DNA from: Thermotoga sp.
GTDB taxonomy: Bacteria > Thermotogota > Thermotogae > Mesoaciditogales > Mesoaciditogaceae
Direction of reading: 5' to 3'
Assembly (NCBI GenBank): GCA_020722015.1
Contig: DYLQ01000001.1
Coordinates: 50,231 to 114,230 of the forward strand
DNA length: 64,000 nt
Shown: piece after piece, positions 1 to 64,000 of the stretch
Numbering within the stretch: the first letter of the stretch is position 1
How the letters are laid out: every line of letters starts with the position of its first letter
Program-made: the position numbers and the translations under genes
Notes under the pieces: model-generated
The model's database searches: none
What the model was told of the DNA's origin: nothing
Seen by the model: only the letters and a program-made list of their open reading frames with translations

Positions 1-2
1 CA

Positions 3-509
3 GTGTACGCAAAAGATCCGGAATCTGTCGCAGCTCCAACAGCAGGCCTTCACTTCACAGAAGAGTTGCTTGAAAAAATAAGTGCCATGGGTGTTAAAAT
101 ATTGAAGGTAACGCTTGATGTCGGTCTTGACACTTTCAGACCGATAGAATCAAATGAGATTGAAGATCATAAGATGCACACGGAATTTTACAGAATTCCA
201 CCAGAGGTGGCTGACGAAATAGAACACAAAAAAGGGAGAGTGTTTGCAGTTGGCACGACGGTGGTTAGAACGCTTGAATCCTGGGCTAAAACCGGAAATC
301 TTTACGGGAATACCTCTCTTTACATATATCCACCTTACAAATTCAAAGTCGTTGATGCCATGATAACCAATTTTCACATTCCCAAGTCATCTTTGATCGT
401 GCTTGTTTCTGCATTTGCGGGGAGGGACCTTGTTATGGAAGCTTACAAATTGGCACTTGAAAATGGGTACAGGTTTTTCTCTTTTGGAGATGCCTGTCTC
501 TTTATTTGA
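3..509 (+). CDS. queA: S-adenosylmethionine:tRNA ribosyltransferase-isomerase, C-terminal part (5' end outside window)
   Basis: QueA motifs [53 protein letters not shown] is open at the window start. Confidence 0.93.
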
Positions 510-1164
510 CATGGAAAAACCAAGAGAGCGAGCGATAGAAAGGGGAATAGAATCGCTTAGCAACGCTGAACTTGTGGCGATTCTTTTGAGAACAGGGACA
601 AAAGGTAAGTACGTCGTTGACGTTGCTGAAGAAATTCTAAAAAAATTCGAAGGTTCTTTTATCAAGATGAAAAATGCATCGCTTGAAGAATTGCGTGATG
701 TCTCTTGCGGAATAGGCAATACAAAAGCGCTGACACTCAAGGCCGCACTTGAGATAGGCCATAGAATGTGGAAAGAATCCTTGAAAGAAAAGAAATTTCT
801 GAAATCTGCGGACGATGTTTATGATTTTTGCAAGGACATGACCCTTATGCCAGTTGAGTATGTCAGGGTTATAGTCGTAAATTCACAACTCGGCGCCATA
901 GCAGTAAAGGATGTGACCATTGGAACTGCGGATTCTTCTTTGATTCATCCGAGAGAAATCTTTGGCATAGCGGTTAGATACCCATCCGCCGGAGTTATCA
1001 TCGTTCACAATCATCCTTCGGGAAATCCTAAACCAAGCAAAGAAGATGAAGATGTAACTCACAGAATAAAAGAAGCAGGAGAAATTCTCGGAATAAAATT
1101 ACTTGATCACGTTGTTGTCGCAACAGAAGGATTTTACAGCTTTTCTAAGTCAGGCAAATTGTAA
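490..1164 (+). CDS. radC: RadC family JAB-domain protein
   Basis: [28 protein letters not shown] and [18 protein letters not shown] (JAMM metal motif); start set at internal ATG 490, overlapping the queA end. Confidence 0.9.
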
Positions 1165-1184
1165 TTGAGTTAGGAGGTTTCAAA

Positions 1185-2588
1185 GTGAGACAAATAGATT
1201 TTATGGATACGACACTCAGAGATGCACATCAATCTCTCTTGGCAACAAGAATGAAAACATCCGAAATGCTTCCCGTTTTGGAAGAAATGGATCAAATAGG
1301 TTATTATGCATTTGAAATGTGGGGTGGAGCCACTTTCGATTCGTGTTTAAGATATCTTAACGAAGATCCGTGGGAACGTTTGAAGACCATAAGAAAGTAT
1401 GTTAAAAGAACAAAACTGCAGATGCTTTTGAGAGGGCAAAATATCCTCGGATATTCGAATTATCCTGACGATGTACTCGAACTCTTTGTACGTAAGATGA
1501 TAGAAGATGGCATAGATGTTGTAAGAATATTTGACGCGCTCAACGATCCAAGAAATCTTGAAAAGCCAATAGAGTTTGCCAAAAAATACGGTGCCCATGT
1601 GCAAGGAGCAATAAGTTATACGGTAAGCCCGGTTCACACGATAGAAAAATACGTTGAATTTGCAAAAAAGATCGTGGATATGGGCATAGATTCAATATGC
1701 ATAAAGGACATGGCCGGTCTTTTGACAGCCCCAATGGCTTATTCTCTTGTCAAAGAATTAAAGGAAAAATTTTCTCTTCCAATTGAGGTTCACTCTCATT
1801 TTACAAGTGGTCTTGCAGACGCAGCTTATTGGGCGGCAATAGAAGCAGGAGCCGATATCATAGATACCGCCACAAGTGCTCTTGCTTATGGAACGAGCCA
1901 ACCTGCAGTAGAGCCTTTTGCGATGAGTTTGAAAGATAGCAAAGAATTCTCGATGAATCTTGATATGAACAAGATAAACCATGTCAACGAACATTTCATA
2001 AAGGTCAGAGCGGCCCACAAAGCAGATGATGTTTCGATGACAACGATAGATTCAAGGATCTTTTCAGCGCAGGTGCCAGGTGGAATGCTTTCAAACCTTG
2101 TAAGTCAACTTAAAGCGCAAAATGCTTTGGATAGATACGATGATGTCATGAAAGAAATTCCACAGGTAAGAGAAGATCTTGGATTTCCGCCACTTGTAAC
2201 GCCTACAAGCCAAATAGTCGGTGTTCAAGCTGTCCTCAACGTTTTAAACGGCGGAAGATATAAAATGGTTACGAAAGAAACAAAGAACTACGTTAAAGGC
2301 ATGTACGGAAAATCTCCGGCACCGATAAGCGAAGAGATAATCAAGAAAATACTCGGTAATGAAAAACCTATAAATGTAAGGCCTGCGGATTTACTTGAAC
2401 CTGCACTTGATAAGGCAAAAAAGGAAATAGGAGATCTTGCACAAAATGATGAGGATTTACTCAGTTACGTTTTATTTCCACAAATTGCAAAACCATTTTT
2501 AGAGAAAAAGTATGTCGCAAAAGTGAAGGTTGATTTTAAGATGGTCGATGAATACACTTCCCAATTTCTACCGATATACCCTGTATAA
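1185..2588 (+). CDS. Oxaloacetate decarboxylase alpha / pyruvate carboxylase subunit B / transcarboxylase 5S-type carboxyltransferase, without a biotinyl domain
   Basis: FMDTTLRDAHQSLLATRMKT, EMWGGATFD, RGQNILGYSNYPDDV, CIKDMAGLL; GTG start after a GGAGGT RBS; no AMKM biotin motif at the C-terminus. Confidence 0.88.
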   Translation: MRQIDFMDTTLRDAHQSLLATRMKTSEMLPVLEEMDQIGYYAFEMWGGATFDSCLRYLNEDPWERLKTIRKYVKRTKLQMLLRGQNILGYSNYPDDVLELFVRKMIEDGIDVVRIFDALNDPRNLEKPIEFAKKYGAHVQGAISYTVSPVHTIEKYVEFAKKIVDMGIDSICIKDMAGLLTAPMAYSLVKELKEKFSLPIEVHSHFTSGLADAAYWAAIEAGADIIDTATSALAYGTSQPAVEPFAMSLKDSKEFSMNLDMNKINHVNEHFIKVRAAHKADDVSMTTIDSRIFSAQVPGGMLSNLVSQLKAQNALDRYDDVMKEIPQVREDLGFPPLVTPTSQIVGVQAVLNVLNGGRYKMVTKETKNYVKGMYGKSPAPISEEIIKKILGNEKPINVRPADLLEPALDKAKKEIGDLAQNDEDLLSYVLFPQIAKPFLEKKYVAKVKVDFKMVDEYTSQFLPIYPV

Positions 2589-2589
2589 A

Positions 2590-3135
2590 ATGATAAAATT
2601 TGAGATCGGTGCAACTGAAATAGAAGTTGAAAAGTGCGATATAACGAAAGAAAAAGTTGAAGCCATAGTAAATGCTGCTAATTCACACCTTGCCCATGGC
2701 GGTGGTGTTGCGCTTGCCATATCAAAGGCAGGCGGACCCGATATAGATAGAGAATCGCGAGATTACATTTTCAAATACGGTCCCGTAGAAACGGGGAGTG
2801 TGGCCATAACTTCAGGCGGAAAATTAACGGCAAAATATGTCATTCATGCCGTAGGTCCTATATGGGGAGAAGGAGATGAAGATCGCAAATTATCATTGGC
2901 CTTTGAGAATGCACTCTTAAAGGCAGATGAAATGAAGATCAAAAGCATATCTTTTCCGGCCATAAGCTCAGGAATATACGGCTTCCCAAAAGATAGATGT
3001 GCACGCATTTTCTACGATACGATAAAAAGATACCTTACCAAAAGAGAGTCCCAATTGAAAATCATAAGAATGTGCCTTTACTCAGAAGAAGATTTCAAAA
3101 TATTTGAGAAAGTTTTCGACGAATTTGAATGGTAA
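2590..3135 (+). CDS. Macro-domain protein (ADP-ribose / O-acetyl-ADP-ribose deacetylase family)
   Basis: DITKEKVEAIVNAANSHLAHGGGVALAI, HAVGPIW, ISFPAISSGIYGFP; internal ATG at 2590 preferred. Confidence 0.9.
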   Translation: MIKFEIGATEIEVEKCDITKEKVEAIVNAANSHLAHGGGVALAISKAGGPDIDRESRDYIFKYGPVETGSVAITSGGKLTAKYVIHAVGPIWGEGDEDRKLSLAFENALLKADEMKIKSISFPAISSGIYGFPKDRCARIFYDTIKRYLTKRESQLKIIRMCLYSEEDFKIFEKVFDEFEW

Positions 3136-3136
3136 C

Positions 3137-3541
3137 CTACCAATATTTGGCCAACACTACTTTGATCATGGGGATGTCATTTCCCGTTGAAACTACCGAA
3201 ACGAGGTACTTTTGAGCAGCAGAAGCTTTGACATCGCCAGCGGTGTACCATATATTCACAATCACCGATGTCGTGGTTGGCGTAACGCTTAATGCATAAT
3301 TCTTCAAAAGTTCTGCCTGATCTCCAAAAAAACTTGACACATCACTTACTTTAGACACGATGTTATGGTCAAGATAAAAATCACTCATTACCGCTACTCC
3401 TATTTGCGATAAATTGTTCGCAACTGTTAAAGTTTTAGCCTCGTTAATTGCCCTAATACCGACCGGTACAAGCGCGGATATCAAAAGCGCTATTATTGCA
3501 AGTACAATCAACAGTTCGATGAACGTAAAAGCGCCTTTCAA
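3137..3541 (-). CDS. Type IV pilin / pseudopilin-like protein
   Basis: N-terminal methylation motif MKGAFTFIELLIVLAIIALLISALVPVGIRAI; TTG start after GAGAGGTGAG. Confidence 0.8.
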   Translation of the reverse strand: MKGAFTFIELLIVLAIIALLISALVPVGIRAINEAKTLTVANNLSQIGVAVMSDFYLDHNIVSKVSDVSSFFGDQAELLKNYALSVTPTTTSVIVNIWYTAGDVKASAAQKYLVSVVSTGNDIPMIKVVLAKYW

Positions 3542-3570
3542 AATCTCACCTCTCTTTGGCCGATCGAAAG

Positions 3571-3600
3571 AATGCTTCGTTGGAAACTAAACGAAGCATT
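3571..3600 (-). terminator. Inverted repeat, probable terminator of the cold-shock gene
   Basis: AATGCTTCGTT-8nt-AACGAAGCATT, perfect 11-bp stem between the cold-shock gene and the pilin-like gene. Confidence 0.65.
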
Positions 3601-3611
3601 CTGAATTTCAA

Positions 3612-3809
3612 TCAAGCAGGTTTAACGTTAGATGCCTGTTTTCCCTTTGGACCTTCTGTAACATCAAAAGTGACCTGTTGGTTTTCTTTTAATTCCTTAT
3701 ATCCCCCCGATTGAATTGCTGAGTAATGAACAAAAATATCCGTTCCATCTTCAGCCGTTATGAAACCAAATCCTTTTTTTGAATCAAACCACTTGACAGT
3801 ACCTTTCAT
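3612..3809 (-). CDS. Cold-shock protein (CspA family)
   Basis: [32 protein letters not shown], 65 aa. Confidence 0.95.
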
Positions 3810-3862
3810 TCGTGTTGCCTCCTTAAAAATTCTGTGATTTTCTTAAACTTAAACTTAGAATT

Positions 3863-3891
3863 ATTATATCCCTATTTTTGCAAAATTCCAA
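3863..3891 (-). promoter_or_regulatory. Putative sigma-70-type promoter of the cold-shock gene
   Basis: On the minus strand TTGGAA-N17-TATAAT, followed by about 50 nt of leader before the ATG. Confidence 0.55.
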
Positions 3892-4265
3892 ATTAGCAAA
3901 TCGGAAATTCATCTTTTTGAATATACGTGTAGTTTTTCATCAAGCACGCCGTTCGGCAACATCCAATCCTCATGATATTTCCCAATTTCTTCCATCTGAT
4001 AACGCACGCATACTTTTCAATTTCCTTTGCAGTAATCATCAATCCAATGTCCATCCAGCAGATCTTTTTCGTAAAACATCTTCATCGGACAAACGTTGTA
4101 CCATTTGCATGTTTTCATCTTTTTCACCTTTTTTACTCTTTCATTATGATGACATCATATTTATGAGATTCAATTCAAATCGGAGATTATCTTTGAAAAA
4201 CTACGATTTTAGGAGATAAAGAACGTTATTTCCCGAATGAGGTCCAAAATCATTTATTATCACAC

Positions 4266-4294
4266 TTGTTTAAAGATGTAAATACATATATAAT
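4266..4294 (+). promoter_or_regulatory. Putative promoter of murQ / muropeptide island
   Basis: TTGTTT-N17-TATAAT about 55 nt upstream of murQ. Confidence 0.55.
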
Positions 4295-4348
4295 CTTTAC
4301 ATACTTGTATATATACCAATATAAGTTTATTAAATTCGGAGGTGTGAT

Positions 4349-5257
4349 TTGCCAAACTTTGAAGAGATAGAAGAACTTGAAACTGAGAAATCAAACCCTA
4401 AAACTTTAGAAATAGATACAATGGATCCTCTTTCAATTTCAAAAATTATGAACGAAGAAGACAAAAAAATAGCGCTGGCAGTCGAAAAAGTTTTAGAACC
4501 GATATCGAAGCTTGCAGAAAAGATATCAGATGCGATAAAAGGTGGGGGAAGATGTGTTTACGTTGGAGCCGGCACTTCAGGTCGTGTTGCTATGATAGAC
4601 GCGGTTGAGACAGTGCCAACGTTCGATTTACCGGTCGGAACTTTTATGACAATTTTGGCTGGCGGACCTGATGCGATGATAAGGTCCTTGGAAAATGTTG
4701 AGGATGACTGGGGAGGTGGTGCTAAGGAGATCGTTAAAAACGGAATTTCATACAAAGATGTCGTTGTCGGAATTTCGGCAAGCGGAAGGACGCCTTTTGT
4801 CATGGGCGCAATTGAAAAAGCGAAACAACTGGGAGCCATAACCGGATCTGTGTCAAATGTCAAAAACGCTAAGTTGTCTTCTATGGTTGATATATCCATA
4901 GAAGTCGTAACCGGTCCTGAAGTAGTCACGGGTTCAACACGTCTCAAAGCCGGAACAGCACAGAAAATGGTTTTAAACATGTTAAGCACGATCTCGATGA
5001 TAAGGCTTGGTAAGGTATACAAAAATCTCATGGTCGACGTTACACCTATAAACGAAAAGCTCGTCATAAGGGCGATAAATATAATCGTCAATGCAACCGG
5101 GATATCCAAAGAGAAAGCTGAAATGCTTTTAAGAGAATCCAAAATGAGACCGAAGGTGGCCATAGTAATGGCCTTAACCAATTCTTCTTTAAAAGAAGCA
5201 GAGAAATTGCTTGAGAAGAGTTCTGGAAGTGTGAGGAATGCGATAAAAAAAGTTTAA
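4349..5257 (+). CDS. murQ: N-acetylmuramic acid 6-phosphate etherase
   Basis: VYVGAGTSGRVAMIDAVETVPTF, GISASGRTPFV, GPEVVTGSTRLKAGTAQKMVLNMLST; TTG start after GGAGGTG. Confidence 0.95.
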   Translation: MPNFEEIEELETEKSNPKTLEIDTMDPLSISKIMNEEDKKIALAVEKVLEPISKLAEKISDAIKGGGRCVYVGAGTSGRVAMIDAVETVPTFDLPVGTFMTILAGGPDAMIRSLENVEDDWGGGAKEIVKNGISYKDVVVGISASGRTPFVMGAIEKAKQLGAITGSVSNVKNAKLSSMVDISIEVVTGPEVVTGSTRLKAGTAQKMVLNMLSTISMIRLGKVYKNLMVDVTPINEKLVIRAINIIVNATGISKEKAEMLLRESKMRPKVAIVMALTNSSLKEAEKLLEKSSGSVRNAIKKV

Positions 5258-5296
5258 TTATCCCAGCAATGGGAATTTTAGATTGGAGGGTTGAAA

Positions 5297-7072
5297 ATGA
5301 ATAAAAAGGTATTGGCAATTTTAATGATTTTATCTGTCATTTCCTTTGTTGTGCTTGCGGCCTTGCCATCTGATCCTTTCACCGAAGCATCTAATCTTTT
5401 TCAAGGACCCGGAAAATACGGTGGAACGTTGTATTTAGTGCTCGGATCTGAACCTCAATCTTGGAACTATTATGGAACTTTGTCTGCTGCAGCATACACT
5501 GTTGATGGTGAATTGTTTAGTCCTCTTGTACAAGCCAACCCAATAACAAATGAAGTTGAACCAGCTTTAGCTTCAAGTTGGGAAATTTCTTCAGGTGGAA
5601 CAGAGGTTATTTTCCATCTAAGACATGTTTTGTGGTCAGATGGAGTTCCGTTTACGGCTGATGATGTGCTCTTTACCTTCAACGACGTTGTGATGAATAA
5701 ACATGCATTGGGAAATGAATGGGATAGATTCACAATAGACGGTACGCCTATTAAATGGGTGAAAATAAACAATTACACAGTCGCGGCATTACTTCCAAAA
5801 CCTTATGGCGCTTTTTTTTCTGTTTTAGAGCCGGCTTTTATCCTGCCTGAACACATACTCGCTAAATATTTACCAAAATACAATCCTAAAGTTACGGACC
5901 CTTCTTATTATAATCAGGCGTGGACCGTAAGTACTCCTCCCGATCAAATTGTTGGAACGGGACCTTATGTACTTGAAAAATACATACCAGGCCAAGAAGT
6001 TATTCTAAAGCGAAATCCAAATTTCTGGGAAGTCGATCCTTACGGAAATCAGCTTCCATATTTTAACGAATTGGATTTTCTAATAGTCAAAGATCCTCAA
6101 ACACAACTTGCAATGTTTCAATCAGGACAAATAAGTTGGCTTGGCATAAGTGCTTCTCAGTTCCCATACCTCAAGCAAAAGCAACTATCTGGAGCTCCCT
6201 TTATTGTTTATAACACACTTTCAAGTGGTCAAGCAACTCCTCATCCTTTTATAACTTTCAATTTTGATGATAAAAATCCTAATCTAAGATCGCTATTTAG
6301 AAATTTACAGTTCAGAGAAGCAATGGAATATGCACTTGATAGAAATAGAATAATAAACGAAGTATACAATGGCCTTGCAAATTTTACGGGAGATATACCT
6401 GCTGTTTTACCGGGAAACGTGTTTTACGATCAAGCAGCATCGTCTCTTGCAAGGAATTTTAATCTTGATGCCGCAAACGGAATATTGGATTCTCTTGGGC
6501 TCAAAATGGGGCCAAATGGCATAAGGCAATTTTCTGACGGTCAGCCAGTTGAGTTTAATCTTCTTACATGGGCCAATAGCCCAACTATGGCTGGAATAGC
6601 CCAAATATACCAAAAAGATTTAAAACAGATAGGAATAAAGTTGAATCTACAGATATTGGATATCAGTGTTACATATCAATTAGCACTCGCAGGTAATTTC
6701 GATGCGGCTTTGTTAAGTTGGGGAGATCAGCCAGATCCCGCTTTGAGAACTCCTATATGGAGTCCCGGATACCCACTTTATATAAATCACCTTTCTACAA
6801 TGGAAGCTAACACTCAAAAGCCATTGTTTGATCATATGCTTTGGTGGGAAAAGATCGTATATAACGATTTTGCTCAAGGTCAGGCTCAGATGACACTTGC
6901 AGAAAGGGTAAAATATTACGATCAGTGGGAAGAGATTTATGCGACAGAGATCCCATATATTTTTGTTGCCGTTCCAAATACGCTTATAGCTGTTCAAAAT
7001 AACATAGGTAATTTCTTTATAGCTAAAAATGGTCAGATAGCATTTACAACCTATACGACATTTTTGAAATGA
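5297..7072 (+). CDS. Peptide/oligopeptide-type ABC transporter substrate-binding protein (family 5 SBP)
   Basis: Signal peptide MNKKVLAILMILSVISFVVLAA; ALASSWEISSGGTEVIFHLRHVLWSDGVPFTADDVLFTF; VGTGPYVLEKY. Confidence 0.92.
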   Translation: MNKKVLAILMILSVISFVVLAALPSDPFTEASNLFQGPGKYGGTLYLVLGSEPQSWNYYGTLSAAAYTVDGELFSPLVQANPITNEVEPALASSWEISSGGTEVIFHLRHVLWSDGVPFTADDVLFTFNDVVMNKHALGNEWDRFTIDGTPIKWVKINNYTVAALLPKPYGAFFSVLEPAFILPEHILAKYLPKYNPKVTDPSYYNQAWTVSTPPDQIVGTGPYVLEKYIPGQEVILKRNPNFWEVDPYGNQLPYFNELDFLIVKDPQTQLAMFQSGQISWLGISASQFPYLKQKQLSGAPFIVYNTLSSGQATPHPFITFNFDDKNPNLRSLFRNLQFREAMEYALDRNRIINEVYNGLANFTGDIPAVLPGNVFYDQAASSLARNFNLDAANGILDSLGLKMGPNGIRQFSDGQPVEFNLLTWANSPTMAGIAQIYQKDLKQIGIKLNLQILDISVTYQLALAGNFDAALLSWGDQPDPALRTPIWSPGYPLYINHLSTMEANTQKPLFDHMLWWEKIVYNDFAQGQAQMTLAERVKYYDQWEEIYATEIPYIFVAVPNTLIAVQNNIGNFFIAKNGQIAFTTYTTFLK

Positions 7073-7082
7073 ACTGAAATAC

Positions 7083-7104
7083 GGGCGAGTACATATACTC
7101 GCCC
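7083..7104 (+). repeat. Intergenic hairpin after the SBP gene
   Basis: GGGCGAGTA-CATA-TACTCGCCC, perfect 9-bp stem, then TTTACTT. Confidence 0.75.
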
Positions 7105-7124
7105 TTTACTTAAGAGGTGAGATA

Positions 7125-8096
7125 ATGCTGTCTTATATAATTCGTAGAATATTAATAATGATTCCAATGATGTTTGTAATCTCTGTGATATGTTTCACGA
7201 TTATAAAGTTACAACCTGGAAGTTATATAAGTCAATATCTCGAAAATGGCAGAGTATCTCCACAGACTGTCCTCATGTTGAAGAAAACTTTAGGTCTGGA
7301 TAAACCAGCGATAGAACAATATTTTTACTGGTTGGGTAATATAGTTTTGCACGGTAATTTTGGATATTCTTTTGCCTATCAAATGCCAGTAACAGATCTG
7401 ATATGGCAATATATGGGATGGACAGTTGTTGTCTCTCTGCTTTCAATGGCCTTCACGTGGCTCTTAGCCATACCATTGGGAATTTATTCGGCACGTCATA
7501 GGTATGGAGTAGGTGATTATGCGGCAACTTTCTTAGGATACATTGGAATGTCAATACCAGACTTCTTTTTGGCGTTATTGTTAATGTATTTAGCTCTATC
7601 ACTTGGTAGTCGATCGGTGGGAGGACTTTTTTCAGTCCAATACGTTGGAGAACCATGGTCAGTTGGAAAATTCATAGATTTATCTAAACATCTTTGGATA
7701 CCAATGATAGCCATAGGCGCAGGTGGCATAGGGGGACTTATGAGGATCATGCGTGGCAACATGATGGACGTTTTGAATTCTCCGATGATCCTATCTTTAA
7801 AAGCACGCGGTATAGGAGAAAAAAATGTAACATGGAAACATGCCGTGAAAAATGCGGTAAATCCATTAGTAACAATAGCTGGCATGTCGTTGCCAGGCGT
7901 TTTTAGTTCTACGATAATTGCTTCAATTGTTTTAAATATACCTACGATGGGACCATTTTTCTATAGTGCTTTGATGAATCACGATCAATATCTTGTAATG
8001 GCTTATCTTTTGTTACTCGCACTATTGCTTCAAATTGGTAACTTGCTTGCGGATATAGCACTTGCGTTTGTTGATCCACGCATAAGATACACTTGA
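7125..8096 (+). CDS. ABC transporter permease, DppB/OppB type
   Basis: MLSYIIRRILIMIPMMFVISVICFTIIKLQPG; MRIMRGNMMDVLNSPMILSLKARGIGEKNVTWKHAVKNAVNP (EAA loop). Confidence 0.93.
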   Translation: MLSYIIRRILIMIPMMFVISVICFTIIKLQPGSYISQYLENGRVSPQTVLMLKKTLGLDKPAIEQYFYWLGNIVLHGNFGYSFAYQMPVTDLIWQYMGWTVVVSLLSMAFTWLLAIPLGIYSARHRYGVGDYAATFLGYIGMSIPDFFLALLLMYLALSLGSRSVGGLFSVQYVGEPWSVGKFIDLSKHLWIPMIAIGAGGIGGLMRIMRGNMMDVLNSPMILSLKARGIGEKNVTWKHAVKNAVNPLVTIAGMSLPGVFSSTIIASIVLNIPTMGPFFYSALMNHDQYLVMAYLLLLALLLQIGNLLADIALAFVDPRIRYT

Positions 8097-8106
8097 GGTG
8101 AATGCT

Positions 8107-9216
8107 ATGAAAAAGAAGGATAATTCTAAAGAAGTGACCGATTTTCAAAGGATGTTAAAAGTACTTTTAAAGAATCCCTTTAGCGTCGCCGGAATGATAA
8201 TACTTGTGATAATGTATTTGATGACTCTTTTTGCTCAATTTATATCTCCGTATAATTTTACAGATATGCATAAATACTTATATTTACCTCCTACGCCTAT
8301 ACATTGGATCGGCCCGAACGGAAATTTTCATATAATACCTTTTGTTTATGGAGTAAAAGAAGAAAGAAATCCTATAACGTATGCAATGGAGTTTACCGTC
8401 GATAAAAGCGAAATATATCCGATACATTTTTTTGTGCGCGGTGAAAGTTATGAATTTTTAGGATTATTTAAGACAAATGTACATTTATTCGGTATAAATC
8501 CAAATGCTCATGGAATGATCGCACTTTTTGGAACTGATAGATATGGACGGGATTTGTTTTCAAGAACGATAGTTGGTGGCCAGGTGTCAATGACAGTGGG
8601 ACTTCTTGGAATAGCCATAAGTTTTGCAATAGGAATAATCATAGGCTCTTTATCCGGATATATAGGTGGAACATTTGATCTGATAATACAAAGATTTATA
8701 GAAATACTTATGTCTTTTCCAACCTTGCCTTTATGGCTTGCACTTAGCATGATAATTCCTCCGAGTTGGCCTTCTACATGGGTATATTTTGGAATTGTAA
8801 CTGTACTTTCTCTTCTGGGTTGGACAGGTCTTGCAAGGGTTATAAGAGGAATGACACTAAGTATAAAAGAAAAGGATTTTATTTCTGCTGCCAAATTATC
8901 TGGTCAGACAAGATTGAAGATAATAATTCACCATATATTGCCAAACATCATGAGTTATATAATCGTTGTGGCTACTTTATCAGTTCCTGGAATGATTCTT
9001 GCAGAAAGTGCTATGAGTTTCCTTGGCCTTGGTATAAAACCGCCAATGACAAGTTGGGGATTGCTTTTAAGTGATGCCGAAAGCCTTGAATCAATAGAAC
9101 TTCATCCTTGGTTTTTGATTCCAGGTTTATTCATAATAATTGCCGTGCTTTCGTTTGTGTTTGTTGGCGATGCTTTAAGGGATGCATTTGATCCTTATCA
9201 GTATGAAAGAAAGTAA
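8107..9216 (+). CDS. ABC transporter permease, DppC/OppC type
   Basis: LFGTDRYGRDLFSRTIVGGQVSMTVG; LARVIRGMTLSIKEKDFISAAKLSGQTRLKIIIHHILPN; AESAMSFLGLGIKPPMTSWG. Confidence 0.93.
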   Translation: MKKKDNSKEVTDFQRMLKVLLKNPFSVAGMIILVIMYLMTLFAQFISPYNFTDMHKYLYLPPTPIHWIGPNGNFHIIPFVYGVKEERNPITYAMEFTVDKSEIYPIHFFVRGESYEFLGLFKTNVHLFGINPNAHGMIALFGTDRYGRDLFSRTIVGGQVSMTVGLLGIAISFAIGIIIGSLSGYIGGTFDLIIQRFIEILMSFPTLPLWLALSMIIPPSWPSTWVYFGIVTVLSLLGWTGLARVIRGMTLSIKEKDFISAAKLSGQTRLKIIIHHILPNIMSYIIVVATLSVPGMILAESAMSFLGLGIKPPMTSWGLLLSDAESLESIELHPWFLIPGLFIIIAVLSFVFVGDALRDAFDPYQYERK

Positions 9217-9226
9217 GGTGTTGAAT

Positions 9227-10201
9227 TTGGCATTACTTACAATGAAAAATGTTACCATTACTTTTAAAACAAGTAGAGGAGATTTGTTAGCAATAGATGA
9301 TATTTATTTTGAATTAAACAAGGGAGAAACTCTTGGCCTGGTAGGAGAGACTGGATCTGGTAAAACTGTAACCTCTCTTTCCATAATGAGATTACTTCCA
9401 TTCAACGCAAAAATTTCAGGAGAAATATTCTTCGATAAAACAGATATCTTAAAACTTTCTGAAAATGAAATGGATGAAATAAGAGGAAAAAAAATATCCA
9501 TGATATTTCAGGAACCGATGACGGCATTTGATCCACTTTTTACCATAGGCCAACAATTTTCTGAAGTCCTGCTTAAACATGAGAATGTTAGTAAGGAAGA
9601 AGCGAGGCAAAGGACAATTAAGATGCTTAAATTCGTTGGAATCCCAGAACCAGAACAGCGCTTTAATCAATATCCACATGAATACAGTGGCGGTATGATT
9701 CAAAGAGTTATGATAGCACTTGCTTTATTGACAAATCCAGAGCTTGTCATTGCTGATGAACCTACAACAGGTCTTGATGTAACTATACAAATGCAAATCT
9801 TGAACCTTATGAAAAAAATTCAGAAAACATCAAACTTATCTATGATATTTATAACACACGATCTTGGAGTGATATCCAAAATGGCAAACAAAATAATCGT
9901 CTTATATCTTGGAAAGATACTTGAAATTGGTACTGTTGCAGATGTAATTTTTTCTCCAATCCATCCATACACAAAGGGCTTAGTCTCATCGATTCCAACT
10001 CTTAGAACAAACAAATCTGAAAGACTTTATTCTATCCCAGGAAATGTTCCTTCTTTAAATGAAATAGGGAAGGGATGTAGATTTTATTCAAGATGCCCAG
10101 TTAGAATGGATATATGTAAAGACAAAACACCTCAATTATCTGAATATAATAGTGGACATTTTGCAGCTTGTTGGGTTGCTAATAAAAATAAAGTTGGGTG
10201 A
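9227..10201 (+). CDS. ABC transporter ATP-binding protein, DppD/OppD type
   Basis: Walker A GETGSGKTVTS, signature YSGGMIQRVMIA, Walker B LVIADEPTT, RCPVRMDICKDKTPQL C-terminal motif; TTG start at 9227 after AAGGTG is preferred (ORF opens at 9182). Confidence 0.92.
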   Translation: MALLTMKNVTITFKTSRGDLLAIDDIYFELNKGETLGLVGETGSGKTVTSLSIMRLLPFNAKISGEIFFDKTDILKLSENEMDEIRGKKISMIFQEPMTAFDPLFTIGQQFSEVLLKHENVSKEEARQRTIKMLKFVGIPEPEQRFNQYPHEYSGGMIQRVMIALALLTNPELVIADEPTTGLDVTIQMQILNLMKKIQKTSNLSMIFITHDLGVISKMANKIIVLYLGKILEIGTVADVIFSPIHPYTKGLVSSIPTLRTNKSERLYSIPGNVPSLNEIGKGCRFYSRCPVRMDICKDKTPQLSEYNSGHFAACWVANKNKVG

Positions 10202-10207
10202 ACTCTA

Positions 10208-11194
10208 ATGAATGAAGAACTTATAATTGCTGATAATTTAAAAGTATACTTTCCCATTCGACGTGGCATTTTTTTACAAACAATCGGTTACGTAAAAGCC
10301 GTCGATGGAATAAATTTAACTGTGATGAAAAATCAAGATCTTTCAATAGTTGGCGAGAGCGGAAGTGGGAAAACAACGTTGGGTAAAGCTATAGTTGGTC
10401 TTATAAGGCCGACAAAAGGTAACGTTTTTTACATGTTCAACAACAAAAATTTTGATATGTCACAAAATTTACCGATAGAAATTAGACAAAGTGTTCAAAT
10501 GATCTTTCAAGATCCGTTTTCATCGCTTAATCCAAGATTGAAAATTATAGATACTTTAAAAGAAGCACTTGAAATAAGAAATATTTTCAAATCAAGAAAT
10601 GACATAATTGATTATCTTGGAGATTTACTTCAAAAAGTAGGGCTTAAACGAGAATACTTATACAGATATCCACATGAATTTAGTGGTGGGCAAAGGCAAA
10701 GAATATCCATTGTAAGAGCAATCTCAATGAAACCAAAAGTAATAGTTCTTGATGAACCAACATCGTCTTTAGATGTTTCAGTTCAATCCCAAGTTTTAAA
10801 TTTACTTCAAGACATAAAAAGAGAATATGATTTAACTTACATTTTTATAACTCATAACATATCTGTGGCAAAGTATATGGGGCAAAAAATAGCTGTGATG
10901 TACTTGGGCAAAATTGTTGAAATAAATGAAGCGGATAATTTGATAAATGCGCCACTTCATCCTTATACCAAATTGTTGCTTTCAGCGGTTATTGAAGTTC
11001 AAAGTGAACACGTTGAAAAAGAATTGAAAATTGGAGAACCTCCGAGTCCTGTAAATATCCCATCTGGTTGTAGATTTAGAAACCGTTGTCCTTTTGCTAT
11101 GGAAATATGCGAAAGAACCGAACCAGAACTTATTGAACATGAAAACGCATTGGTGGCATGTCATTTATACTCAGATCTCAAAAATAAGCCATAA
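10208..11194 (+). CDS. ABC transporter ATP-binding protein, DppF/OppF type
   Basis: GESGSGKTTLGKAI, FSGGQRQRISI, VIVLDEPTSSLD, CRFRNRCPFAMEICERTEPEL. Confidence 0.93.
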   Translation: MNEELIIADNLKVYFPIRRGIFLQTIGYVKAVDGINLTVMKNQDLSIVGESGSGKTTLGKAIVGLIRPTKGNVFYMFNNKNFDMSQNLPIEIRQSVQMIFQDPFSSLNPRLKIIDTLKEALEIRNIFKSRNDIIDYLGDLLQKVGLKREYLYRYPHEFSGGQRQRISIVRAISMKPKVIVLDEPTSSLDVSVQSQVLNLLQDIKREYDLTYIFITHNISVAKYMGQKIAVMYLGKIVEINEADNLINAPLHPYTKLLLSAVIEVQSEHVEKELKIGEPPSPVNIPSGCRFRNRCPFAMEICERTEPELIEHENALVACHLYSDLKNKP

Positions 11195-11364
11195 CTCATT
11201 ATATACTCAAATAACAAGCACAATTAAGAATAAGATTACATTTATCTTTGACAGATTCCTATTGAGAAACTAACTACATTCGAGTTAGAATATCTCTATA
11301 GTCAAATTCTAAATAGCGTAATCAGTATGAATATTTTAATATCTATTGGAAAGGAGTGTTTTAA

Positions 11365-13083
11365 ATGAAAAGATTTTGGTTATTCGTTATTGTCGGAGTT
11401 ATATTGAGTGTTTCCGTTTTTGCCGCAGGATCATATTCATATCTCGCTCAATATGGTCCTGGAATTGTCAATTGGGGACCAAATGTCAAATCCGGAGGGA
11501 CTTTGGTTTTGGCAGAAGGTCAAGGCACCGAAATGCCTTACAACATCAATCCGTTATCTCCGTTTCCATTGCAAATAACGCCGTTGATATACGAGCCGTT
11601 GTTCTACGTTAACGAGGCAAATGGAGCCGTAACGGGTTTGCTTGGAACTAAATACGAATGGACAGATAATAACCTTGAATTGGTTGTGACGACAAGAAGC
11701 GGCGTTAAATGGTCAGATGGGAAATCTTTCAGTGCGTCCGATGTTGTCTTTACGTTTAATCTCTTAAAAAAATATCCGTCAATGGACAGCAGCGGAATAT
11801 GGTCCAATGTTTCGGGTCTTCAAAGCGTAGCGGCAAGCGGAACGAATACCGTCATCTTCAAGTTTTCAAAGCCCAACGTACCGCAATTCTTCTACATAGC
11901 AATGCAGCCAATTGTGCCGGAGCATATATGGGCAAATATCAAAGATCCGACGACTTACACAAATCCAAACCCTGTTGGAACGGGTGCGTTTCTTTTCAAA
12001 AGTTATACGCCGTCCAATGGAGACGAGGTTGTCGTTAAAAATCCGAATTATTGGATGAAAGGCAGACCGTATATCGATGAATTGGTGATCAAAAGTATGT
12101 TGACAAATCAATCCGCTTTTCTCGAATTACTCAAAGGCAATGCGCAATGGGGAGAATTTTACGCTCCGGACCCACAAACGACATGGATTGCAAAGGATCC
12201 TCAAAATAACAAGATATGGTGGCCGGCTGAAGGCTCAAACGCGTTGTTTTTCAACACACAGGCTGGATTTCCCTTTAGCAACGCCACTTTCAGAAAAGCC
12301 ATTTCCATTGCCATAAACAAGAAAGATCTTGAAGACAAAGCTTATTTTGGAGCCGGCGGTTACAATGTAAGCCCAACCGGGATAATTCCGTCACAACAAA
12401 AAGAATGGATGGATCCGACCTTAACTGCTATGGCGTCTGAACTTAACACTTACAATCCGCAAAAAGCCGTTGAAATGCTCGCATCGATTGGAATTGTAAA
12501 GAATTCTTCTGGTCAACTTGTTGGACCGAACGGAAAAGCACTTCCATCTTTGACGATCAGCGTTGTTTCCGGATGGACAGATTTCATAACGATGGCGAAT
12601 ATTATATCGAGCGAATTACAATCGATGGGATTCAACGTTGTTGTGAATCAGGAAACTTATAACAGCTTCATTTCAAGCCTGATGAGCGGAACTTATCAAA
12701 TGGCTCTTTGGGGATTAAACGGTCCTGCTCCTTATTACATATATTATGCCAATTTCAATCCAACGCTTTCGGCCACTAAGATAGGGGCAACGGCAATTTC
12801 GGGTTACACCAGATACACCAATCCTTTGATAACGGCGGCATTAACAACATATGCTCAGACGACAAATCTTAGACTTCAACAGCAGGCAATGTACACGATA
12901 GAAAGAATAATCCTTTCGGAAATGCCGTTTGTCACATTGACAAATTCAACTGGATTCCAATTTTTCAACACGAAGACATTCACGGGCTTTCCGTCTAACG
13001 ACAACATCTATTCGGCAAGTGGATCTCTTGAACCTGGGTCTTATGATGGATACATCGAGGCACTGAACGTACATTTGAAATGA
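11365..13083 (+). CDS. Family 5 ABC substrate-binding protein (orphan paralog 2)
   Basis: Signal peptide MKRFWLFVIVGVILSVSVFAAG; RSGVKWSDGKSFSASDVVFTFNLLKKYPSMD; FRKAISIAINKKDLEDKAYFGAGG; C-terminus ALNVHLK. Confidence 0.92.
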   Translation: MKRFWLFVIVGVILSVSVFAAGSYSYLAQYGPGIVNWGPNVKSGGTLVLAEGQGTEMPYNINPLSPFPLQITPLIYEPLFYVNEANGAVTGLLGTKYEWTDNNLELVVTTRSGVKWSDGKSFSASDVVFTFNLLKKYPSMDSSGIWSNVSGLQSVAASGTNTVIFKFSKPNVPQFFYIAMQPIVPEHIWANIKDPTTYTNPNPVGTGAFLFKSYTPSNGDEVVVKNPNYWMKGRPYIDELVIKSMLTNQSAFLELLKGNAQWGEFYAPDPQTTWIAKDPQNNKIWWPAEGSNALFFNTQAGFPFSNATFRKAISIAINKKDLEDKAYFGAGGYNVSPTGIIPSQQKEWMDPTLTAMASELNTYNPQKAVEMLASIGIVKNSSGQLVGPNGKALPSLTISVVSGWTDFITMANIISSELQSMGFNVVVNQETYNSFISSLMSGTYQMALWGLNGPAPYYIYYANFNPTLSATKIGATAISGYTRYTNPLITAALTTYAQTTNLRLQQQAMYTIERIILSEMPFVTLTNSTGFQFFNTKTFTGFPSNDNIYSASGSLEPGSYDGYIEALNVHLK

Positions 13084-13090
13084 AATATCC

Positions 13091-13112
13091 GAGTGCCTCG
13101 TATGAGGCACTC
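13091..13112 (+). repeat. Intergenic hairpin after the SBP gene
   Basis: GAGTGCCTC-GTAT-GAGGCACTC, perfect 9-bp stem. Confidence 0.75.
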
Positions 13113-13138
13113 TACTTGTTGTTATAAAGGAGGAGAAT

Positions 13139-14443
13139 ATGGGAAAGAACGATTCTGAAACATTGCAAGAGCATTGGACTCATACTGATACTCTTGCTTT
13201 TGTATCATTTGCGCTTGGTTTATTACTTGAAAATTATATTTTCAGTCTTGCCGCCATAGCAACAGGCTGGGTTGAGATGCCTAAATTTTTACAATCATTA
13301 CTCTTGTCATGGGCTCCTCTATGGCTTATTATTGGCATAGCAGTTGCGGGTCCTTTGTCGGATCATTTTGGGCGTAAGAATACTTTTTATCTCACCATGT
13401 TTCTTTACGCAATCGGAGCGGTTGGTTTAATTTTCAGCTATTCTTATCCTTTGATTCTGATCTTCCTTGCCATAATGCTTTTTGCGGCCGGAGGAGAGAT
13501 GAACACCATAATGGTAGCATCGCACGAAATGATGCCAAACAAACATAGAAGCAAGGCGATGTTCATGGAGTTGAATTTCATAAACGTCGGCGGATTGTTG
13601 CTTGCAATTGTTGCACTTTCAAGTGCTTACAATTCGGTTGCATTCCAGCGCGGAATGATAGCCGCCGCTTTTTTGGCAGTACTTGCGATCCTGTTTTTCA
13701 CGAGGACAAAGTTGCCGGAGTCCATTCGTTGGCTTGAAAGCAGGGGTAAACACGACAAAGCTCAAGAAGAGATTAAAAAGCATTACAGCAAAGACGAATA
13801 CGATGCAAGACAGCAAGTTATAAAATCATCCATGATGAATAATCATGCCAATTCGACATCTGCGTTCGTGAAACTGTTTGCAACTATTGCAACTGCATTT
13901 GCGGGAGCAGCCGGATTTGGTCTTCTGACTTACGTATTAGGTCCAAGCTACTTCAAGGCTTCAACCGCATGGATCATTCTTGTAACGATGGCGGCGGAAT
14001 TTGGGATTGGCTTCATAGGGCTCGGAGCCGACAAATGGAGTCGCAAAAATCTTTTACTCATAGGATACGCAGGAACATTTGCGATGACGCTAATCGCGTA
14101 TTTTACGGTCGGAGTTTGGTCAAAAGAACTTTTATTCTTTTTCGTTTTGTTGATAATTTTGAACGCATTCAACGGTATAGGATACCTGACGGAGGATACT
14201 TTAAAGGGAGAAGTTTGGCCCACAAAGGTAAGGGGAACTTACACGGCAATAGTGCGATTTGTAAGTATAGGTCTTTACATAGTTACGATTTATCTCACAC
14301 AAAATTTGAATCTTTCTCAATATATGTTGTTTAATTTGGTTGTATGGGGAATCGGTCTTGCAGGTGCCGTCGTTTGGTTTGTTTGGGGTAATGAAACCGG
14401 AAGGAGAACGGTCCTCGAGGTTGCGTCCGGTCAAAATAAATGA
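13139..14443 (+). CDS. MFS transporter (sugar-porter-like)
   Basis: GPLSDHFGRKNTFYL, LPESIRWLESRGKHDKAQ, GEVWPTKVRGTYTAIVRF; 12-TM-like hydrophobicity. Confidence 0.88.
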   Translation: MGKNDSETLQEHWTHTDTLAFVSFALGLLLENYIFSLAAIATGWVEMPKFLQSLLLSWAPLWLIIGIAVAGPLSDHFGRKNTFYLTMFLYAIGAVGLIFSYSYPLILIFLAIMLFAAGGEMNTIMVASHEMMPNKHRSKAMFMELNFINVGGLLLAIVALSSAYNSVAFQRGMIAAAFLAVLAILFFTRTKLPESIRWLESRGKHDKAQEEIKKHYSKDEYDARQQVIKSSMMNNHANSTSAFVKLFATIATAFAGAAGFGLLTYVLGPSYFKASTAWIILVTMAAEFGIGFIGLGADKWSRKNLLLIGYAGTFAMTLIAYFTVGVWSKELLFFFVLLIILNAFNGIGYLTEDTLKGEVWPTKVRGTYTAIVRFVSIGLYIVTIYLTQNLNLSQYMLFNLVVWGIGLAGAVVWFVWGNETGRRTVLEVASGQNK

Positions 14444-14455
14444 GGGAGGGATAAT

Positions 14456-15469
14456 TTGAATGTAAAAAGATTGCCAGCATCACGTCTTGATGAAGTCGTT
14501 AAATTGGCCGATCGTGTTTTCAAACCCAAAGATGGATCTATGGGTAAGAATTTTCCCATCCTTTTTTCAAAGAAAAATGCCCACAACATTTTGATTGTGG
14601 AAGATGACGGGGAAATAGTTTCAATGGTTGGAATGTATTACGCTTATGCTCAAATTTTTACATCACGGATAAAGGTAGCTTTTATCGGTTCTGTATGTAC
14701 GGATGAAGAGCACAGAGGAAAAGGATACGCAACAACAATGACCTATGAAGCTGCACAGATCGCGTTGAAAAATGACGCTGTTCTCATGATGATTCATGGC
14801 GATAACGATATTTACAGAAATTTTGGGGCCGTTGATGCCGGTACCTATTTCACGATTAAAATTATGCCAAGGTACAATTCACATTCATCTGCTTTTAAAA
14901 AAGCGATGACATACGATGATCTCAAGAAAATGGCCATATGGCATTCGAAAGAGCCCGTGAGATTCATACGTTCTTTTTCAAATTTTAAAACTTTTTATGA
15001 TGTTGGCCATGCATGGGACGGTCAGGCGAAAACTTTCATAAACGATTCTGCTTACATCACGGTCGTGAAAAAGGAAGATGTTAATCATTGCATAGAATTC
15101 GCCGGTGATCCGAATAGCGTGGCGATGCTAATTCAAAGTTTTTCAAATGAATTTGGAGAAACGATGGTACATTTGAATTCAAACAACAAAGATTGTGTTT
15201 CAAGGTTGTTGTCGGAAACGCCACAGCGAAGAAAGTTTCACGGCACAATGAGAGTGCTGGATAAATCCAAACTTTTAGATCAACTGAAAGATTATCTTGA
15301 TGAAGCCATAAGTGGCACCGATAAAGGCGCGTTGGTCGCCAAATTATTCACTTTTGACGACTCTGATTTCACAAAGATCGTCTTTGGATCAACAGAGAGT
15401 ATGCCTGAATACACGTCGGAAATCTTTCCCATTCCGTTGCCGGATTATCATGGTATGGATTACATTTAA
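14456..15469 (+). CDS. GNAT family N-acetyltransferase (Eis-like size)
   Basis: VAFIGSVCTDEEHRGKGYATTMTYEAAQIAL acetyl-CoA motif; TTG start. Confidence 0.78.
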   Translation: MNVKRLPASRLDEVVKLADRVFKPKDGSMGKNFPILFSKKNAHNILIVEDDGEIVSMVGMYYAYAQIFTSRIKVAFIGSVCTDEEHRGKGYATTMTYEAAQIALKNDAVLMMIHGDNDIYRNFGAVDAGTYFTIKIMPRYNSHSSAFKKAMTYDDLKKMAIWHSKEPVRFIRSFSNFKTFYDVGHAWDGQAKTFINDSAYITVVKKEDVNHCIEFAGDPNSVAMLIQSFSNEFGETMVHLNSNNKDCVSRLLSETPQRRKFHGTMRVLDKSKLLDQLKDYLDEAISGTDKGALVAKLFTFDDSDFTKIVFGSTESMPEYTSEIFPIPLPDYHGMDYI

Positions 15470-15515
15470 AAAGGCACTCTGTTAAATCCATTTGGCCTTT
15501 ACAAGAGAGGTAAAT

Positions 15516-16652
15516 ATGAAGATAAAAATTGGAATAGAAAATTTTGTTCAAAACGTTAAAATCCAAAAGCATTTCGCGCTTCTCACAAATCCAACCGGAA
15601 TCTCGAGCGATTTGAAAGCGGACCTTGATTTGCTTGTAGAAAACAACGTAAATGTTGTAAAACTTTTTGGTCCGGAGCATGGTATTTCGGGAGCGGAAGC
15701 AGATGGAATAAAGGTTGAAAATGAAGTAGAACCAAGGTATAAAATTCCCATTTATTCTCTTTACGGCAGCCATCTAAGACCGACTGACGAAATGTTGGAC
15801 AGAGTGGATGCCGTTATCTACGACATTCAAGATGTTGGTCTTAGATTTTACACGTACATCTACACACTTGCTTACATGATGGAAGAATGCGGAAAACGTG
15901 GAATCAAGGTGATTGTACTTGACAGGCCAAATCCACTTTCTGCAAAAATTGAAGGTCCTGTCATAAAAAAGAAATTCGAATCATTTGTAGGAGGTTATGG
16001 ATTGCCGCTTAGATATGGCCTTACAATCGGAGAGCTTGCAACTTATTACAACGACTTTTTCAAGATGAATGTCGATCTTGAAGTTGTTAAAATGGAAGGT
16101 TGGTCTTCGATGTATTACGATGAAACGGGACTTTTATGGAATACACCGTCTCCAAATCTACCTTCACTTGAGCACACGATACTTTACGAGGGATTTTGCT
16201 TGCTTGAGGGAATAAACGTGTCTGTGGGTCGTGGCACTGTCCATCCTTTTAAGTACATAGGGGCTCCGTGGATGGATGATCGAATTTATGAAGAGATGCA
16301 AAAAATTCCGCATCCTGGAATCGAATTCAGAAAAAGAGCGTTCATACCGCTGACATCAAAATACAAAGATGAAAGGTGCAATGGTCTTGAATTCTTTGTA
16401 ACGGACAGAAACAAGATAAGGCCGATCGAATTTGCGCTGAACTTCATCCGAATCATTAAAAATACATATCCTCAAAAATTCGAATGGGAAATCGCAAACG
16501 GAAAATATCATTTCGATCTTTTGATAGGAGACGCAAAGTACAGAGAAGGTATTGATGAAGGTCAAAGTGGAGAGGATTTATCTAAACTTTGGATCGATGA
16601 AGTTAGGGAATTCAAACGAATTGCTTCGAAATATTTCATTTATAGAAGGTGA
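15516..16652 (+). CDS. namZ: DUF1343 / NamZ-type exo-beta-N-acetylmuramidase
   Basis: FALLTNPTGISSDLKADLDLL, LFGPEHGISGAEADG, PIYSLYG, DAVIYDIQDVGLRFYTYIYTLAYMMEE, LDRPNPL, WNTPSPNLPSLEHTILYEGFCLLEG; ATG 15516 with AGAGAGG RBS. Confidence 0.9.
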   Translation: MKIKIGIENFVQNVKIQKHFALLTNPTGISSDLKADLDLLVENNVNVVKLFGPEHGISGAEADGIKVENEVEPRYKIPIYSLYGSHLRPTDEMLDRVDAVIYDIQDVGLRFYTYIYTLAYMMEECGKRGIKVIVLDRPNPLSAKIEGPVIKKKFESFVGGYGLPLRYGLTIGELATYYNDFFKMNVDLEVVKMEGWSSMYYDETGLLWNTPSPNLPSLEHTILYEGFCLLEGINVSVGRGTVHPFKYIGAPWMDDRIYEEMQKIPHPGIEFRKRAFIPLTSKYKDERCNGLEFFVTDRNKIRPIEFALNFIRIIKNTYPQKFEWEIANGKYHFDLLIGDAKYREGIDEGQSGEDLSKLWIDEVREFKRIASKYFIYRR

Positions 16653-16655
16653 TCC

Positions 16656-17978
16656 ATGAACTTTTTAAGTGTGCTTTTGCCTGAAGAGATCGTACGTGAA
16701 GAAAAGGCTGGGAATTTTGAAACGGCAAAAAAAATCTTGAAGGAAAGACTGTCTGAAAAATTGCCGGAACCTTTGAGAAAAAGGTTTGAATACGAATTTG
16801 AAAGAATAGATAGGATCGTAAAGGACTACCCTTACGATGAAAGAAAAGCAGAGGATTTATTTTATAAATCCATCAATCACGCATCTCAAGGAGAATTTGA
16901 ACATCTTGTTCAAAATGGCATGCTTGACTACATGCTTATAGATGGAAAAAGATATTTTGAAAAAAGATTCGTTCAAAATCTTACATTTCAAAGCGCAGAT
17001 TACGCCAAGAGGTATGAAAACAAGAGAAATGAGGTAAGGGAACTTGTAAATGGAAGGATTTCAGAGCTTGTAAATGGCGATAAACCTCGAAGATACACGG
17101 TAACCGCTGAAGAGTCTTTGACTCTGAAGAAAGATTTAGACGCCAAACTGTTAAAGTGTTGGTTACCATTTCCAATGGAAAAGTCTCCGATCTTATCTGC
17201 AAAGGTAATCGATTGCGATCACGATTATAAACTTTCTTCCAAATCAGAAAATGTAACCTTGTACATGGAGGACAAACCTCAAGTTGGTACCACATTTAAG
17301 GTGAAGTTCGAATACACGATTGAAGAACAAATTTCAAAGGTAGATCCTTTGAAAGTATCAAAAAATGTACCAAAAAGATACCTTAAAGAGATCCCGCCGC
17401 ACATCGTTTTCAGTCCTTACGTTAAAAGTTTGACTTCTGATATCGTTGGCAAAGAGGAAAATCCTTATCTCAAAGCAAAGAAGATATATGAATGGATCAC
17501 TCAAAACGTAAAGTATTCTTACATGCATGCCTATTCTACCTACGATGTTTCTCTTGTCGATTTTGCGATATCAAATCTTAAGGGAGATTGCGGTGTTCAA
17601 GCCTTAACTTTCATCACAATGTGCAGAATAGCCGGAATTCCATCAAGATGGGAATCGGGTTGGTTCATAAATCCGATAGATGCGAGTCCTCACGATTGGG
17701 CGTATTTTTACGTTAAACCATACGGTTGGCTTCCTGTGGATCCATCATTTGGAGGATCGAGAAGCGGTGAATTGAGAGATTTCTACTTTGGAAATTTAGA
17801 TGCTTTTAGAATGATCGCAAATTCAAACTTCATGGTTGATTTTGATCCTCCCAAAAAATACATACGTTCGGATCCTTACGATAATCAGGTTGGCGAACTG
17901 GAAACAGAAAAAGAAAATATCTATTACGGGGATTTTGAAACAAAGATAGATGTCATTTCTTTCCAAAAATCACTTTAA
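16656..17978 (+). CDS. Transglutaminase-like domain protein
   Basis: KGDCGVQALTFITMCRIAGIPSRWESGWF ... HDWAYFYVKPYGWLPVDPSFG (Cys-His-Asp triad). Confidence 0.88.
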   Translation: MNFLSVLLPEEIVREEKAGNFETAKKILKERLSEKLPEPLRKRFEYEFERIDRIVKDYPYDERKAEDLFYKSINHASQGEFEHLVQNGMLDYMLIDGKRYFEKRFVQNLTFQSADYAKRYENKRNEVRELVNGRISELVNGDKPRRYTVTAEESLTLKKDLDAKLLKCWLPFPMEKSPILSAKVIDCDHDYKLSSKSENVTLYMEDKPQVGTTFKVKFEYTIEEQISKVDPLKVSKNVPKRYLKEIPPHIVFSPYVKSLTSDIVGKEENPYLKAKKIYEWITQNVKYSYMHAYSTYDVSLVDFAISNLKGDCGVQALTFITMCRIAGIPSRWESGWFINPIDASPHDWAYFYVKPYGWLPVDPSFGGSRSGELRDFYFGNLDAFRMIANSNFMVDFDPPKKYIRSDPYDNQVGELETEKENIYYGDFETKIDVISFQKSL

Positions 17979-17989
17979 GGAGGGGTAAA

Positions 17990-19690
17990 ATGAAAAAGTC
18001 TTTTGTTTTCGTCGTTTTAGTTTTAGCGATGGTAGTTTCGCTCTTTGCAACCAACAGCTTGGATACAAACACACAAGGTGCAATCATGCCAACAAACACG
18101 TCTTACAAGTATGGTGGAACGGTTTTTGTGGTAAATTCGGGCCTTCAGACTCCCTTTAGCATAAACCCACTTTCTCCTCAGGCCCAATTGCCAGTTGTCC
18201 CAGAGATCTATGAATCTCTCTTTTACGTTAACAGCATAACAGGTCAGATAACACCACTACTTGGAACAAAATATTCGTGGGAAGATGACAACTTAAAGTT
18301 AGTCGTCACAACGAGAAAAGATGTCAAGTGGAATGATGGTTTTGATTTCACCGCAAATGATGTTGCTTTTACATTTAACTTAATAAAGAAATATCCGTCC
18401 TTTGACACAAGTGGGATTTGGAAAAATTCCGGTCTTGAAAGTGTAGAAGCTTCTGCAAATACAGTTATTTTCTCATTCTCCAAGAAAAACACACCTTTGA
18501 TTATCAACATTTTTGAGCAATATATAGTGCCAGAGCACATATGGTCAAAGATCAACGATCCGATGACTTTTACAAACACAGATAATCCTGTTGGAACAGG
18601 ACCCTTTCTCTTCAAAAGCTATTCTCCAGACAATCAAACTGCGGTGATCGCCCAAAATCCGAACTATTGGATGCCCAACAGACCTTACGTTGACAAAGTC
18701 GTTATACAAAATGTCAATTCGAACAATACAACTCTACTTATGATGCTCAAACACGAAGCTGACTGGGGATCATCATACTTTCCGGATATAATGAACGTAT
18801 GGGTGAACAAAGATCCAGAAACGAATAAGATCTTCTGGCCTGTGAATAATTTTAACGCGCTCTACGTCAACACTCAAAAATATCCATTCGACAATCCAAC
18901 GTTCAGGAAGGCCATTTCTTTTGCAATAGACAAGAATGATGTTGAGCAAAAGGCTTACTTTGGCATAGGTGGTGTGGCAAACCCCACAGGTATAGTTCCT
19001 GCTCAAATAAATGAGTGGTTAGATCCAACTTTGACCGCTCTTGCTTCTGAATTAAATACCTACTCTCCTCAAAAGGCTGAGAGTTTGCTTGCCTCTATAG
19101 GTTTTAAGAAAAATTCAGCTGGTCAGCTCACAGATCCAAGTGGAAAAGTTCTACCCACATTTAAAATTCTCGTCGGTGCTGGATGGACTGATTTCATAAC
19201 TCAAGCTCAAATAATATCCGAAAATCTTTCGAAGATTGGAATAAGTACCGTCATCGATCAAGCACCATGGTCTGCGTACATTTCGTCTTTGATGAGCGGT
19301 ACTTATGATATGGCGGTATGCTGGGGTGTTTCAGGTCCTACTCCTTATTACGTTTATTATCAAAGACTGAACCCAGCTTTTTCGGCCTCAAAGATCGGCG
19401 AATCGGCCTTGTCCAATTATTCGAGATACACGAATCCTTTGATAACAGATGCCCTTAAAGTTTACGCTCAAACAAGCGATCTCAGACTTCAAAAACAGGC
19501 CATGTACACAATCGAAAGAATAATTCTCGATGATGTACCATTCATTCCTCTCACCAACAGAACGAATTTTTCGAATTTCAGCGCAGAAAAATTCGTTGGA
19601 TGGCCATCCGATTCCAATCCATATTGCGCTGGCGGTACAACAAATGGTCAGGGTGGAGAGATCATCCTTTTGAATATTCATCTAAAATAG
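17990..19690 (+). CDS. Family 5 ABC substrate-binding protein (orphan paralog 3)
   Basis: Signal peptide MKKSFVFVVLVLAMVVSLFA; RKDVKWNDGFDFTANDVAFTFNLIKKYPSFD; close by eye to the 11365 paralog; C-terminus LLNIHLK. Confidence 0.92.
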   Translation: MKKSFVFVVLVLAMVVSLFATNSLDTNTQGAIMPTNTSYKYGGTVFVVNSGLQTPFSINPLSPQAQLPVVPEIYESLFYVNSITGQITPLLGTKYSWEDDNLKLVVTTRKDVKWNDGFDFTANDVAFTFNLIKKYPSFDTSGIWKNSGLESVEASANTVIFSFSKKNTPLIINIFEQYIVPEHIWSKINDPMTFTNTDNPVGTGPFLFKSYSPDNQTAVIAQNPNYWMPNRPYVDKVVIQNVNSNNTTLLMMLKHEADWGSSYFPDIMNVWVNKDPETNKIFWPVNNFNALYVNTQKYPFDNPTFRKAISFAIDKNDVEQKAYFGIGGVANPTGIVPAQINEWLDPTLTALASELNTYSPQKAESLLASIGFKKNSAGQLTDPSGKVLPTFKILVGAGWTDFITQAQIISENLSKIGISTVIDQAPWSAYISSLMSGTYDMAVCWGVSGPTPYYVYYQRLNPAFSASKIGESALSNYSRYTNPLITDALKVYAQTSDLRLQKQAMYTIERIILDDVPFIPLTNRTNFSNFSAEKFVGWPSDSNPYCAGGTTNGQGGEIILLNIHLK

Positions 19691-19714
19691 ATATGGGGGA
19701 TATCCCCCATATCT
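19689..19714. repeat. Perfect 26-bp palindrome overlapping the SBP stop codon
   Basis: AGATATGGGGGATATCCCCCATATCT. Confidence 0.85.
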
Positions 19715-19732
19715 TTGATAAAGAGGTGTGAT

Positions 19733-21316
19733 ATGTCAGAAAAGGTTGAAATACTTTTAAAATCCATGAGTAACGAAGAAAAGATAGGACAGATCATGAT
19801 ATGCGGATTTGATGGTACCGTACCTTCTGATCACATAAAAAGTCTCATAAGAGATTATCATCTTGGTAACGTGATCCTTTTCAAAAGAAACATAGAAAGT
19901 GCTCATCAGGTTAAAAAACTAACCTCTGAATTACAAAGGATATCGAAAATACCTCTTACAATGGCAATCGATCAGGAAGGAGGCATAGTTACACGTTTGA
20001 CAGAACCTTTTACCGTTTTTCCGGGCAACATGGCAACGGCTGCCACAAATGATCCAAACAACGCATATTTAACAGGTCTTGTCATGGCAAAAGAAATGCG
20101 CGCAGTAGGGCTTAACTGGAATCTTGCGCCTGTTGTCGATGTGAATGATTTGCCACAAAATCCTGGAATAGGAGTCAGAAGTTATTCTGACGATCCTAAA
20201 GTCGTTGCGAGATACGCATCCGAATTTGTGAGAGGCCTTCATGATGGCCATGTGGCGGCATGCGCAAAGCATTTTCCCGGAAAGGGGCATAGTTCAAAAG
20301 ATGCTCACTTTGAGATGCCTGTTGTGGACAGAACATTAGACGATCTTGTCAGAATAGAACTTTATCCATTCAAAGAGCTTATAAGAGATGGTGTTGATTC
20401 CGTAATGCCTTCTCACGTTTATTACCCTGCACTTTGTGAAAGTGAAAACATGCCTGCAACTTTGTCATCTTCTGTCATGACCGATTTGCTCAAAAAGCAA
20501 ATGGAATTTGGCGGAGTTACGGTTACCGATGATCTTGAGATGGGTGGGATAACAGGTAACCTAAAAGCTTACGAAGCGGCTTGGAAATCTCTGCTTGCCG
20601 GGGCTGACATGTTGATGGTATGCCATACCTTTGAACAGCAAGTTAAAACTTTTGAAAACTTAATTCAAATGGTCAAATTCGGCGATATGCCCATTGAAAG
20701 GGTCAATGATGCGGTAAGGCGTGTACTTACGATGAAAGAAAATCTCGGCCTTCTTGACGGGAAATTGATCATAGAATCGGAGATAGGATCAGCAGAGAAT
20801 CTTGAAATTGCGCAAGATATAGCGAAAAAATCCATAACGCTTGTGAGAAATATGGATAATCTGATCGACAAAATTGGAAACACGAGAGTATTGCTGATCT
20901 TTCCAAGAGATCTTGCCATCACCAATGTAGAAGAAAACACCGGTGGTATTTCCGAGATCGAGAAAATCTTCAAAGAAAAAGATAAAAAGATAGAAGCTTT
21001 TTACATATCTTCAAAGCCAAAAGCAGATGAGATAGAGGAAAGCGTGAAAATGTTAGATAACTTCAATGGTATCGCCATCATAGGAACGCTCAACGCTCAT
21101 CTGATAGAGGAATGGAAAAGATTGGTCGATGCTGTTACCAACGTAAAGCCTGAGTCAACTCTGATATTATCCCTTAGAAATCCATACGACTGTGTTATGA
21201 ATGGTGTAAGAAACTCAGTTGCACTTTACAATTATTCTTCACTGTCTCAAAGGGCCTTCGCCGAAATGGTATTAAATGGCGAAAAATTTACCGGGAAGGT
21301 CCCGATCATGTTATGA
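19733..21316 (+). CDS. nagZ: Beta-N-acetylglucosaminidase, GH3 (NagZ type)
   Basis: AIDQEGGIVTRL, KHFPGKGHSSKDAHFEMPVVDR, VTVTDDLEMGGI; no signal peptide; start ATG 19733 after GAGGTGTG. Confidence 0.92.
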   Translation: MSEKVEILLKSMSNEEKIGQIMICGFDGTVPSDHIKSLIRDYHLGNVILFKRNIESAHQVKKLTSELQRISKIPLTMAIDQEGGIVTRLTEPFTVFPGNMATAATNDPNNAYLTGLVMAKEMRAVGLNWNLAPVVDVNDLPQNPGIGVRSYSDDPKVVARYASEFVRGLHDGHVAACAKHFPGKGHSSKDAHFEMPVVDRTLDDLVRIELYPFKELIRDGVDSVMPSHVYYPALCESENMPATLSSSVMTDLLKKQMEFGGVTVTDDLEMGGITGNLKAYEAAWKSLLAGADMLMVCHTFEQQVKTFENLIQMVKFGDMPIERVNDAVRRVLTMKENLGLLDGKLIIESEIGSAENLEIAQDIAKKSITLVRNMDNLIDKIGNTRVLLIFPRDLAITNVEENTGGISEIEKIFKEKDKKIEAFYISSKPKADEIEESVKMLDNFNGIAIIGTLNAHLIEEWKRLVDAVTNVKPESTLILSLRNPYDCVMNGVRNSVALYNYSSLSQRAFAEMVLNGEKFTGKVPIML

Positions 21317-22362
21317 ATAGGCTCGATGAGATCTTTCAAGATGCAATATCGGACGGTACATTTCCGGGTGGGGTGTTACTCGTCGGAGACCATGAACGCG
21401 TACGCTTTGAAAAATCATACGGCACTTTATCAAAAGATTCTAAAGAGGATGTATCCATCGATACGGTGTATGATGTGGCTTCAATGACCAAAGTTGTGGC
21501 AACAACGCCAGCCATCATGAAATTGATCGAAGACGGAAAATTAAGATTGTACGATCCTGTAAAACTTTTCGTCGATGGATTTGAGACAGACGAAAAGAGA
21601 GAAATAAGAATTTTTCATCTTCTCACACATACATCCGGCCTTCCTCCCTATTCTGAAGGATGGAAATATGCGCGAGATCGAGAATTATTGAAAATCATAA
21701 ACTCAACGGTTCCAATAAACCCAATCGGCACGAAGTACGTTTATTCTTGTCTGAACTTCATAACTTTGATGGAAGTTGTTGAGAATATAACTTCTCGCAA
21801 ATTCGATGATTTTGTCATGTCAGAAATTTTCAATCCTCTTGAGATGGTCTACACGACGTTTAAACCACCAAAAAACTGGAAAATAGCACCTACATCGGAG
21901 AGAGAAGGGAGGATCTTGCGCGGAGAAGTCGATGATGAACTTGCATATTATTTAGGCGGTGTAAGTGGCAACGCAGGACTCTTTTCAAATGCAAGAGATC
22001 TTTACAACTACGCAAAAATGTACCTTAATTCTGGTAAGCACGGCGATCGAAAGATCTTCGCGAAAGAAACGATAGACACTTTTACACGCGAAACTTTTAA
22101 CGATGGGCAAAATCGTAGAGCACTCGGTTGGGACATGAAGGGATTGGCATGTTCTTGCGGAGATCTTATGACTAATAAAGCCTTTGGCCATACTGGGTTT
22201 ACTGGCACTTCCATATGGATAGATCCAGAAACAGATGTAATTGTGATCTTGCTTACAAACAGAGTGAACATTTCAAGAAGAGAAAATCAAGACAAGATCA
22301 TAAGATTCAGACCATTAATCCATAACTACATCGTGGCAAATATGGAGGCTCTCGGTGAATGA
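21313..22362 (+). CDS. Class C beta-lactamase-related serine hydrolase (candidate AmiE-like MurNAc-L-Ala amidase)
   Basis: SMTK (SxxK), HLLTHTSGLPPYSEGW, GHTGFTGTSIWIDP; ATGA overlap with the nagZ end. Confidence 0.85.
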   Translation: MNRLDEIFQDAISDGTFPGGVLLVGDHERVRFEKSYGTLSKDSKEDVSIDTVYDVASMTKVVATTPAIMKLIEDGKLRLYDPVKLFVDGFETDEKREIRIFHLLTHTSGLPPYSEGWKYARDRELLKIINSTVPINPIGTKYVYSCLNFITLMEVVENITSRKFDDFVMSEIFNPLEMVYTTFKPPKNWKIAPTSEREGRILRGEVDDELAYYLGGVSGNAGLFSNARDLYNYAKMYLNSGKHGDRKIFAKETIDTFTRETFNDGQNRRALGWDMKGLACSCGDLMTNKAFGHTGFTGTSIWIDPETDVIVILLTNRVNISRRENQDKIIRFRPLIHNYIVANMEALGE

Positions 22363-23488
22363 AATAGAGTACCTTAAAGAGATAATCGATAAGCACGAAA
22401 GGAAGATCCTCGGGATGATGTCGGGAACATCTGCAGATGGCGTTGATTTGGTTTTGGTGTCCGTAAGTGGATGTTCAAAGTCGACGAGATGCACGATAAA
22501 AAATGCTCTTCACGTTGATTATCCGGATGAGCTGAAAAAAAAGATCTTGAAGGCCATGGAAGATAATGCACTGATGAGAGACGTGTGCAGTTTGGATTTT
22601 GAATTAGGTGAATTCTTCGGAGATTGCGCCAAAAGCTTTAAGTACGAAAAGGTCGATTTGATCGCAAGCCACGGCCAGACCGTTTATCATAATCCACCAG
22701 GTCATAATTCTCATCCGTGCACACTTCAGATTGGAGATGGGGATATAATAGCCATGAAATCCGGTGTCATTACCATTTCAGATTTCAGAATAAAAGATAT
22801 GGCATCAGGAGGAGAAGGCGCACCTCTGGTTCCTCATGCCGATTACTTACTTTATTCGAGCGACAAAGAATCTATAGCCATAAACAACCTTGGCGGTATT
22901 TCAAACGTTACGTACATTCCAATCAACGCAAATGAAGATGAGATAATCGCTTTTGACACAGGACCGGCAAATGCCCTTATGGATTTGATAACAAGAAAAT
23001 ATTTTAATTTACCTTACGATAAGGACGGAGCAATTTCTGCAAATGGCAAGATCGACGATGAACTTTTTGAAGCGCTTAAGTCGAAAGAGATGAGTTACAT
23101 TCTCAGAACGCCTCCAAAATCGACGGGAAAAGAGGTTTACAACGAAGGATATATACCGGAAAACTCACTCGATCCTCACGATTTGTTAAGAACGACGGTT
23201 AAATTCACGGCATGGAACATTTATGAATCCTACAAATTGCATGTAATTCCAAAAGGCCTCGATAGAGTTGTACTCACCGGAGGTGGTGCCATGAACAAGA
23301 TCTTAGTTGACGATATAAGAAAATATTTTGGCAAAATACAGGTTGAAATATCAGAAAATTGGCAATGGAGAGAAGCTGAAGCCTTTGCCATTCTTGCAAA
23401 CGAACTGCTTTGTGGTAACCATTCAAACAATCCAAAAGTTACCGGCGCTAAACGCTCAGTGTTGCTGGGGAAAATTTCTTTACCTTGA
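22355..23488 (+). CDS. anmK: Anhydro-N-acetylmuramic acid kinase
   Basis: GMMSGTSADGVDLVL, SHGQTVYHNPP, FDTGPANALMD, VLTGGGAMNKILVDDI. Confidence 0.94.
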   Translation: MNEIEYLKEIIDKHERKILGMMSGTSADGVDLVLVSVSGCSKSTRCTIKNALHVDYPDELKKKILKAMEDNALMRDVCSLDFELGEFFGDCAKSFKYEKVDLIASHGQTVYHNPPGHNSHPCTLQIGDGDIIAMKSGVITISDFRIKDMASGGEGAPLVPHADYLLYSSDKESIAINNLGGISNVTYIPINANEDEIIAFDTGPANALMDLITRKYFNLPYDKDGAISANGKIDDELFEALKSKEMSYILRTPPKSTGKEVYNEGYIPENSLDPHDLLRTTVKFTAWNIYESYKLHVIPKGLDRVVLTGGGAMNKILVDDIRKYFGKIQVEISENWQWREAEAFAILANELLCGNHSNNPKVTGAKRSVLLGKISLP

Positions 23489-23500
23489 AGGTGATATCTC

Positions 23501-24235
23501 ATGAAGATAGATAGAAAGGATCCAATGCCAATCTATCATCAAATATACAGGGATCTCAAAGAAAGAATAGAAAAAGATCTGAAATTTGGAGAGTATCTTC
23601 CATCCGAAGATGAATTGGCAGATCAATACGGCGTGAGCAGGCTTACGGTAAGGCAAGCCTTGAAAAATCTCATGGAAGATGGAATAATAGAAAAACAAAG
23701 GGGAAAGAGATCCAAGATAAAAGAGGCAAAAAACATCGAAAATTTATCCCAACTGAAGGGTTTTACTCAAGACGCTATGCTTTTGGGTCATACTCCGTCT
23801 TCGATAGTGCTTGCCAACAAACTTGTCAACGTTCCAGATCAAATCTTCGATAAATTCAAAGTCCCAAAGGGGTCTAAAGTTATCCTTCTGAGCAGATTAA
23901 GATTACTTGACGATGTCCCATATGCCATAGAAATGGCTTACATAAATGTCTCGGTTGATGTTAAGTTGTTAAACATTCTCGACATGGATATGTCAAAATC
24001 CTCACTTTACGCTTTTTTCAAAGATGAAGTCGGCCTCAAATTAGAGTATGCAGATGAGACCATAGAAGTTGTACAGGCAAGTTCTGAAAATGCAAAACTT
24101 CTCGGAATACAGAATGGAAGTTGCATATTGTTGAGAAACAGATTTACGTATACGCATGACGGTCAATGTATTGAGCACGTTCAATCGTACTACCGAAGTG
24201 ACAAATACAAATTCAACATACGTATAAGATCATGA
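23501..24235 (+). CDS. GntR/HutC family transcriptional regulator with UTRA domain
   Basis: PMPIYHQIYRDLKERI...LPSEDELADQYGVSRLTVRQALKNLMEDGIIEKQRGKRS; C-terminal EHVQSYYRSDKYKFNI. Confidence 0.93.
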   Translation: MKIDRKDPMPIYHQIYRDLKERIEKDLKFGEYLPSEDELADQYGVSRLTVRQALKNLMEDGIIEKQRGKRSKIKEAKNIENLSQLKGFTQDAMLLGHTPSSIVLANKLVNVPDQIFDKFKVPKGSKVILLSRLRLLDDVPYAIEMAYINVSVDVKLLNILDMDMSKSSLYAFFKDEVGLKLEYADETIEVVQASSENAKLLGIQNGSCILLRNRFTYTHDGQCIEHVQSYYRSDKYKFNIRIRS

Positions 24236-24244
24236 GGAGGTAAA

Positions 24245-25150
24245 ATGATAGCCATAGGAATAGATGGAGGAGGATCGAAAACAGACTTTTGTCTCTACGA
24301 TGAAAGCGGAAAAATATTAAACACCTTACTTTTAGACGAACCTTCAAATTATCACCTTGTAGGAGTTGATAAAGTAAGATCTGTTATATCCGAAGGCATT
24401 AAGAAAGTTTCACAGAATTATTCTTTCGATGTTGTCGGTGCCGGTTTAAGCGGCGTAGATAGAGATGCGGACAAAAGCAAAATGGAATCCATCTTTAAAG
24501 CACTCGATATAAAAAAATTCTTCATACAAAACGATGGAGTTGCCGCTCTTTGGGGGGCGACAGGTGGTGTTGGTATTTTGGTCATAGGTGGTACAGGATC
24601 TATAGCGATTGCAAGAAATGAAGACGGTAAGATTAACAGGGCCGGAGGTTGGGGCTATGCTTTTGAAGAATATTGCGGCGGATATTGGTTCGTTACCAAA
24701 GCGATAAAAGCACTGCTTGATCACAAAGATGGTTTGGAAATAGGATCAATACTTGAAGGAAGATTGACCGAATTCTTTGAAGTTAAAAAGGTAGAAGATC
24801 TGATCTATCTTTACTATTCTGGTGAGTTTGATAAGGCAAAAATATCTTCTGGATCCAAAATTGTCCTTGAGGCAGCACAAGAAGGAGATGAACTCGCGAT
24901 GTTGATTTTAAAAGATGGACTCGAGAACGTCATGAAGATGATAGCTGTACTCGATAAACGCTCACAATTTTCTGGAAAATTCATCTTTTCTTACACTGGA
25001 GGCGTTTTTAAATCTGAATATTTCTTGAAAAGGTTCAAAAGAGTATTTGAAATTTATTTTCCACTGGCAACCTTTACAGAGCCGAAATTCACCCCGTCTG
25101 TCGGAGCGGCTATGATGGCAATTCACGAATCGAAAGTTCAGTTTGAATAA
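24245..25150 (+). CDS. BadF/BadG-type sugar kinase (GlcNAc/MurNAc kinase, MurK-like)
   Basis: MIAIGIDGGGSKTDFCLYDE, GAGLSGVDRD, QNDGVAALWGATGG, VIGGTGSIAIA, GGWGYAFEEYCGGYW. Confidence 0.88.
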   Translation: MIAIGIDGGGSKTDFCLYDESGKILNTLLLDEPSNYHLVGVDKVRSVISEGIKKVSQNYSFDVVGAGLSGVDRDADKSKMESIFKALDIKKFFIQNDGVAALWGATGGVGILVIGGTGSIAIARNEDGKINRAGGWGYAFEEYCGGYWFVTKAIKALLDHKDGLEIGSILEGRLTEFFEVKKVEDLIYLYYSGEFDKAKISSGSKIVLEAAQEGDELAMLILKDGLENVMKMIAVLDKRSQFSGKFIFSYTGGVFKSEYFLKRFKRVFEIYFPLATFTEPKFTPSVGAAMMAIHESKVQFE

Positions 25151-25192
25151 TACACAACAAATGGTTTCGGGTATTTCAAGAGGTGTTGAAAA

Positions 25193-26170
25193 GTGAAAAA
25201 GCATGAATTTCTCGATGTAATTGATCGTACGATCGGAGATAAAAGGCTGTTCTTTTACGGTTTTGAGGTTTTGGAAGAAGGAGAAAGGTTGATCGTCAGC
25301 GGTTTTATAGATACTCATGATACCCTTAACTTGATCTTAAAAAACGTTGAAGACGTTGTTTTTCAAGTGAAAATCCTCGAAGATATGATATCTCCTGCCT
25401 TGGCTGCCGGAATGGTTATAATTCCCGTTGCCGATATGAGAAAAGATCCAAGGTTTCGTACCGAAAGAGTACATCAATTGATCTTTGGAGAATTCGTAAA
25501 AGTCCTCATGTTTGAAAATGAATACGCACTTGTCAAAGATGTAAGGACTGGCTTTATCGGTTACATTCAGAGATCGCACATGATCTTTTTCCCGAAAGAT
25601 ACGATAACCGAACTTAAAGAGAATGGAACACAGATAACCGTAAGTGAAAGATTTTCTAAGATTGAAATCAACGATCAAGAAATCTTCATTCCGTTTGGTT
25701 CCAAATTATTTGCGTTAGAGTCGGAAAAATTTTGGCATCTTTCTTTGCCAAATCGGCTTACGGTAAAAATACGCGCAGAGGATGTTTCTACCAAGACCAC
25801 TTTTGAAGATGTCGAGAAGAAATGGCATCTATTTTTGGGAACTCCTTACCTTTGGGGAGGAGCTTCTGCTTACGGTTACGATTGCTCCGGCTATGTTGGC
25901 AGACTTTACGATTATGCTAACATTAAGATACCCAGGGATGCAGATCTTCAACAGAATTTTTCGCACAAAATAGAAGAAAAAGATGTAAGATTCGGAGATC
26001 TCATCTTCTTCCCAGGCCACGTTGGAATGTACGTGGGAGATGGAAATATGGTACACGCAAATCTCACTTACGGGGGAGTCAGCATCTCACGAATTTTGAA
26101 TCCCCAAAATAGATATGAAGAAAATCTCAGAAAAAGCATTTTAAAATTCGGAAGAGTTATCGAAACTTAA
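25193..26170 (+). CDS. NlpC/P60 family peptidase (dipeptidyl-peptidase VI / YkfC-like)
   Basis: LGTPYLWGGASAYGYDCSGYVGRLYDYANIKIPRDADLQ ... FGDLIFFPGHVGMYVGDGNMVHAN; no signal peptide. Confidence 0.9.
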   Translation: MKKHEFLDVIDRTIGDKRLFFYGFEVLEEGERLIVSGFIDTHDTLNLILKNVEDVVFQVKILEDMISPALAAGMVIIPVADMRKDPRFRTERVHQLIFGEFVKVLMFENEYALVKDVRTGFIGYIQRSHMIFFPKDTITELKENGTQITVSERFSKIEINDQEIFIPFGSKLFALESEKFWHLSLPNRLTVKIRAEDVSTKTTFEDVEKKWHLFLGTPYLWGGASAYGYDCSGYVGRLYDYANIKIPRDADLQQNFSHKIEEKDVRFGDLIFFPGHVGMYVGDGNMVHANLTYGGVSISRILNPQNRYEENLRKSILKFGRVIET

Positions 26171-26200
26171 AATGAACCAGTGTCCGGTCCTCGCCACGCT

Positions 26201-26221
26201 GCAGAAGCCACCGGCTTCTGC
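26201..26221. repeat. Perfect hairpin in a GC-rich intergenic segment
   Basis: GCAGAAGCC-ACC-GGCTTCTGC. Confidence 0.7.
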
Positions 26222-26273
26222 CACTTGCCACGTGCCACTCGCTATTCGCCTATTGACTATTTTCAACACATAT

Positions 26274-26302
26274 TTGATATGTGTATACACATATGTTATC
26301 AT
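26274..26302 (+). promoter_or_regulatory. niaR promoter with embedded 18-bp palindromic operator
   Basis: TTGATA-N17-TATCAT; ATATGTGTATACACATAT (26277-26294) is a perfect palindrome covering the end of the -35 and most of the spacer. Confidence 0.7.
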
Positions 26303-26331
26303 TTTTTCAAATGATTTTTCTCGGAGGAAAA

Positions 26332-26841
26332 ATGCGAAAAGAAGAGAGAAGAAAAAAGATAATTTTGCAGCTTTCAAAATCCGATTCTGAGTTAAGTGGA
26401 GAAAAATTGGCGGAATCTTTCAAAGTCACAAGACAGGTCATCGTTCAAGACATTGCCGTTCTAAGATCTATGGGTTATCCGATAATTTCCATGGCGAGAG
26501 GCTACATGCTTGCTAAAGATGAATCAGGCATAAAAAAAGTTGTGGCCGTCAAACATGATAAGGACAGAATAAGAGAAGAGTTAACCACTATCGTTGAAAA
26601 TGGTGGCAGAGTTGTGAACGTCATCGTTGAACATCCGATTTACGGTGAGATCACCGGAAATATCGACGTTAGAACTCACGATGACATCGAGAAATTTTTG
26701 GGAATGCTTGAAACCGCTTCAGCAGTCCCTTTGCTTTCTTTATCCAACGGAGTTCACCTTCATACCATACAAGCTAAAGACAAAGAAACAATGCAACGAA
26801 TAATAGATGCTCTTGAGGAAAAGAAATTCATTTTGAAATGA
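26332..26841 (+). CDS. niaR: NiaR-type transcriptional repressor (HTH_11 + 3H domain)
   Basis: RKEERRKKIILQLSKSDSELSGEKLAESFKVTRQVIVQDIAVLRSMGYPIISMARGYML; 3H domain VEHPIYGEI, LSNGVHLHTI. Confidence 0.88.
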   Translation: MRKEERRKKIILQLSKSDSELSGEKLAESFKVTRQVIVQDIAVLRSMGYPIISMARGYMLAKDESGIKKVVAVKHDKDRIREELTTIVENGGRVVNVIVEHPIYGEITGNIDVRTHDDIEKFLGMLETASAVPLLSLSNGVHLHTIQAKDKETMQRIIDALEEKKFILK

Positions 26842-26854
26842 AGGAGTGATTAGA

Positions 26855-28123
26855 ATGAAGATCGATCTTGCGGTTGAAAGATACATTCCAAAGTCAAGAC
26901 AGAGATCTCTGCTTTTGCTCTTTTCGCTTGCATGGATGGCGGATGCAGCCGGTGTTATGCTTATGACGTTCACACTTGGCGGTATCTCGGCCGAGTGGAA
27001 ATTATCAACATTTGAGTCGAGCACTCTTGCAAGTCTTACCTTTGTAGGCATGCTTATCGGTGCTTTAAGCTCAGGTTTTGTGCTTGATTTAATTGGAAGA
27101 AAAAGCGCGATAAATCTTTTTCTTGCATTTACAGTCATCTTCACAGTTCTGGATGGATTTGCCACTTCTCAATTGACCTTCGGAATATTTAGGCTTTTAT
27201 CGGGCATAGGTTACGGTGGACTTATGCCAGCTGTAAATGTGTATCTTAGCGAAAGTACTTCTTTGAAAATAAGAGGAAGGTATCTTGTGCTCCTCGAGTC
27301 AAGCTGGGCAATTGGGAGTATTCTAATAGGTTGGTATGCTGTCACGCTTGGGATGATATGGGGATGGAGATCTTCCTATTATGTTATGGCAGTCGCTTTT
27401 CTGCTTTTTATACCTTTTTTGATGATCAAAGAGAGTCCGAGATACGCTTTTTTGAGAAAAGGCAAGGTCGGATTTGAGAAAATCGTCGATCAAAAAGTAT
27501 CCGAAGATATTGATACTATTGAAAAAGTTCCAATTCCGCTTGGTGCTTTGTTCAAAATAGGTTATGTGAAAAGAACTCTTATGGTATGGTCTGCGTGGTT
27601 TACGGTAAGTTTAATATATTATGGTCTTTTCACATGGCTCCCTAAGATATTTGCGATATCCGGAATACCAGAAACAAAAGCCATGTGGTTTTCTTTCTTC
27701 ATGATGGTTGCTCAGCTTCCCGGCTATTTAATGGCGGCTTATCTGATCGAAAAGATAGGGAGAAAACCATCCCTTACGATTTTTTTCTTTGGAACCGCGA
27801 TATCTTCTCTTGCTTTTTCAATGGTTAAAGATGTCTTTTCCCTCGTCATGGTGGGACTTGTCACGAGTTTTTTTTGCATGGGTGTGTGGGGGCTCGTCTA
27901 CGGCTACACTCCGGAACTCTTTCCGACTTCCTTTAGAGGTACGGCAAACAGTTCGGCGGGTGTTATGGCGAGGGTTGCCGGAATAATAGCACCGTATTTC
28001 ATGGCATCTTTCTTTGGTCAAAATACCCTTCATGCGTTGATCTGGTTTGCAACCTTTGCCGCTTTGATGGGATTTGTAATTTCAATCTTTGGAGTTGAAA
28101 CGAGAGGAAAACTTGTATCTTGA
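26855..28123 (+). CDS. niaP: MFS transporter, probable niacin transporter NiaP
   Basis: Sugar-porter MFS motifs GFVLDLIGRKSAINL, RLLSGIGYGGLMPAVNVYLSE, YTPELFPTSFRGTANSSAGVMAR; next to niaR. Confidence 0.8.
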   Translation: MKIDLAVERYIPKSRQRSLLLLFSLAWMADAAGVMLMTFTLGGISAEWKLSTFESSTLASLTFVGMLIGALSSGFVLDLIGRKSAINLFLAFTVIFTVLDGFATSQLTFGIFRLLSGIGYGGLMPAVNVYLSESTSLKIRGRYLVLLESSWAIGSILIGWYAVTLGMIWGWRSSYYVMAVAFLLFIPFLMIKESPRYAFLRKGKVGFEKIVDQKVSEDIDTIEKVPIPLGALFKIGYVKRTLMVWSAWFTVSLIYYGLFTWLPKIFAISGIPETKAMWFSFFMMVAQLPGYLMAAYLIEKIGRKPSLTIFFFGTAISSLAFSMVKDVFSLVMVGLVTSFFCMGVWGLVYGYTPELFPTSFRGTANSSAGVMARVAGIIAPYFMASFFGQNTLHALIWFATFAALMGFVISIFGVETRGKLVS

Positions 28124-28368
28124 GTACTATATCGCATTTCTCTGAATTAATTCGGGGGTTAGACGTGCCATTGTGATATTAACCCCGACATATGTGTTAC
28201 AATATAAATGTAATAAATAACTGTTGAGGAAATAATGAAAATCCAGAAAAACCATAGTATACGCCAAATCAGATAAACACAGAGTAATCTGTTCATTTAA
28301 TCTATTCGAAACTCCAAAAAGGCTTATCGATCCATAATTTACTCAAATTCTTTCTTTTGGGGGGCGTG

Positions 28369-28731
28369 ATGAAAAAATCTAAATTGTGGATTCTTCTGGG
28401 TTTTGTCTCAATCGGTGGCCTTAGTCTTATTCTTAGTGGATGCTTCTTGGGATTAGGATTTCAAGGAATCACGTCCGGCGCCTATGTCAGTGGATATGTC
28501 TACGGGATAACCAACAACGCTACTGTCATCATCAAAGATGATCTTGGTGAAAGTACAACCGTAGTGCCTAACTATTCCAATTCTTACTATTACGAACTTT
28601 CGGTCAAGCCAGGTGTAAGAACTCTAACTTATTCATGCACGGGATATGCGACAATCGTTGAACAAATCTCCGTTGTAGGGGAAACCACACTCAACGTTAC
28701 AATGAGTCCAATCGCAAAAGGGGGTAAGTAA
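28369..28731 (+). CDS. Small lipoprotein with a carboxypeptidase-regulatory/PEGA-like fold
   Basis: Lipobox LILSGC; SGYVYGITNNATVIIKDD...TLTYSCTGYATIVEQISV. Confidence 0.65.
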   Translation: MKKSKLWILLGFVSIGGLSLILSGCFLGLGFQGITSGAYVSGYVYGITNNATVIIKDDLGESTTVVPNYSNSYYYELSVKPGVRTLTYSCTGYATIVEQISVVGETTLNVTMSPIAKGGK

Positions 28732-28732
28732 A

Positions 28733-29629
28733 ATGAAAAAGATCATTCCAACTTTGGTTATTTTGATCGTGACCTTCACCTTCGCTTTTTCATCTCCGAT
28801 AAGTTTAAAGGACATATACGTGAGTTGGTTTGAACCGTCCGATCTCAACACGTGGACTTCGCCATGGATGCTTCCGGTCCTTTACGAAGAAGCGACAAAT
28901 ACGGCAGTGGTTAACGGCTATTACAGGAATGAATCTGGCGGTACGAACAGCCTAAATCTTTTTGGAGTCTATGCTTTTGATAGGTTTATAGGCGGAGATT
29001 ACATGAGCGCCACGGTGAAGGCAACATACACGACATTTAAGATTAACAGATATACCATTGGTCTTGCCGTTCCAAATGCAGGTTTCGATATAAGATATAT
29101 AAATGCCATGGACGGTAATTTACAGTATTACGACGAGGTGGGAATGGATGTTGAATTCATCTACAATTGGAACAATTTCTGGCCATGGTTTGTGTTTTCT
29201 CCTAAAAATGACAATAGCATATCTGGATCGAAGATTTTTTCTTACATAAAAATTTTCAATTTTGTCAGATTCATAAAACCGGCTTATCCTTTAAATTCAC
29301 CGTGGCAGTCTGTGTATGGTTTAGATTACCTTATTAGAACGGTATGGACACTGCCTCAATTCACATTGATATACGATAATTACAATGGCATCGACGAAAT
29401 ATCGTATCAGCTTGAATCGTATAATGCACTTGAATTGCTTATCAAGGCAATGGACAACGTGATTTTAAGAGGCGGAATAAACTTTGAAAATTTAGGTCAA
29501 ATATCTACTCCATCGGTGAATTTGGGGGCAAACATCACATTCAAAAATTTCAACATCAATGTTGATTACCAGCGTGTATTGGCAGAATCAATCGGAACTT
29601 TTGCGGTATCTGGCGGTATGAGTTTTTGA
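28733..29629 (+). CDS. Secreted/outer-membrane-like hypothetical protein
   Basis: Signal peptide MKKIIPTLVILIVTFTFAFSSP; alternating aromatic/polar segments suggest beta structure. Confidence 0.6.
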   Translation: MKKIIPTLVILIVTFTFAFSSPISLKDIYVSWFEPSDLNTWTSPWMLPVLYEEATNTAVVNGYYRNESGGTNSLNLFGVYAFDRFIGGDYMSATVKATYTTFKINRYTIGLAVPNAGFDIRYINAMDGNLQYYDEVGMDVEFIYNWNNFWPWFVFSPKNDNSISGSKIFSYIKIFNFVRFIKPAYPLNSPWQSVYGLDYLIRTVWTLPQFTLIYDNYNGIDEISYQLESYNALELLIKAMDNVILRGGINFENLGQISTPSVNLGANITFKNFNINVDYQRVLAESIGTFAVSGGMSF

Positions 29630-29758
29630 TCTGCTTTTGACACATCAAGAAAAAATCTATGCGAAACGCTCAACGCATGGGAAATTTCACTATAGACTGA
29701 AAGAGTTGGCAAAGCATCAGGATGTTATAATATATCTATAATAGACATAAAGGAGGAA

Positions 29759-31264
29759 ATGACGATGACGGAAATTACCAAAGAAATAATAGACAAATAC
29801 ATGGAAGTACCTATGAAATCAAACGATATTTTTAATCCCAGTGTTTGCGAATTATTGGAAATGTCCAAAGCTTATTCCATTCCAAACAATTCGGGATTGC
29901 CTTTGTTTTATCCCAAGATTAAATCAAGGAGTGCGAAGTTCACGAAGAATTACGAAATAGACGATCCGGAAGCACAAAAATACCTCAAAGACGTTTATGA
30001 ATTTATAACTCACAACGGCATGATCAAAGTGGACGCAAGAATAGGCGAAGGTTCAGAACTGACGTTTCATGCGAGATTGTTCGTCAGCGCTAAATATCCG
30101 CAACTTGCTTTCATGTTCAAGAAAAATCTTTTTGAAACAAATGGTGAAGAGATAGAACAGGTAGATGTGATAACGATTCCGGAATACCCAGAAAGGAAGA
30201 TTCTCGTTTTCCCCAAAGAAAGTCTCGAATTGATCTTAGGAAGTGATTACTATGGAGAAACGAAAATGGCCGCATTAAGGCTTGCCATGCACGTTGCACG
30301 TGAAAAACACGATTCGCTCGGTTTGCATGCGGGAAGTAAGGCTTACAATCTTAAAATTGGTTCTCAAATGAAGCACATCGGCGTTCTGATCTTCGGACTA
30401 AGCGGTACCGGCAAGACCACCCTTGTTTGTGCCACTCATGATTTGAAAGCACCGGAGTCGATAGAGATAATTCAAGACGATATAAACTTCATAAATTCGG
30501 ATCTTTACGCGTGGGGTTCTGAAAAAAATTTCTACGTTAAAACCGAAGGAATAACATCTCAGCCTCTTTTATTGGATGCTGCCAGAAATGTAGGTTCGAT
30601 ACTTGAGAATGTTTATGTCAACGATAGAGGAGAGATAGATTTCGACAATTTCAGTATAAGCACAAATGGGCGGGCAATAGTTGAAAGAGACAAAATACCT
30701 TACAAATCAAAATCTTACGGCATGGGAAAGGTTGATGTGATATTTTTCAATACCAGACGTGATGATCTCCCCCCAATTCTCAAAGTTGATAGCGTTGAAA
30801 AAGCTGCTGCCATCTTTGCACTTGGAGAATCAACTATAACAAGTGCTGATGATCCTGCAAGGGCTGGTCAGTCAGTCAGAACCGTCGGATTTAATCCATT
30901 TATAATAAACGATCCTGCAAAAGAGGTGGATATTTTCAAAAGATCCCTCCAAGGGAAAAATTTCAAGGCCTTTATAGTCAACACCGGATACATCGGCGGC
31001 TGGAATGGTCTTAAGATAAAGCCTCAAGATACTTTCATGTTTGTGGAAAAGTCTTTAAGAGATGAGATAAAATTTGAATACGATCCAGATATAGGATTCG
31101 AGATCCCAAAAGAAGTGGAAGAAATGGACATAAAGCGTTTCGATATAAACAATTTTTACTCACAAAATGAGTACAAGGAAAAGATGAAAAATTTAAGGTC
31201 GGAAAGATCGGAATTCCTAAAAACGCTTAAAGGTCTTGATAAAGATATTCTCGAAGCAATTTGA
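29759..31264 (+). CDS. Divergent PEP carboxykinase (ATP)-superfamily P-loop protein, function unknown
   Basis: FGLSGTGKTTL (PEPCK kinase-1a motif), EIIQDDINF, GSILENVYV, NTGYIGGWNGLKI; start codon among ATG 29759-29765. Confidence 0.7.
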   Translation: MTMTEITKEIIDKYMEVPMKSNDIFNPSVCELLEMSKAYSIPNNSGLPLFYPKIKSRSAKFTKNYEIDDPEAQKYLKDVYEFITHNGMIKVDARIGEGSELTFHARLFVSAKYPQLAFMFKKNLFETNGEEIEQVDVITIPEYPERKILVFPKESLELILGSDYYGETKMAALRLAMHVAREKHDSLGLHAGSKAYNLKIGSQMKHIGVLIFGLSGTGKTTLVCATHDLKAPESIEIIQDDINFINSDLYAWGSEKNFYVKTEGITSQPLLLDAARNVGSILENVYVNDRGEIDFDNFSISTNGRAIVERDKIPYKSKSYGMGKVDVIFFNTRRDDLPPILKVDSVEKAAAIFALGESTITSADDPARAGQSVRTVGFNPFIINDPAKEVDIFKRSLQGKNFKAFIVNTGYIGGWNGLKIKPQDTFMFVEKSLRDEIKFEYDPDIGFEIPKEVEEMDIKRFDINNFYSQNEYKEKMKNLRSERSEFLKTLKGLDKDILEAI

Positions 31265-31389
31265 AAAAAGTCATGCAACAAAGATAATGGATCGTTAACG
31301 AGTGAACAGCAGACAGCAAAAGTCTATGGCAAAAAGAACGGATGAAAGGTAAAAATCCGTGATTTTATCCGAAGAAATACGATCTCATT

Positions 31390-33072
31390 TCATATATCTT
31401 TCAAAAGCACACGTGCTGCCATTGTTGTTCCTTCTTTTTCGTATCCATTGACGCCAAGCATTGTCCTTATTTCTCCGACCTTTACACCCGTTTCAAACAT
31501 CTTTTCAAGGTAACTTTCGGCTAACTTCTCATGGACATCTTTTCTTTGAACAGCACCGAACGGATTTGCGAAGTAAGAGAAAGAAAGACCTTTTTCAGAT
31601 GTTGTACCTTTTGCCATTCTTGTCCCAGCCGAAAATACCTCAAGAGCACTTTTTACGTCTTTGAAGAACAATATTCTCTCTTTATCTGATTCAACATAGG
31701 TGTAATTGTTAGCATAGAGAAAGAAATCTATATTTGTAGGAGTTATTATATCTTGATAATTGTCGAATGGCACTATGACACGTGCATTTGTCTGCTCTGG
31801 ATTCATGAAAATGCTTCTGTCAAGTGTCGTGTAGGCATAACCCGGGGGAAGATCATCAAGCCTAACAAAGGCACCTGTTTCTGTACCGTATGCCACTACT
31901 TTTCCATTTTCTATACTTAAAGATCCCATATCATCGATGAGTATGTTGACAGAATCAACTTCATCAAGATTGCCAAGAGCATACAACGTTTCCGATTTTC
32001 CAGTGCCGCTATCGCCGACAAACATGACATTAGCCTGTTTTCCGTTTTTGAGTTTTATCGATGCTAACGATCCGTGGATTGGCAATTTACCTCTGTCTAT
32101 CATTATAAGATTGTGAACCGTTAGGATCATCTTTTTGGCATATCCGAAATAATCATTTTCGTCGAGGTCTGGTATAACGCCTGCGTATATTTCATCTTCG
32201 TATATCACGCCATCTTTGTATTCTTTGCCGACATAATCTATGGGAAGACCAAAAATAACCACGCCATCCGGCTTCTGTGGATCGTTGGGTTCTCCTATAT
32301 CAAAGAGATTGGTAAGGCCGGCTGCGTGAGCGAGATATTTGTAGTTGAAATAAACGTATATGAGCAACTTTCCGACATGTATCGGAATGGCATACCATCC
32401 GGAACTATCAAGGTTAACTTTGGCAAGAAATTTAGATTTGACAACCGGGAAAACCCCTGTTCTTTTGTTTGATTTTGTGTGGAATATCGCTGGAGGCTCA
32501 ATTATGCTGTTCCATATGAACGGTACTGAATACATCCACTCGTAATTCATCCTTTTCTTGAGAGAAGCTCTCATCTTGTCAGTTATGAATATAACCTGGG
32601 CTCCACTTGGAAGTTGTCTGAAAACTTTTTGTGTTTTTAGTGATATGTTAAATTCAAGATCTCTGTAAAGATTTCTGACAGTATTTTCAAACTCATCACC
32701 TAAATATATTGCAGATTTAAGGATGCCATTTCTTTCATTTATGTCTTTAGAAAACCTCTCTTTTTTAACTATGAATCTGTGCTTTTCTCTCCAGAAATCG
32801 TAGAAGCCTTCGACAAAATTGTAAAGATCAACTCTTGAAACTTCGTCTATATCTTCAATGGGCTTTAAAGTAAGCGTATAAAGAAATTTGAACAATTCTT
32901 CGTATCTGTAAGTTTTTTTCTTGAATGCCTTCAAAGCTTTAGGATAATTGCCTTTCTTTTCAAGATTTTCAAGGTACTCCTTCATAAACCGCTTGAAATA
33001 TGGGCTTGATATTATCTGGTTATAACTGTTCACAAAAGTTCCGTTTATAACGATCGTATCCAAACAGATCAC
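31390..33072 (-). CDS. Second PEPCK/HPr-kinase-fold P-loop protein, function unknown
   Basis: LPIHGSLASIKLKNGKQANVMFVGDSGTGKSETLYAL and NILIDDMGSL. Confidence 0.65.
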   Translation of the reverse strand: MICLDTIVINGTFVNSYNQIISSPYFKRFMKEYLENLEKKGNYPKALKAFKKKTYRYEELFKFLYTLTLKPIEDIDEVSRVDLYNFVEGFYDFWREKHRFIVKKERFSKDINERNGILKSAIYLGDEFENTVRNLYRDLEFNISLKTQKVFRQLPSGAQVIFITDKMRASLKKRMNYEWMYSVPFIWNSIIEPPAIFHTKSNKRTGVFPVVKSKFLAKVNLDSSGWYAIPIHVGKLLIYVYFNYKYLAHAAGLTNLFDIGEPNDPQKPDGVVIFGLPIDYVGKEYKDGVIYEDEIYAGVIPDLDENDYFGYAKKMILTVHNLIMIDRGKLPIHGSLASIKLKNGKQANVMFVGDSGTGKSETLYALGNLDEVDSVNILIDDMGSLSIENGKVVAYGTETGAFVRLDDLPPGYAYTTLDRSIFMNPEQTNARVIVPFDNYQDIITPTNIDFFLYANNYTYVESDKERILFFKDVKSALEVFSAGTRMAKGTTSEKGLSFSYFANPFGAVQRKDVHEKLAESYLEKMFETGVKVGEIRTMLGVNGYEKEGTTMAARVLLKDI

Positions 33073-33323
33073 TCTCCTTGAAAATTATTTGAATATCCAG
33101 GATTTTTAAGGACAATTTTCTTGTTGAAAATCACCTTGCTCACCGTCGGTGGCAACTTCATCTCAGGACTTTTCAAACATTCCATTATAAGATCAACGGG
33201 AAGAGATGTTATGACCCATATATCCGAAAGATCAACGCTATCCTCCACTCTCAAAGGAGCTTTCTCTATGGCCGATTTTACAGCCTGAATGTATTTTTCA
33301 AGATCGATTTCTGTGTTATCCAT
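33069..33323 (-). CDS. Small hypothetical protein, translationally coupled to the 31390-33072 gene
   Basis: MDNTEIDLEKYIQAVKSAIEKAPLRVEDSVDLSDIWVITSLPVDLIMECL; ATG at 33323, 4-nt overlap with the downstream gene. Confidence 0.6.
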   Translation of the reverse strand: MDNTEIDLEKYIQAVKSAIEKAPLRVEDSVDLSDIWVITSLPVDLIMECLKSPEMKLPPTVSKVIFNKKIVLKNPGYSNNFQGE

Positions 33324-33438
33324 TAGATTCCTCCAAAACAACTTTTCTTTCTTAGGATCATAACACATTTTGAACAAATTAATTCGACTACTTGAATTTC
33401 CCAAATATTCTGTGCTACAATATCTTCGTGATTAGCAA

Positions 33439-33512
33439 TGGGAGATCGTCTAATGGTAGGACTGCGGACTCTGGATCCGCCGGTGGAGGTTCGAATCCTC
33501 CTCTCCCAACCA
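33439..33512 (+). tRNA. tRNA-Gln (anticodon CTG)
   Basis: TGGGAGA...TCTCCCA acceptor stem, anticodon arm GCGGA-CTCTGGA-TCCGC, T-arm GGAGGTTCGAATCCTCC, encoded CCA. Confidence 0.93.
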
Positions 33513-33514
33513 GG

Positions 33515-33539
33515 AGCCGGGGAACCGGCTATTTTTTTT
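33515..33539 (+). terminator. Rho-independent terminator after tRNA-Gln
   Basis: AGCCGG-GGAA-CCGGCT followed by ATTTTTTTT. Confidence 0.85.
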
Positions 33540-33578
33540 AAACCATACCTGTGATAAACTTTTCGTAAGGAGGCCTTT

Positions 33579-36008
33579 ATGAAAAAGTTAACAGCCAATG
33601 AGATAGAGATTGACCTTTCAAATCTTAATCTGCCAAAATCCACTAAGGATGTAAAGATAAAAGTAAAGTTTGATCATCAATCAAGAGCTTACGAAGCGTT
33701 AAAAGACGCCATAAAACTCGATAACAAAAATTACAATATTTTTGTGGCGGGTTCTACCGGAAGCGGCCGTCATACGTTCGTTAGAGAGTTTCTAAACCAG
33801 ATAACCACTCAAATGCCTGTCCCAAAAGATTGGGCCTATGTTTACAATTTTTCAAATCCTTTTGCTCCCATAGCCCTTTCTTTTCAACCTGGCGATGCGC
33901 AAAAATTCAAAGATGCAATATCAAAAACGAAAAAAGAGGTTTTAGAATCTATAAAAAGGGCATTTGAAAGTAACGATTACGCAAAAAGAAAAAGTGACAT
34001 TGAAGGGAAATACGCATCGAAAAGAAAAGAGCTCTGGGATAGTCTTAACAAGAAGTCATCGGAGTTAGGTTTTGCCGTCCAAGTCGGGCCAACCGGCATA
34101 ATGACAATCCCGGTACTCAATGGAAAGCCTTTAAATCAAGAGGAATTTGATGGTTTAAATCCGGATCAAAAGAAATTTTACGAAGAAAATGTCATAAAAC
34201 TAAAAAAGCTTGTCGATGGGACTCTTCATAAATCGCGTGTACTTGAAAATGAATTCAAAGATAAAATGGACAAACTCGACGAAGAAATAGCAAAGTTTGC
34301 CATAGATCCAATCTTTGAAGAACTCAACGAAAAATTCAAGACTAATTCCGATGTCGTTGATTTTCTTAAGTCCGTAAAGAACGATATTCTCGATAATCTT
34401 GAAGTGCTGAGAAATGATCAAACCGATAAAGATAAGTTCATGTCTCGATACGACGTGAATGTTGTCATAGATAATTCAAAAGCACAGGGAGCGCCTGTTG
34501 TTGAAGAATTAAATCCGACTTACGCCAATCTTTTCGGGAAAGTGGAGTATTACGCCACAATGGGTACTTTGCAAACTGATTTTAAATTCATCAGATCCGG
34601 TGCGTTTCACAGGGCAAACGGTGGATTCATGATCCTTAACGCTGAAGACCTTTTCAGATCGGAATTGTCATGGGATGCCACGAAAAGACTTATAAACAGC
34701 GGCATGCTAAAGATAGAAAACATACAGGAGTATCTTGGCTACGGTATAACCGTAACGTTAAACCCACAACCAATACCTGCGAACGTAAAGCTCATCATGA
34801 TCGGTGAACCTTGGATTTACGATTTACTCTACCAGTACGATGCTGACTTCAGAAAATTTTTTAAGATAAAGGCTCCGTTTGACTGGGAAATAGAATTGTC
34901 ATCCAATGGAGTGGAGTATTACCTTCAACTTTTAAGATCCGTTATAGACAAAAGAAACTTACTTCATGTAGACGAAAGCGGAATAAAAGAAATAATCAGA
35001 GTTGGCATGCGCCTAATAGAAAAAAGAACGAAAATCTCAACTCAGGCAAACAAGATAACCGCTATTCTTGTCGAGAGCGATCAAAAAGCAAGGGAACTAA
35101 AGAAGAAAAAAATAGACGCCCAATCAGTCAAAGAGGCTCTGAAAGCGATGGAATTGCGTCATTCGCTTGAAGCAGATCGAATGCTTGAATATTTCAAGAA
35201 CAACGAGATAATGATAGATACGTCTGGAGATAAGATCGGACAGGTCAACGGACTTACCGTTATAGATGGCGGTGATTATCCGTTTGGAATGCCTGTAAGG
35301 ATAACGGCAAAAACGCACTTGAGTGAAACAGGAGTTATAGACATACAAAGAGAATCCAACATGTCCGGTAAGATATTTACAAAAGCCGTTTTGATAATTT
35401 CAAACTATCTCAGTGCGAAATACACAACGAAACACCCGCTTTCTTTTGCGGCGACGGTTAGTTTTGAGCAAACCTATTCGACGATAGAAGGTGACAGTGC
35501 CTCTGTTGCCGAAACGCTGTCAATTATTTCTGCCATCTCAAAAATTCCTTTAAAACAATCTTTGGCAATAACCGGATCTATAAATCAAAACGGAGAAGTG
35601 CAACCTGTGGGAGGTATTCCATACAAAATAGAAGGGTTTTTCAAGGTGTGCAAAATCAAAGGTCTCACAGGAGAGCAGGGAGTTATAATACCCGAATCAA
35701 ACGTCGATGATCTCGTTCTCGATCCAGAGGTAATCCAAGCTGTAAAAGAAGAAAAATTCCACATATGGACCGTTCGAACTGTGGATGAAGCCATAGAAAT
35801 AGCAACTGGTAAGCATGCCGGGAAAATGGATGACAAAATGAATTACGAAAAAGGAAGTGTTAATTATCTGGTTGCAAAGGAAATAGAGAGGATATCAAAG
35901 ATGGAAGAAAAATCTGAGAAAAAGCAGAACAAACGCAAACCGATGAAAAAACCTAGAAGAGCTGAATCACAAGATTTTATAGATGAAGAAGATGATGATG
36001 AAAATTGA
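33579..36008 (+). CDS. Lon-family ATP-dependent protease (LonB/AAA-Lon-like)
   Basis: NIFVAGSTGSGRHTFV, FHRANGGFMILNAEDLF, Lon proteolytic domain VSFEQTYSTIEGDSASVAETLSIISAISKIPLKQSLAITGSINQNGEVQPVGGI. Confidence 0.92.
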   Translation: MKKLTANEIEIDLSNLNLPKSTKDVKIKVKFDHQSRAYEALKDAIKLDNKNYNIFVAGSTGSGRHTFVREFLNQITTQMPVPKDWAYVYNFSNPFAPIALSFQPGDAQKFKDAISKTKKEVLESIKRAFESNDYAKRKSDIEGKYASKRKELWDSLNKKSSELGFAVQVGPTGIMTIPVLNGKPLNQEEFDGLNPDQKKFYEENVIKLKKLVDGTLHKSRVLENEFKDKMDKLDEEIAKFAIDPIFEELNEKFKTNSDVVDFLKSVKNDILDNLEVLRNDQTDKDKFMSRYDVNVVIDNSKAQGAPVVEELNPTYANLFGKVEYYATMGTLQTDFKFIRSGAFHRANGGFMILNAEDLFRSELSWDATKRLINSGMLKIENIQEYLGYGITVTLNPQPIPANVKLIMIGEPWIYDLLYQYDADFRKFFKIKAPFDWEIELSSNGVEYYLQLLRSVIDKRNLLHVDESGIKEIIRVGMRLIEKRTKISTQANKITAILVESDQKARELKKKKIDAQSVKEALKAMELRHSLEADRMLEYFKNNEIMIDTSGDKIGQVNGLTVIDGGDYPFGMPVRITAKTHLSETGVIDIQRESNMSGKIFTKAVLIISNYLSAKYTTKHPLSFAATVSFEQTYSTIEGDSASVAETLSIISAISKIPLKQSLAITGSINQNGEVQPVGGIPYKIEGFFKVCKIKGLTGEQGVIIPESNVDDLVLDPEVIQAVKEEKFHIWTVRTVDEAIEIATGKHAGKMDDKMNYEKGSVNYLVAKEIERISKMEEKSEKKQNKRKPMKKPRRAESQDFIDEEDDDEN

Positions 36009-36574
36009 AGATCGTTCTTTCTACTTCAAATCCAGATAAAGTGCAAGAAATCCTTGAGATAGTCGATCTTGATATCGAATGGGTTGTCAAAAAAATAGAA
36101 GTTGAAGAAGATGGCAAAACATTTCAAGAAAACGCGATAAAAAAGGCAAAAGCGGCTTACGATCTTTACGGCCCTGCCGTTGCCGATGATTCAGGCCTTG
36201 AGATATATGCACTTGACAATTTCCCGGGGGTAAGATCGGCAAGGTTCATGGAAGGTGCTGATTATTCCGTTAAAAATTCAAAAATTATTGAGATGCTGAG
36301 AGACATCGGCGAAAACGAACGAGGAGCTCGTTTTTCCTGTGTTGCGGTGTATTACGATGAATACCCTCATGTCTTTAAAGGCGTGATAGAAGGGAAGATA
36401 GCCTTCGAAGCGCGTGGAAACAACGGTTTTGGCTATGATCCCATTTTCATTCCCTATGGTTACAACAAAAGCATGGCAGAATTATCACGAGCAGAGAAGA
36501 ACAAGATAAGTCATAGGGCACAAGCATTTCGAAAACTCTCGGAATATCTGTCAAGTATGATAAAGGGCACTTAG
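36005..36574 (+). CDS. rdgB: XTP/dITP diphosphatase (RdgB/HAM1 family)
   Basis: VLSTSNPDKVQEI, TFQENAIKKAKAA, VADDSGLEIYAL, PGVRSARF, FGYDPIFIP. Confidence 0.93.
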   Translation: MKIVLSTSNPDKVQEILEIVDLDIEWVVKKIEVEEDGKTFQENAIKKAKAAYDLYGPAVADDSGLEIYALDNFPGVRSARFMEGADYSVKNSKIIEMLRDIGENERGARFSCVAVYYDEYPHVFKGVIEGKIAFEARGNNGFGYDPIFIPYGYNKSMAELSRAEKNKISHRAQAFRKLSEYLSSMIKGT

Positions 36575-36584
36575 GTGCCCTTTT
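36562..36584. terminator. Bidirectional terminator between convergent rdgB and asparaginase genes
   Basis: AAAGGGCAC-TTAG-GTGCCCTTT followed by T-rich sequence; it overlaps the rdgB stop and reaches the asparaginase stop. Confidence 0.8.
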
Positions 36585-37500
36585 ATATTCCGCAAACTAT
36601 CTCTTCCATGTCGTTCTTTAAGTAAGCCCATGTCATGCTTGGTGTGTTGTGGTGTATTCCGACGTTACCGTTTCTATCGACGATTATTATACCCGCGTCG
36701 GTACCGACGAAATTGTCGAGATAATTTATGGTAGCTTCAGCGGCATGTTGGGCATCGAGGCCATCTCTTACAAAATCTAACGCCGTTTTTGTCAACAAAA
36801 CTCGCATCATTCCTTCTCCAAGCCCCGTTGACGAAGCGGCACCTTCGATGGTGGCATAAGTGCCAGCACCCGGTATCGGGGTATCTCCGACTCTGCCAAG
36901 TAATTTAAGGAAGACTCCGCCCGTTGACGTGGCTGCCGCCGTTTCACCATGTGAATCAAGTGCGACGGCCCCAACGGTACCATGAAGAAATTCAGGATGT
37001 GCTTTAAAGAGTTCCCTTAATTTCGGCCAATCTTTGTAATTGCCATTCATGAATTCTTGACGATACTTTTCCCATTGTTCCTTTCTCTGTTGTGTTATGG
37101 GATTGTGATACTCAAAACCCATCAATTTGGCAAAATCATTGGCTCCTTGTCCAGCCAGCAAAACGTGATCTGTTTTTTCCATGACAAGCCTTGCAAGGCT
37201 TATCGGGTGGCGTATGTTTTTAACTCCGGCAACTGCCCCAAAATCGAAATTTGGGCCGTAAGCAATTGCGGCATCCATCTCGACTTCTCCTTCAAAGGTT
37301 AAAACAGATCCTGTCCCGGAATTAAAAATTGGATTATCTTCCATGATTTTCACGGCTGTTTCCACCGCATCCATGGCACTTCCACCCGATTTCAAAACTT
37401 CTGCTCCGGCTCTTACAGACTCCTTGACACCTTCCAAATGCGCTTCTGATTTCTCTTTTGGTATGCTCCCAGCGCCACCATGAACAAGGATCGTGTACAA
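36583..37500 (-). CDS. Isoaspartyl peptidase / L-asparaginase (Ntn hydrolase)
   Basis: MYTILVHGGAGSIP, GTGSVLTFEGEVEMDAAIA, HGTVGAVALDSHGETAAATSTGG. Confidence 0.93.
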   Translation of the reverse strand: MYTILVHGGAGSIPKEKSEAHLEGVKESVRAGAEVLKSGGSAMDAVETAVKIMEDNPIFNSGTGSVLTFEGEVEMDAAIAYGPNFDFGAVAGVKNIRHPISLARLVMEKTDHVLLAGQGANDFAKLMGFEYHNPITQQRKEQWEKYRQEFMNGNYKDWPKLRELFKAHPEFLHGTVGAVALDSHGETAAATSTGGVFLKLLGRVGDTPIPGAGTYATIEGAASSTGLGEGMMRVLLTKTALDFVRDGLDAQHAAEATINYLDNFVGTDAGIIIVDRNGNVGIHHNTPSMTWAYLKNDMEEIVCGI

Positions 37501-37536
37501 ATTTGCTCCCTCCTTCTTTCGGTTTATCTCACCGTT

Positions 37537-38328
37537 TTATCTTCCGTTATTTATGATATCAAGTATTTTATCAACAAGTTTGGAATTTGTAACCAAAATC
37601 GTCTTTCCGTAAACGGAGAAATTTTCTCCTATGCCGGTAACCGTGGCGCCAGCCTCCTTTGCTACCAAAGATCCAGCTGCCACATCCCATGGTTTTAGAC
37701 TATATTCCCAAAAGCCATCGATCCTTCCGTTGGCCACGTAACATTGATCGAGTACGGCACTTCCAAAGACCCTTATGGCCATAACTTTACCAAAGAAAGC
37801 AACGTAATTTTTAAGCACGATGTCCCTGTATTCAGTCGCACTATACTGATATCCCGTGTTTAAGACAGCTTCTTTGAGTTCTGATGTTTTACTTACACTT
37901 ATAGGTTCACCATTCATGAATGCACCGTTGCCTTTTACCGCTTCATAAAGTTCGTCCATGTAAGGATCATAAACGACTCCAATCTGAGGGTCCCCATTGA
38001 TCACAAGTGCGATCGAAACGCAAAAATGAGGAATACCTTTAGAAAAATTAGTTGTGCCGTCTATGGGATCCACTATCCAAACTCTTCCGTTCGATAACGT
38101 TTTTGTTTCACCTGTTTCTTCGCTGAGAATGGAATCTTCGGGAAAAACACTTGAAATTTCTGATTTGACCATTTTCTCAACGGCCAAATCCGCATCAGTC
38201 ACGATATCGTAGAATCCGCTTTTGGTGTGTGTCCATCCAAGATTTCCAATCTTTCTTTTCGCCAAAAGCCCAGCTTCTCTTGCAAGTCCTTTTGCAAAAT
38301 TGAGTACCAAAAGATCCGAATTTTCCAT
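37537..38328 (-). CDS. suhB: Inositol monophosphatase family protein (SuhB-like)
   Basis: DIVTDADLAVEKMV, SEETGE, WIVDPIDGTTNFSKGIPHFCVSIAL, WDVAAGSLVAKEAG. Confidence 0.9.
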   Translation of the reverse strand: MENSDLLVLNFAKGLAREAGLLAKRKIGNLGWTHTKSGFYDIVTDADLAVEKMVKSEISSVFPEDSILSEETGETKTLSNGRVWIVDPIDGTTNFSKGIPHFCVSIALVINGDPQIGVVYDPYMDELYEAVKGNGAFMNGEPISVSKTSELKEAVLNTGYQYSATEYRDIVLKNYVAFFGKVMAIRVFGSAVLDQCYVANGRIDGFWEYSLKPWDVAAGSLVAKEAGATVTGIGENFSVYGKTILVTNSKLVDKILDIINNGR

Positions 38329-38330
38329 TT

Positions 38331-40676
38331 TTATCTTACCTTTCTTAAAATTATTCCGGTTTTTTCGATGAGTTCCATCAACTTCGAAAAAGCTCCGTCA
38401 ATTTCATCTTCTGAAAGAGTCCTATCCATTGAACCGTAAGTTATCCTTATCGTTATACTGTAAGATCCAACAGGTACACCCTTCCCCGTGTAAAGATCTA
38501 TAACCTTGACATCTTTAACGTACTCAGAGGAGTTTTGGGCAAGCTTGATGATCTCCGAAGCCTGGAACTTTCCTTTTTGAACGAACATCGAAAGATCTTT
38601 GAACGAAACGGGGTATTGTGAAGAAGGTTTGTATTCGAAAGTTCGGATGGCTTTAAACATCTTTTCAAGATCAAATTCACATGCGTAAATCGCAAGATCG
38701 ATATCAAAAAAATCTCTTATGTCTTCCGTCAATTCGCCTATTAAGCCTATTTCTTCTCCGTTTAAAATGATTTTTCCACATTGGCCGTTCATAAATCCAT
38801 CGATTTTTTCATTTGTAAAGTTAAGATCGAGATGAAAGTAATTTGCAATTGTTTCTAAATCTCCTTTAAAATTCAAAAGACTTCCCATTCTCTTATCCGT
38901 GTAATCAAGAGGCTCTATCTTTCCTGTTGAAACGAAAGATATCTTTTCAAGTTCGTTATCCGCTTCAAACACCTTTCCAATTTCAAAAAACTTTACATCG
39001 CTTTCCTGATGCTTAACGTTGTAAGCAAGGGCATCTATTAAATTGAACAAAAGAGATGGTCTCATGATTGATAATTCAGGAGAAACGGGATTTAAAAGTT
39101 CTGGGCTTTCTTTGAATGAATTACCGAAAAGTGCTTTTACCTTTGGATCTGAAAAGGCATAATTGACATTTTCAAAATATCCAAGAGATGTTAAAAGGAA
39201 TCTCATCTTGTTTTTAAAATCCCACCATTTATTTTTGTTTCCACGAATGAATGGCATTGACATGATAGAAGAAATATTGTTAAATCCATGTATTCTTGCA
39301 AACTCTTCTATGAGATCGACATCCTGACTTATGTCCTGTCGGAATGTTGGTACCTCGACCACCCAACTCGTTTGATCCTTTGAAACTTTCATTTCAAGCA
39401 TATTAAAAACATCAAACACCTCTTGAGGATCCGGTGTAAAAGACATGTAGGAAGATAATTTTTTATTCGATAATTTTACCACAACTGGTTTTACAATCTT
39501 CGGATAAAGATCTTCCATACCTGAGATCTTACCGCCACTCAAGGAAAGTATCATTCTAACTATCCTTTTTGCAACGTATAGCGTATCATTCGGGTCAACT
39601 CCTCTTTCAAACCTGTAAGATGCATCCGTAGAGAGATTTAGACCCTTTGATGTTTTTCTTGTTCTTACAGGATCGAAAGTTGCAACCTCTATCAATATAT
39701 TTTTTGTCGATTGGCTTATCCCAGAATCTTTTCCACCGATCACGCCTGCGAGTGCCAGTATTTGATCTCCGTCCGTTATCAAAATCTCTCCGCCTTTGAG
39801 TGTGTATGTTTTTGAATTAAGGGCAACGAATTCTTCTCCGCCTTTTGCGTTTTTGACTATGATCTTCGATGAGGGTATTTTATCAAAATCGAAAGCGTGT
39901 ACAGGATGGCCTGTTTCCATCATGACGTAATTCGTTATATCCGCTATGTTGTTTATGGCTCTTATTCCAACGGATGCCAGTCTTCTTTTTAACCACAAGG
40001 GCGAATCCTCTACGGTTATTCCATCTATTTTAACCGCAAGGTATCTTATGCATTCTTTTGATTCGATCGAGATCGAAACGTTGCCTTTTGGAATATCAAT
40101 CTCTACTTCAGGCACTCTCAACTTTTTTCTTCTAACGGTTGCAACTTCACGCGCAAGTCCTATGTGAGACAGGCAATCGGGTCTATTTGGTGTTATTTCG
40201 ATTTCGAAAACAGTTTGATCGAGATCCAGAATTTCGACGATGTCCTTTCCCAGTTCAACCGGCTTTTCAAATTTAAAAACGTAATTCGAGTGAGATTCAA
40301 GGCCAAGTTCTTCGAGAGAAAATAACATGCCGTCCGTTTTAATGCCTCTGATATCAACAGATCTCACCATTTTCCCATTCACATCTGATGCGTTATCGGC
40401 AAGACCGAAGGCAACGAAATCATTTCGTTTAACGCTCTTGTCAGATGTTATGACCGTGTAAACGTTTGATCCGTCATTTACACTGCAAATGTTGAGATTG
40501 TCGGCATTTGGATGCGGCTTGACATCGATAACTTTGGCAGATATGACACCTTTTATGCTTTCAAAAGGCTTCTCTATCTCTTCGACCTCACTTCCTGACA
40601 TCGTAAGATCTTCAGAAAGTTCTTGAATATCATCAACATCGACGTAATCTTTCAACCATTCGATCGATAACTTCAT
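38331..40676 (-). CDS. pheT: Phenylalanyl-tRNA synthetase beta subunit
   Basis: MKLSIEWLKDYVDVD, GIKTDGMLFSLEELGL, TPNRPDCLSHIGLAREVA, YRFERGVDP. Confidence 0.96.
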   Translation of the reverse strand: MKLSIEWLKDYVDVDDIQELSEDLTMSGSEVEEIEKPFESIKGVISAKVIDVKPHPNADNLNICSVNDGSNVYTVITSDKSVKRNDFVAFGLADNASDVNGKMVRSVDIRGIKTDGMLFSLEELGLESHSNYVFKFEKPVELGKDIVEILDLDQTVFEIEITPNRPDCLSHIGLAREVATVRRKKLRVPEVEIDIPKGNVSISIESKECIRYLAVKIDGITVEDSPLWLKRRLASVGIRAINNIADITNYVMMETGHPVHAFDFDKIPSSKIIVKNAKGGEEFVALNSKTYTLKGGEILITDGDQILALAGVIGGKDSGISQSTKNILIEVATFDPVRTRKTSKGLNLSTDASYRFERGVDPNDTLYVAKRIVRMILSLSGGKISGMEDLYPKIVKPVVVKLSNKKLSSYMSFTPDPQEVFDVFNMLEMKVSKDQTSWVVEVPTFRQDISQDVDLIEEFARIHGFNNISSIMSMPFIRGNKNKWWDFKNKMRFLLTSLGYFENVNYAFSDPKVKALFGNSFKESPELLNPVSPELSIMRPSLLFNLIDALAYNVKHQESDVKFFEIGKVFEADNELEKISFVSTGKIEPLDYTDKRMGSLLNFKGDLETIANYFHLDLNFTNEKIDGFMNGQCGKIILNGEEIGLIGELTEDIRDFFDIDLAIYACEFDLEKMFKAIRTFEYKPSSQYPVSFKDLSMFVQKGKFQASEIIKLAQNSSEYVKDVKVIDLYTGKGVPVGSYSITIRITYGSMDRTLSEDEIDGAFSKLMELIEKTGIILRKVR

Positions 40677-40699
40677 AAATCACCTTTTCATCCTTTTCA

Positions 40700-41683
40700 T
40701 TAAAACAATCTCAGAAACTTAAGATAATTCCTTGGGAATTCCCTTATATCGTTTATTCCGTACTTAAGCATGGCTATTCTTTCCATACCCATTCCAAAAG
40801 CAAACCCCTGCCAAATGTCCGGATCAAATCCAACATTTCTCAAAACATTTGGATGTACCATGCCGGCACCGAGCACCTCAAGCCATTCTTTTTTCCCTTC
40901 AAATGAAACATCAACTTCAACGCTTGGCTCTGTAAAAGGAAAATAATGCGGTCTGAATCTCACGATCTTGTCATGACCAAGTATTGCCCTTATGGCACTC
41001 TCAAGAGTGCCTTTGAGATCTGCGATTGAAATGTTTCTGTCTATTGCGAGTCCTTCCATCTGGAAAAAAGACGGCAAATGTGTGGCATCGTAATCATTTC
41101 TGTAAACCCGCCCTGCAGAGATGATTCTAATAGGGGGTTGTTGCTTTTCCATGGTCCTTATCTGAACAGGAGAAGTATGAGTTCTGAGCAAAAGATTTTC
41201 TGAAATGTAAAATGTATCATGAAGATCTCTTGCCGGATGCCATTGAGGAGTGTTAAGGGCTTCAAAGTTGTAATAAACACTTTCTATTTCAGGACCTTCC
41301 ACGACGTTAAAACCCATTTTTGAAAAAACATCGACGCATTCGTTTATAACCTGAGTTATAACGTGAATTTTGCCAACAGACTTCAGTGGACCAGGGATTG
41401 TCATGTCCAAAGATCTTTCCAAGAACTTTGATTTAAGCATTTCCATTTTAAGAGAAGCTGCTTTTTGAGAAAGCATCGTTTCTATTTTTAACTTCAGATC
41501 GTTCACCTTTTTCCCGAAATCTGCTTTTTCCTCTGACGGCAAAGTGGAAATTTTTTTCATAAGCGAAGTTACATTCCCATTTTTCCCAAGCGTTGCTACC
41601 CTGATCTTTTCTATATCGTCAAGATCTTTGACCTTATCTATTTGAGACTTTATAGTTTGTGCAAGTATCTCGAAATCATCCAT
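40700..41683 (-). CDS. pheS: Phenylalanyl-tRNA synthetase alpha subunit
   Basis: HPARDLHDTFYI, LLRTHTSPVQIRTM, RVYRNDYDATHLPSFFQMEGLAID, FAFGMGMERIAMLKYGINDIR. Confidence 0.96.
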   Translation of the reverse strand: MDDFEILAQTIKSQIDKVKDLDDIEKIRVATLGKNGNVTSLMKKISTLPSEEKADFGKKVNDLKLKIETMLSQKAASLKMEMLKSKFLERSLDMTIPGPLKSVGKIHVITQVINECVDVFSKMGFNVVEGPEIESVYYNFEALNTPQWHPARDLHDTFYISENLLLRTHTSPVQIRTMEKQQPPIRIISAGRVYRNDYDATHLPSFFQMEGLAIDRNISIADLKGTLESAIRAILGHDKIVRFRPHYFPFTEPSVEVDVSFEGKKEWLEVLGAGMVHPNVLRNVGFDPDIWQGFAFGMGMERIAMLKYGINDIREFPRNYLKFLRLF

Positions 41684-41870
41684 CTTTTACCTCCCGAAGC
41701 ACTTATTCAATTTTATCACAAATTTCTTTTTTAAGTCATCCAAAACAAACGGTGTATGTCGTACGGGCCATTTACCATATAACACGCGTAATATATGCTA
41801 TTGGCTGTTATTTGACATTTTTGTACCTATATAGGGTATAATTGTATAAATAATACAGGAGGATCTTCAC

Positions 41871-42542
41871 TTGTCTCCAATTGCCGTAACAACACAAATT
41901 TCTTATTGGAGTGCGTTTGTCGGAGGAATTTTAAGTTTCTTTTCTCCATGCATTTTCCCTATTTTACCCGGCTTTTTGGCTTTTCTTGTTTCTTCGCATG
42001 GAAAAAGTGGGGCAGTTTACAAGGCAATTGCATTTTCGATAGGCCTTTCGGTTATCTTCATTTTGCTTGGCCTTGCAACAGGTACTTTTGGTGGTTTTTT
42101 GATCATGTACAAGAGATACGTCGAGATAATAGGAGGTATTCTCGTCGTGATCTTCGGCTTAAGTTACACAGGTCTTTTCACGTTGCCGTTTTTTGAAAAA
42201 GGCATTTACATACCTTTCAAAAGAGACGTCGATAGTTTCTGGAGTGCATTTCTTTTTGGAATAGTAACCGCTTTCGCATGGACACCATGCATAGGTCCAG
42301 CATTAGGCACTATCCTCACGATGGCGGCAACTGGGAATACCATATCAGGTGGAATTTTACTTTCCATCTTTTCTTTAGGCCTTGTCATACCTCTTATACT
42401 GGCGTCCGTCTTGATCCAGATTGTGAACAAGATCGTTACATTCATCGTCAAATATCAAAGATGGATAAACGTAACGGGTGGAATAATCCTTGTGATTTTT
42501 GGCTTTTTGATGATCTTTGGTAAACTTGCACTTTTAAGTTAA
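41871..42542 (+). CDS. ccdA: CcdA/DsbD-like thiol-disulfide membrane transporter
   Basis: GGILSFFSPCIFPILPGFLAFL, AFAWTPCIGPALGTILTMAATG (paired Pro-Cys motifs); TTG start. Confidence 0.9.
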   Translation: MSPIAVTTQISYWSAFVGGILSFFSPCIFPILPGFLAFLVSSHGKSGAVYKAIAFSIGLSVIFILLGLATGTFGGFLIMYKRYVEIIGGILVVIFGLSYTGLFTLPFFEKGIYIPFKRDVDSFWSAFLFGIVTAFAWTPCIGPALGTILTMAATGNTISGGILLSIFSLGLVIPLILASVLIQIVNKIVTFIVKYQRWINVTGGIILVIFGFLMIFGKLALLS

Positions 42543-42556
42543 TTGAGGAGGTAAAA

Positions 42557-43255
42557 ATGAAAAAAATTCTCGTGTTTTTGGCTTTGTCTCTTATAACCTT
42601 AAGCGTTTTTGCCTATTCGTTGAACGACGTTTTGCTTAACAACTTCAACACCGTCATGACTTTATCAAAGTACGAGCAAAAAGATGCAATAATAGTTTTT
42701 TCGGATCCAACTTGTTTTTATTGCAACAAACTTAAAAGTGACACGCTTTCAAATCTTGGCGTTCAGCAGATGTTGTCCAACAATTTCGTGATAGGTCAAA
42801 TTTACGAAACGAACGATACTGCCAACTTTGAAGGGAAAACATACACCTACGCACAACTTTTTCAAGGATTTGGGATTAAAGGTACGCCGACACTTTTCTT
42901 TTTCACACAGTCCGGTACGCCGATAACTTATTTACCAGGTTACCTTGGGCCTTCTGATTTCATAAAAGTGCTTCAATACATCGCACTTGGATATTACGCT
43001 AAAAATGTCAATTTCAGTACATTTTCAAAAGAAAACAGCAAGTTCGTGGGAACGCCTTCCATAATTGAACTGACAAAATCTCAAGCTGACTATATACTTA
43101 AAAATGATCCCATGTCAAAGGGAATAAACTCTTATCCACCAAAAAATGCCGATCTTTTCTTGAAATACATCGTTTCCGGCCAAGATGCCACTTCAATAGC
43201 AAACCAAATGATGAAGGACGGATTTTACAACATCTATGTTGTAAATGGTAAATGA
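42557..43255 (+). CDS. Secreted thioredoxin-fold protein
   Basis: Signal peptide MKKILVFLALSLITLSVFA; IVFSDPTCFYCNKLKSD (CxxC), GIKGTPTLFFF. Confidence 0.88.
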   Translation: MKKILVFLALSLITLSVFAYSLNDVLLNNFNTVMTLSKYEQKDAIIVFSDPTCFYCNKLKSDTLSNLGVQQMLSNNFVIGQIYETNDTANFEGKTYTYAQLFQGFGIKGTPTLFFFTQSGTPITYLPGYLGPSDFIKVLQYIALGYYAKNVNFSTFSKENSKFVGTPSIIELTKSQADYILKNDPMSKGINSYPPKNADLFLKYIVSGQDATSIANQMMKDGFYNIYVVNGK

Positions 43256-44088
43256 TAGGGTATTTAAAACCTGACGTAAACGAACTTAAAGTTAAAGAAC
43301 TTAAACTCTACAACGCATACTATTGTGGTATATGTACCGGTTTGTCGAAAAAATATGGGCCAATTTCCCGTCTTCTTTTAAGTTATGACTCAACTTTTTT
43401 CGTAATACTAAGCGATGTTTTATCAGGTACGCAATGTCAATTTGGTCATGCAAGATGTCCGTTGCCTCCATTTCAGAAGAAAAATGTGGTCAAAAGCGAA
43501 GATGTAAAATTTGGAATGGAAATATCTAAATTCTTTTCAGACTTGAAAATCGATGATTTTAAAAGGGATTCAAGGGGATTCGCACATATACTTTCTTTTT
43601 TCCTATTTCATTTCAGATCGAATGAAGAATTTGGAAAAATTTCTAAGCCTTACACCGATAGAATCCTATTTTCTGAAATTTCATCAGAATCCAATCCACA
43701 AGAGGTTGCGGACATTTTTGGCAAATTCTCTGAAGCCATTGCAACTTCTCTTTCAAATCTCAAAAGGGCGTCTAATATGATATATCTAATGGGGAAATGG
43801 ATATATCTCATAGATGCCCTTGATGATCTCGAAGAAGATTTCAAAAAAAGAAATTACAATCCGTTCCTCGTAAAATACGGATCTGATTTTGATGATCCGA
43901 ATTTTTTTGTTAAAATAAGAGAAGCAGAAAAAGCGCCTATCAATTTTCTGATATACATGATACAAGAAGAATACAAAGGGCTAAAAATTGAACCGTCCGT
44001 TAAAAGGAATTTGATAGAAAACGTGATCTTCTATGGACTGCCGGGGACATCTGCAAAAATTCTTGGCAAAAGGATGATGGAAAATTGA
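43252..44088 (+). CDS. DUF5685-family protein
   Basis: [49 protein letters not shown]. Confidence 0.78.
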
Positions 44089-44681
44089 AAGATCCGTATG
44101 AGGTGCTTGGTGTAAATAGAAACGCCACTAAAGAGGAAATAAGAGATGCTTACAGAGAACTCATAAAAAAATATCATCCGGACAAATTCAGGGATAACCC
44201 TGATATGAAAGCACTTGCCGAGGAGAAGATCAAAGAGGTAAATGAGGCTTATAAATATCTTTTGGACAATTTTGATAACTCTTCTGGCGTATCAGGTGTT
44301 GCAAGCGGAGACCAATCTCTTTTCCAACAAGCAAGGCAGAAAATAGGAACTGGAGATTATTACGGTGCTGAAGACTTGCTTGTCAGAATTTCAGACAAAT
44401 CAAATCCGGAATGGTATTTTTTAAGTGGTCTTATATATTTCAAACAGGGATGGTACGATAAAGCGGGAACTTACCTCAAATATGCCCACGAAGCTAAACC
44501 TGACAACAAAGAATACGAAGACACCTATAAAGAATTTTTAAAAGCTTCAAGAAGTTATAATCCCCAGATGAATGGCCCTGCTCAAGGTGGCGGTATGAAC
44601 GATGAAACAACGGCATGCCTGAATTGCTGTGCTGCTTTGGCCTGCACGGACATATGCTGCCATTGTATGGGAGGAATTTGA
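44085..44681 (+). CDS. J-domain (DnaJ-like) protein with Cys-rich C-terminal tail
   Basis: [33 protein letters not shown]; tail [20 protein letters not shown]. Confidence 0.9.
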
Positions 44682-44682
44682 T

Positions 44683-45171
44683 TTGAAGGCAAGAAATATA
44701 GCCTTCGGATCTATTTATGCTGCAATTTCAATTGTTCTTATATCATCTTCTGCTATGTTTGCAGACGATCTTTTTTTGTTGATCTTTGCCTCTCTTCCTC
44801 TTATTGCACTAACGGATCAGTTTGGAAGACGAATGGGATTGCTCGCTTACTGCGTGATTTCAGTCGTAACTTTCTTGATCTTTCCGCTTAGAATATCCAC
44901 AACGATCTTCATATTACTTTTTGGCCCGTATTCTATACTAAGGGATTCTTTTAAGAACAAAAAAGTTTTGAATATGGTATTTCATCTTTCCTTACTCTTC
45001 GGCCTCGCTTCGCTATCTTACTTTGTTATAACTTATCTTTTGAATTTGAACTTTAAATATTCTGTCTTTCTTGTCGTCTTTGGATTTTTTGGTCTTTTGC
45101 TTTATGAAAGATTTGTTGAATATTTCGTGAGATGGTACAAAAGGATCATCTTACGCCAAAGGTGGATGTAA
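44683..45171 (+). CDS. Hypothetical polytopic membrane protein
   Basis: TTG at 44683 after GGGAGGAATTT; ARNIAFGSIYAAISIVLISSSAMF and further hydrophobic segments. Confidence 0.7.
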   Translation: MKARNIAFGSIYAAISIVLISSSAMFADDLFLLIFASLPLIALTDQFGRRMGLLAYCVISVVTFLIFPLRISTTIFILLFGPYSILRDSFKNKKVLNMVFHLSLLFGLASLSYFVITYLLNLNFKYSVFLVVFGFFGLLLYERFVEYFVRWYKRIILRQRWM

Positions 45172-46809
45172 ATGCCTTACGATTCGTTTTTGGTTGCGAA
45201 GATCGTAAAAGAAATAGAAACTCCGGCCTATCTGACTGGAATATACGATGCCACAAGTCATTCTATCGTACTTTCTTTGAACAAAAAAGATCTTATGATA
45301 GACGTTGGCGGATGGCCTAATCTGAGATTTACGAAGATATTCGTTGAGAAAGATCTTTATCCGTCAAGTTTTGTTTCCATCATGAGGGCAAAATTGAAAG
45401 GTGCAATGCTTTTAAAAGTGAGTCAGATAGATTTTGACAGGATAGTGAGATTTGAATTCGAAGTGACAAATCTTATAGGTGAGAAAGAGAGCTTGGAACT
45501 TTACCATGAAGTTATGGGAAGTTTTGGAAACATCATTCTTGTAAAAGATGGAAAGGTTATTTCTGCGTTCAAAAATGTTTCGTCTGCCAAAAGGAGGATC
45601 TTTCCAGGCGTCGATTATGTTTTCCCCGAAGAGGATAGAATAGCACCATGGGAAATCGATGAAAACATCTTTTTGAATGCTTCCGGCCGTCTCGATCAAT
45701 TCCTTGTATCAAAGGTAATGGGATTTTCAAAAAAAACTGCTATTGAAGTGACAAAACTCGCGAATTTGAGTTTTGATACTGAAATTGCATCCTTGAAAAT
45801 GGAAGAAATCGACAGGATTGTCCATCTGATAAGAAAAATGGTGAAGGATATCGAAAACAGGCAAGTTTATATCTCTTTTGAAGCGAGCCTTCCAAAAGAT
45901 ATATATGCTTTCGAACCTTATGGCGAATTTAAAACCTTTGATAGTGCTTCAGATGCGATAGAGAAATTACTTTCAATCTCAAAAGAAGAATCACCAATTT
46001 TAAAAAAAGAAAGGCTCTTAAAAAGTGTTAAAAGTTTCACAGAAAAGAATGAGGAGATATTGAAGAAGATAAGACAAGAATTGAAAGAATCAGATAACGC
46101 AGAAGAATTCAGAAAATACGGCGAACTTCTGATATCGCATTTGCATGAACTTCCCAAAAAGTCACAGAAGGTAGAGGTCTTTGATTGGGAAACGAATAAA
46201 CCGGTGATCGTAAATCTCGATCCAAAGATAGATGTGTCAAAAAATGCCCAGCATTTCTTTTCCATTTACACGCGCCTTAAAAACAAACATGACGGTATCG
46301 TAAAGAGAGAAGAGATAATTCGAAAAAGGATATCATACCTTCAGGAGATCGTATATGAAATAGAAAATATCTCCGAAAATGCAGAACTCGATGATATAGA
46401 AAAAGAACTTTCAATATTCAAATACATACCAAGTAGAAAAAAGCAAAAAACCCAAAAAGAGTCAAAACCAATAGAATACGAAATAAGTGGTTTTAAAATT
46501 GTAATTGGTAAGAACAACATTCAAAATGACAGGGTAACAAGAGCTGCCTCTCCCGATGATTTGTGGTTTCATGTAAGAGAAGCACCTGGCTCTCATGTCA
46601 TACTCGTAACTGGCAAAAGAGAACCACCTCAAGATGTTATAGAATTCGTAGCGTCTATTGCAGCCGGCCATTCAAGGTACCGCAACGATCTCTGGGCGAG
46701 TGTAGATTACACTTACGTTAAATACGTTTCAAAACCCAAAGGTGCGAAGCCTGGTTTCGTCATTTACAAGAATTTCAAAACTTTGCGTGTTAGGCCTCGT
46801 TTAATTTAA
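45172..46809 (+). CDS. rqcH: Ribosome quality-control protein RqcH (NFACT family)
   Basis: MPYDSFLVAKIVKEI, EVMGSFGNIILV, IGKNNIQNDRVTRAASPDDLWFHVREAPGSHVIL. Confidence 0.92.
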   Translation: MPYDSFLVAKIVKEIETPAYLTGIYDATSHSIVLSLNKKDLMIDVGGWPNLRFTKIFVEKDLYPSSFVSIMRAKLKGAMLLKVSQIDFDRIVRFEFEVTNLIGEKESLELYHEVMGSFGNIILVKDGKVISAFKNVSSAKRRIFPGVDYVFPEEDRIAPWEIDENIFLNASGRLDQFLVSKVMGFSKKTAIEVTKLANLSFDTEIASLKMEEIDRIVHLIRKMVKDIENRQVYISFEASLPKDIYAFEPYGEFKTFDSASDAIEKLLSISKEESPILKKERLLKSVKSFTEKNEEILKKIRQELKESDNAEEFRKYGELLISHLHELPKKSQKVEVFDWETNKPVIVNLDPKIDVSKNAQHFFSIYTRLKNKHDGIVKREEIIRKRISYLQEIVYEIENISENAELDDIEKELSIFKYIPSRKKQKTQKESKPIEYEISGFKIVIGKNNIQNDRVTRAASPDDLWFHVREAPGSHVILVTGKREPPQDVIEFVASIAAGHSRYRNDLWASVDYTYVKYVSKPKGAKPGFVIYKNFKTLRVRPRLI

Positions 46810-48000
46810 TTGTTCCAAGAAATCAACGTATTTTTTGACGATTTCTTCTCTGAGATAATTTTTGATAACGTAGGTTTTTCCCTCAGAGGAATTTTTTTGG
46901 TAGAAATCGTAATTATCTCTTATTTTTTTTATCGAATCGATGATCTCCTCAACGTTTCCTCTGTGAACCCTTATACCGGACTTCGAATTATCAAGAATTT
47001 CAGCCGAAAGCCCATCGAGACCATATACAACCGGTCTATTCGCAACGGCATATTCAAAGGTTTTTGATGGAAGTGAATCGGCAAAAAGATCGCTTTTTGC
47101 AAGGTGTATGAACAGCACATCACTTGCCGAATAGTAAACCGGTACACGATCTCTTGGAACTGGAGGAACGAAGTAGATGTTATCAACGCCTTTCGATAGC
47201 GTCATCAATCTTTCTTTGTCAGATCCATCTCCAACTAACACGAAGTGGATATCTTTTAGTGATTTTGCCACATCGACAAGGACGGCAAGATCTTGACCAA
47301 GGCCAATATTGCCAATGTAAGACACAAGAAATTCATTTTTTTCAATAGAAAGCGATTGCCTCGCAACATCTTTTTTTTCGCTCCACTCTGTTATCTCTTT
47401 AAGCAAATAACCATCAAGGCCATTGGAAAATGTCACAAGTTTACCGCGATCGATACCTTTTGACGATATCTTGTCATTCATGAAAGGGAGAACTGTGACT
47501 ATTCTGTAAGCCGAATTGTACATCTTTCTTTCGTAATGTCTCATTATCTTTATTATTGGATTCGATTCTTTTGCTTTCCCAAGTTCTACAATTGTGTCTG
47601 GCCACAGGTCTCTTACCTCTAAGATAAGCTTTCCGACTCTTTTTTTGAGAGAAATACCGGCAACGCCGATAAGGAAAGGAGGACTTGATACTATTCCAAC
47701 GTCAAAATGATTTTCATTGCACAATTTTTTGGCTTTGCTTTTCATTTTCAGGTAAAAATCCGCTTGTCTCCATATCTGAGCAAGAGCAGAATCATTTCCG
47801 GTTTTAACGTTTATTCTTATAATCCTTTCTGCCCCAGAAAGCTCGTCAGATGTTTTAAGAGAAGAATAACGGTTGGGGGTTGCGGTCAAAACCGTTACGT
47901 CATGATTCCTTTTCGTCAGCTCGTCAGAAAGGGCTTTAAGCCTAAAAGCAGAAGCTCCAAGATCAGGCGGATAGTGTTGAGTAACTATTAAAACCCTCAT
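46801..48000 (-). CDS. Glycosyltransferase family 4 (GT-B)
   Basis: MRVLIVTQHYPPDLGASAFRLKALSDEL, VSYIGNIGLGQDLAVLVDVA, SKTFEYAVANRPVVYG; start at internal ATG 48000. Confidence 0.87.
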   Translation of the reverse strand: MRVLIVTQHYPPDLGASAFRLKALSDELTKRNHDVTVLTATPNRYSSLKTSDELSGAERIIRINVKTGNDSALAQIWRQADFYLKMKSKAKKLCNENHFDVGIVSSPPFLIGVAGISLKKRVGKLILEVRDLWPDTIVELGKAKESNPIIKIMRHYERKMYNSAYRIVTVLPFMNDKISSKGIDRGKLVTFSNGLDGYLLKEITEWSEKKDVARQSLSIEKNEFLVSYIGNIGLGQDLAVLVDVAKSLKDIHFVLVGDGSDKERLMTLSKGVDNIYFVPPVPRDRVPVYYSASDVLFIHLAKSDLFADSLPSKTFEYAVANRPVVYGLDGLSAEILDNSKSGIRVHRGNVEEIIDSIKKIRDNYDFYQKNSSEGKTYVIKNYLREEIVKKYVDFLEQLN

Positions 48001-48156
48001 TGAAATTCTCCTTTTTAAAATTCTTTGTATACAGATATATGATATCATAAGAATTGAAAATGTATAATTATACTAATTCATCAGTCATTCCAGACCTGAT
48101 CGGGAATCCTATCCGATAAAGACAAATGACTTTATTTTTAAAATTGGAGGAAAGAA

Positions 48157-49005
48157 TTGGAAAAGCCATCATTTTATTTCAAAATGATCTTAAGTGGCAT
48201 TTTGATGGGCATTTCGATGATACTCCCAGGGACAAGTTGGCCTGTCATGGCAATAATTCTTGGGGTTTACGAACCTTTAATGCTTAGTTTGAACAAACTG
48301 TTTTCCGCCCCAAAAACGCTTACAAATCAAAATATCAAATTGCTTGTGTTCTTGATCATAGGCATAGTACCGGCCATCTTTTTCACTTCATACTTCATTT
48401 TAGATCTTCTCATGAAATTTTCATTTGAAATAAATGCCATTTTCATAGGTCTCATATTAGGTTCCATTTATCTGCTTTACTTAGAAGTAAAGAAAAAAGG
48501 ACTTTCGGAGTTTTTATGGTTTTTCATCGGTCTTGCAGTCGTCATTCTTCCACTTCTATTTGGCCTTAGAATAAGCGATTTAAGGTTTTTTACGACGATC
48601 TTCGGCTCAAAGTTCCTTGATTTCATATCGGGTTTAGCAGTTTCAACATCTCTTCCGGCCGTTGGAGACACGATAATGCTACTTTTGCTTGGAAATTACA
48701 GACATCTTTTGAATGCCGTGAGAACTTTTGATGTTGCAACGCTTTCTGTTTTTTTAGTGGGCTTTTTGATAGGATTTTTTGCTTTTGTCAGAATAATTGG
48801 AAGCCTTTTGAAAAGATATCACTCTCAAACTTATGCCTTTATAATAGGTCTCATGATGGCTTCTATAACTTCGATATGGCCTTTCGCAAGGCACTCGTAC
48901 AATCTGTCTCGTGTTATACTTTTTATGTTGTTAATCGCAGGAGGCTTTTTGATTTCTTTTTACCTTGAAAAGATTTCATCAAAGAAGGTAAAACATGAAA
49001 AATGA
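48157..49005 (+). CDS. DUF368 family membrane protein (PopT-type undecaprenyl-phosphate translocase family)
   Basis: GISMILPGTSWPVMAIILGVYEPLMLSLNKLF; multiple TM segments; TTG start. Confidence 0.8.
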   Translation: MEKPSFYFKMILSGILMGISMILPGTSWPVMAIILGVYEPLMLSLNKLFSAPKTLTNQNIKLLVFLIIGIVPAIFFTSYFILDLLMKFSFEINAIFIGLILGSIYLLYLEVKKKGLSEFLWFFIGLAVVILPLLFGLRISDLRFFTTIFGSKFLDFISGLAVSTSLPAVGDTIMLLLLGNYRHLLNAVRTFDVATLSVFLVGFLIGFFAFVRIIGSLLKRYHSQTYAFIIGLMMASITSIWPFARHSYNLSRVILFMLLIAGGFLISFYLEKISSKKVKHEK

Positions 49006-51145
49006 CGATAATTACAAAACGGTTATAGCTGAAATAATCGAAAAAGTTAGAAAAGATTATTCGGAAGAATCGGCAGAAATGGTCAAGAAAGCCTATGAGT
49101 TCGCAAAAGAAGCACACCAAACTCAATTAAGGGCTTCAGGAGAGCCCTATATATCTCATCCGGTCCAAGTTGCAAAAATAGTTTCAGATATGGGAATGGA
49201 TGTACCTTCCATTTGTACGGCTTTGCTTCATGACGTGGCAGAAGATACGAAAGTTCCAATTGAAGAGATAGAAAAAAATTTTGGTCACGAAATATCCACG
49301 ATGGTTAACGGCCTGACAAAAATAAAGACGCTTGAAAATGAGGATATAAAATTTTCCGAGATAGAAACCATACGCAAGATGATCTTTGCGATGGCACAGG
49401 ATATACGCGTTGTGCTTATAAAATTAGCGGATAGACTGCACAACATGAGAACGGTGGAAGGTTTTGCGGAAGAAGAAAAAAGAAAAGAAAAGGCCAAACA
49501 AACTCTCGAAGTTTACGCTCCCATTGCAAACAGACTTGGAATATACACCATAAAAAGAGAGTTAGAGGATCTTTCTTTCAAACAACTTTTCCCGCAAGAA
49601 TACATCAACATAAAAAAGCTTGTAGATAAAAAAGTTCAGGAACGCAGTCATGAAATAGAATACTATCGTTCTCAAATTGCAGAACTTTTAAAACAAAATG
49701 GGATAGAATTCACGGAGATAAGTGGAAGGGCAAAGCATTTTTACAGTATATGGCAGAAGATGAAGGAAAAGAACAAATCATTTGACGAGATATACGATCT
49801 TTTTGCCATAAGGGTCATAGTTAAGAATGTACCGATGTGTTACGAAACACTCGGCGTCATCCACAGTCTCTGGACTCCTGTGCCGGGTAGATTTAAGGAT
49901 TACATAGCCGCGCCAAAGTCAAATGGATATAGAGCCCTACATAACACCGTCGTGACAGATAAAGGAGAATTTCTCGAAATACAAATAAAAGATCAGCAGA
50001 TGAACCATGAGGCTGAATATGGAATGGCAGCGCATTGGAAATACAAAGAAGGAAAAGTTCAAAAAAGTGAATTCATAGATCAACTTATGGAATGGCAAAA
50101 AGATTATTCAAAAGGACTTGTAGGTTGGAACGAAATGGCAACCGAGTTAAGTCTTGACGAAGTTTTTGTCTTTACCCCGACTGGAGAGGTAAAACACCTT
50201 ACAAAGGGATCAACACCCATAGATTTTGCTTATTCCATACATACAGACGTCGGAAACCATTACGCCGGGGCGTTGATAAATAACAGACTTGTCCCCATGG
50301 GATATCAACTTAAAGATGGAGACAGAATTCAAATCATAGTCGATAAAAACAGCGAAGGTCCCAATGCAAATTGGCTTAAATTTGCGCATAGCGTTCACAC
50401 AAAGGCAAAGATAAAGAAATTCCTCAGAGATAAATTTGCAAATGAATACATAGAAAAAGGTAAGGAGATACTGAAGGATCTTTCAAAAAAATATCATCTT
50501 TCAGTCGAAGAGATCATTGGCAAGCAAGAGATCAAAAATTACCTTAAAGATAGAAACATAGAAAAAGAAGAAGAGCTTGAACTGAGACTTGGTTCAGGTG
50601 CCGTTAAAGCGTATCAAATAGAAAAATTCCTTGGTCAGACTGTAAAACCAGAATTTCAGCATGAGTTCTCAGAACCAGAAGGTACCGAAATAGTCGTTGA
50701 CGATTTAAAGGGAATAGAGGTAAGATTCGCGAAGTGCTGCAACCCAGTACCAGGGGATCGCATAGTCGGGCTCGTGACTAAAAACGGAGTTAGCATTCAC
50801 ACAACGGATTGTCCAAATCTAAAAAACGTTGATAGAAATAAACTCGTGAGAGTTTCATGGGGAAACTCAAACGAACTCTTTGGTGCCAACATAGAACTTG
50901 AAGGTGATGACAGAGACGGACTGCTCAGTGATATAATGAGTAGGATACGCGAAAAACACATTCAAATAGCCGGCGTAGTTTCATGGGTAGATGATTTAAG
51001 AATTGCACACATATCGGTAAGAATCAACGTTACCAACCTCGATCAGTTGAACGATCTCATAAGTCATCTTAAAAAAGAAAAGGGCATAAAAAAGGTTTAC
51101 AGAGAAAGGGGAAACAAATTTGAGGGCGGTAGTGCAAAGAGTTAA
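48995..51145 (+). CDS. rel: Bifunctional (p)ppGpp synthetase/hydrolase RelA/SpoT
   Basis: [51 protein letters not shown] and ACT domains. Confidence 0.95.
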
Positions 51146-51593
51146 AGAAGCTTATGTCAAAGTTGATGAAAAGATCGTCGGGAAGATAAAGGCTGGCATT
51201 TTGCTTCTTGTTGGCATAGGGAAAGATGATACCGTCGAAGATCTCAAATGGATGGAAGAGAAAATACCCAATCTGAGAATTTTTGAAGATGAAGATCAAA
51301 AAATGAACAAATCACTTCTTGATATAAACGGAGAGTTGCTCATCGTATCACAATTCACGCTTTTTGGAGATGCAAGTCGTGGGAGACGCCCCTCTTTTTC
51401 GGATGCGGCACCCGCAGATATGGCAAAGCAGATGTACGAAAAATTTTGTAAGGACATATCCGAGCTGTATCCATCGATAAAAGTAGAACACGGAATTTTT
51501 CAAGCCTATATGCAAGTTTACATTCTCAACGATGGGCCGGTTACGATAATCGTTGATTCGAAAGGAGGGCGGGCGATTTCCTCCCTTCTCTAA
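51120..51593 (+). CDS. dtd: D-aminoacyl-tRNA deacylase
   Basis: [51 protein letters not shown] start inside the rel 3' end. Confidence 0.94.
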
Positions 51594-51622
51594 AAAGAGG
51601 GATATCCATCGCCTAACATTTC

Positions 51623-53923
51623 ATGAAGATCGGATCAAAGATAGTACTTCTTATGATCATCATGGTTGTAGCACTTTGTATCACAATGACATTTATCTAC
51701 GTTGAGGGCACCGAATTGCAAAATTCTCTTCCCAAAATAAACGAATCACTTAAAAATGTGCAAAGTGCATACGATTCGACAATTCAAGTTGCGAATTTGG
51801 AATTTACAATTTCAAATGCTTTTTCCGCTCTTGGATTTGGGATATCCAACAATTCAACTGCCACTCTAAATCAGAATGATCTCTTTGACGCATCTATAAA
51901 AAAGGCACTTCTGATGACCGATCAATTGCCCACTTCAAATGCAGCATCTCAGATTTCTAACGATCTGAAAAAACTAAAAAGCATCGGTGATCTTGCCTTT
52001 GTGCAAAGTGCAACTCTTGTTGGTTATCAAAATAAGATCAAATTGATCCAATCAAACCTTTCAAATGTTGAAAATGAATACACGCAAACCAAAGATCAAA
52101 TATCCAACCTCATGACCTTGAATAAAACCATGGTGGCAACGATAGAGACAAGTTTTACAACCGTAGCCGCAAGTGCAAATGACCTTTATTCTTTGCCTGC
52201 TACCGAGTCTCAATTGATTCTGGCAAGGTTGAATTCGCGAATATCTGCCTTACCCATAAATCAACTTAACATCGCGAACACTGAAAACCTTCTTGATAAT
52301 CTTGCCCTATTGGTTGGAACTAATGAAGCTCAAAACATGGTTTCATCGATGAAACTCGCGCTTAAAAACATATACCTCGCAACATCTCAAGATAACGTGG
52401 ATATCGAACTTGTGTTGATGAGATCTTACATTCAATCTTTTAAAACCGATATGAACATGGGAGCGTTAAACCCCGTTGGCATCTCATATGCCGATCTTTT
52501 GCTCGACAGATACTATTCTCTTTCACAACAACTTGGAAATCTTGTAATGAAAGCCCAAAATGATCTGTCTGAGATTCAATCGATCTCTGCAACTGTTAAT
52601 GACTATAACCAAAAAATATCAAGCCAAAGAGATTCCATGGTGAATTTACTCACGGTGGATGCAAAACGATATCTTAACTCCATAAATGCCAGTCTGTCTT
52701 CGCTTTTTGACAAAGCAAATTCAAGCACTCAAAGTGCTATGAACGATTTCCATATTTCATCTGATCCGATTTCGAATGCTTTCAATTACATCCTAACGAT
52801 CACATTTATCATAACAGTGGTAGCAAGCGTTTGCATAATCGTTTTTGGGATCTTCCTGATCTTTGATCTCAAAAGAAATCTCAGAAACCTTCAAAATGCT
52901 ACCGATAAGATGAAAGCTGAAGATTTGAGCGTTAAGATCGAAGAAACAAACAGAAAAGATGAATTTGGCAATCTCCAAAAATCATTCAACGAGATGATCG
53001 ATCATCTGAAGGGAGTATTTTCCCATTTTAAGCAATTGACATCAAGCGTAAAAGATGATCTTAAAGCCCTTAATTCAATGGAAGATGAAAGTTCATCTGG
53101 AATGAAAGTGGCCATCACGGAGATTGACAAATCAAAAGATTTGATGAAAAAGTTTTCGGAAGAACTTGAAGAAATAACTCAAAGACTTTCAAAAATCGAC
53201 GAATCCGAAAAGTCTGCAATGGGCAGAATTGAAAGTCTCGATGAATTGTATGGCGATTCAAAAGCAGAATTGTCAGATACTAAAAAAAGAATCGATGATT
53301 TCGTTGCGAAATTACTCTCCACCAAAGAAGAAGCCATCAAAAACTCAAAATACATCGAAGACTTAAAAGCATCTTACACACCCATTTTCAACCTCACCAA
53401 GACACTTGAATCAATGACCGACCAGGCAAAAATACTGGCGCTTAACATCGCGATTAGATCTTCAAAAGAGAAATCCGATCAATACGCATTTTTAGAATCA
53501 GAGGCAAAGGAACTTGCAAATGAATCGGCAAGCATACTCGAAGAGATAAAGACCGAAACAAAACAATTTCAAGACAAGATCGAAAAAGCTCTTTTGGAAT
53601 CGGAATCGGTCGTTACATCGATGAAGCATCTTTCTGACTCCGGCGAAGAGATAAATGACTTGAACCTAGACGTCATCTTCGATCGAATGATGAAAGACGT
53701 TAAAGAGATATCAGAAACGATCAAATTAACCTCTGAGAGAGCGCAGGTCAATCAGAATTTGCAAGAAAAGATAAAACTTCTTGAAGAGGCAATTCCGTTG
53801 CTTGAATCGGCTTCAAGAAGTTTGGACGAAGGTAAAATAACAGACATCAAAAATTTGATGAAGAAAATAGAAGAAACATCAGAGAGTTTAGATCAAAATG
53901 TAAAAAAATTCAAAACAGATTGA
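51623..53923 (+). CDS. MCP-like membrane protein with HAMP domain and divergent signalling domain
   Basis: N-terminal TM, second TM AFNYILTITFIITVVASVCIIVFGIFLIFDLKRNLRNLQNATDKMKAEDLSVKIEETNRKDEFGNLQKSFNEMIDHLK (HAMP); long coiled coil with LTKTLESMTDQAKILALNIAIRSSKEK. Confidence 0.82.
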   Translation: MKIGSKIVLLMIIMVVALCITMTFIYVEGTELQNSLPKINESLKNVQSAYDSTIQVANLEFTISNAFSALGFGISNNSTATLNQNDLFDASIKKALLMTDQLPTSNAASQISNDLKKLKSIGDLAFVQSATLVGYQNKIKLIQSNLSNVENEYTQTKDQISNLMTLNKTMVATIETSFTTVAASANDLYSLPATESQLILARLNSRISALPINQLNIANTENLLDNLALLVGTNEAQNMVSSMKLALKNIYLATSQDNVDIELVLMRSYIQSFKTDMNMGALNPVGISYADLLLDRYYSLSQQLGNLVMKAQNDLSEIQSISATVNDYNQKISSQRDSMVNLLTVDAKRYLNSINASLSSLFDKANSSTQSAMNDFHISSDPISNAFNYILTITFIITVVASVCIIVFGIFLIFDLKRNLRNLQNATDKMKAEDLSVKIEETNRKDEFGNLQKSFNEMIDHLKGVFSHFKQLTSSVKDDLKALNSMEDESSSGMKVAITEIDKSKDLMKKFSEELEEITQRLSKIDESEKSAMGRIESLDELYGDSKAELSDTKKRIDDFVAKLLSTKEEAIKNSKYIEDLKASYTPIFNLTKTLESMTDQAKILALNIAIRSSKEKSDQYAFLESEAKELANESASILEEIKTETKQFQDKIEKALLESESVVTSMKHLSDSGEEINDLNLDVIFDRMMKDVKEISETIKLTSERAQVNQNLQEKIKLLEEAIPLLESASRSLDEGKITDIKNLMKKIEETSESLDQNVKKFKTD

Positions 53924-55007
53924 TCTTCCTAACTCCACTTGAAAGTTTAACGGGATAAGATTTCATTTCGATCCCAAATTGTCTTTTATAAGCATCGTTT
54001 ATCTCTTTTAACTGCATCTTTATGTCCGATTTGGAGATGACAATTATGCTTCCTCCAAACCCTCCGCCTATCATGCGCGCACCGTAAACATCTTCCAAAG
54101 CATTTATTCTATCAACGAGAAAGTCTATCTCATCGGTTGATATCTCAAACAAATTTTTCAAACTCTCATGAGATTTTTTAACGAGCCATCCAACTTTTTC
54201 CCAATCTTTATTTTCTATGGCCGTTATCATATCAAGCACTCTTTGATTTTCTTCTATCACATGCTTCGCCCTTTTGTAAGAATTTTCTCCAAGTGCTTTT
54301 CTTTTTGAATCTATAAGAGAGTTTGTCATTTCTTTGAATTGTTTGCCGGTTATCTCAATGGCACGTGCACATTCATTTCTACGCATGTTGTATCCGCCGC
54401 TTGTAAGCTCATGTTTAACACCTGAATCCACAATCGTAATCTTTGGAAACCCTATCGCTGAAACGTACTCGTAATGGCCATCCGCGGCATCTATTAAAAT
54501 GAAAGAGTCTTTTTTTGCAAGCGCAACCGCATACTGATCCATTATGCCACAGCTAACGCCAACGAATTCATTTTCCGCTTCATGGGCTATTTCTGCTATC
54601 CTTTCTCTATCAAGGTTAAGCCTTTCTATTTTTGATATCCCGTAAATTATGCCAACCATCAAAGAGGCAGAGCTCGAAAGGCCTGCTCCGATGGGTAGAG
54701 TGCTGTTAATTTCGATCTTAAAAGGCTTTATGGTTTTTTTGACGTACTTCGTCAAATGGAAAATGGCTCCCTTAACGTAATTAGCCCATGTATCCTTTTC
54801 TTTTCTTTCATCGATCGAAAATTCAACGCTTTTGTTCAGATCTTTTGTGTAAACATCGAAATGATCAGATTCTTCAAATGTCAAATAGGTATATTTGTCT
54901 ATGGCTGCCGGAAGTACATACCCTCCGTTGTAATCAGTGTGTTCACCTATTAAATTTATGCGTCCTGGCGATTTAAATACGTAAGTCAAAGTCATCGTCT
55001 CCTTCAT
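53910..55007 (-). CDS. galK: Galactokinase
   Basis: SPGRINLIGEHTDYNGGYVLPAAID, LPIGAGLSSSASLMVG, ARMIGGGFGGSIIVI; ATGA overlap with galT. Confidence 0.95.
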   Translation of the reverse strand: MKETMTLTYVFKSPGRINLIGEHTDYNGGYVLPAAIDKYTYLTFEESDHFDVYTKDLNKSVEFSIDERKEKDTWANYVKGAIFHLTKYVKKTIKPFKIEINSTLPIGAGLSSSASLMVGIIYGISKIERLNLDRERIAEIAHEAENEFVGVSCGIMDQYAVALAKKDSFILIDAADGHYEYVSAIGFPKITIVDSGVKHELTSGGYNMRRNECARAIEITGKQFKEMTNSLIDSKRKALGENSYKRAKHVIEENQRVLDMITAIENKDWEKVGWLVKKSHESLKNLFEISTDEIDFLVDRINALEDVYGARMIGGGFGGSIIVISKSDIKMQLKEINDAYKRQFGIEMKSYPVKLSSGVRKINLF

Positions 55008-55925
55008 ATCGTGTAAGATGCGCTTTTTAAACTTTTTGCTGCATCGGAAGGCGTAAGCGGATTTATAAAGGTCCATGTGCCAGTCTCAACACTTGCCATC
55101 CACTTGACGTTTACCTTATCTCTTTTTGGAGGATTAAACTCTATATGAAAGTGAAATCTCTCCATCGTAGGATTAACCGGAGATTGAAAGATCTCCATCA
55201 TGTAAGGAAATTCCTGGTGAAAGAGCGAGTCATATTTGGAAGTTACGACTTTCAGGGCCGCTGCCAGATCAAATTTCTCCGGCGGTGTCATGTCCATGAA
55301 AAAAGAGATGTGCCTTTTCGGATAAATGTGTACCTCGTATGGAAACCTTGCAAAGTACGGGACAAGGGCGACGAAATATTCACCTTCGTAAACGATACTT
55401 TCGGTGCCCGCCTCTGCTTTAATCACATCACAGATCGCGCATTCTCCCGTGTATTTGTCAATCGCATCTATCATAGATTGAATTCTTTTCGGTATAAAAG
55501 GAAAAGCGTAAAGTTGACCGTGAGGATGGATTTGAGATGCGCCCACCTCTTTCCCTCTGTTTTCAAATGGGAAAATATACTTTATCTCATCATGCTTCAT
55601 AAGATCGCGAGTTCTGTCTTCCCAAACGTAGATGAGTTTTTCTATTTGACCGATCGGCATTCTCGACAACGAAGAATTGTGATCCGATGTGAACATTATG
55701 ACTTCACATTTACCATATGATGGAGCGTTTTTAAAAATAGAATCAGCCTTGTATATCTCGGGCGGATCCATTCTGAGCGCAGGATATCTGTTATCGAAGG
55801 CTGTCAGATCGTAATCGTGCTTCATCTCAAGAATCCCTGGGCACAAAGGACATGCCTCTTTTTGAGGAAGTACAGGCCTCTTTTGCGTTTCGGATGAAAT
55901 TATTATCCACTCATCGGTTATGGGA

Positions 55926-55945
<20 letters not shown>
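55004..55945 (-). CDS. galT: Galactose-1-phosphate uridylyltransferase
   Basis: MELRYNPITDEWIIISSETQKRPVLPQ, CPLCPG, NRGKEVGASQIHPHGQLYAFPFIP. Confidence 0.94.
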
Positions 55946-61701
<5,756 letters not shown>

Positions 61702-61704
61702 CTT

Positions 61705-62574
61705 CTATTCCTCCTTAAAACCAGCAAAACGCATGAAAATCATAGATACGGCAAATGTGACGAGTGCAAGCACTATTGCCATTGCCGCTGCAAAATTGAA
61801 ATTTCCGTAACTGAATGCTGTTGTATATATGTAAAGGTTTGGTGTGAAATGTATCGAGACATACGTCATACTTTGAAGCACATATGGTTCGTTGAAAATT
61901 TGAAACGTTCCTATTACCGTAAAAACAACTGCAAGGACAAGAGAAGGAACTATCAAAGGCAATTTTATGTACTTTATTATGTCAAAATTTCTTGCACCAT
62001 CCATTCTCGCAGATTCGTAAAGTTCTCTCGGAATAGATTGTAGTCCCGAATAAATAATTATCATGTTATACCCAACCCATTCCCACGTCACTATGTTGAG
62101 TATTGACCAAAACAGGGAATTGCTCGCCAAAAAATTGGGGTGTAGTCCGACGAGTCCAAATATGGACTGAAATGGACTCAGCGATTTCGAATACATGAAT
62201 CCCCATAGAATACCACTTATAACCGTAGGAATCGCAAATGGTATGTAATATACCAATCTGAAAAAACCTCTGAAATGATTTTTTTCGTTATCTATATAAA
62301 GTGCAAATAACAGTGCAAGAAATATCATTATCGATCCTTGTATAAGAAAGAATTCACCCATTGTCAGAATAGAAGACAGAAAACCATTATCTGTAAAAGC
62401 TTTAACGTAATTTTCCATTCCAACAAAAGTAGATGGTCTTAAACCGTACTTATGAAAAAGGCTTAGATAAAAACCATAAATTAGAGGGGCTATATAAAAT
62501 AAAGCAAATAAAATCAGGAAAGGAGAAAGGAACACAAAAGGCATATATTTCCTCGATCTAATTCTTATCTTCAT
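61705..62574 (-). CDS. Carbohydrate ABC transporter permease (MalF type)
   Basis: FVFLSPFLILFALFYIAPLIYGFYLSLF, ELYESARMDGARNFDIIKYIKLPLIVPSLVLA. Confidence 0.93.
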   Translation of the reverse strand: MKIRIRSRKYMPFVFLSPFLILFALFYIAPLIYGFYLSLFHKYGLRPSTFVGMENYVKAFTDNGFLSSILTMGEFFLIQGSIMIFLALLFALYIDNEKNHFRGFFRLVYYIPFAIPTVISGILWGFMYSKSLSPFQSIFGLVGLHPNFLASNSLFWSILNIVTWEWVGYNMIIIYSGLQSIPRELYESARMDGARNFDIIKYIKLPLIVPSLVLAVVFTVIGTFQIFNEPYVLQSMTYVSIHFTPNLYIYTTAFSYGNFNFAAAMAIVLALVTFAVSMIFMRFAGFKEE

Positions 62575-62597
62575 GGCATTCTCCTTTCCAATTTATT

Positions 62598-63923
62598 CTA
62601 CTTTACGTTAAAACCTTGACTTTGAGCGTAGTTCAAAGAGGCATTTTGAAGTTGATCAAATGCCTGAGTCCAACTTACCTTTCCACTTATAGCATTACTG
62701 ATATCCTTTGAAGACTCGTTGTACACGTAATTCAGCCATGGTGCCCATGCAAAGTCCGTATTAACGGCTTTCGATGCATCGAAAGAAAATTGATTTACAT
62801 CCTGACCGCCAAAGAACTGATCTATTGCAGTTGTCGTATCGTGAAGAGCCGGTGCTTCAAGACCAGCATAAGCTGCCGGGAAAAGACCTCCGTATTGATT
62901 ATCGAGGACGCAGGCTTCTTCATTCGTGTTAAGCCAAAGCGCAAATATGAAAGCGGCCTGAGGATATTTTGATTGAATGGTCACTGCATCGGTCGAACCT
63001 CCCCAGTTACCGCTCGTGAAGGGCATGTTTGGCCATTGCGGTAGAGGAGCGATTCTCCATTGTCCAACATTTGCTTCACTCAAATTCCCTTGCAGGAGCG
63101 CTGGCATCCATGCTGGAGACATTATGCTTGCCACTTTGCCTTCTGACATGGCGTTGTACCAGTCTGTTGTCCACGGTGTGTAGGTAGATATATATCCTTT
63201 ATTCACGAGATTGCCCCAGAAATTTACCACTTTCATGGTTGTAGGACTGTTTATGGTCTGTACCCATGTGTTTCCCTGAAGTTCCCACCAATGACCACCG
63301 GCAGCCCACACCAAACCTATCAACCAGGATATGTTACCTGTCCCACCCGCATCAAAGTTTCCCAACGCGATCTTTCCGTTGGATGCTTCGTAAAGTTTTT
63401 GAGCATCCGCAGCGTACTCATCCCATGTCTTCGGAACCGTTAATCCGTATTTATCAAAGATTGCTTTGTTGTAAGCAAAAGCGAGAGGTCCTGTATCCTG
63501 AGGAACGGCGTATACGGCATTCCCCTGCGAAACTTGATTCCATGTCCATGGGACAAAGAGAGATTTGTAATTATTAATTCCGTATTTTGTAAGATCTACA
63601 AGTCCACCATAAGAAGTAAAGGTCGGAAGCATTTGATACTCAATTTGGACAACATCTGGTGCACCTGATCCTGCTGTAAGGGACGTTAGCAATTTGTTAT
63701 ATTCGGCTTGACCAGTTCCGACATTCGTCCAGTTGATCTTTATGTTCGGATATGCTTTCTCAAAAGCAGCTATCGCATGATTCAAGCCGGGTACCCATGA
63801 CCAGAAGGTTAGTGTCACATTAGGACCGTTGTATGCCGGAAGTTGAACCGTATCGGCATACAAAGGAAAAACAAAAAGTACAATCAAGGAAACCGCCAAA
63901 ATGAATGGCAAAAATTTTTTCAT
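62598..63923 (-). CDS. Carbohydrate ABC transporter substrate-binding protein (family 1)
   Basis: Signal peptide MKKFLPFILAVSLIVLFVFPLYA; VTLTFWSWVPGLNHAIAAFEKAYPNIKINWTNVGTGQAEYNKLLTSLTAGSGAPDVVQIEYQMLPTF. Confidence 0.94.
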   Translation of the reverse strand: MKKFLPFILAVSLIVLFVFPLYADTVQLPAYNGPNVTLTFWSWVPGLNHAIAAFEKAYPNIKINWTNVGTGQAEYNKLLTSLTAGSGAPDVVQIEYQMLPTFTSYGGLVDLTKYGINNYKSLFVPWTWNQVSQGNAVYAVPQDTGPLAFAYNKAIFDKYGLTVPKTWDEYAADAQKLYEASNGKIALGNFDAGGTGNISWLIGLVWAAGGHWWELQGNTWVQTINSPTTMKVVNFWGNLVNKGYISTYTPWTTDWYNAMSEGKVASIMSPAWMPALLQGNLSEANVGQWRIAPLPQWPNMPFTSGNWGGSTDAVTIQSKYPQAAFIFALWLNTNEEACVLDNQYGGLFPAAYAGLEAPALHDTTTAIDQFFGGQDVNQFSFDASKAVNTDFAWAPWLNYVYNESSKDISNAISGKVSWTQAFDQLQNASLNYAQSQGFNVK

Positions 63924-63947
63924 ACTTTTACCTCCTCAAAGGAATAA

Positions 63948-63969
63948 GGAGAGGATTTACATCCCCTCC
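63948..63969 (-). repeat. Hairpin between an upstream minus-strand gene and the sugar SBP gene
   Basis: Minus strand GGAGGGGAT-GTAA-ATCCTCTCC (9 bp with one G-U). Confidence 0.6.
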
Positions 63970-63980
63970 CGAGTTTTATC

Positions 63981-64000
63981 TTACTTTAGATGAACGTTCA
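63981..64000 (-). CDS. C-terminal fragment of another gene, possibly a further family-5 SBP (ends -NVHLK)
   Basis: Minus-strand reading AAC GTT CAT CTA AAG TAA = NVHLK*, identical to the SBP C-terminus at 13083; only 5 codons visible. Confidence 0.35.

Follow-up and report, generated by a model that had tools for sequence, protein, structure and literature searches.

A candidate operon for the import and salvage of peptidoglycan fragments in an Athalassotoga relative, with an ABC importer clade found beside MurNAc genes in three bacterial phyla

The locus described here raises the question of whether a long run of genes for MurNAc metabolism and an adjoining ABC transporter form a single pathway and, if so, by what route its substrates would enter the cell. 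Most of what is known of peptidoglycan salvage concerns AmpG (Proteobacteria), the PTS transporter MurP (Bacillus, Staphylococcus and E. coli) and YejBEF-YepA (Alphaproteobacteria). The window, which is the whole 64,000-nucleotide stretch of DNA that was analyzed, derives from an Athalassotoga relative (Mesoaciditogaceae, Thermotogota) and contains 18 co-oriented genes on the + strand at positions 4349-26170 (Table 1). Based on gene content and comparative genomics, we consider it probable (about 80%) that these genes form an operon through which peptidoglycan fragments are salvaged for catabolism, by way of the importer and then by breakdown in the cytoplasm. Within this reading we infer the substrate, each of the reactions, co-transcription and the source of the fragments (own wall versus other bacteria).

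Table 1. Positions in the window, strand and supporting matches of the island genes and of nearby candidate signals
Feature	Position	Strand	Evidence or remark
Candidate operator TTGTATATATACCAA	4304..4319	.	Directly 3' of TATAAT-like box; lead only
murQ, MurNAc-6-phosphate etherase	4349..5257	+	TIGR00274, 337.6 bits (curated cut-off 302)
SBP1, family-5 solute-binding protein of importer clade	5291..7072	+	PF00496; hydrophobic N-terminal signal
Hairpin after SBP1	7083..7104	+	Resembles second hairpin after SBP2, 13091-13112
dppB-type permease	7125..8096	+	PF00528; top NCBIfam model Opp4B
dppC-type permease	8098..9216	+	PF00528, OppC_N
dppD-type ATPase	9182..10201	+	PF00005, oligo_HPY
dppF-type ATPase	10208..11194	+	PF00005, oligo_HPY
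SBP2, family-5 SBP, chitooligosaccharide-binding type	11365..13083	+	PF00496
MFS transporter	13139..14443	+	PF00083/PF07690; not AmpG
GNAT acetyltransferase, accessory	14456..15469	+	PF13527
namZ, exo-beta-N-acetylmuramidase family (DUF1343)	15492..16652	+	PF07075 + PF20732 (NamZ_N + NamZ_C)
Transglutaminase-like putative cysteine peptidase	16656..17978	+	PF01841 (Transglut_core); triad motifs
SBP3, family-5 SBP	17990..19690	+	PF00496; 57% identical to SBP2
nagZ, beta-N-acetylglucosaminidase (GH3)	19715..21316	+	PF00933; NF003740, 236.6 bits (cut-off 207)
AmiE-like serine hydrolase, beta-lactamase fold, putative MurNAc-L-Ala amidase	21313..22362	+	PF00144
anmK, anhydro-MurNAc kinase	22355..23488	+	PF03702; NF007148, 395.3 bits (cut-off 387)
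GntR/UTRA regulator	23501..24235	+	PF00392 + PF07702; conserved in mur clusters
BadF-family kinase, MurK-like	24245..25150	+	PF01869 (BcrAD_BadFG)
NlpC/P60 peptidase with SH3-like region, putative gamma-D-Glu-diamino-acid endopeptidase	25193..26170	+	PF00877

A preliminary description of this DNA had listed about 22 kb of co-oriented genes of named families, and all 18 were recovered in place, with their families confirmed by profile matches. Sixteen of the 17 gene junctions are 55 bp or shorter (33, 52, 1, -35, 6, 170, 55, 12, 22, 3, 11, 24, -4, -8, 12, 9 and 42 bp, in order), and the true start of dppD is probably after 9216. The arrangement is beyond chance because the island is syntenic with Athalassotoga saccharophila (loci L036/L102/L188) and reshuffled versions of it were seen across Thermotogota families.

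The association of the importer with MurNAc genes was apparent from a survey of 103 Thermotogota genomes, in which a DppB of at least 56% identity was counted as an ortholog and a distance of no more than 15 kb from namZ, murQ or anmK as linkage. Linkage held for 28 of the 38 ortholog places but for none of the 105 places with more distant DppB homologs, and counting by genus gave 11/14 versus 0/31. Co-occurrence of the families in other Thermotogota had been put forward as a check on the pathway, and it was borne out: genomes with the importer also encode NamZ (35/36), MurQ (35/36) and AnmK (31/36). The same split was present among named genomes (22/38 linked versus 0/42), which included Bacillota (Halanaerobium) and a Spirochaetes genome, and members of the clade adjoin genes for cell-wall salvage repeatedly, in three bacterial phyla. 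The conserved unit is SBP1-DppBC, which tracks NamZ/MurQ, and where the region is in view in importer-clade loci, dppB almost always has an SBP1 ortholog ahead of it. The DppB contrast rules out that the importer and the mur genes are chance neighbors, and comparative support for the importer being part of the pathway is strong; the conserved linkage and co-occurrence likewise lend good support to the proposal that the island forms a single pathway served by an ABC importer of its own. In three of the 14 genera the importer lies away from namZ, murQ and anmK, and in two of these amiE or nagZ adjoins it; 16 of the 38 named importer loci are without a mur gene in the DNA in view, many of them lying on short contigs. 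L117 and L123, two of the importer loci that lack mur genes, encode an APH-type kinase near the importer (the L117 kinase had no match in an NCBIfam profile search), and L117 also has a diaminopimelate-dehydrogenase-like gene; these loci may represent an AmgK-like branch.

The hydrolases of the island retain their signatures, including KHFPG-x6-D-x-H and VTDDL in NagZ, DCSG/HVGMY/VHAN in the NlpC/P60 peptidase (for which the best solved relative is 3h41), GDCG/HDWAYF/VDPSF in the transglutaminase-like protein and SMTK/YSCLN of beta-lactamase type in the AmiE-like protein, whose assignment is at the level of family and motif. The structure model of the transglutaminase-like protein was too poor for use (pLDDT 42, from a two-sequence alignment). 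By a hydropathy heuristic, no signal-peptide-like N-terminus was found in NamZ, NagZ, the AmiE-like hydrolase, the NlpC/P60 peptidase or the transglutaminase-like protein, and disassembly is therefore probably cytoplasmic.

Searches of the whole 1.93-Mb assembly (96% complete) gave no match to PTS_EIIC or to the AmpG family, in agreement with the earlier statement that PTS MurP and AmpG are lacking. The description of the pathway as complete within the island had to be withdrawn, however, since NagA and a Thermotoga-type L-Ala-D/L-Glu epimerase (549 bits, cut-off 500) are encoded on other contigs and no LdcA (S66) was matched in this 96% complete genome.

These observations bear on the view that the transporter is a plain oligopeptide importer adjoining the MurNAc genes by accident, or a carrier of free murein tripeptide only. 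Family-5 ABC transporters are numerous in Thermotogota (at a first look, up to 29 candidate DppB stretches per genome) and the operon includes NlpC/P60 and transglutaminase-like peptidases, as such a role would predict. We nevertheless judge it very improbable given the linkage contrast in both genome sets, the want of a PTS EIIC or AmpG in the assembly and the cytoplasmic look of the glycan-cleaving enzymes, from which it follows that the glycan has to enter the cell.

The Yej/Yep and MppA-Opp systems had been offered as transport precedents, and this analogy holds in part. The mode of transport may be alike, but membership of the importer in the Yej family was ruled out by NCBIfam scores: the permease scored 111 bits against YejB (cut-off 445), its best model being Opp4B at 225 bits, yet below that model's own cut-off of 450, and the two ATPases scored 279 and 259 bits against YejF (cut-off 834). 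No published description of the clade was found, nor any precedent for a MurNAc or muropeptide importer in Thermotogota, in searches of an incomplete body of open-access literature. Peptidoglycan salvage as such is already known, and the importer clade is apparently undescribed.

The ligand is not fixed by the fold or sequence of the binding proteins. The AlphaFold model of SBP1 (pLDDT 88) has SPH1118, AppA and MelB as its nearest folds, and pectin- and galactoside-binding proteins are its closest relatives, while the closest solved relatives of SBP2, with SBP3 as its paralog, are the Vibrio chitin oligosaccharide-binding proteins (1zty and 6lzw; E 7e-65 to 1e-63). Both sets of relatives would suit a mixed amino-sugar island, in which the importer and SBPs carry mainly chitooligosaccharides or other GlcNAc oligosaccharides for cleavage by NagZ, with the MurNAc genes belonging to the same regulon but handling turnover of the cell's own wall. 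We regard this as unlikely: SBP2 and the neighboring GNAT are absent from A. saccharophila by gene-order comparison, the unit that is conserved is the one that tracks NamZ/MurQ, and the island is without a chitinase-type gene. Unlike their Vibrio relatives, SBP2 and SBP3 are encoded among MurNAc genes.

Two kinases and MurQ would account for the MurNAc sugar. The catalytic motifs of AnmK are intact. The best solved relative of the BadF-family protein is the MurNAc/GlcNAc kinase 8zo3 (E 4e-35), and by homology it is likely a MurNAc/GlcNAc kinase itself. It shares the BadF-family fold with MurK of Clostridium acetobutylicum (8zo3) and of Tannerella forsythia (PMC10465942) but differs from them in the GDEGS motif, which has diverged to EEYCG. 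As to space in the active site for the lactyl ether, its GGWG loop is without a bulky Glu/His, but an Asn precedes the catalytic Asp, as in 8zo3. AnmK had been called typical of 1,6-anhydro-MurNAc recycling in Gram-negatives, a statement that did not stand, as it is also carried on plasmids of Priestia (together with MurQ and a BadF kinase), Enterococcus, Deinococcus and haloarchaea, which rules it out as a sign of Gram-negative ancestry. An analogous island was also seen on haloarchaeal plasmids, Halorussus and Haladaptatus being among its carriers.

Thermotogota possess an outer toga, and an SLT-type lytic transglycosylase is encoded elsewhere in the genome; anhydroMurNAc is therefore expected. 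That enzyme, the AnmK of the operon, the lack of AmpG in the genome and the precedent of YejBEF-YepA in Agrobacterium (PMC9790009) would all fit recycling of the own wall rather than feeding, with the importer limited to recovering the anhydromuropeptides that the cell sets free with its own transglycosylase. This alternative concerns the source of the fragments, not the mechanism, and we see it as a serious possibility, if not the one that we favor. Several points weigh against it: MurQ leads into degradation, only non-anhydro MurNAc calls for NamZ and the MurK-like kinase, the set is present in only about half of Thermotogota although wall turnover is universal among them, and the analogous set occurs in haloarchaea, which are without murein.

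Under the salvage reading, SBP1, and perhaps also SBP2 and SBP3, would bind soluble fragments of glycan or muropeptides in the periplasm, and DppBCDF would bring them in intact. The stem peptide would then be shortened in the cytoplasm by the NlpC/P60 and transglutaminase-like enzymes and separated from MurNAc by the AmiE-like hydrolase, while NagZ and NamZ would alternately remove GlcNAc and MurNAc from the non-reducing end. AnmK would convert ends made by lytic transglycosylase to MurNAc-6-P, the MurK-like kinase would phosphorylate free MurNAc, and probably GlcNAc too, and MurQ would convert MurNAc-6-P to GlcNAc-6-P and D-lactate, from which NagA would lead to glycolysis. The operon would be under the control of the GntR/UTRA regulator. 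With more modest confidence, we favor the broader proposal that SBP1-DppBC(DF) represents a dedicated, undescribed ABC importer clade that takes up MurNAc-containing fragments, whether glycan or muropeptide, intact. Common to Thermotogota, to Halanaerobiales and other Bacillota, and to some Spirochaetota, it would feed a largely cytoplasmic NamZ/NagZ/AmiE/AnmK/MurK/MurQ line and allow anaerobes to subsist in part on the cell walls of other bacteria.

No known system matches the island throughout. The B. subtilis dpp-ykfABCD murein-peptide set comprises a Dpp-type importer, the NlpC/P60 protein YkfC, an L-Ala-D/L-Glu epimerase and the LdcA-type YkfA; the importer and NlpC are present here, but the epimerase lies on another contig and an LdcA-type protein was not found in the genome, and the set is not matched. 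E. coli recycling by AmpG/NagZ/AnmK/MurQ shares NagZ (cytoplasmic-looking here), AnmK and MurQ, whereas AmpG and LdcA are missing here and NamZ and the BadF kinase are added. The B. subtilis muropeptide rescue operon, murQ-murR-murP-amiE-nagZ-ybbC(namZ) (PMC5061867), is likewise a single operon in which MurQ, an AmiE-type hydrolase, NagZ and NamZ come together. It differs in having PTS MurP and PTS phosphorylation where the island has an ABC importer and a BadF kinase, with AnmK in addition, and an RpiR-type MurR in place of the GntR/UTRA regulator; moreover, its AmiE and NagZ act extracellularly (PMC5061867), unlike the signal-less hydrolases here. The muropeptide importer YejBEF-YepA of Agrobacterium (PMC9790009) also employs an ABC importer with a family-5-type SBP in place of AmpG. 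In the island, however, the permease and the ATPases belong to the Opp4/Dpp type, separate DppD and DppF genes replace the YejF double ATPase, the importer is encoded together with the digesting enzymes, and the distribution is Thermotogota/Bacillota/Spirochaetes rather than Alphaproteobacteria.

If true, the proposal would add a further salvage route and explain cell-wall use by anaerobes without PTS or AmpG. It names a concrete importer candidate that can be tested in Athalassotoga saccharophila NAS-01, a thermophile that can be cultured and whose genome is complete; the island is also a source of candidate heat-stable enzymes for muropeptide chemistry.

The hairpins behind SBP1 and SBP2 could provide an excess of SBP over the downstream genes, although the number of hairpins in the promoter/terminator scan was close to the shuffle expectation. 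The core of the candidate operator is kept upstream of murQ in loci L101 and L102.

The proposed peptidoglycan-fragment salvage island comprises 18 genes, all on the + strand, with overlapping or short junctions and a single 170 bp gap, 5' of the second of its three family-5 solute-binding proteins (SBP1, SBP2 and SBP3). The gene set and shared orientation of the preliminary description were borne out: MurQ, NagZ and AnmK scored above their curated equivalog cut-offs, and intact catalytic signatures were present in NagZ, NlpC, the transglutaminase-like protein, the beta-lactamase-type hydrolase and AnmK. We consider the island to be a peptidoglycan salvage operon with a probability of about 0.9.

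Features of the window and comparison loci
Feature	Location	Content
Salvage island	4349-26170	murQ, SBP1, dppB, dppC, dppD, dppF, SBP2, MFS, GNAT, namZ, transglutaminase-like, SBP3, nagZ, amiE-like, anmK, gntR/UTRA, badF kinase, nlpC/P60
Gene pair left out of the island	26281-28123	3H-domain/HTH_11 repressor, then MFS transporter, directly downstream of the island; probably a niacin regulator and transporter
P-loop protein pair	29759-33072	
Sugar-use genes	53910-63923, minus strand	
Bacillota importer-clade loci	L117:5585-8072; L123:4146-6740	
Haloarchaeal plasmid loci	L193 NZ_CP085329.1; L195 NZ_CP044525.1; L196 NZ_CP100002.1	

Least secure in the first reading was the assignment of the DppBCDF-type importer to the pathway, and genomic linkage backed it. 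Across 103 Thermotogota genomes, NamZ was present in 52, AnmK in 51 and MurQ, counted only above its cut-off, in 55. DppB matches fell into two classes, 38 places in 36 genomes at 56-100% identity and the remainder at no more than 47%; 28 of the 38 upper-class places had namZ, murQ or anmK no more than 15 kb away, versus 0 of 105 in the lower class (Fisher p ~1e-21). Because related genomes are non-independent samples, the numbers to trust are those counted once per genus, 11/14 versus 0/31 (p ~4e-8), and in two of the three genera scored as unlinked (G057 and G005) amiE or nagZ adjoins the importer. Co-occurrence agreed with this, in that the 36 importer-bearing genomes carried NamZ (35/36), MurQ (35/36) and AnmK (31/36). 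In a second, separate scan of named genomes, murQ, namZ, nagZ or anmK lay in the fetched flanks of 22 of 38 close DppB relatives (54-94%) and 0 of 42 more distant ones. The close relatives form one clade (support 93/84) with members in Thermotogota, Bacillota and Spirochaetes, for which no description was found in the open-access literature searched, most subscription journals being outside that search. One member, Halanaerobium saccharolyticum, has the row RpiR-type regulator, murQ, SBP1, dppB, dppC, namZ, amiE, badF, nagZ, anmK. It is quite probable that the importer transports MurNAc-containing fragments.

The window DppB shares 93-94% identity with its counterparts in Athalassotoga saccharophila NAS-01 and in a related bin, which indicates that the window derives from a Mesoaciditogaceae relative. 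A. saccharophila has the same island order minus SBP2 and GNAT, so both are accessory. In two Bacillota importer-clade loci without namZ or murQ (L117 and L123), genes for an APH-type kinase and for an alpha/beta hydrolase sit immediately upstream of SBP1; L117 also has a GNAT gene upstream of SBP1 and a diaminopimelate-dehydrogenase-like gene downstream; the arrangement is possibly a further murein-fragment branch.

SBP2 matches chitin-oligosaccharide-binding proteins of Vibrio most closely (E 7e-65 to 1e-63) and has SBP3 as its paralog (57%). SBP1 has only 28-29% identity to the Vibrio proteins, and both its sequence and its AlphaFold model (pLDDT 88, good) place it closest to AppA, which binds oligopeptides, and to proteins that bind pectin or galactosides. 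By fold, glycan and peptide ligands are both possible, with some lean towards glycans. The murein glycan is a chitin-like beta-1,4 chain.

The reported absence of PTS MurP and AmpG was confirmed, as the whole assembly (96% complete) had no PTS EIIC or AmpG-family match. By a hydropathy heuristic rather than a trained predictor, all three SBPs have a hydrophobic N-terminus, which is missing from NamZ, NagZ, the AmiE-like protein, the transglutaminase-like protein and NlpC, as well as from homologs in the fetched loci (NamZ 53/55, NagZ 24/27, AmiE-like 20/20). Digestion is probably cytoplasmic here, unlike in B. subtilis, where AmiE and NagZ sequentially break down muropeptides outside the cell (PMC5061867). 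If all these enzymes are intracellular, fragments of disaccharide size or larger must enter the cell, a task better suited to an ABC importer than to a MurNAc PTS.

The pathway had been described as looking complete, and the island does hold candidates for every step from fragment to GlcNAc-6-P, but that term is too strong given that NagA (C88) and a Thermotoga-type L-Ala-D/L-Glu epimerase (C62; 549 bits, cut-off 500) lie outside it, on other contigs of the same assembly, and that LdcA was not found in this genome. The GntR/UTRA regulator is common to many Thermotogota mur clusters. Ahead of murQ, 3' of a TATAAT-like box, is the near-palindrome TTGTATATATACCAA, its core kept in two relatives, which we offer only as a lead to a candidate regulatory site.

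The nearest solved relative of the BadF kinase is the MurNAc/GlcNAc kinase 8zo3 (E 4e-35). Set against the structural features published as marking MurNAc binders (PMC10465942), its residues give a mixed picture: the GGWG loop has no bulky Glu/His, but EEYCG stands where GDEGS is usual. It would likely be dual for MurNAc and GlcNAc. AnmK would process ends generated by lytic transglycosylase; the genome encodes one SLT protein, and no MltG was found in it. The view of AnmK as a Gram-negative trait did not hold, since it is also plasmid-borne in Priestia, Enterococcus, Deinococcus and haloarchaea. On the Priestia megaterium plasmid NZ_CP041065.1 (L197) it occurs together with MurQ, a BadF kinase, MurR/RpiR and GntR regulators, PTS genes and a DUF871 (MupG-type) protein.

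As to whether the island recycles the cell's own wall or feeds on foreign walls, the MurQ route and substrate-type regulator lean towards catabolism. On plasmids of Haladaptatus salinisoli, Halorussus halophilus and Halorussus vallis, AnmK, an AmiE-type serine hydrolase, NamZ/DUF1343 and NagZ adjoin an ABC substrate-binding protein; ABC permeases and an ATPase are also in view in the first two, and the H. vallis island adds a peptidoglycan-recognition-family protein. The haloarchaeal DppB is only 26% identical to that of the window and lies outside its clade, so the importer was recruited independently there. Haloarchaea are not known to make murein, so the expected target of their set is the wall of other organisms or a related polymer, which backs a nutritional reading of such islands generally, not of the window island specifically.

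Elsewhere in the window, two adjacent proteins on opposite strands have PEP-carboxykinase-like P-loops (GLSGTGKTTL and GDSGTGKSET), the second of which may be a diverged paralog with a different role. By ORF reading, galactokinase-like and galactose-1-P uridylyltransferase-like genes, two large glycosidases and a MalEFG-type ABC transporter form a putative galactoside-use cluster.
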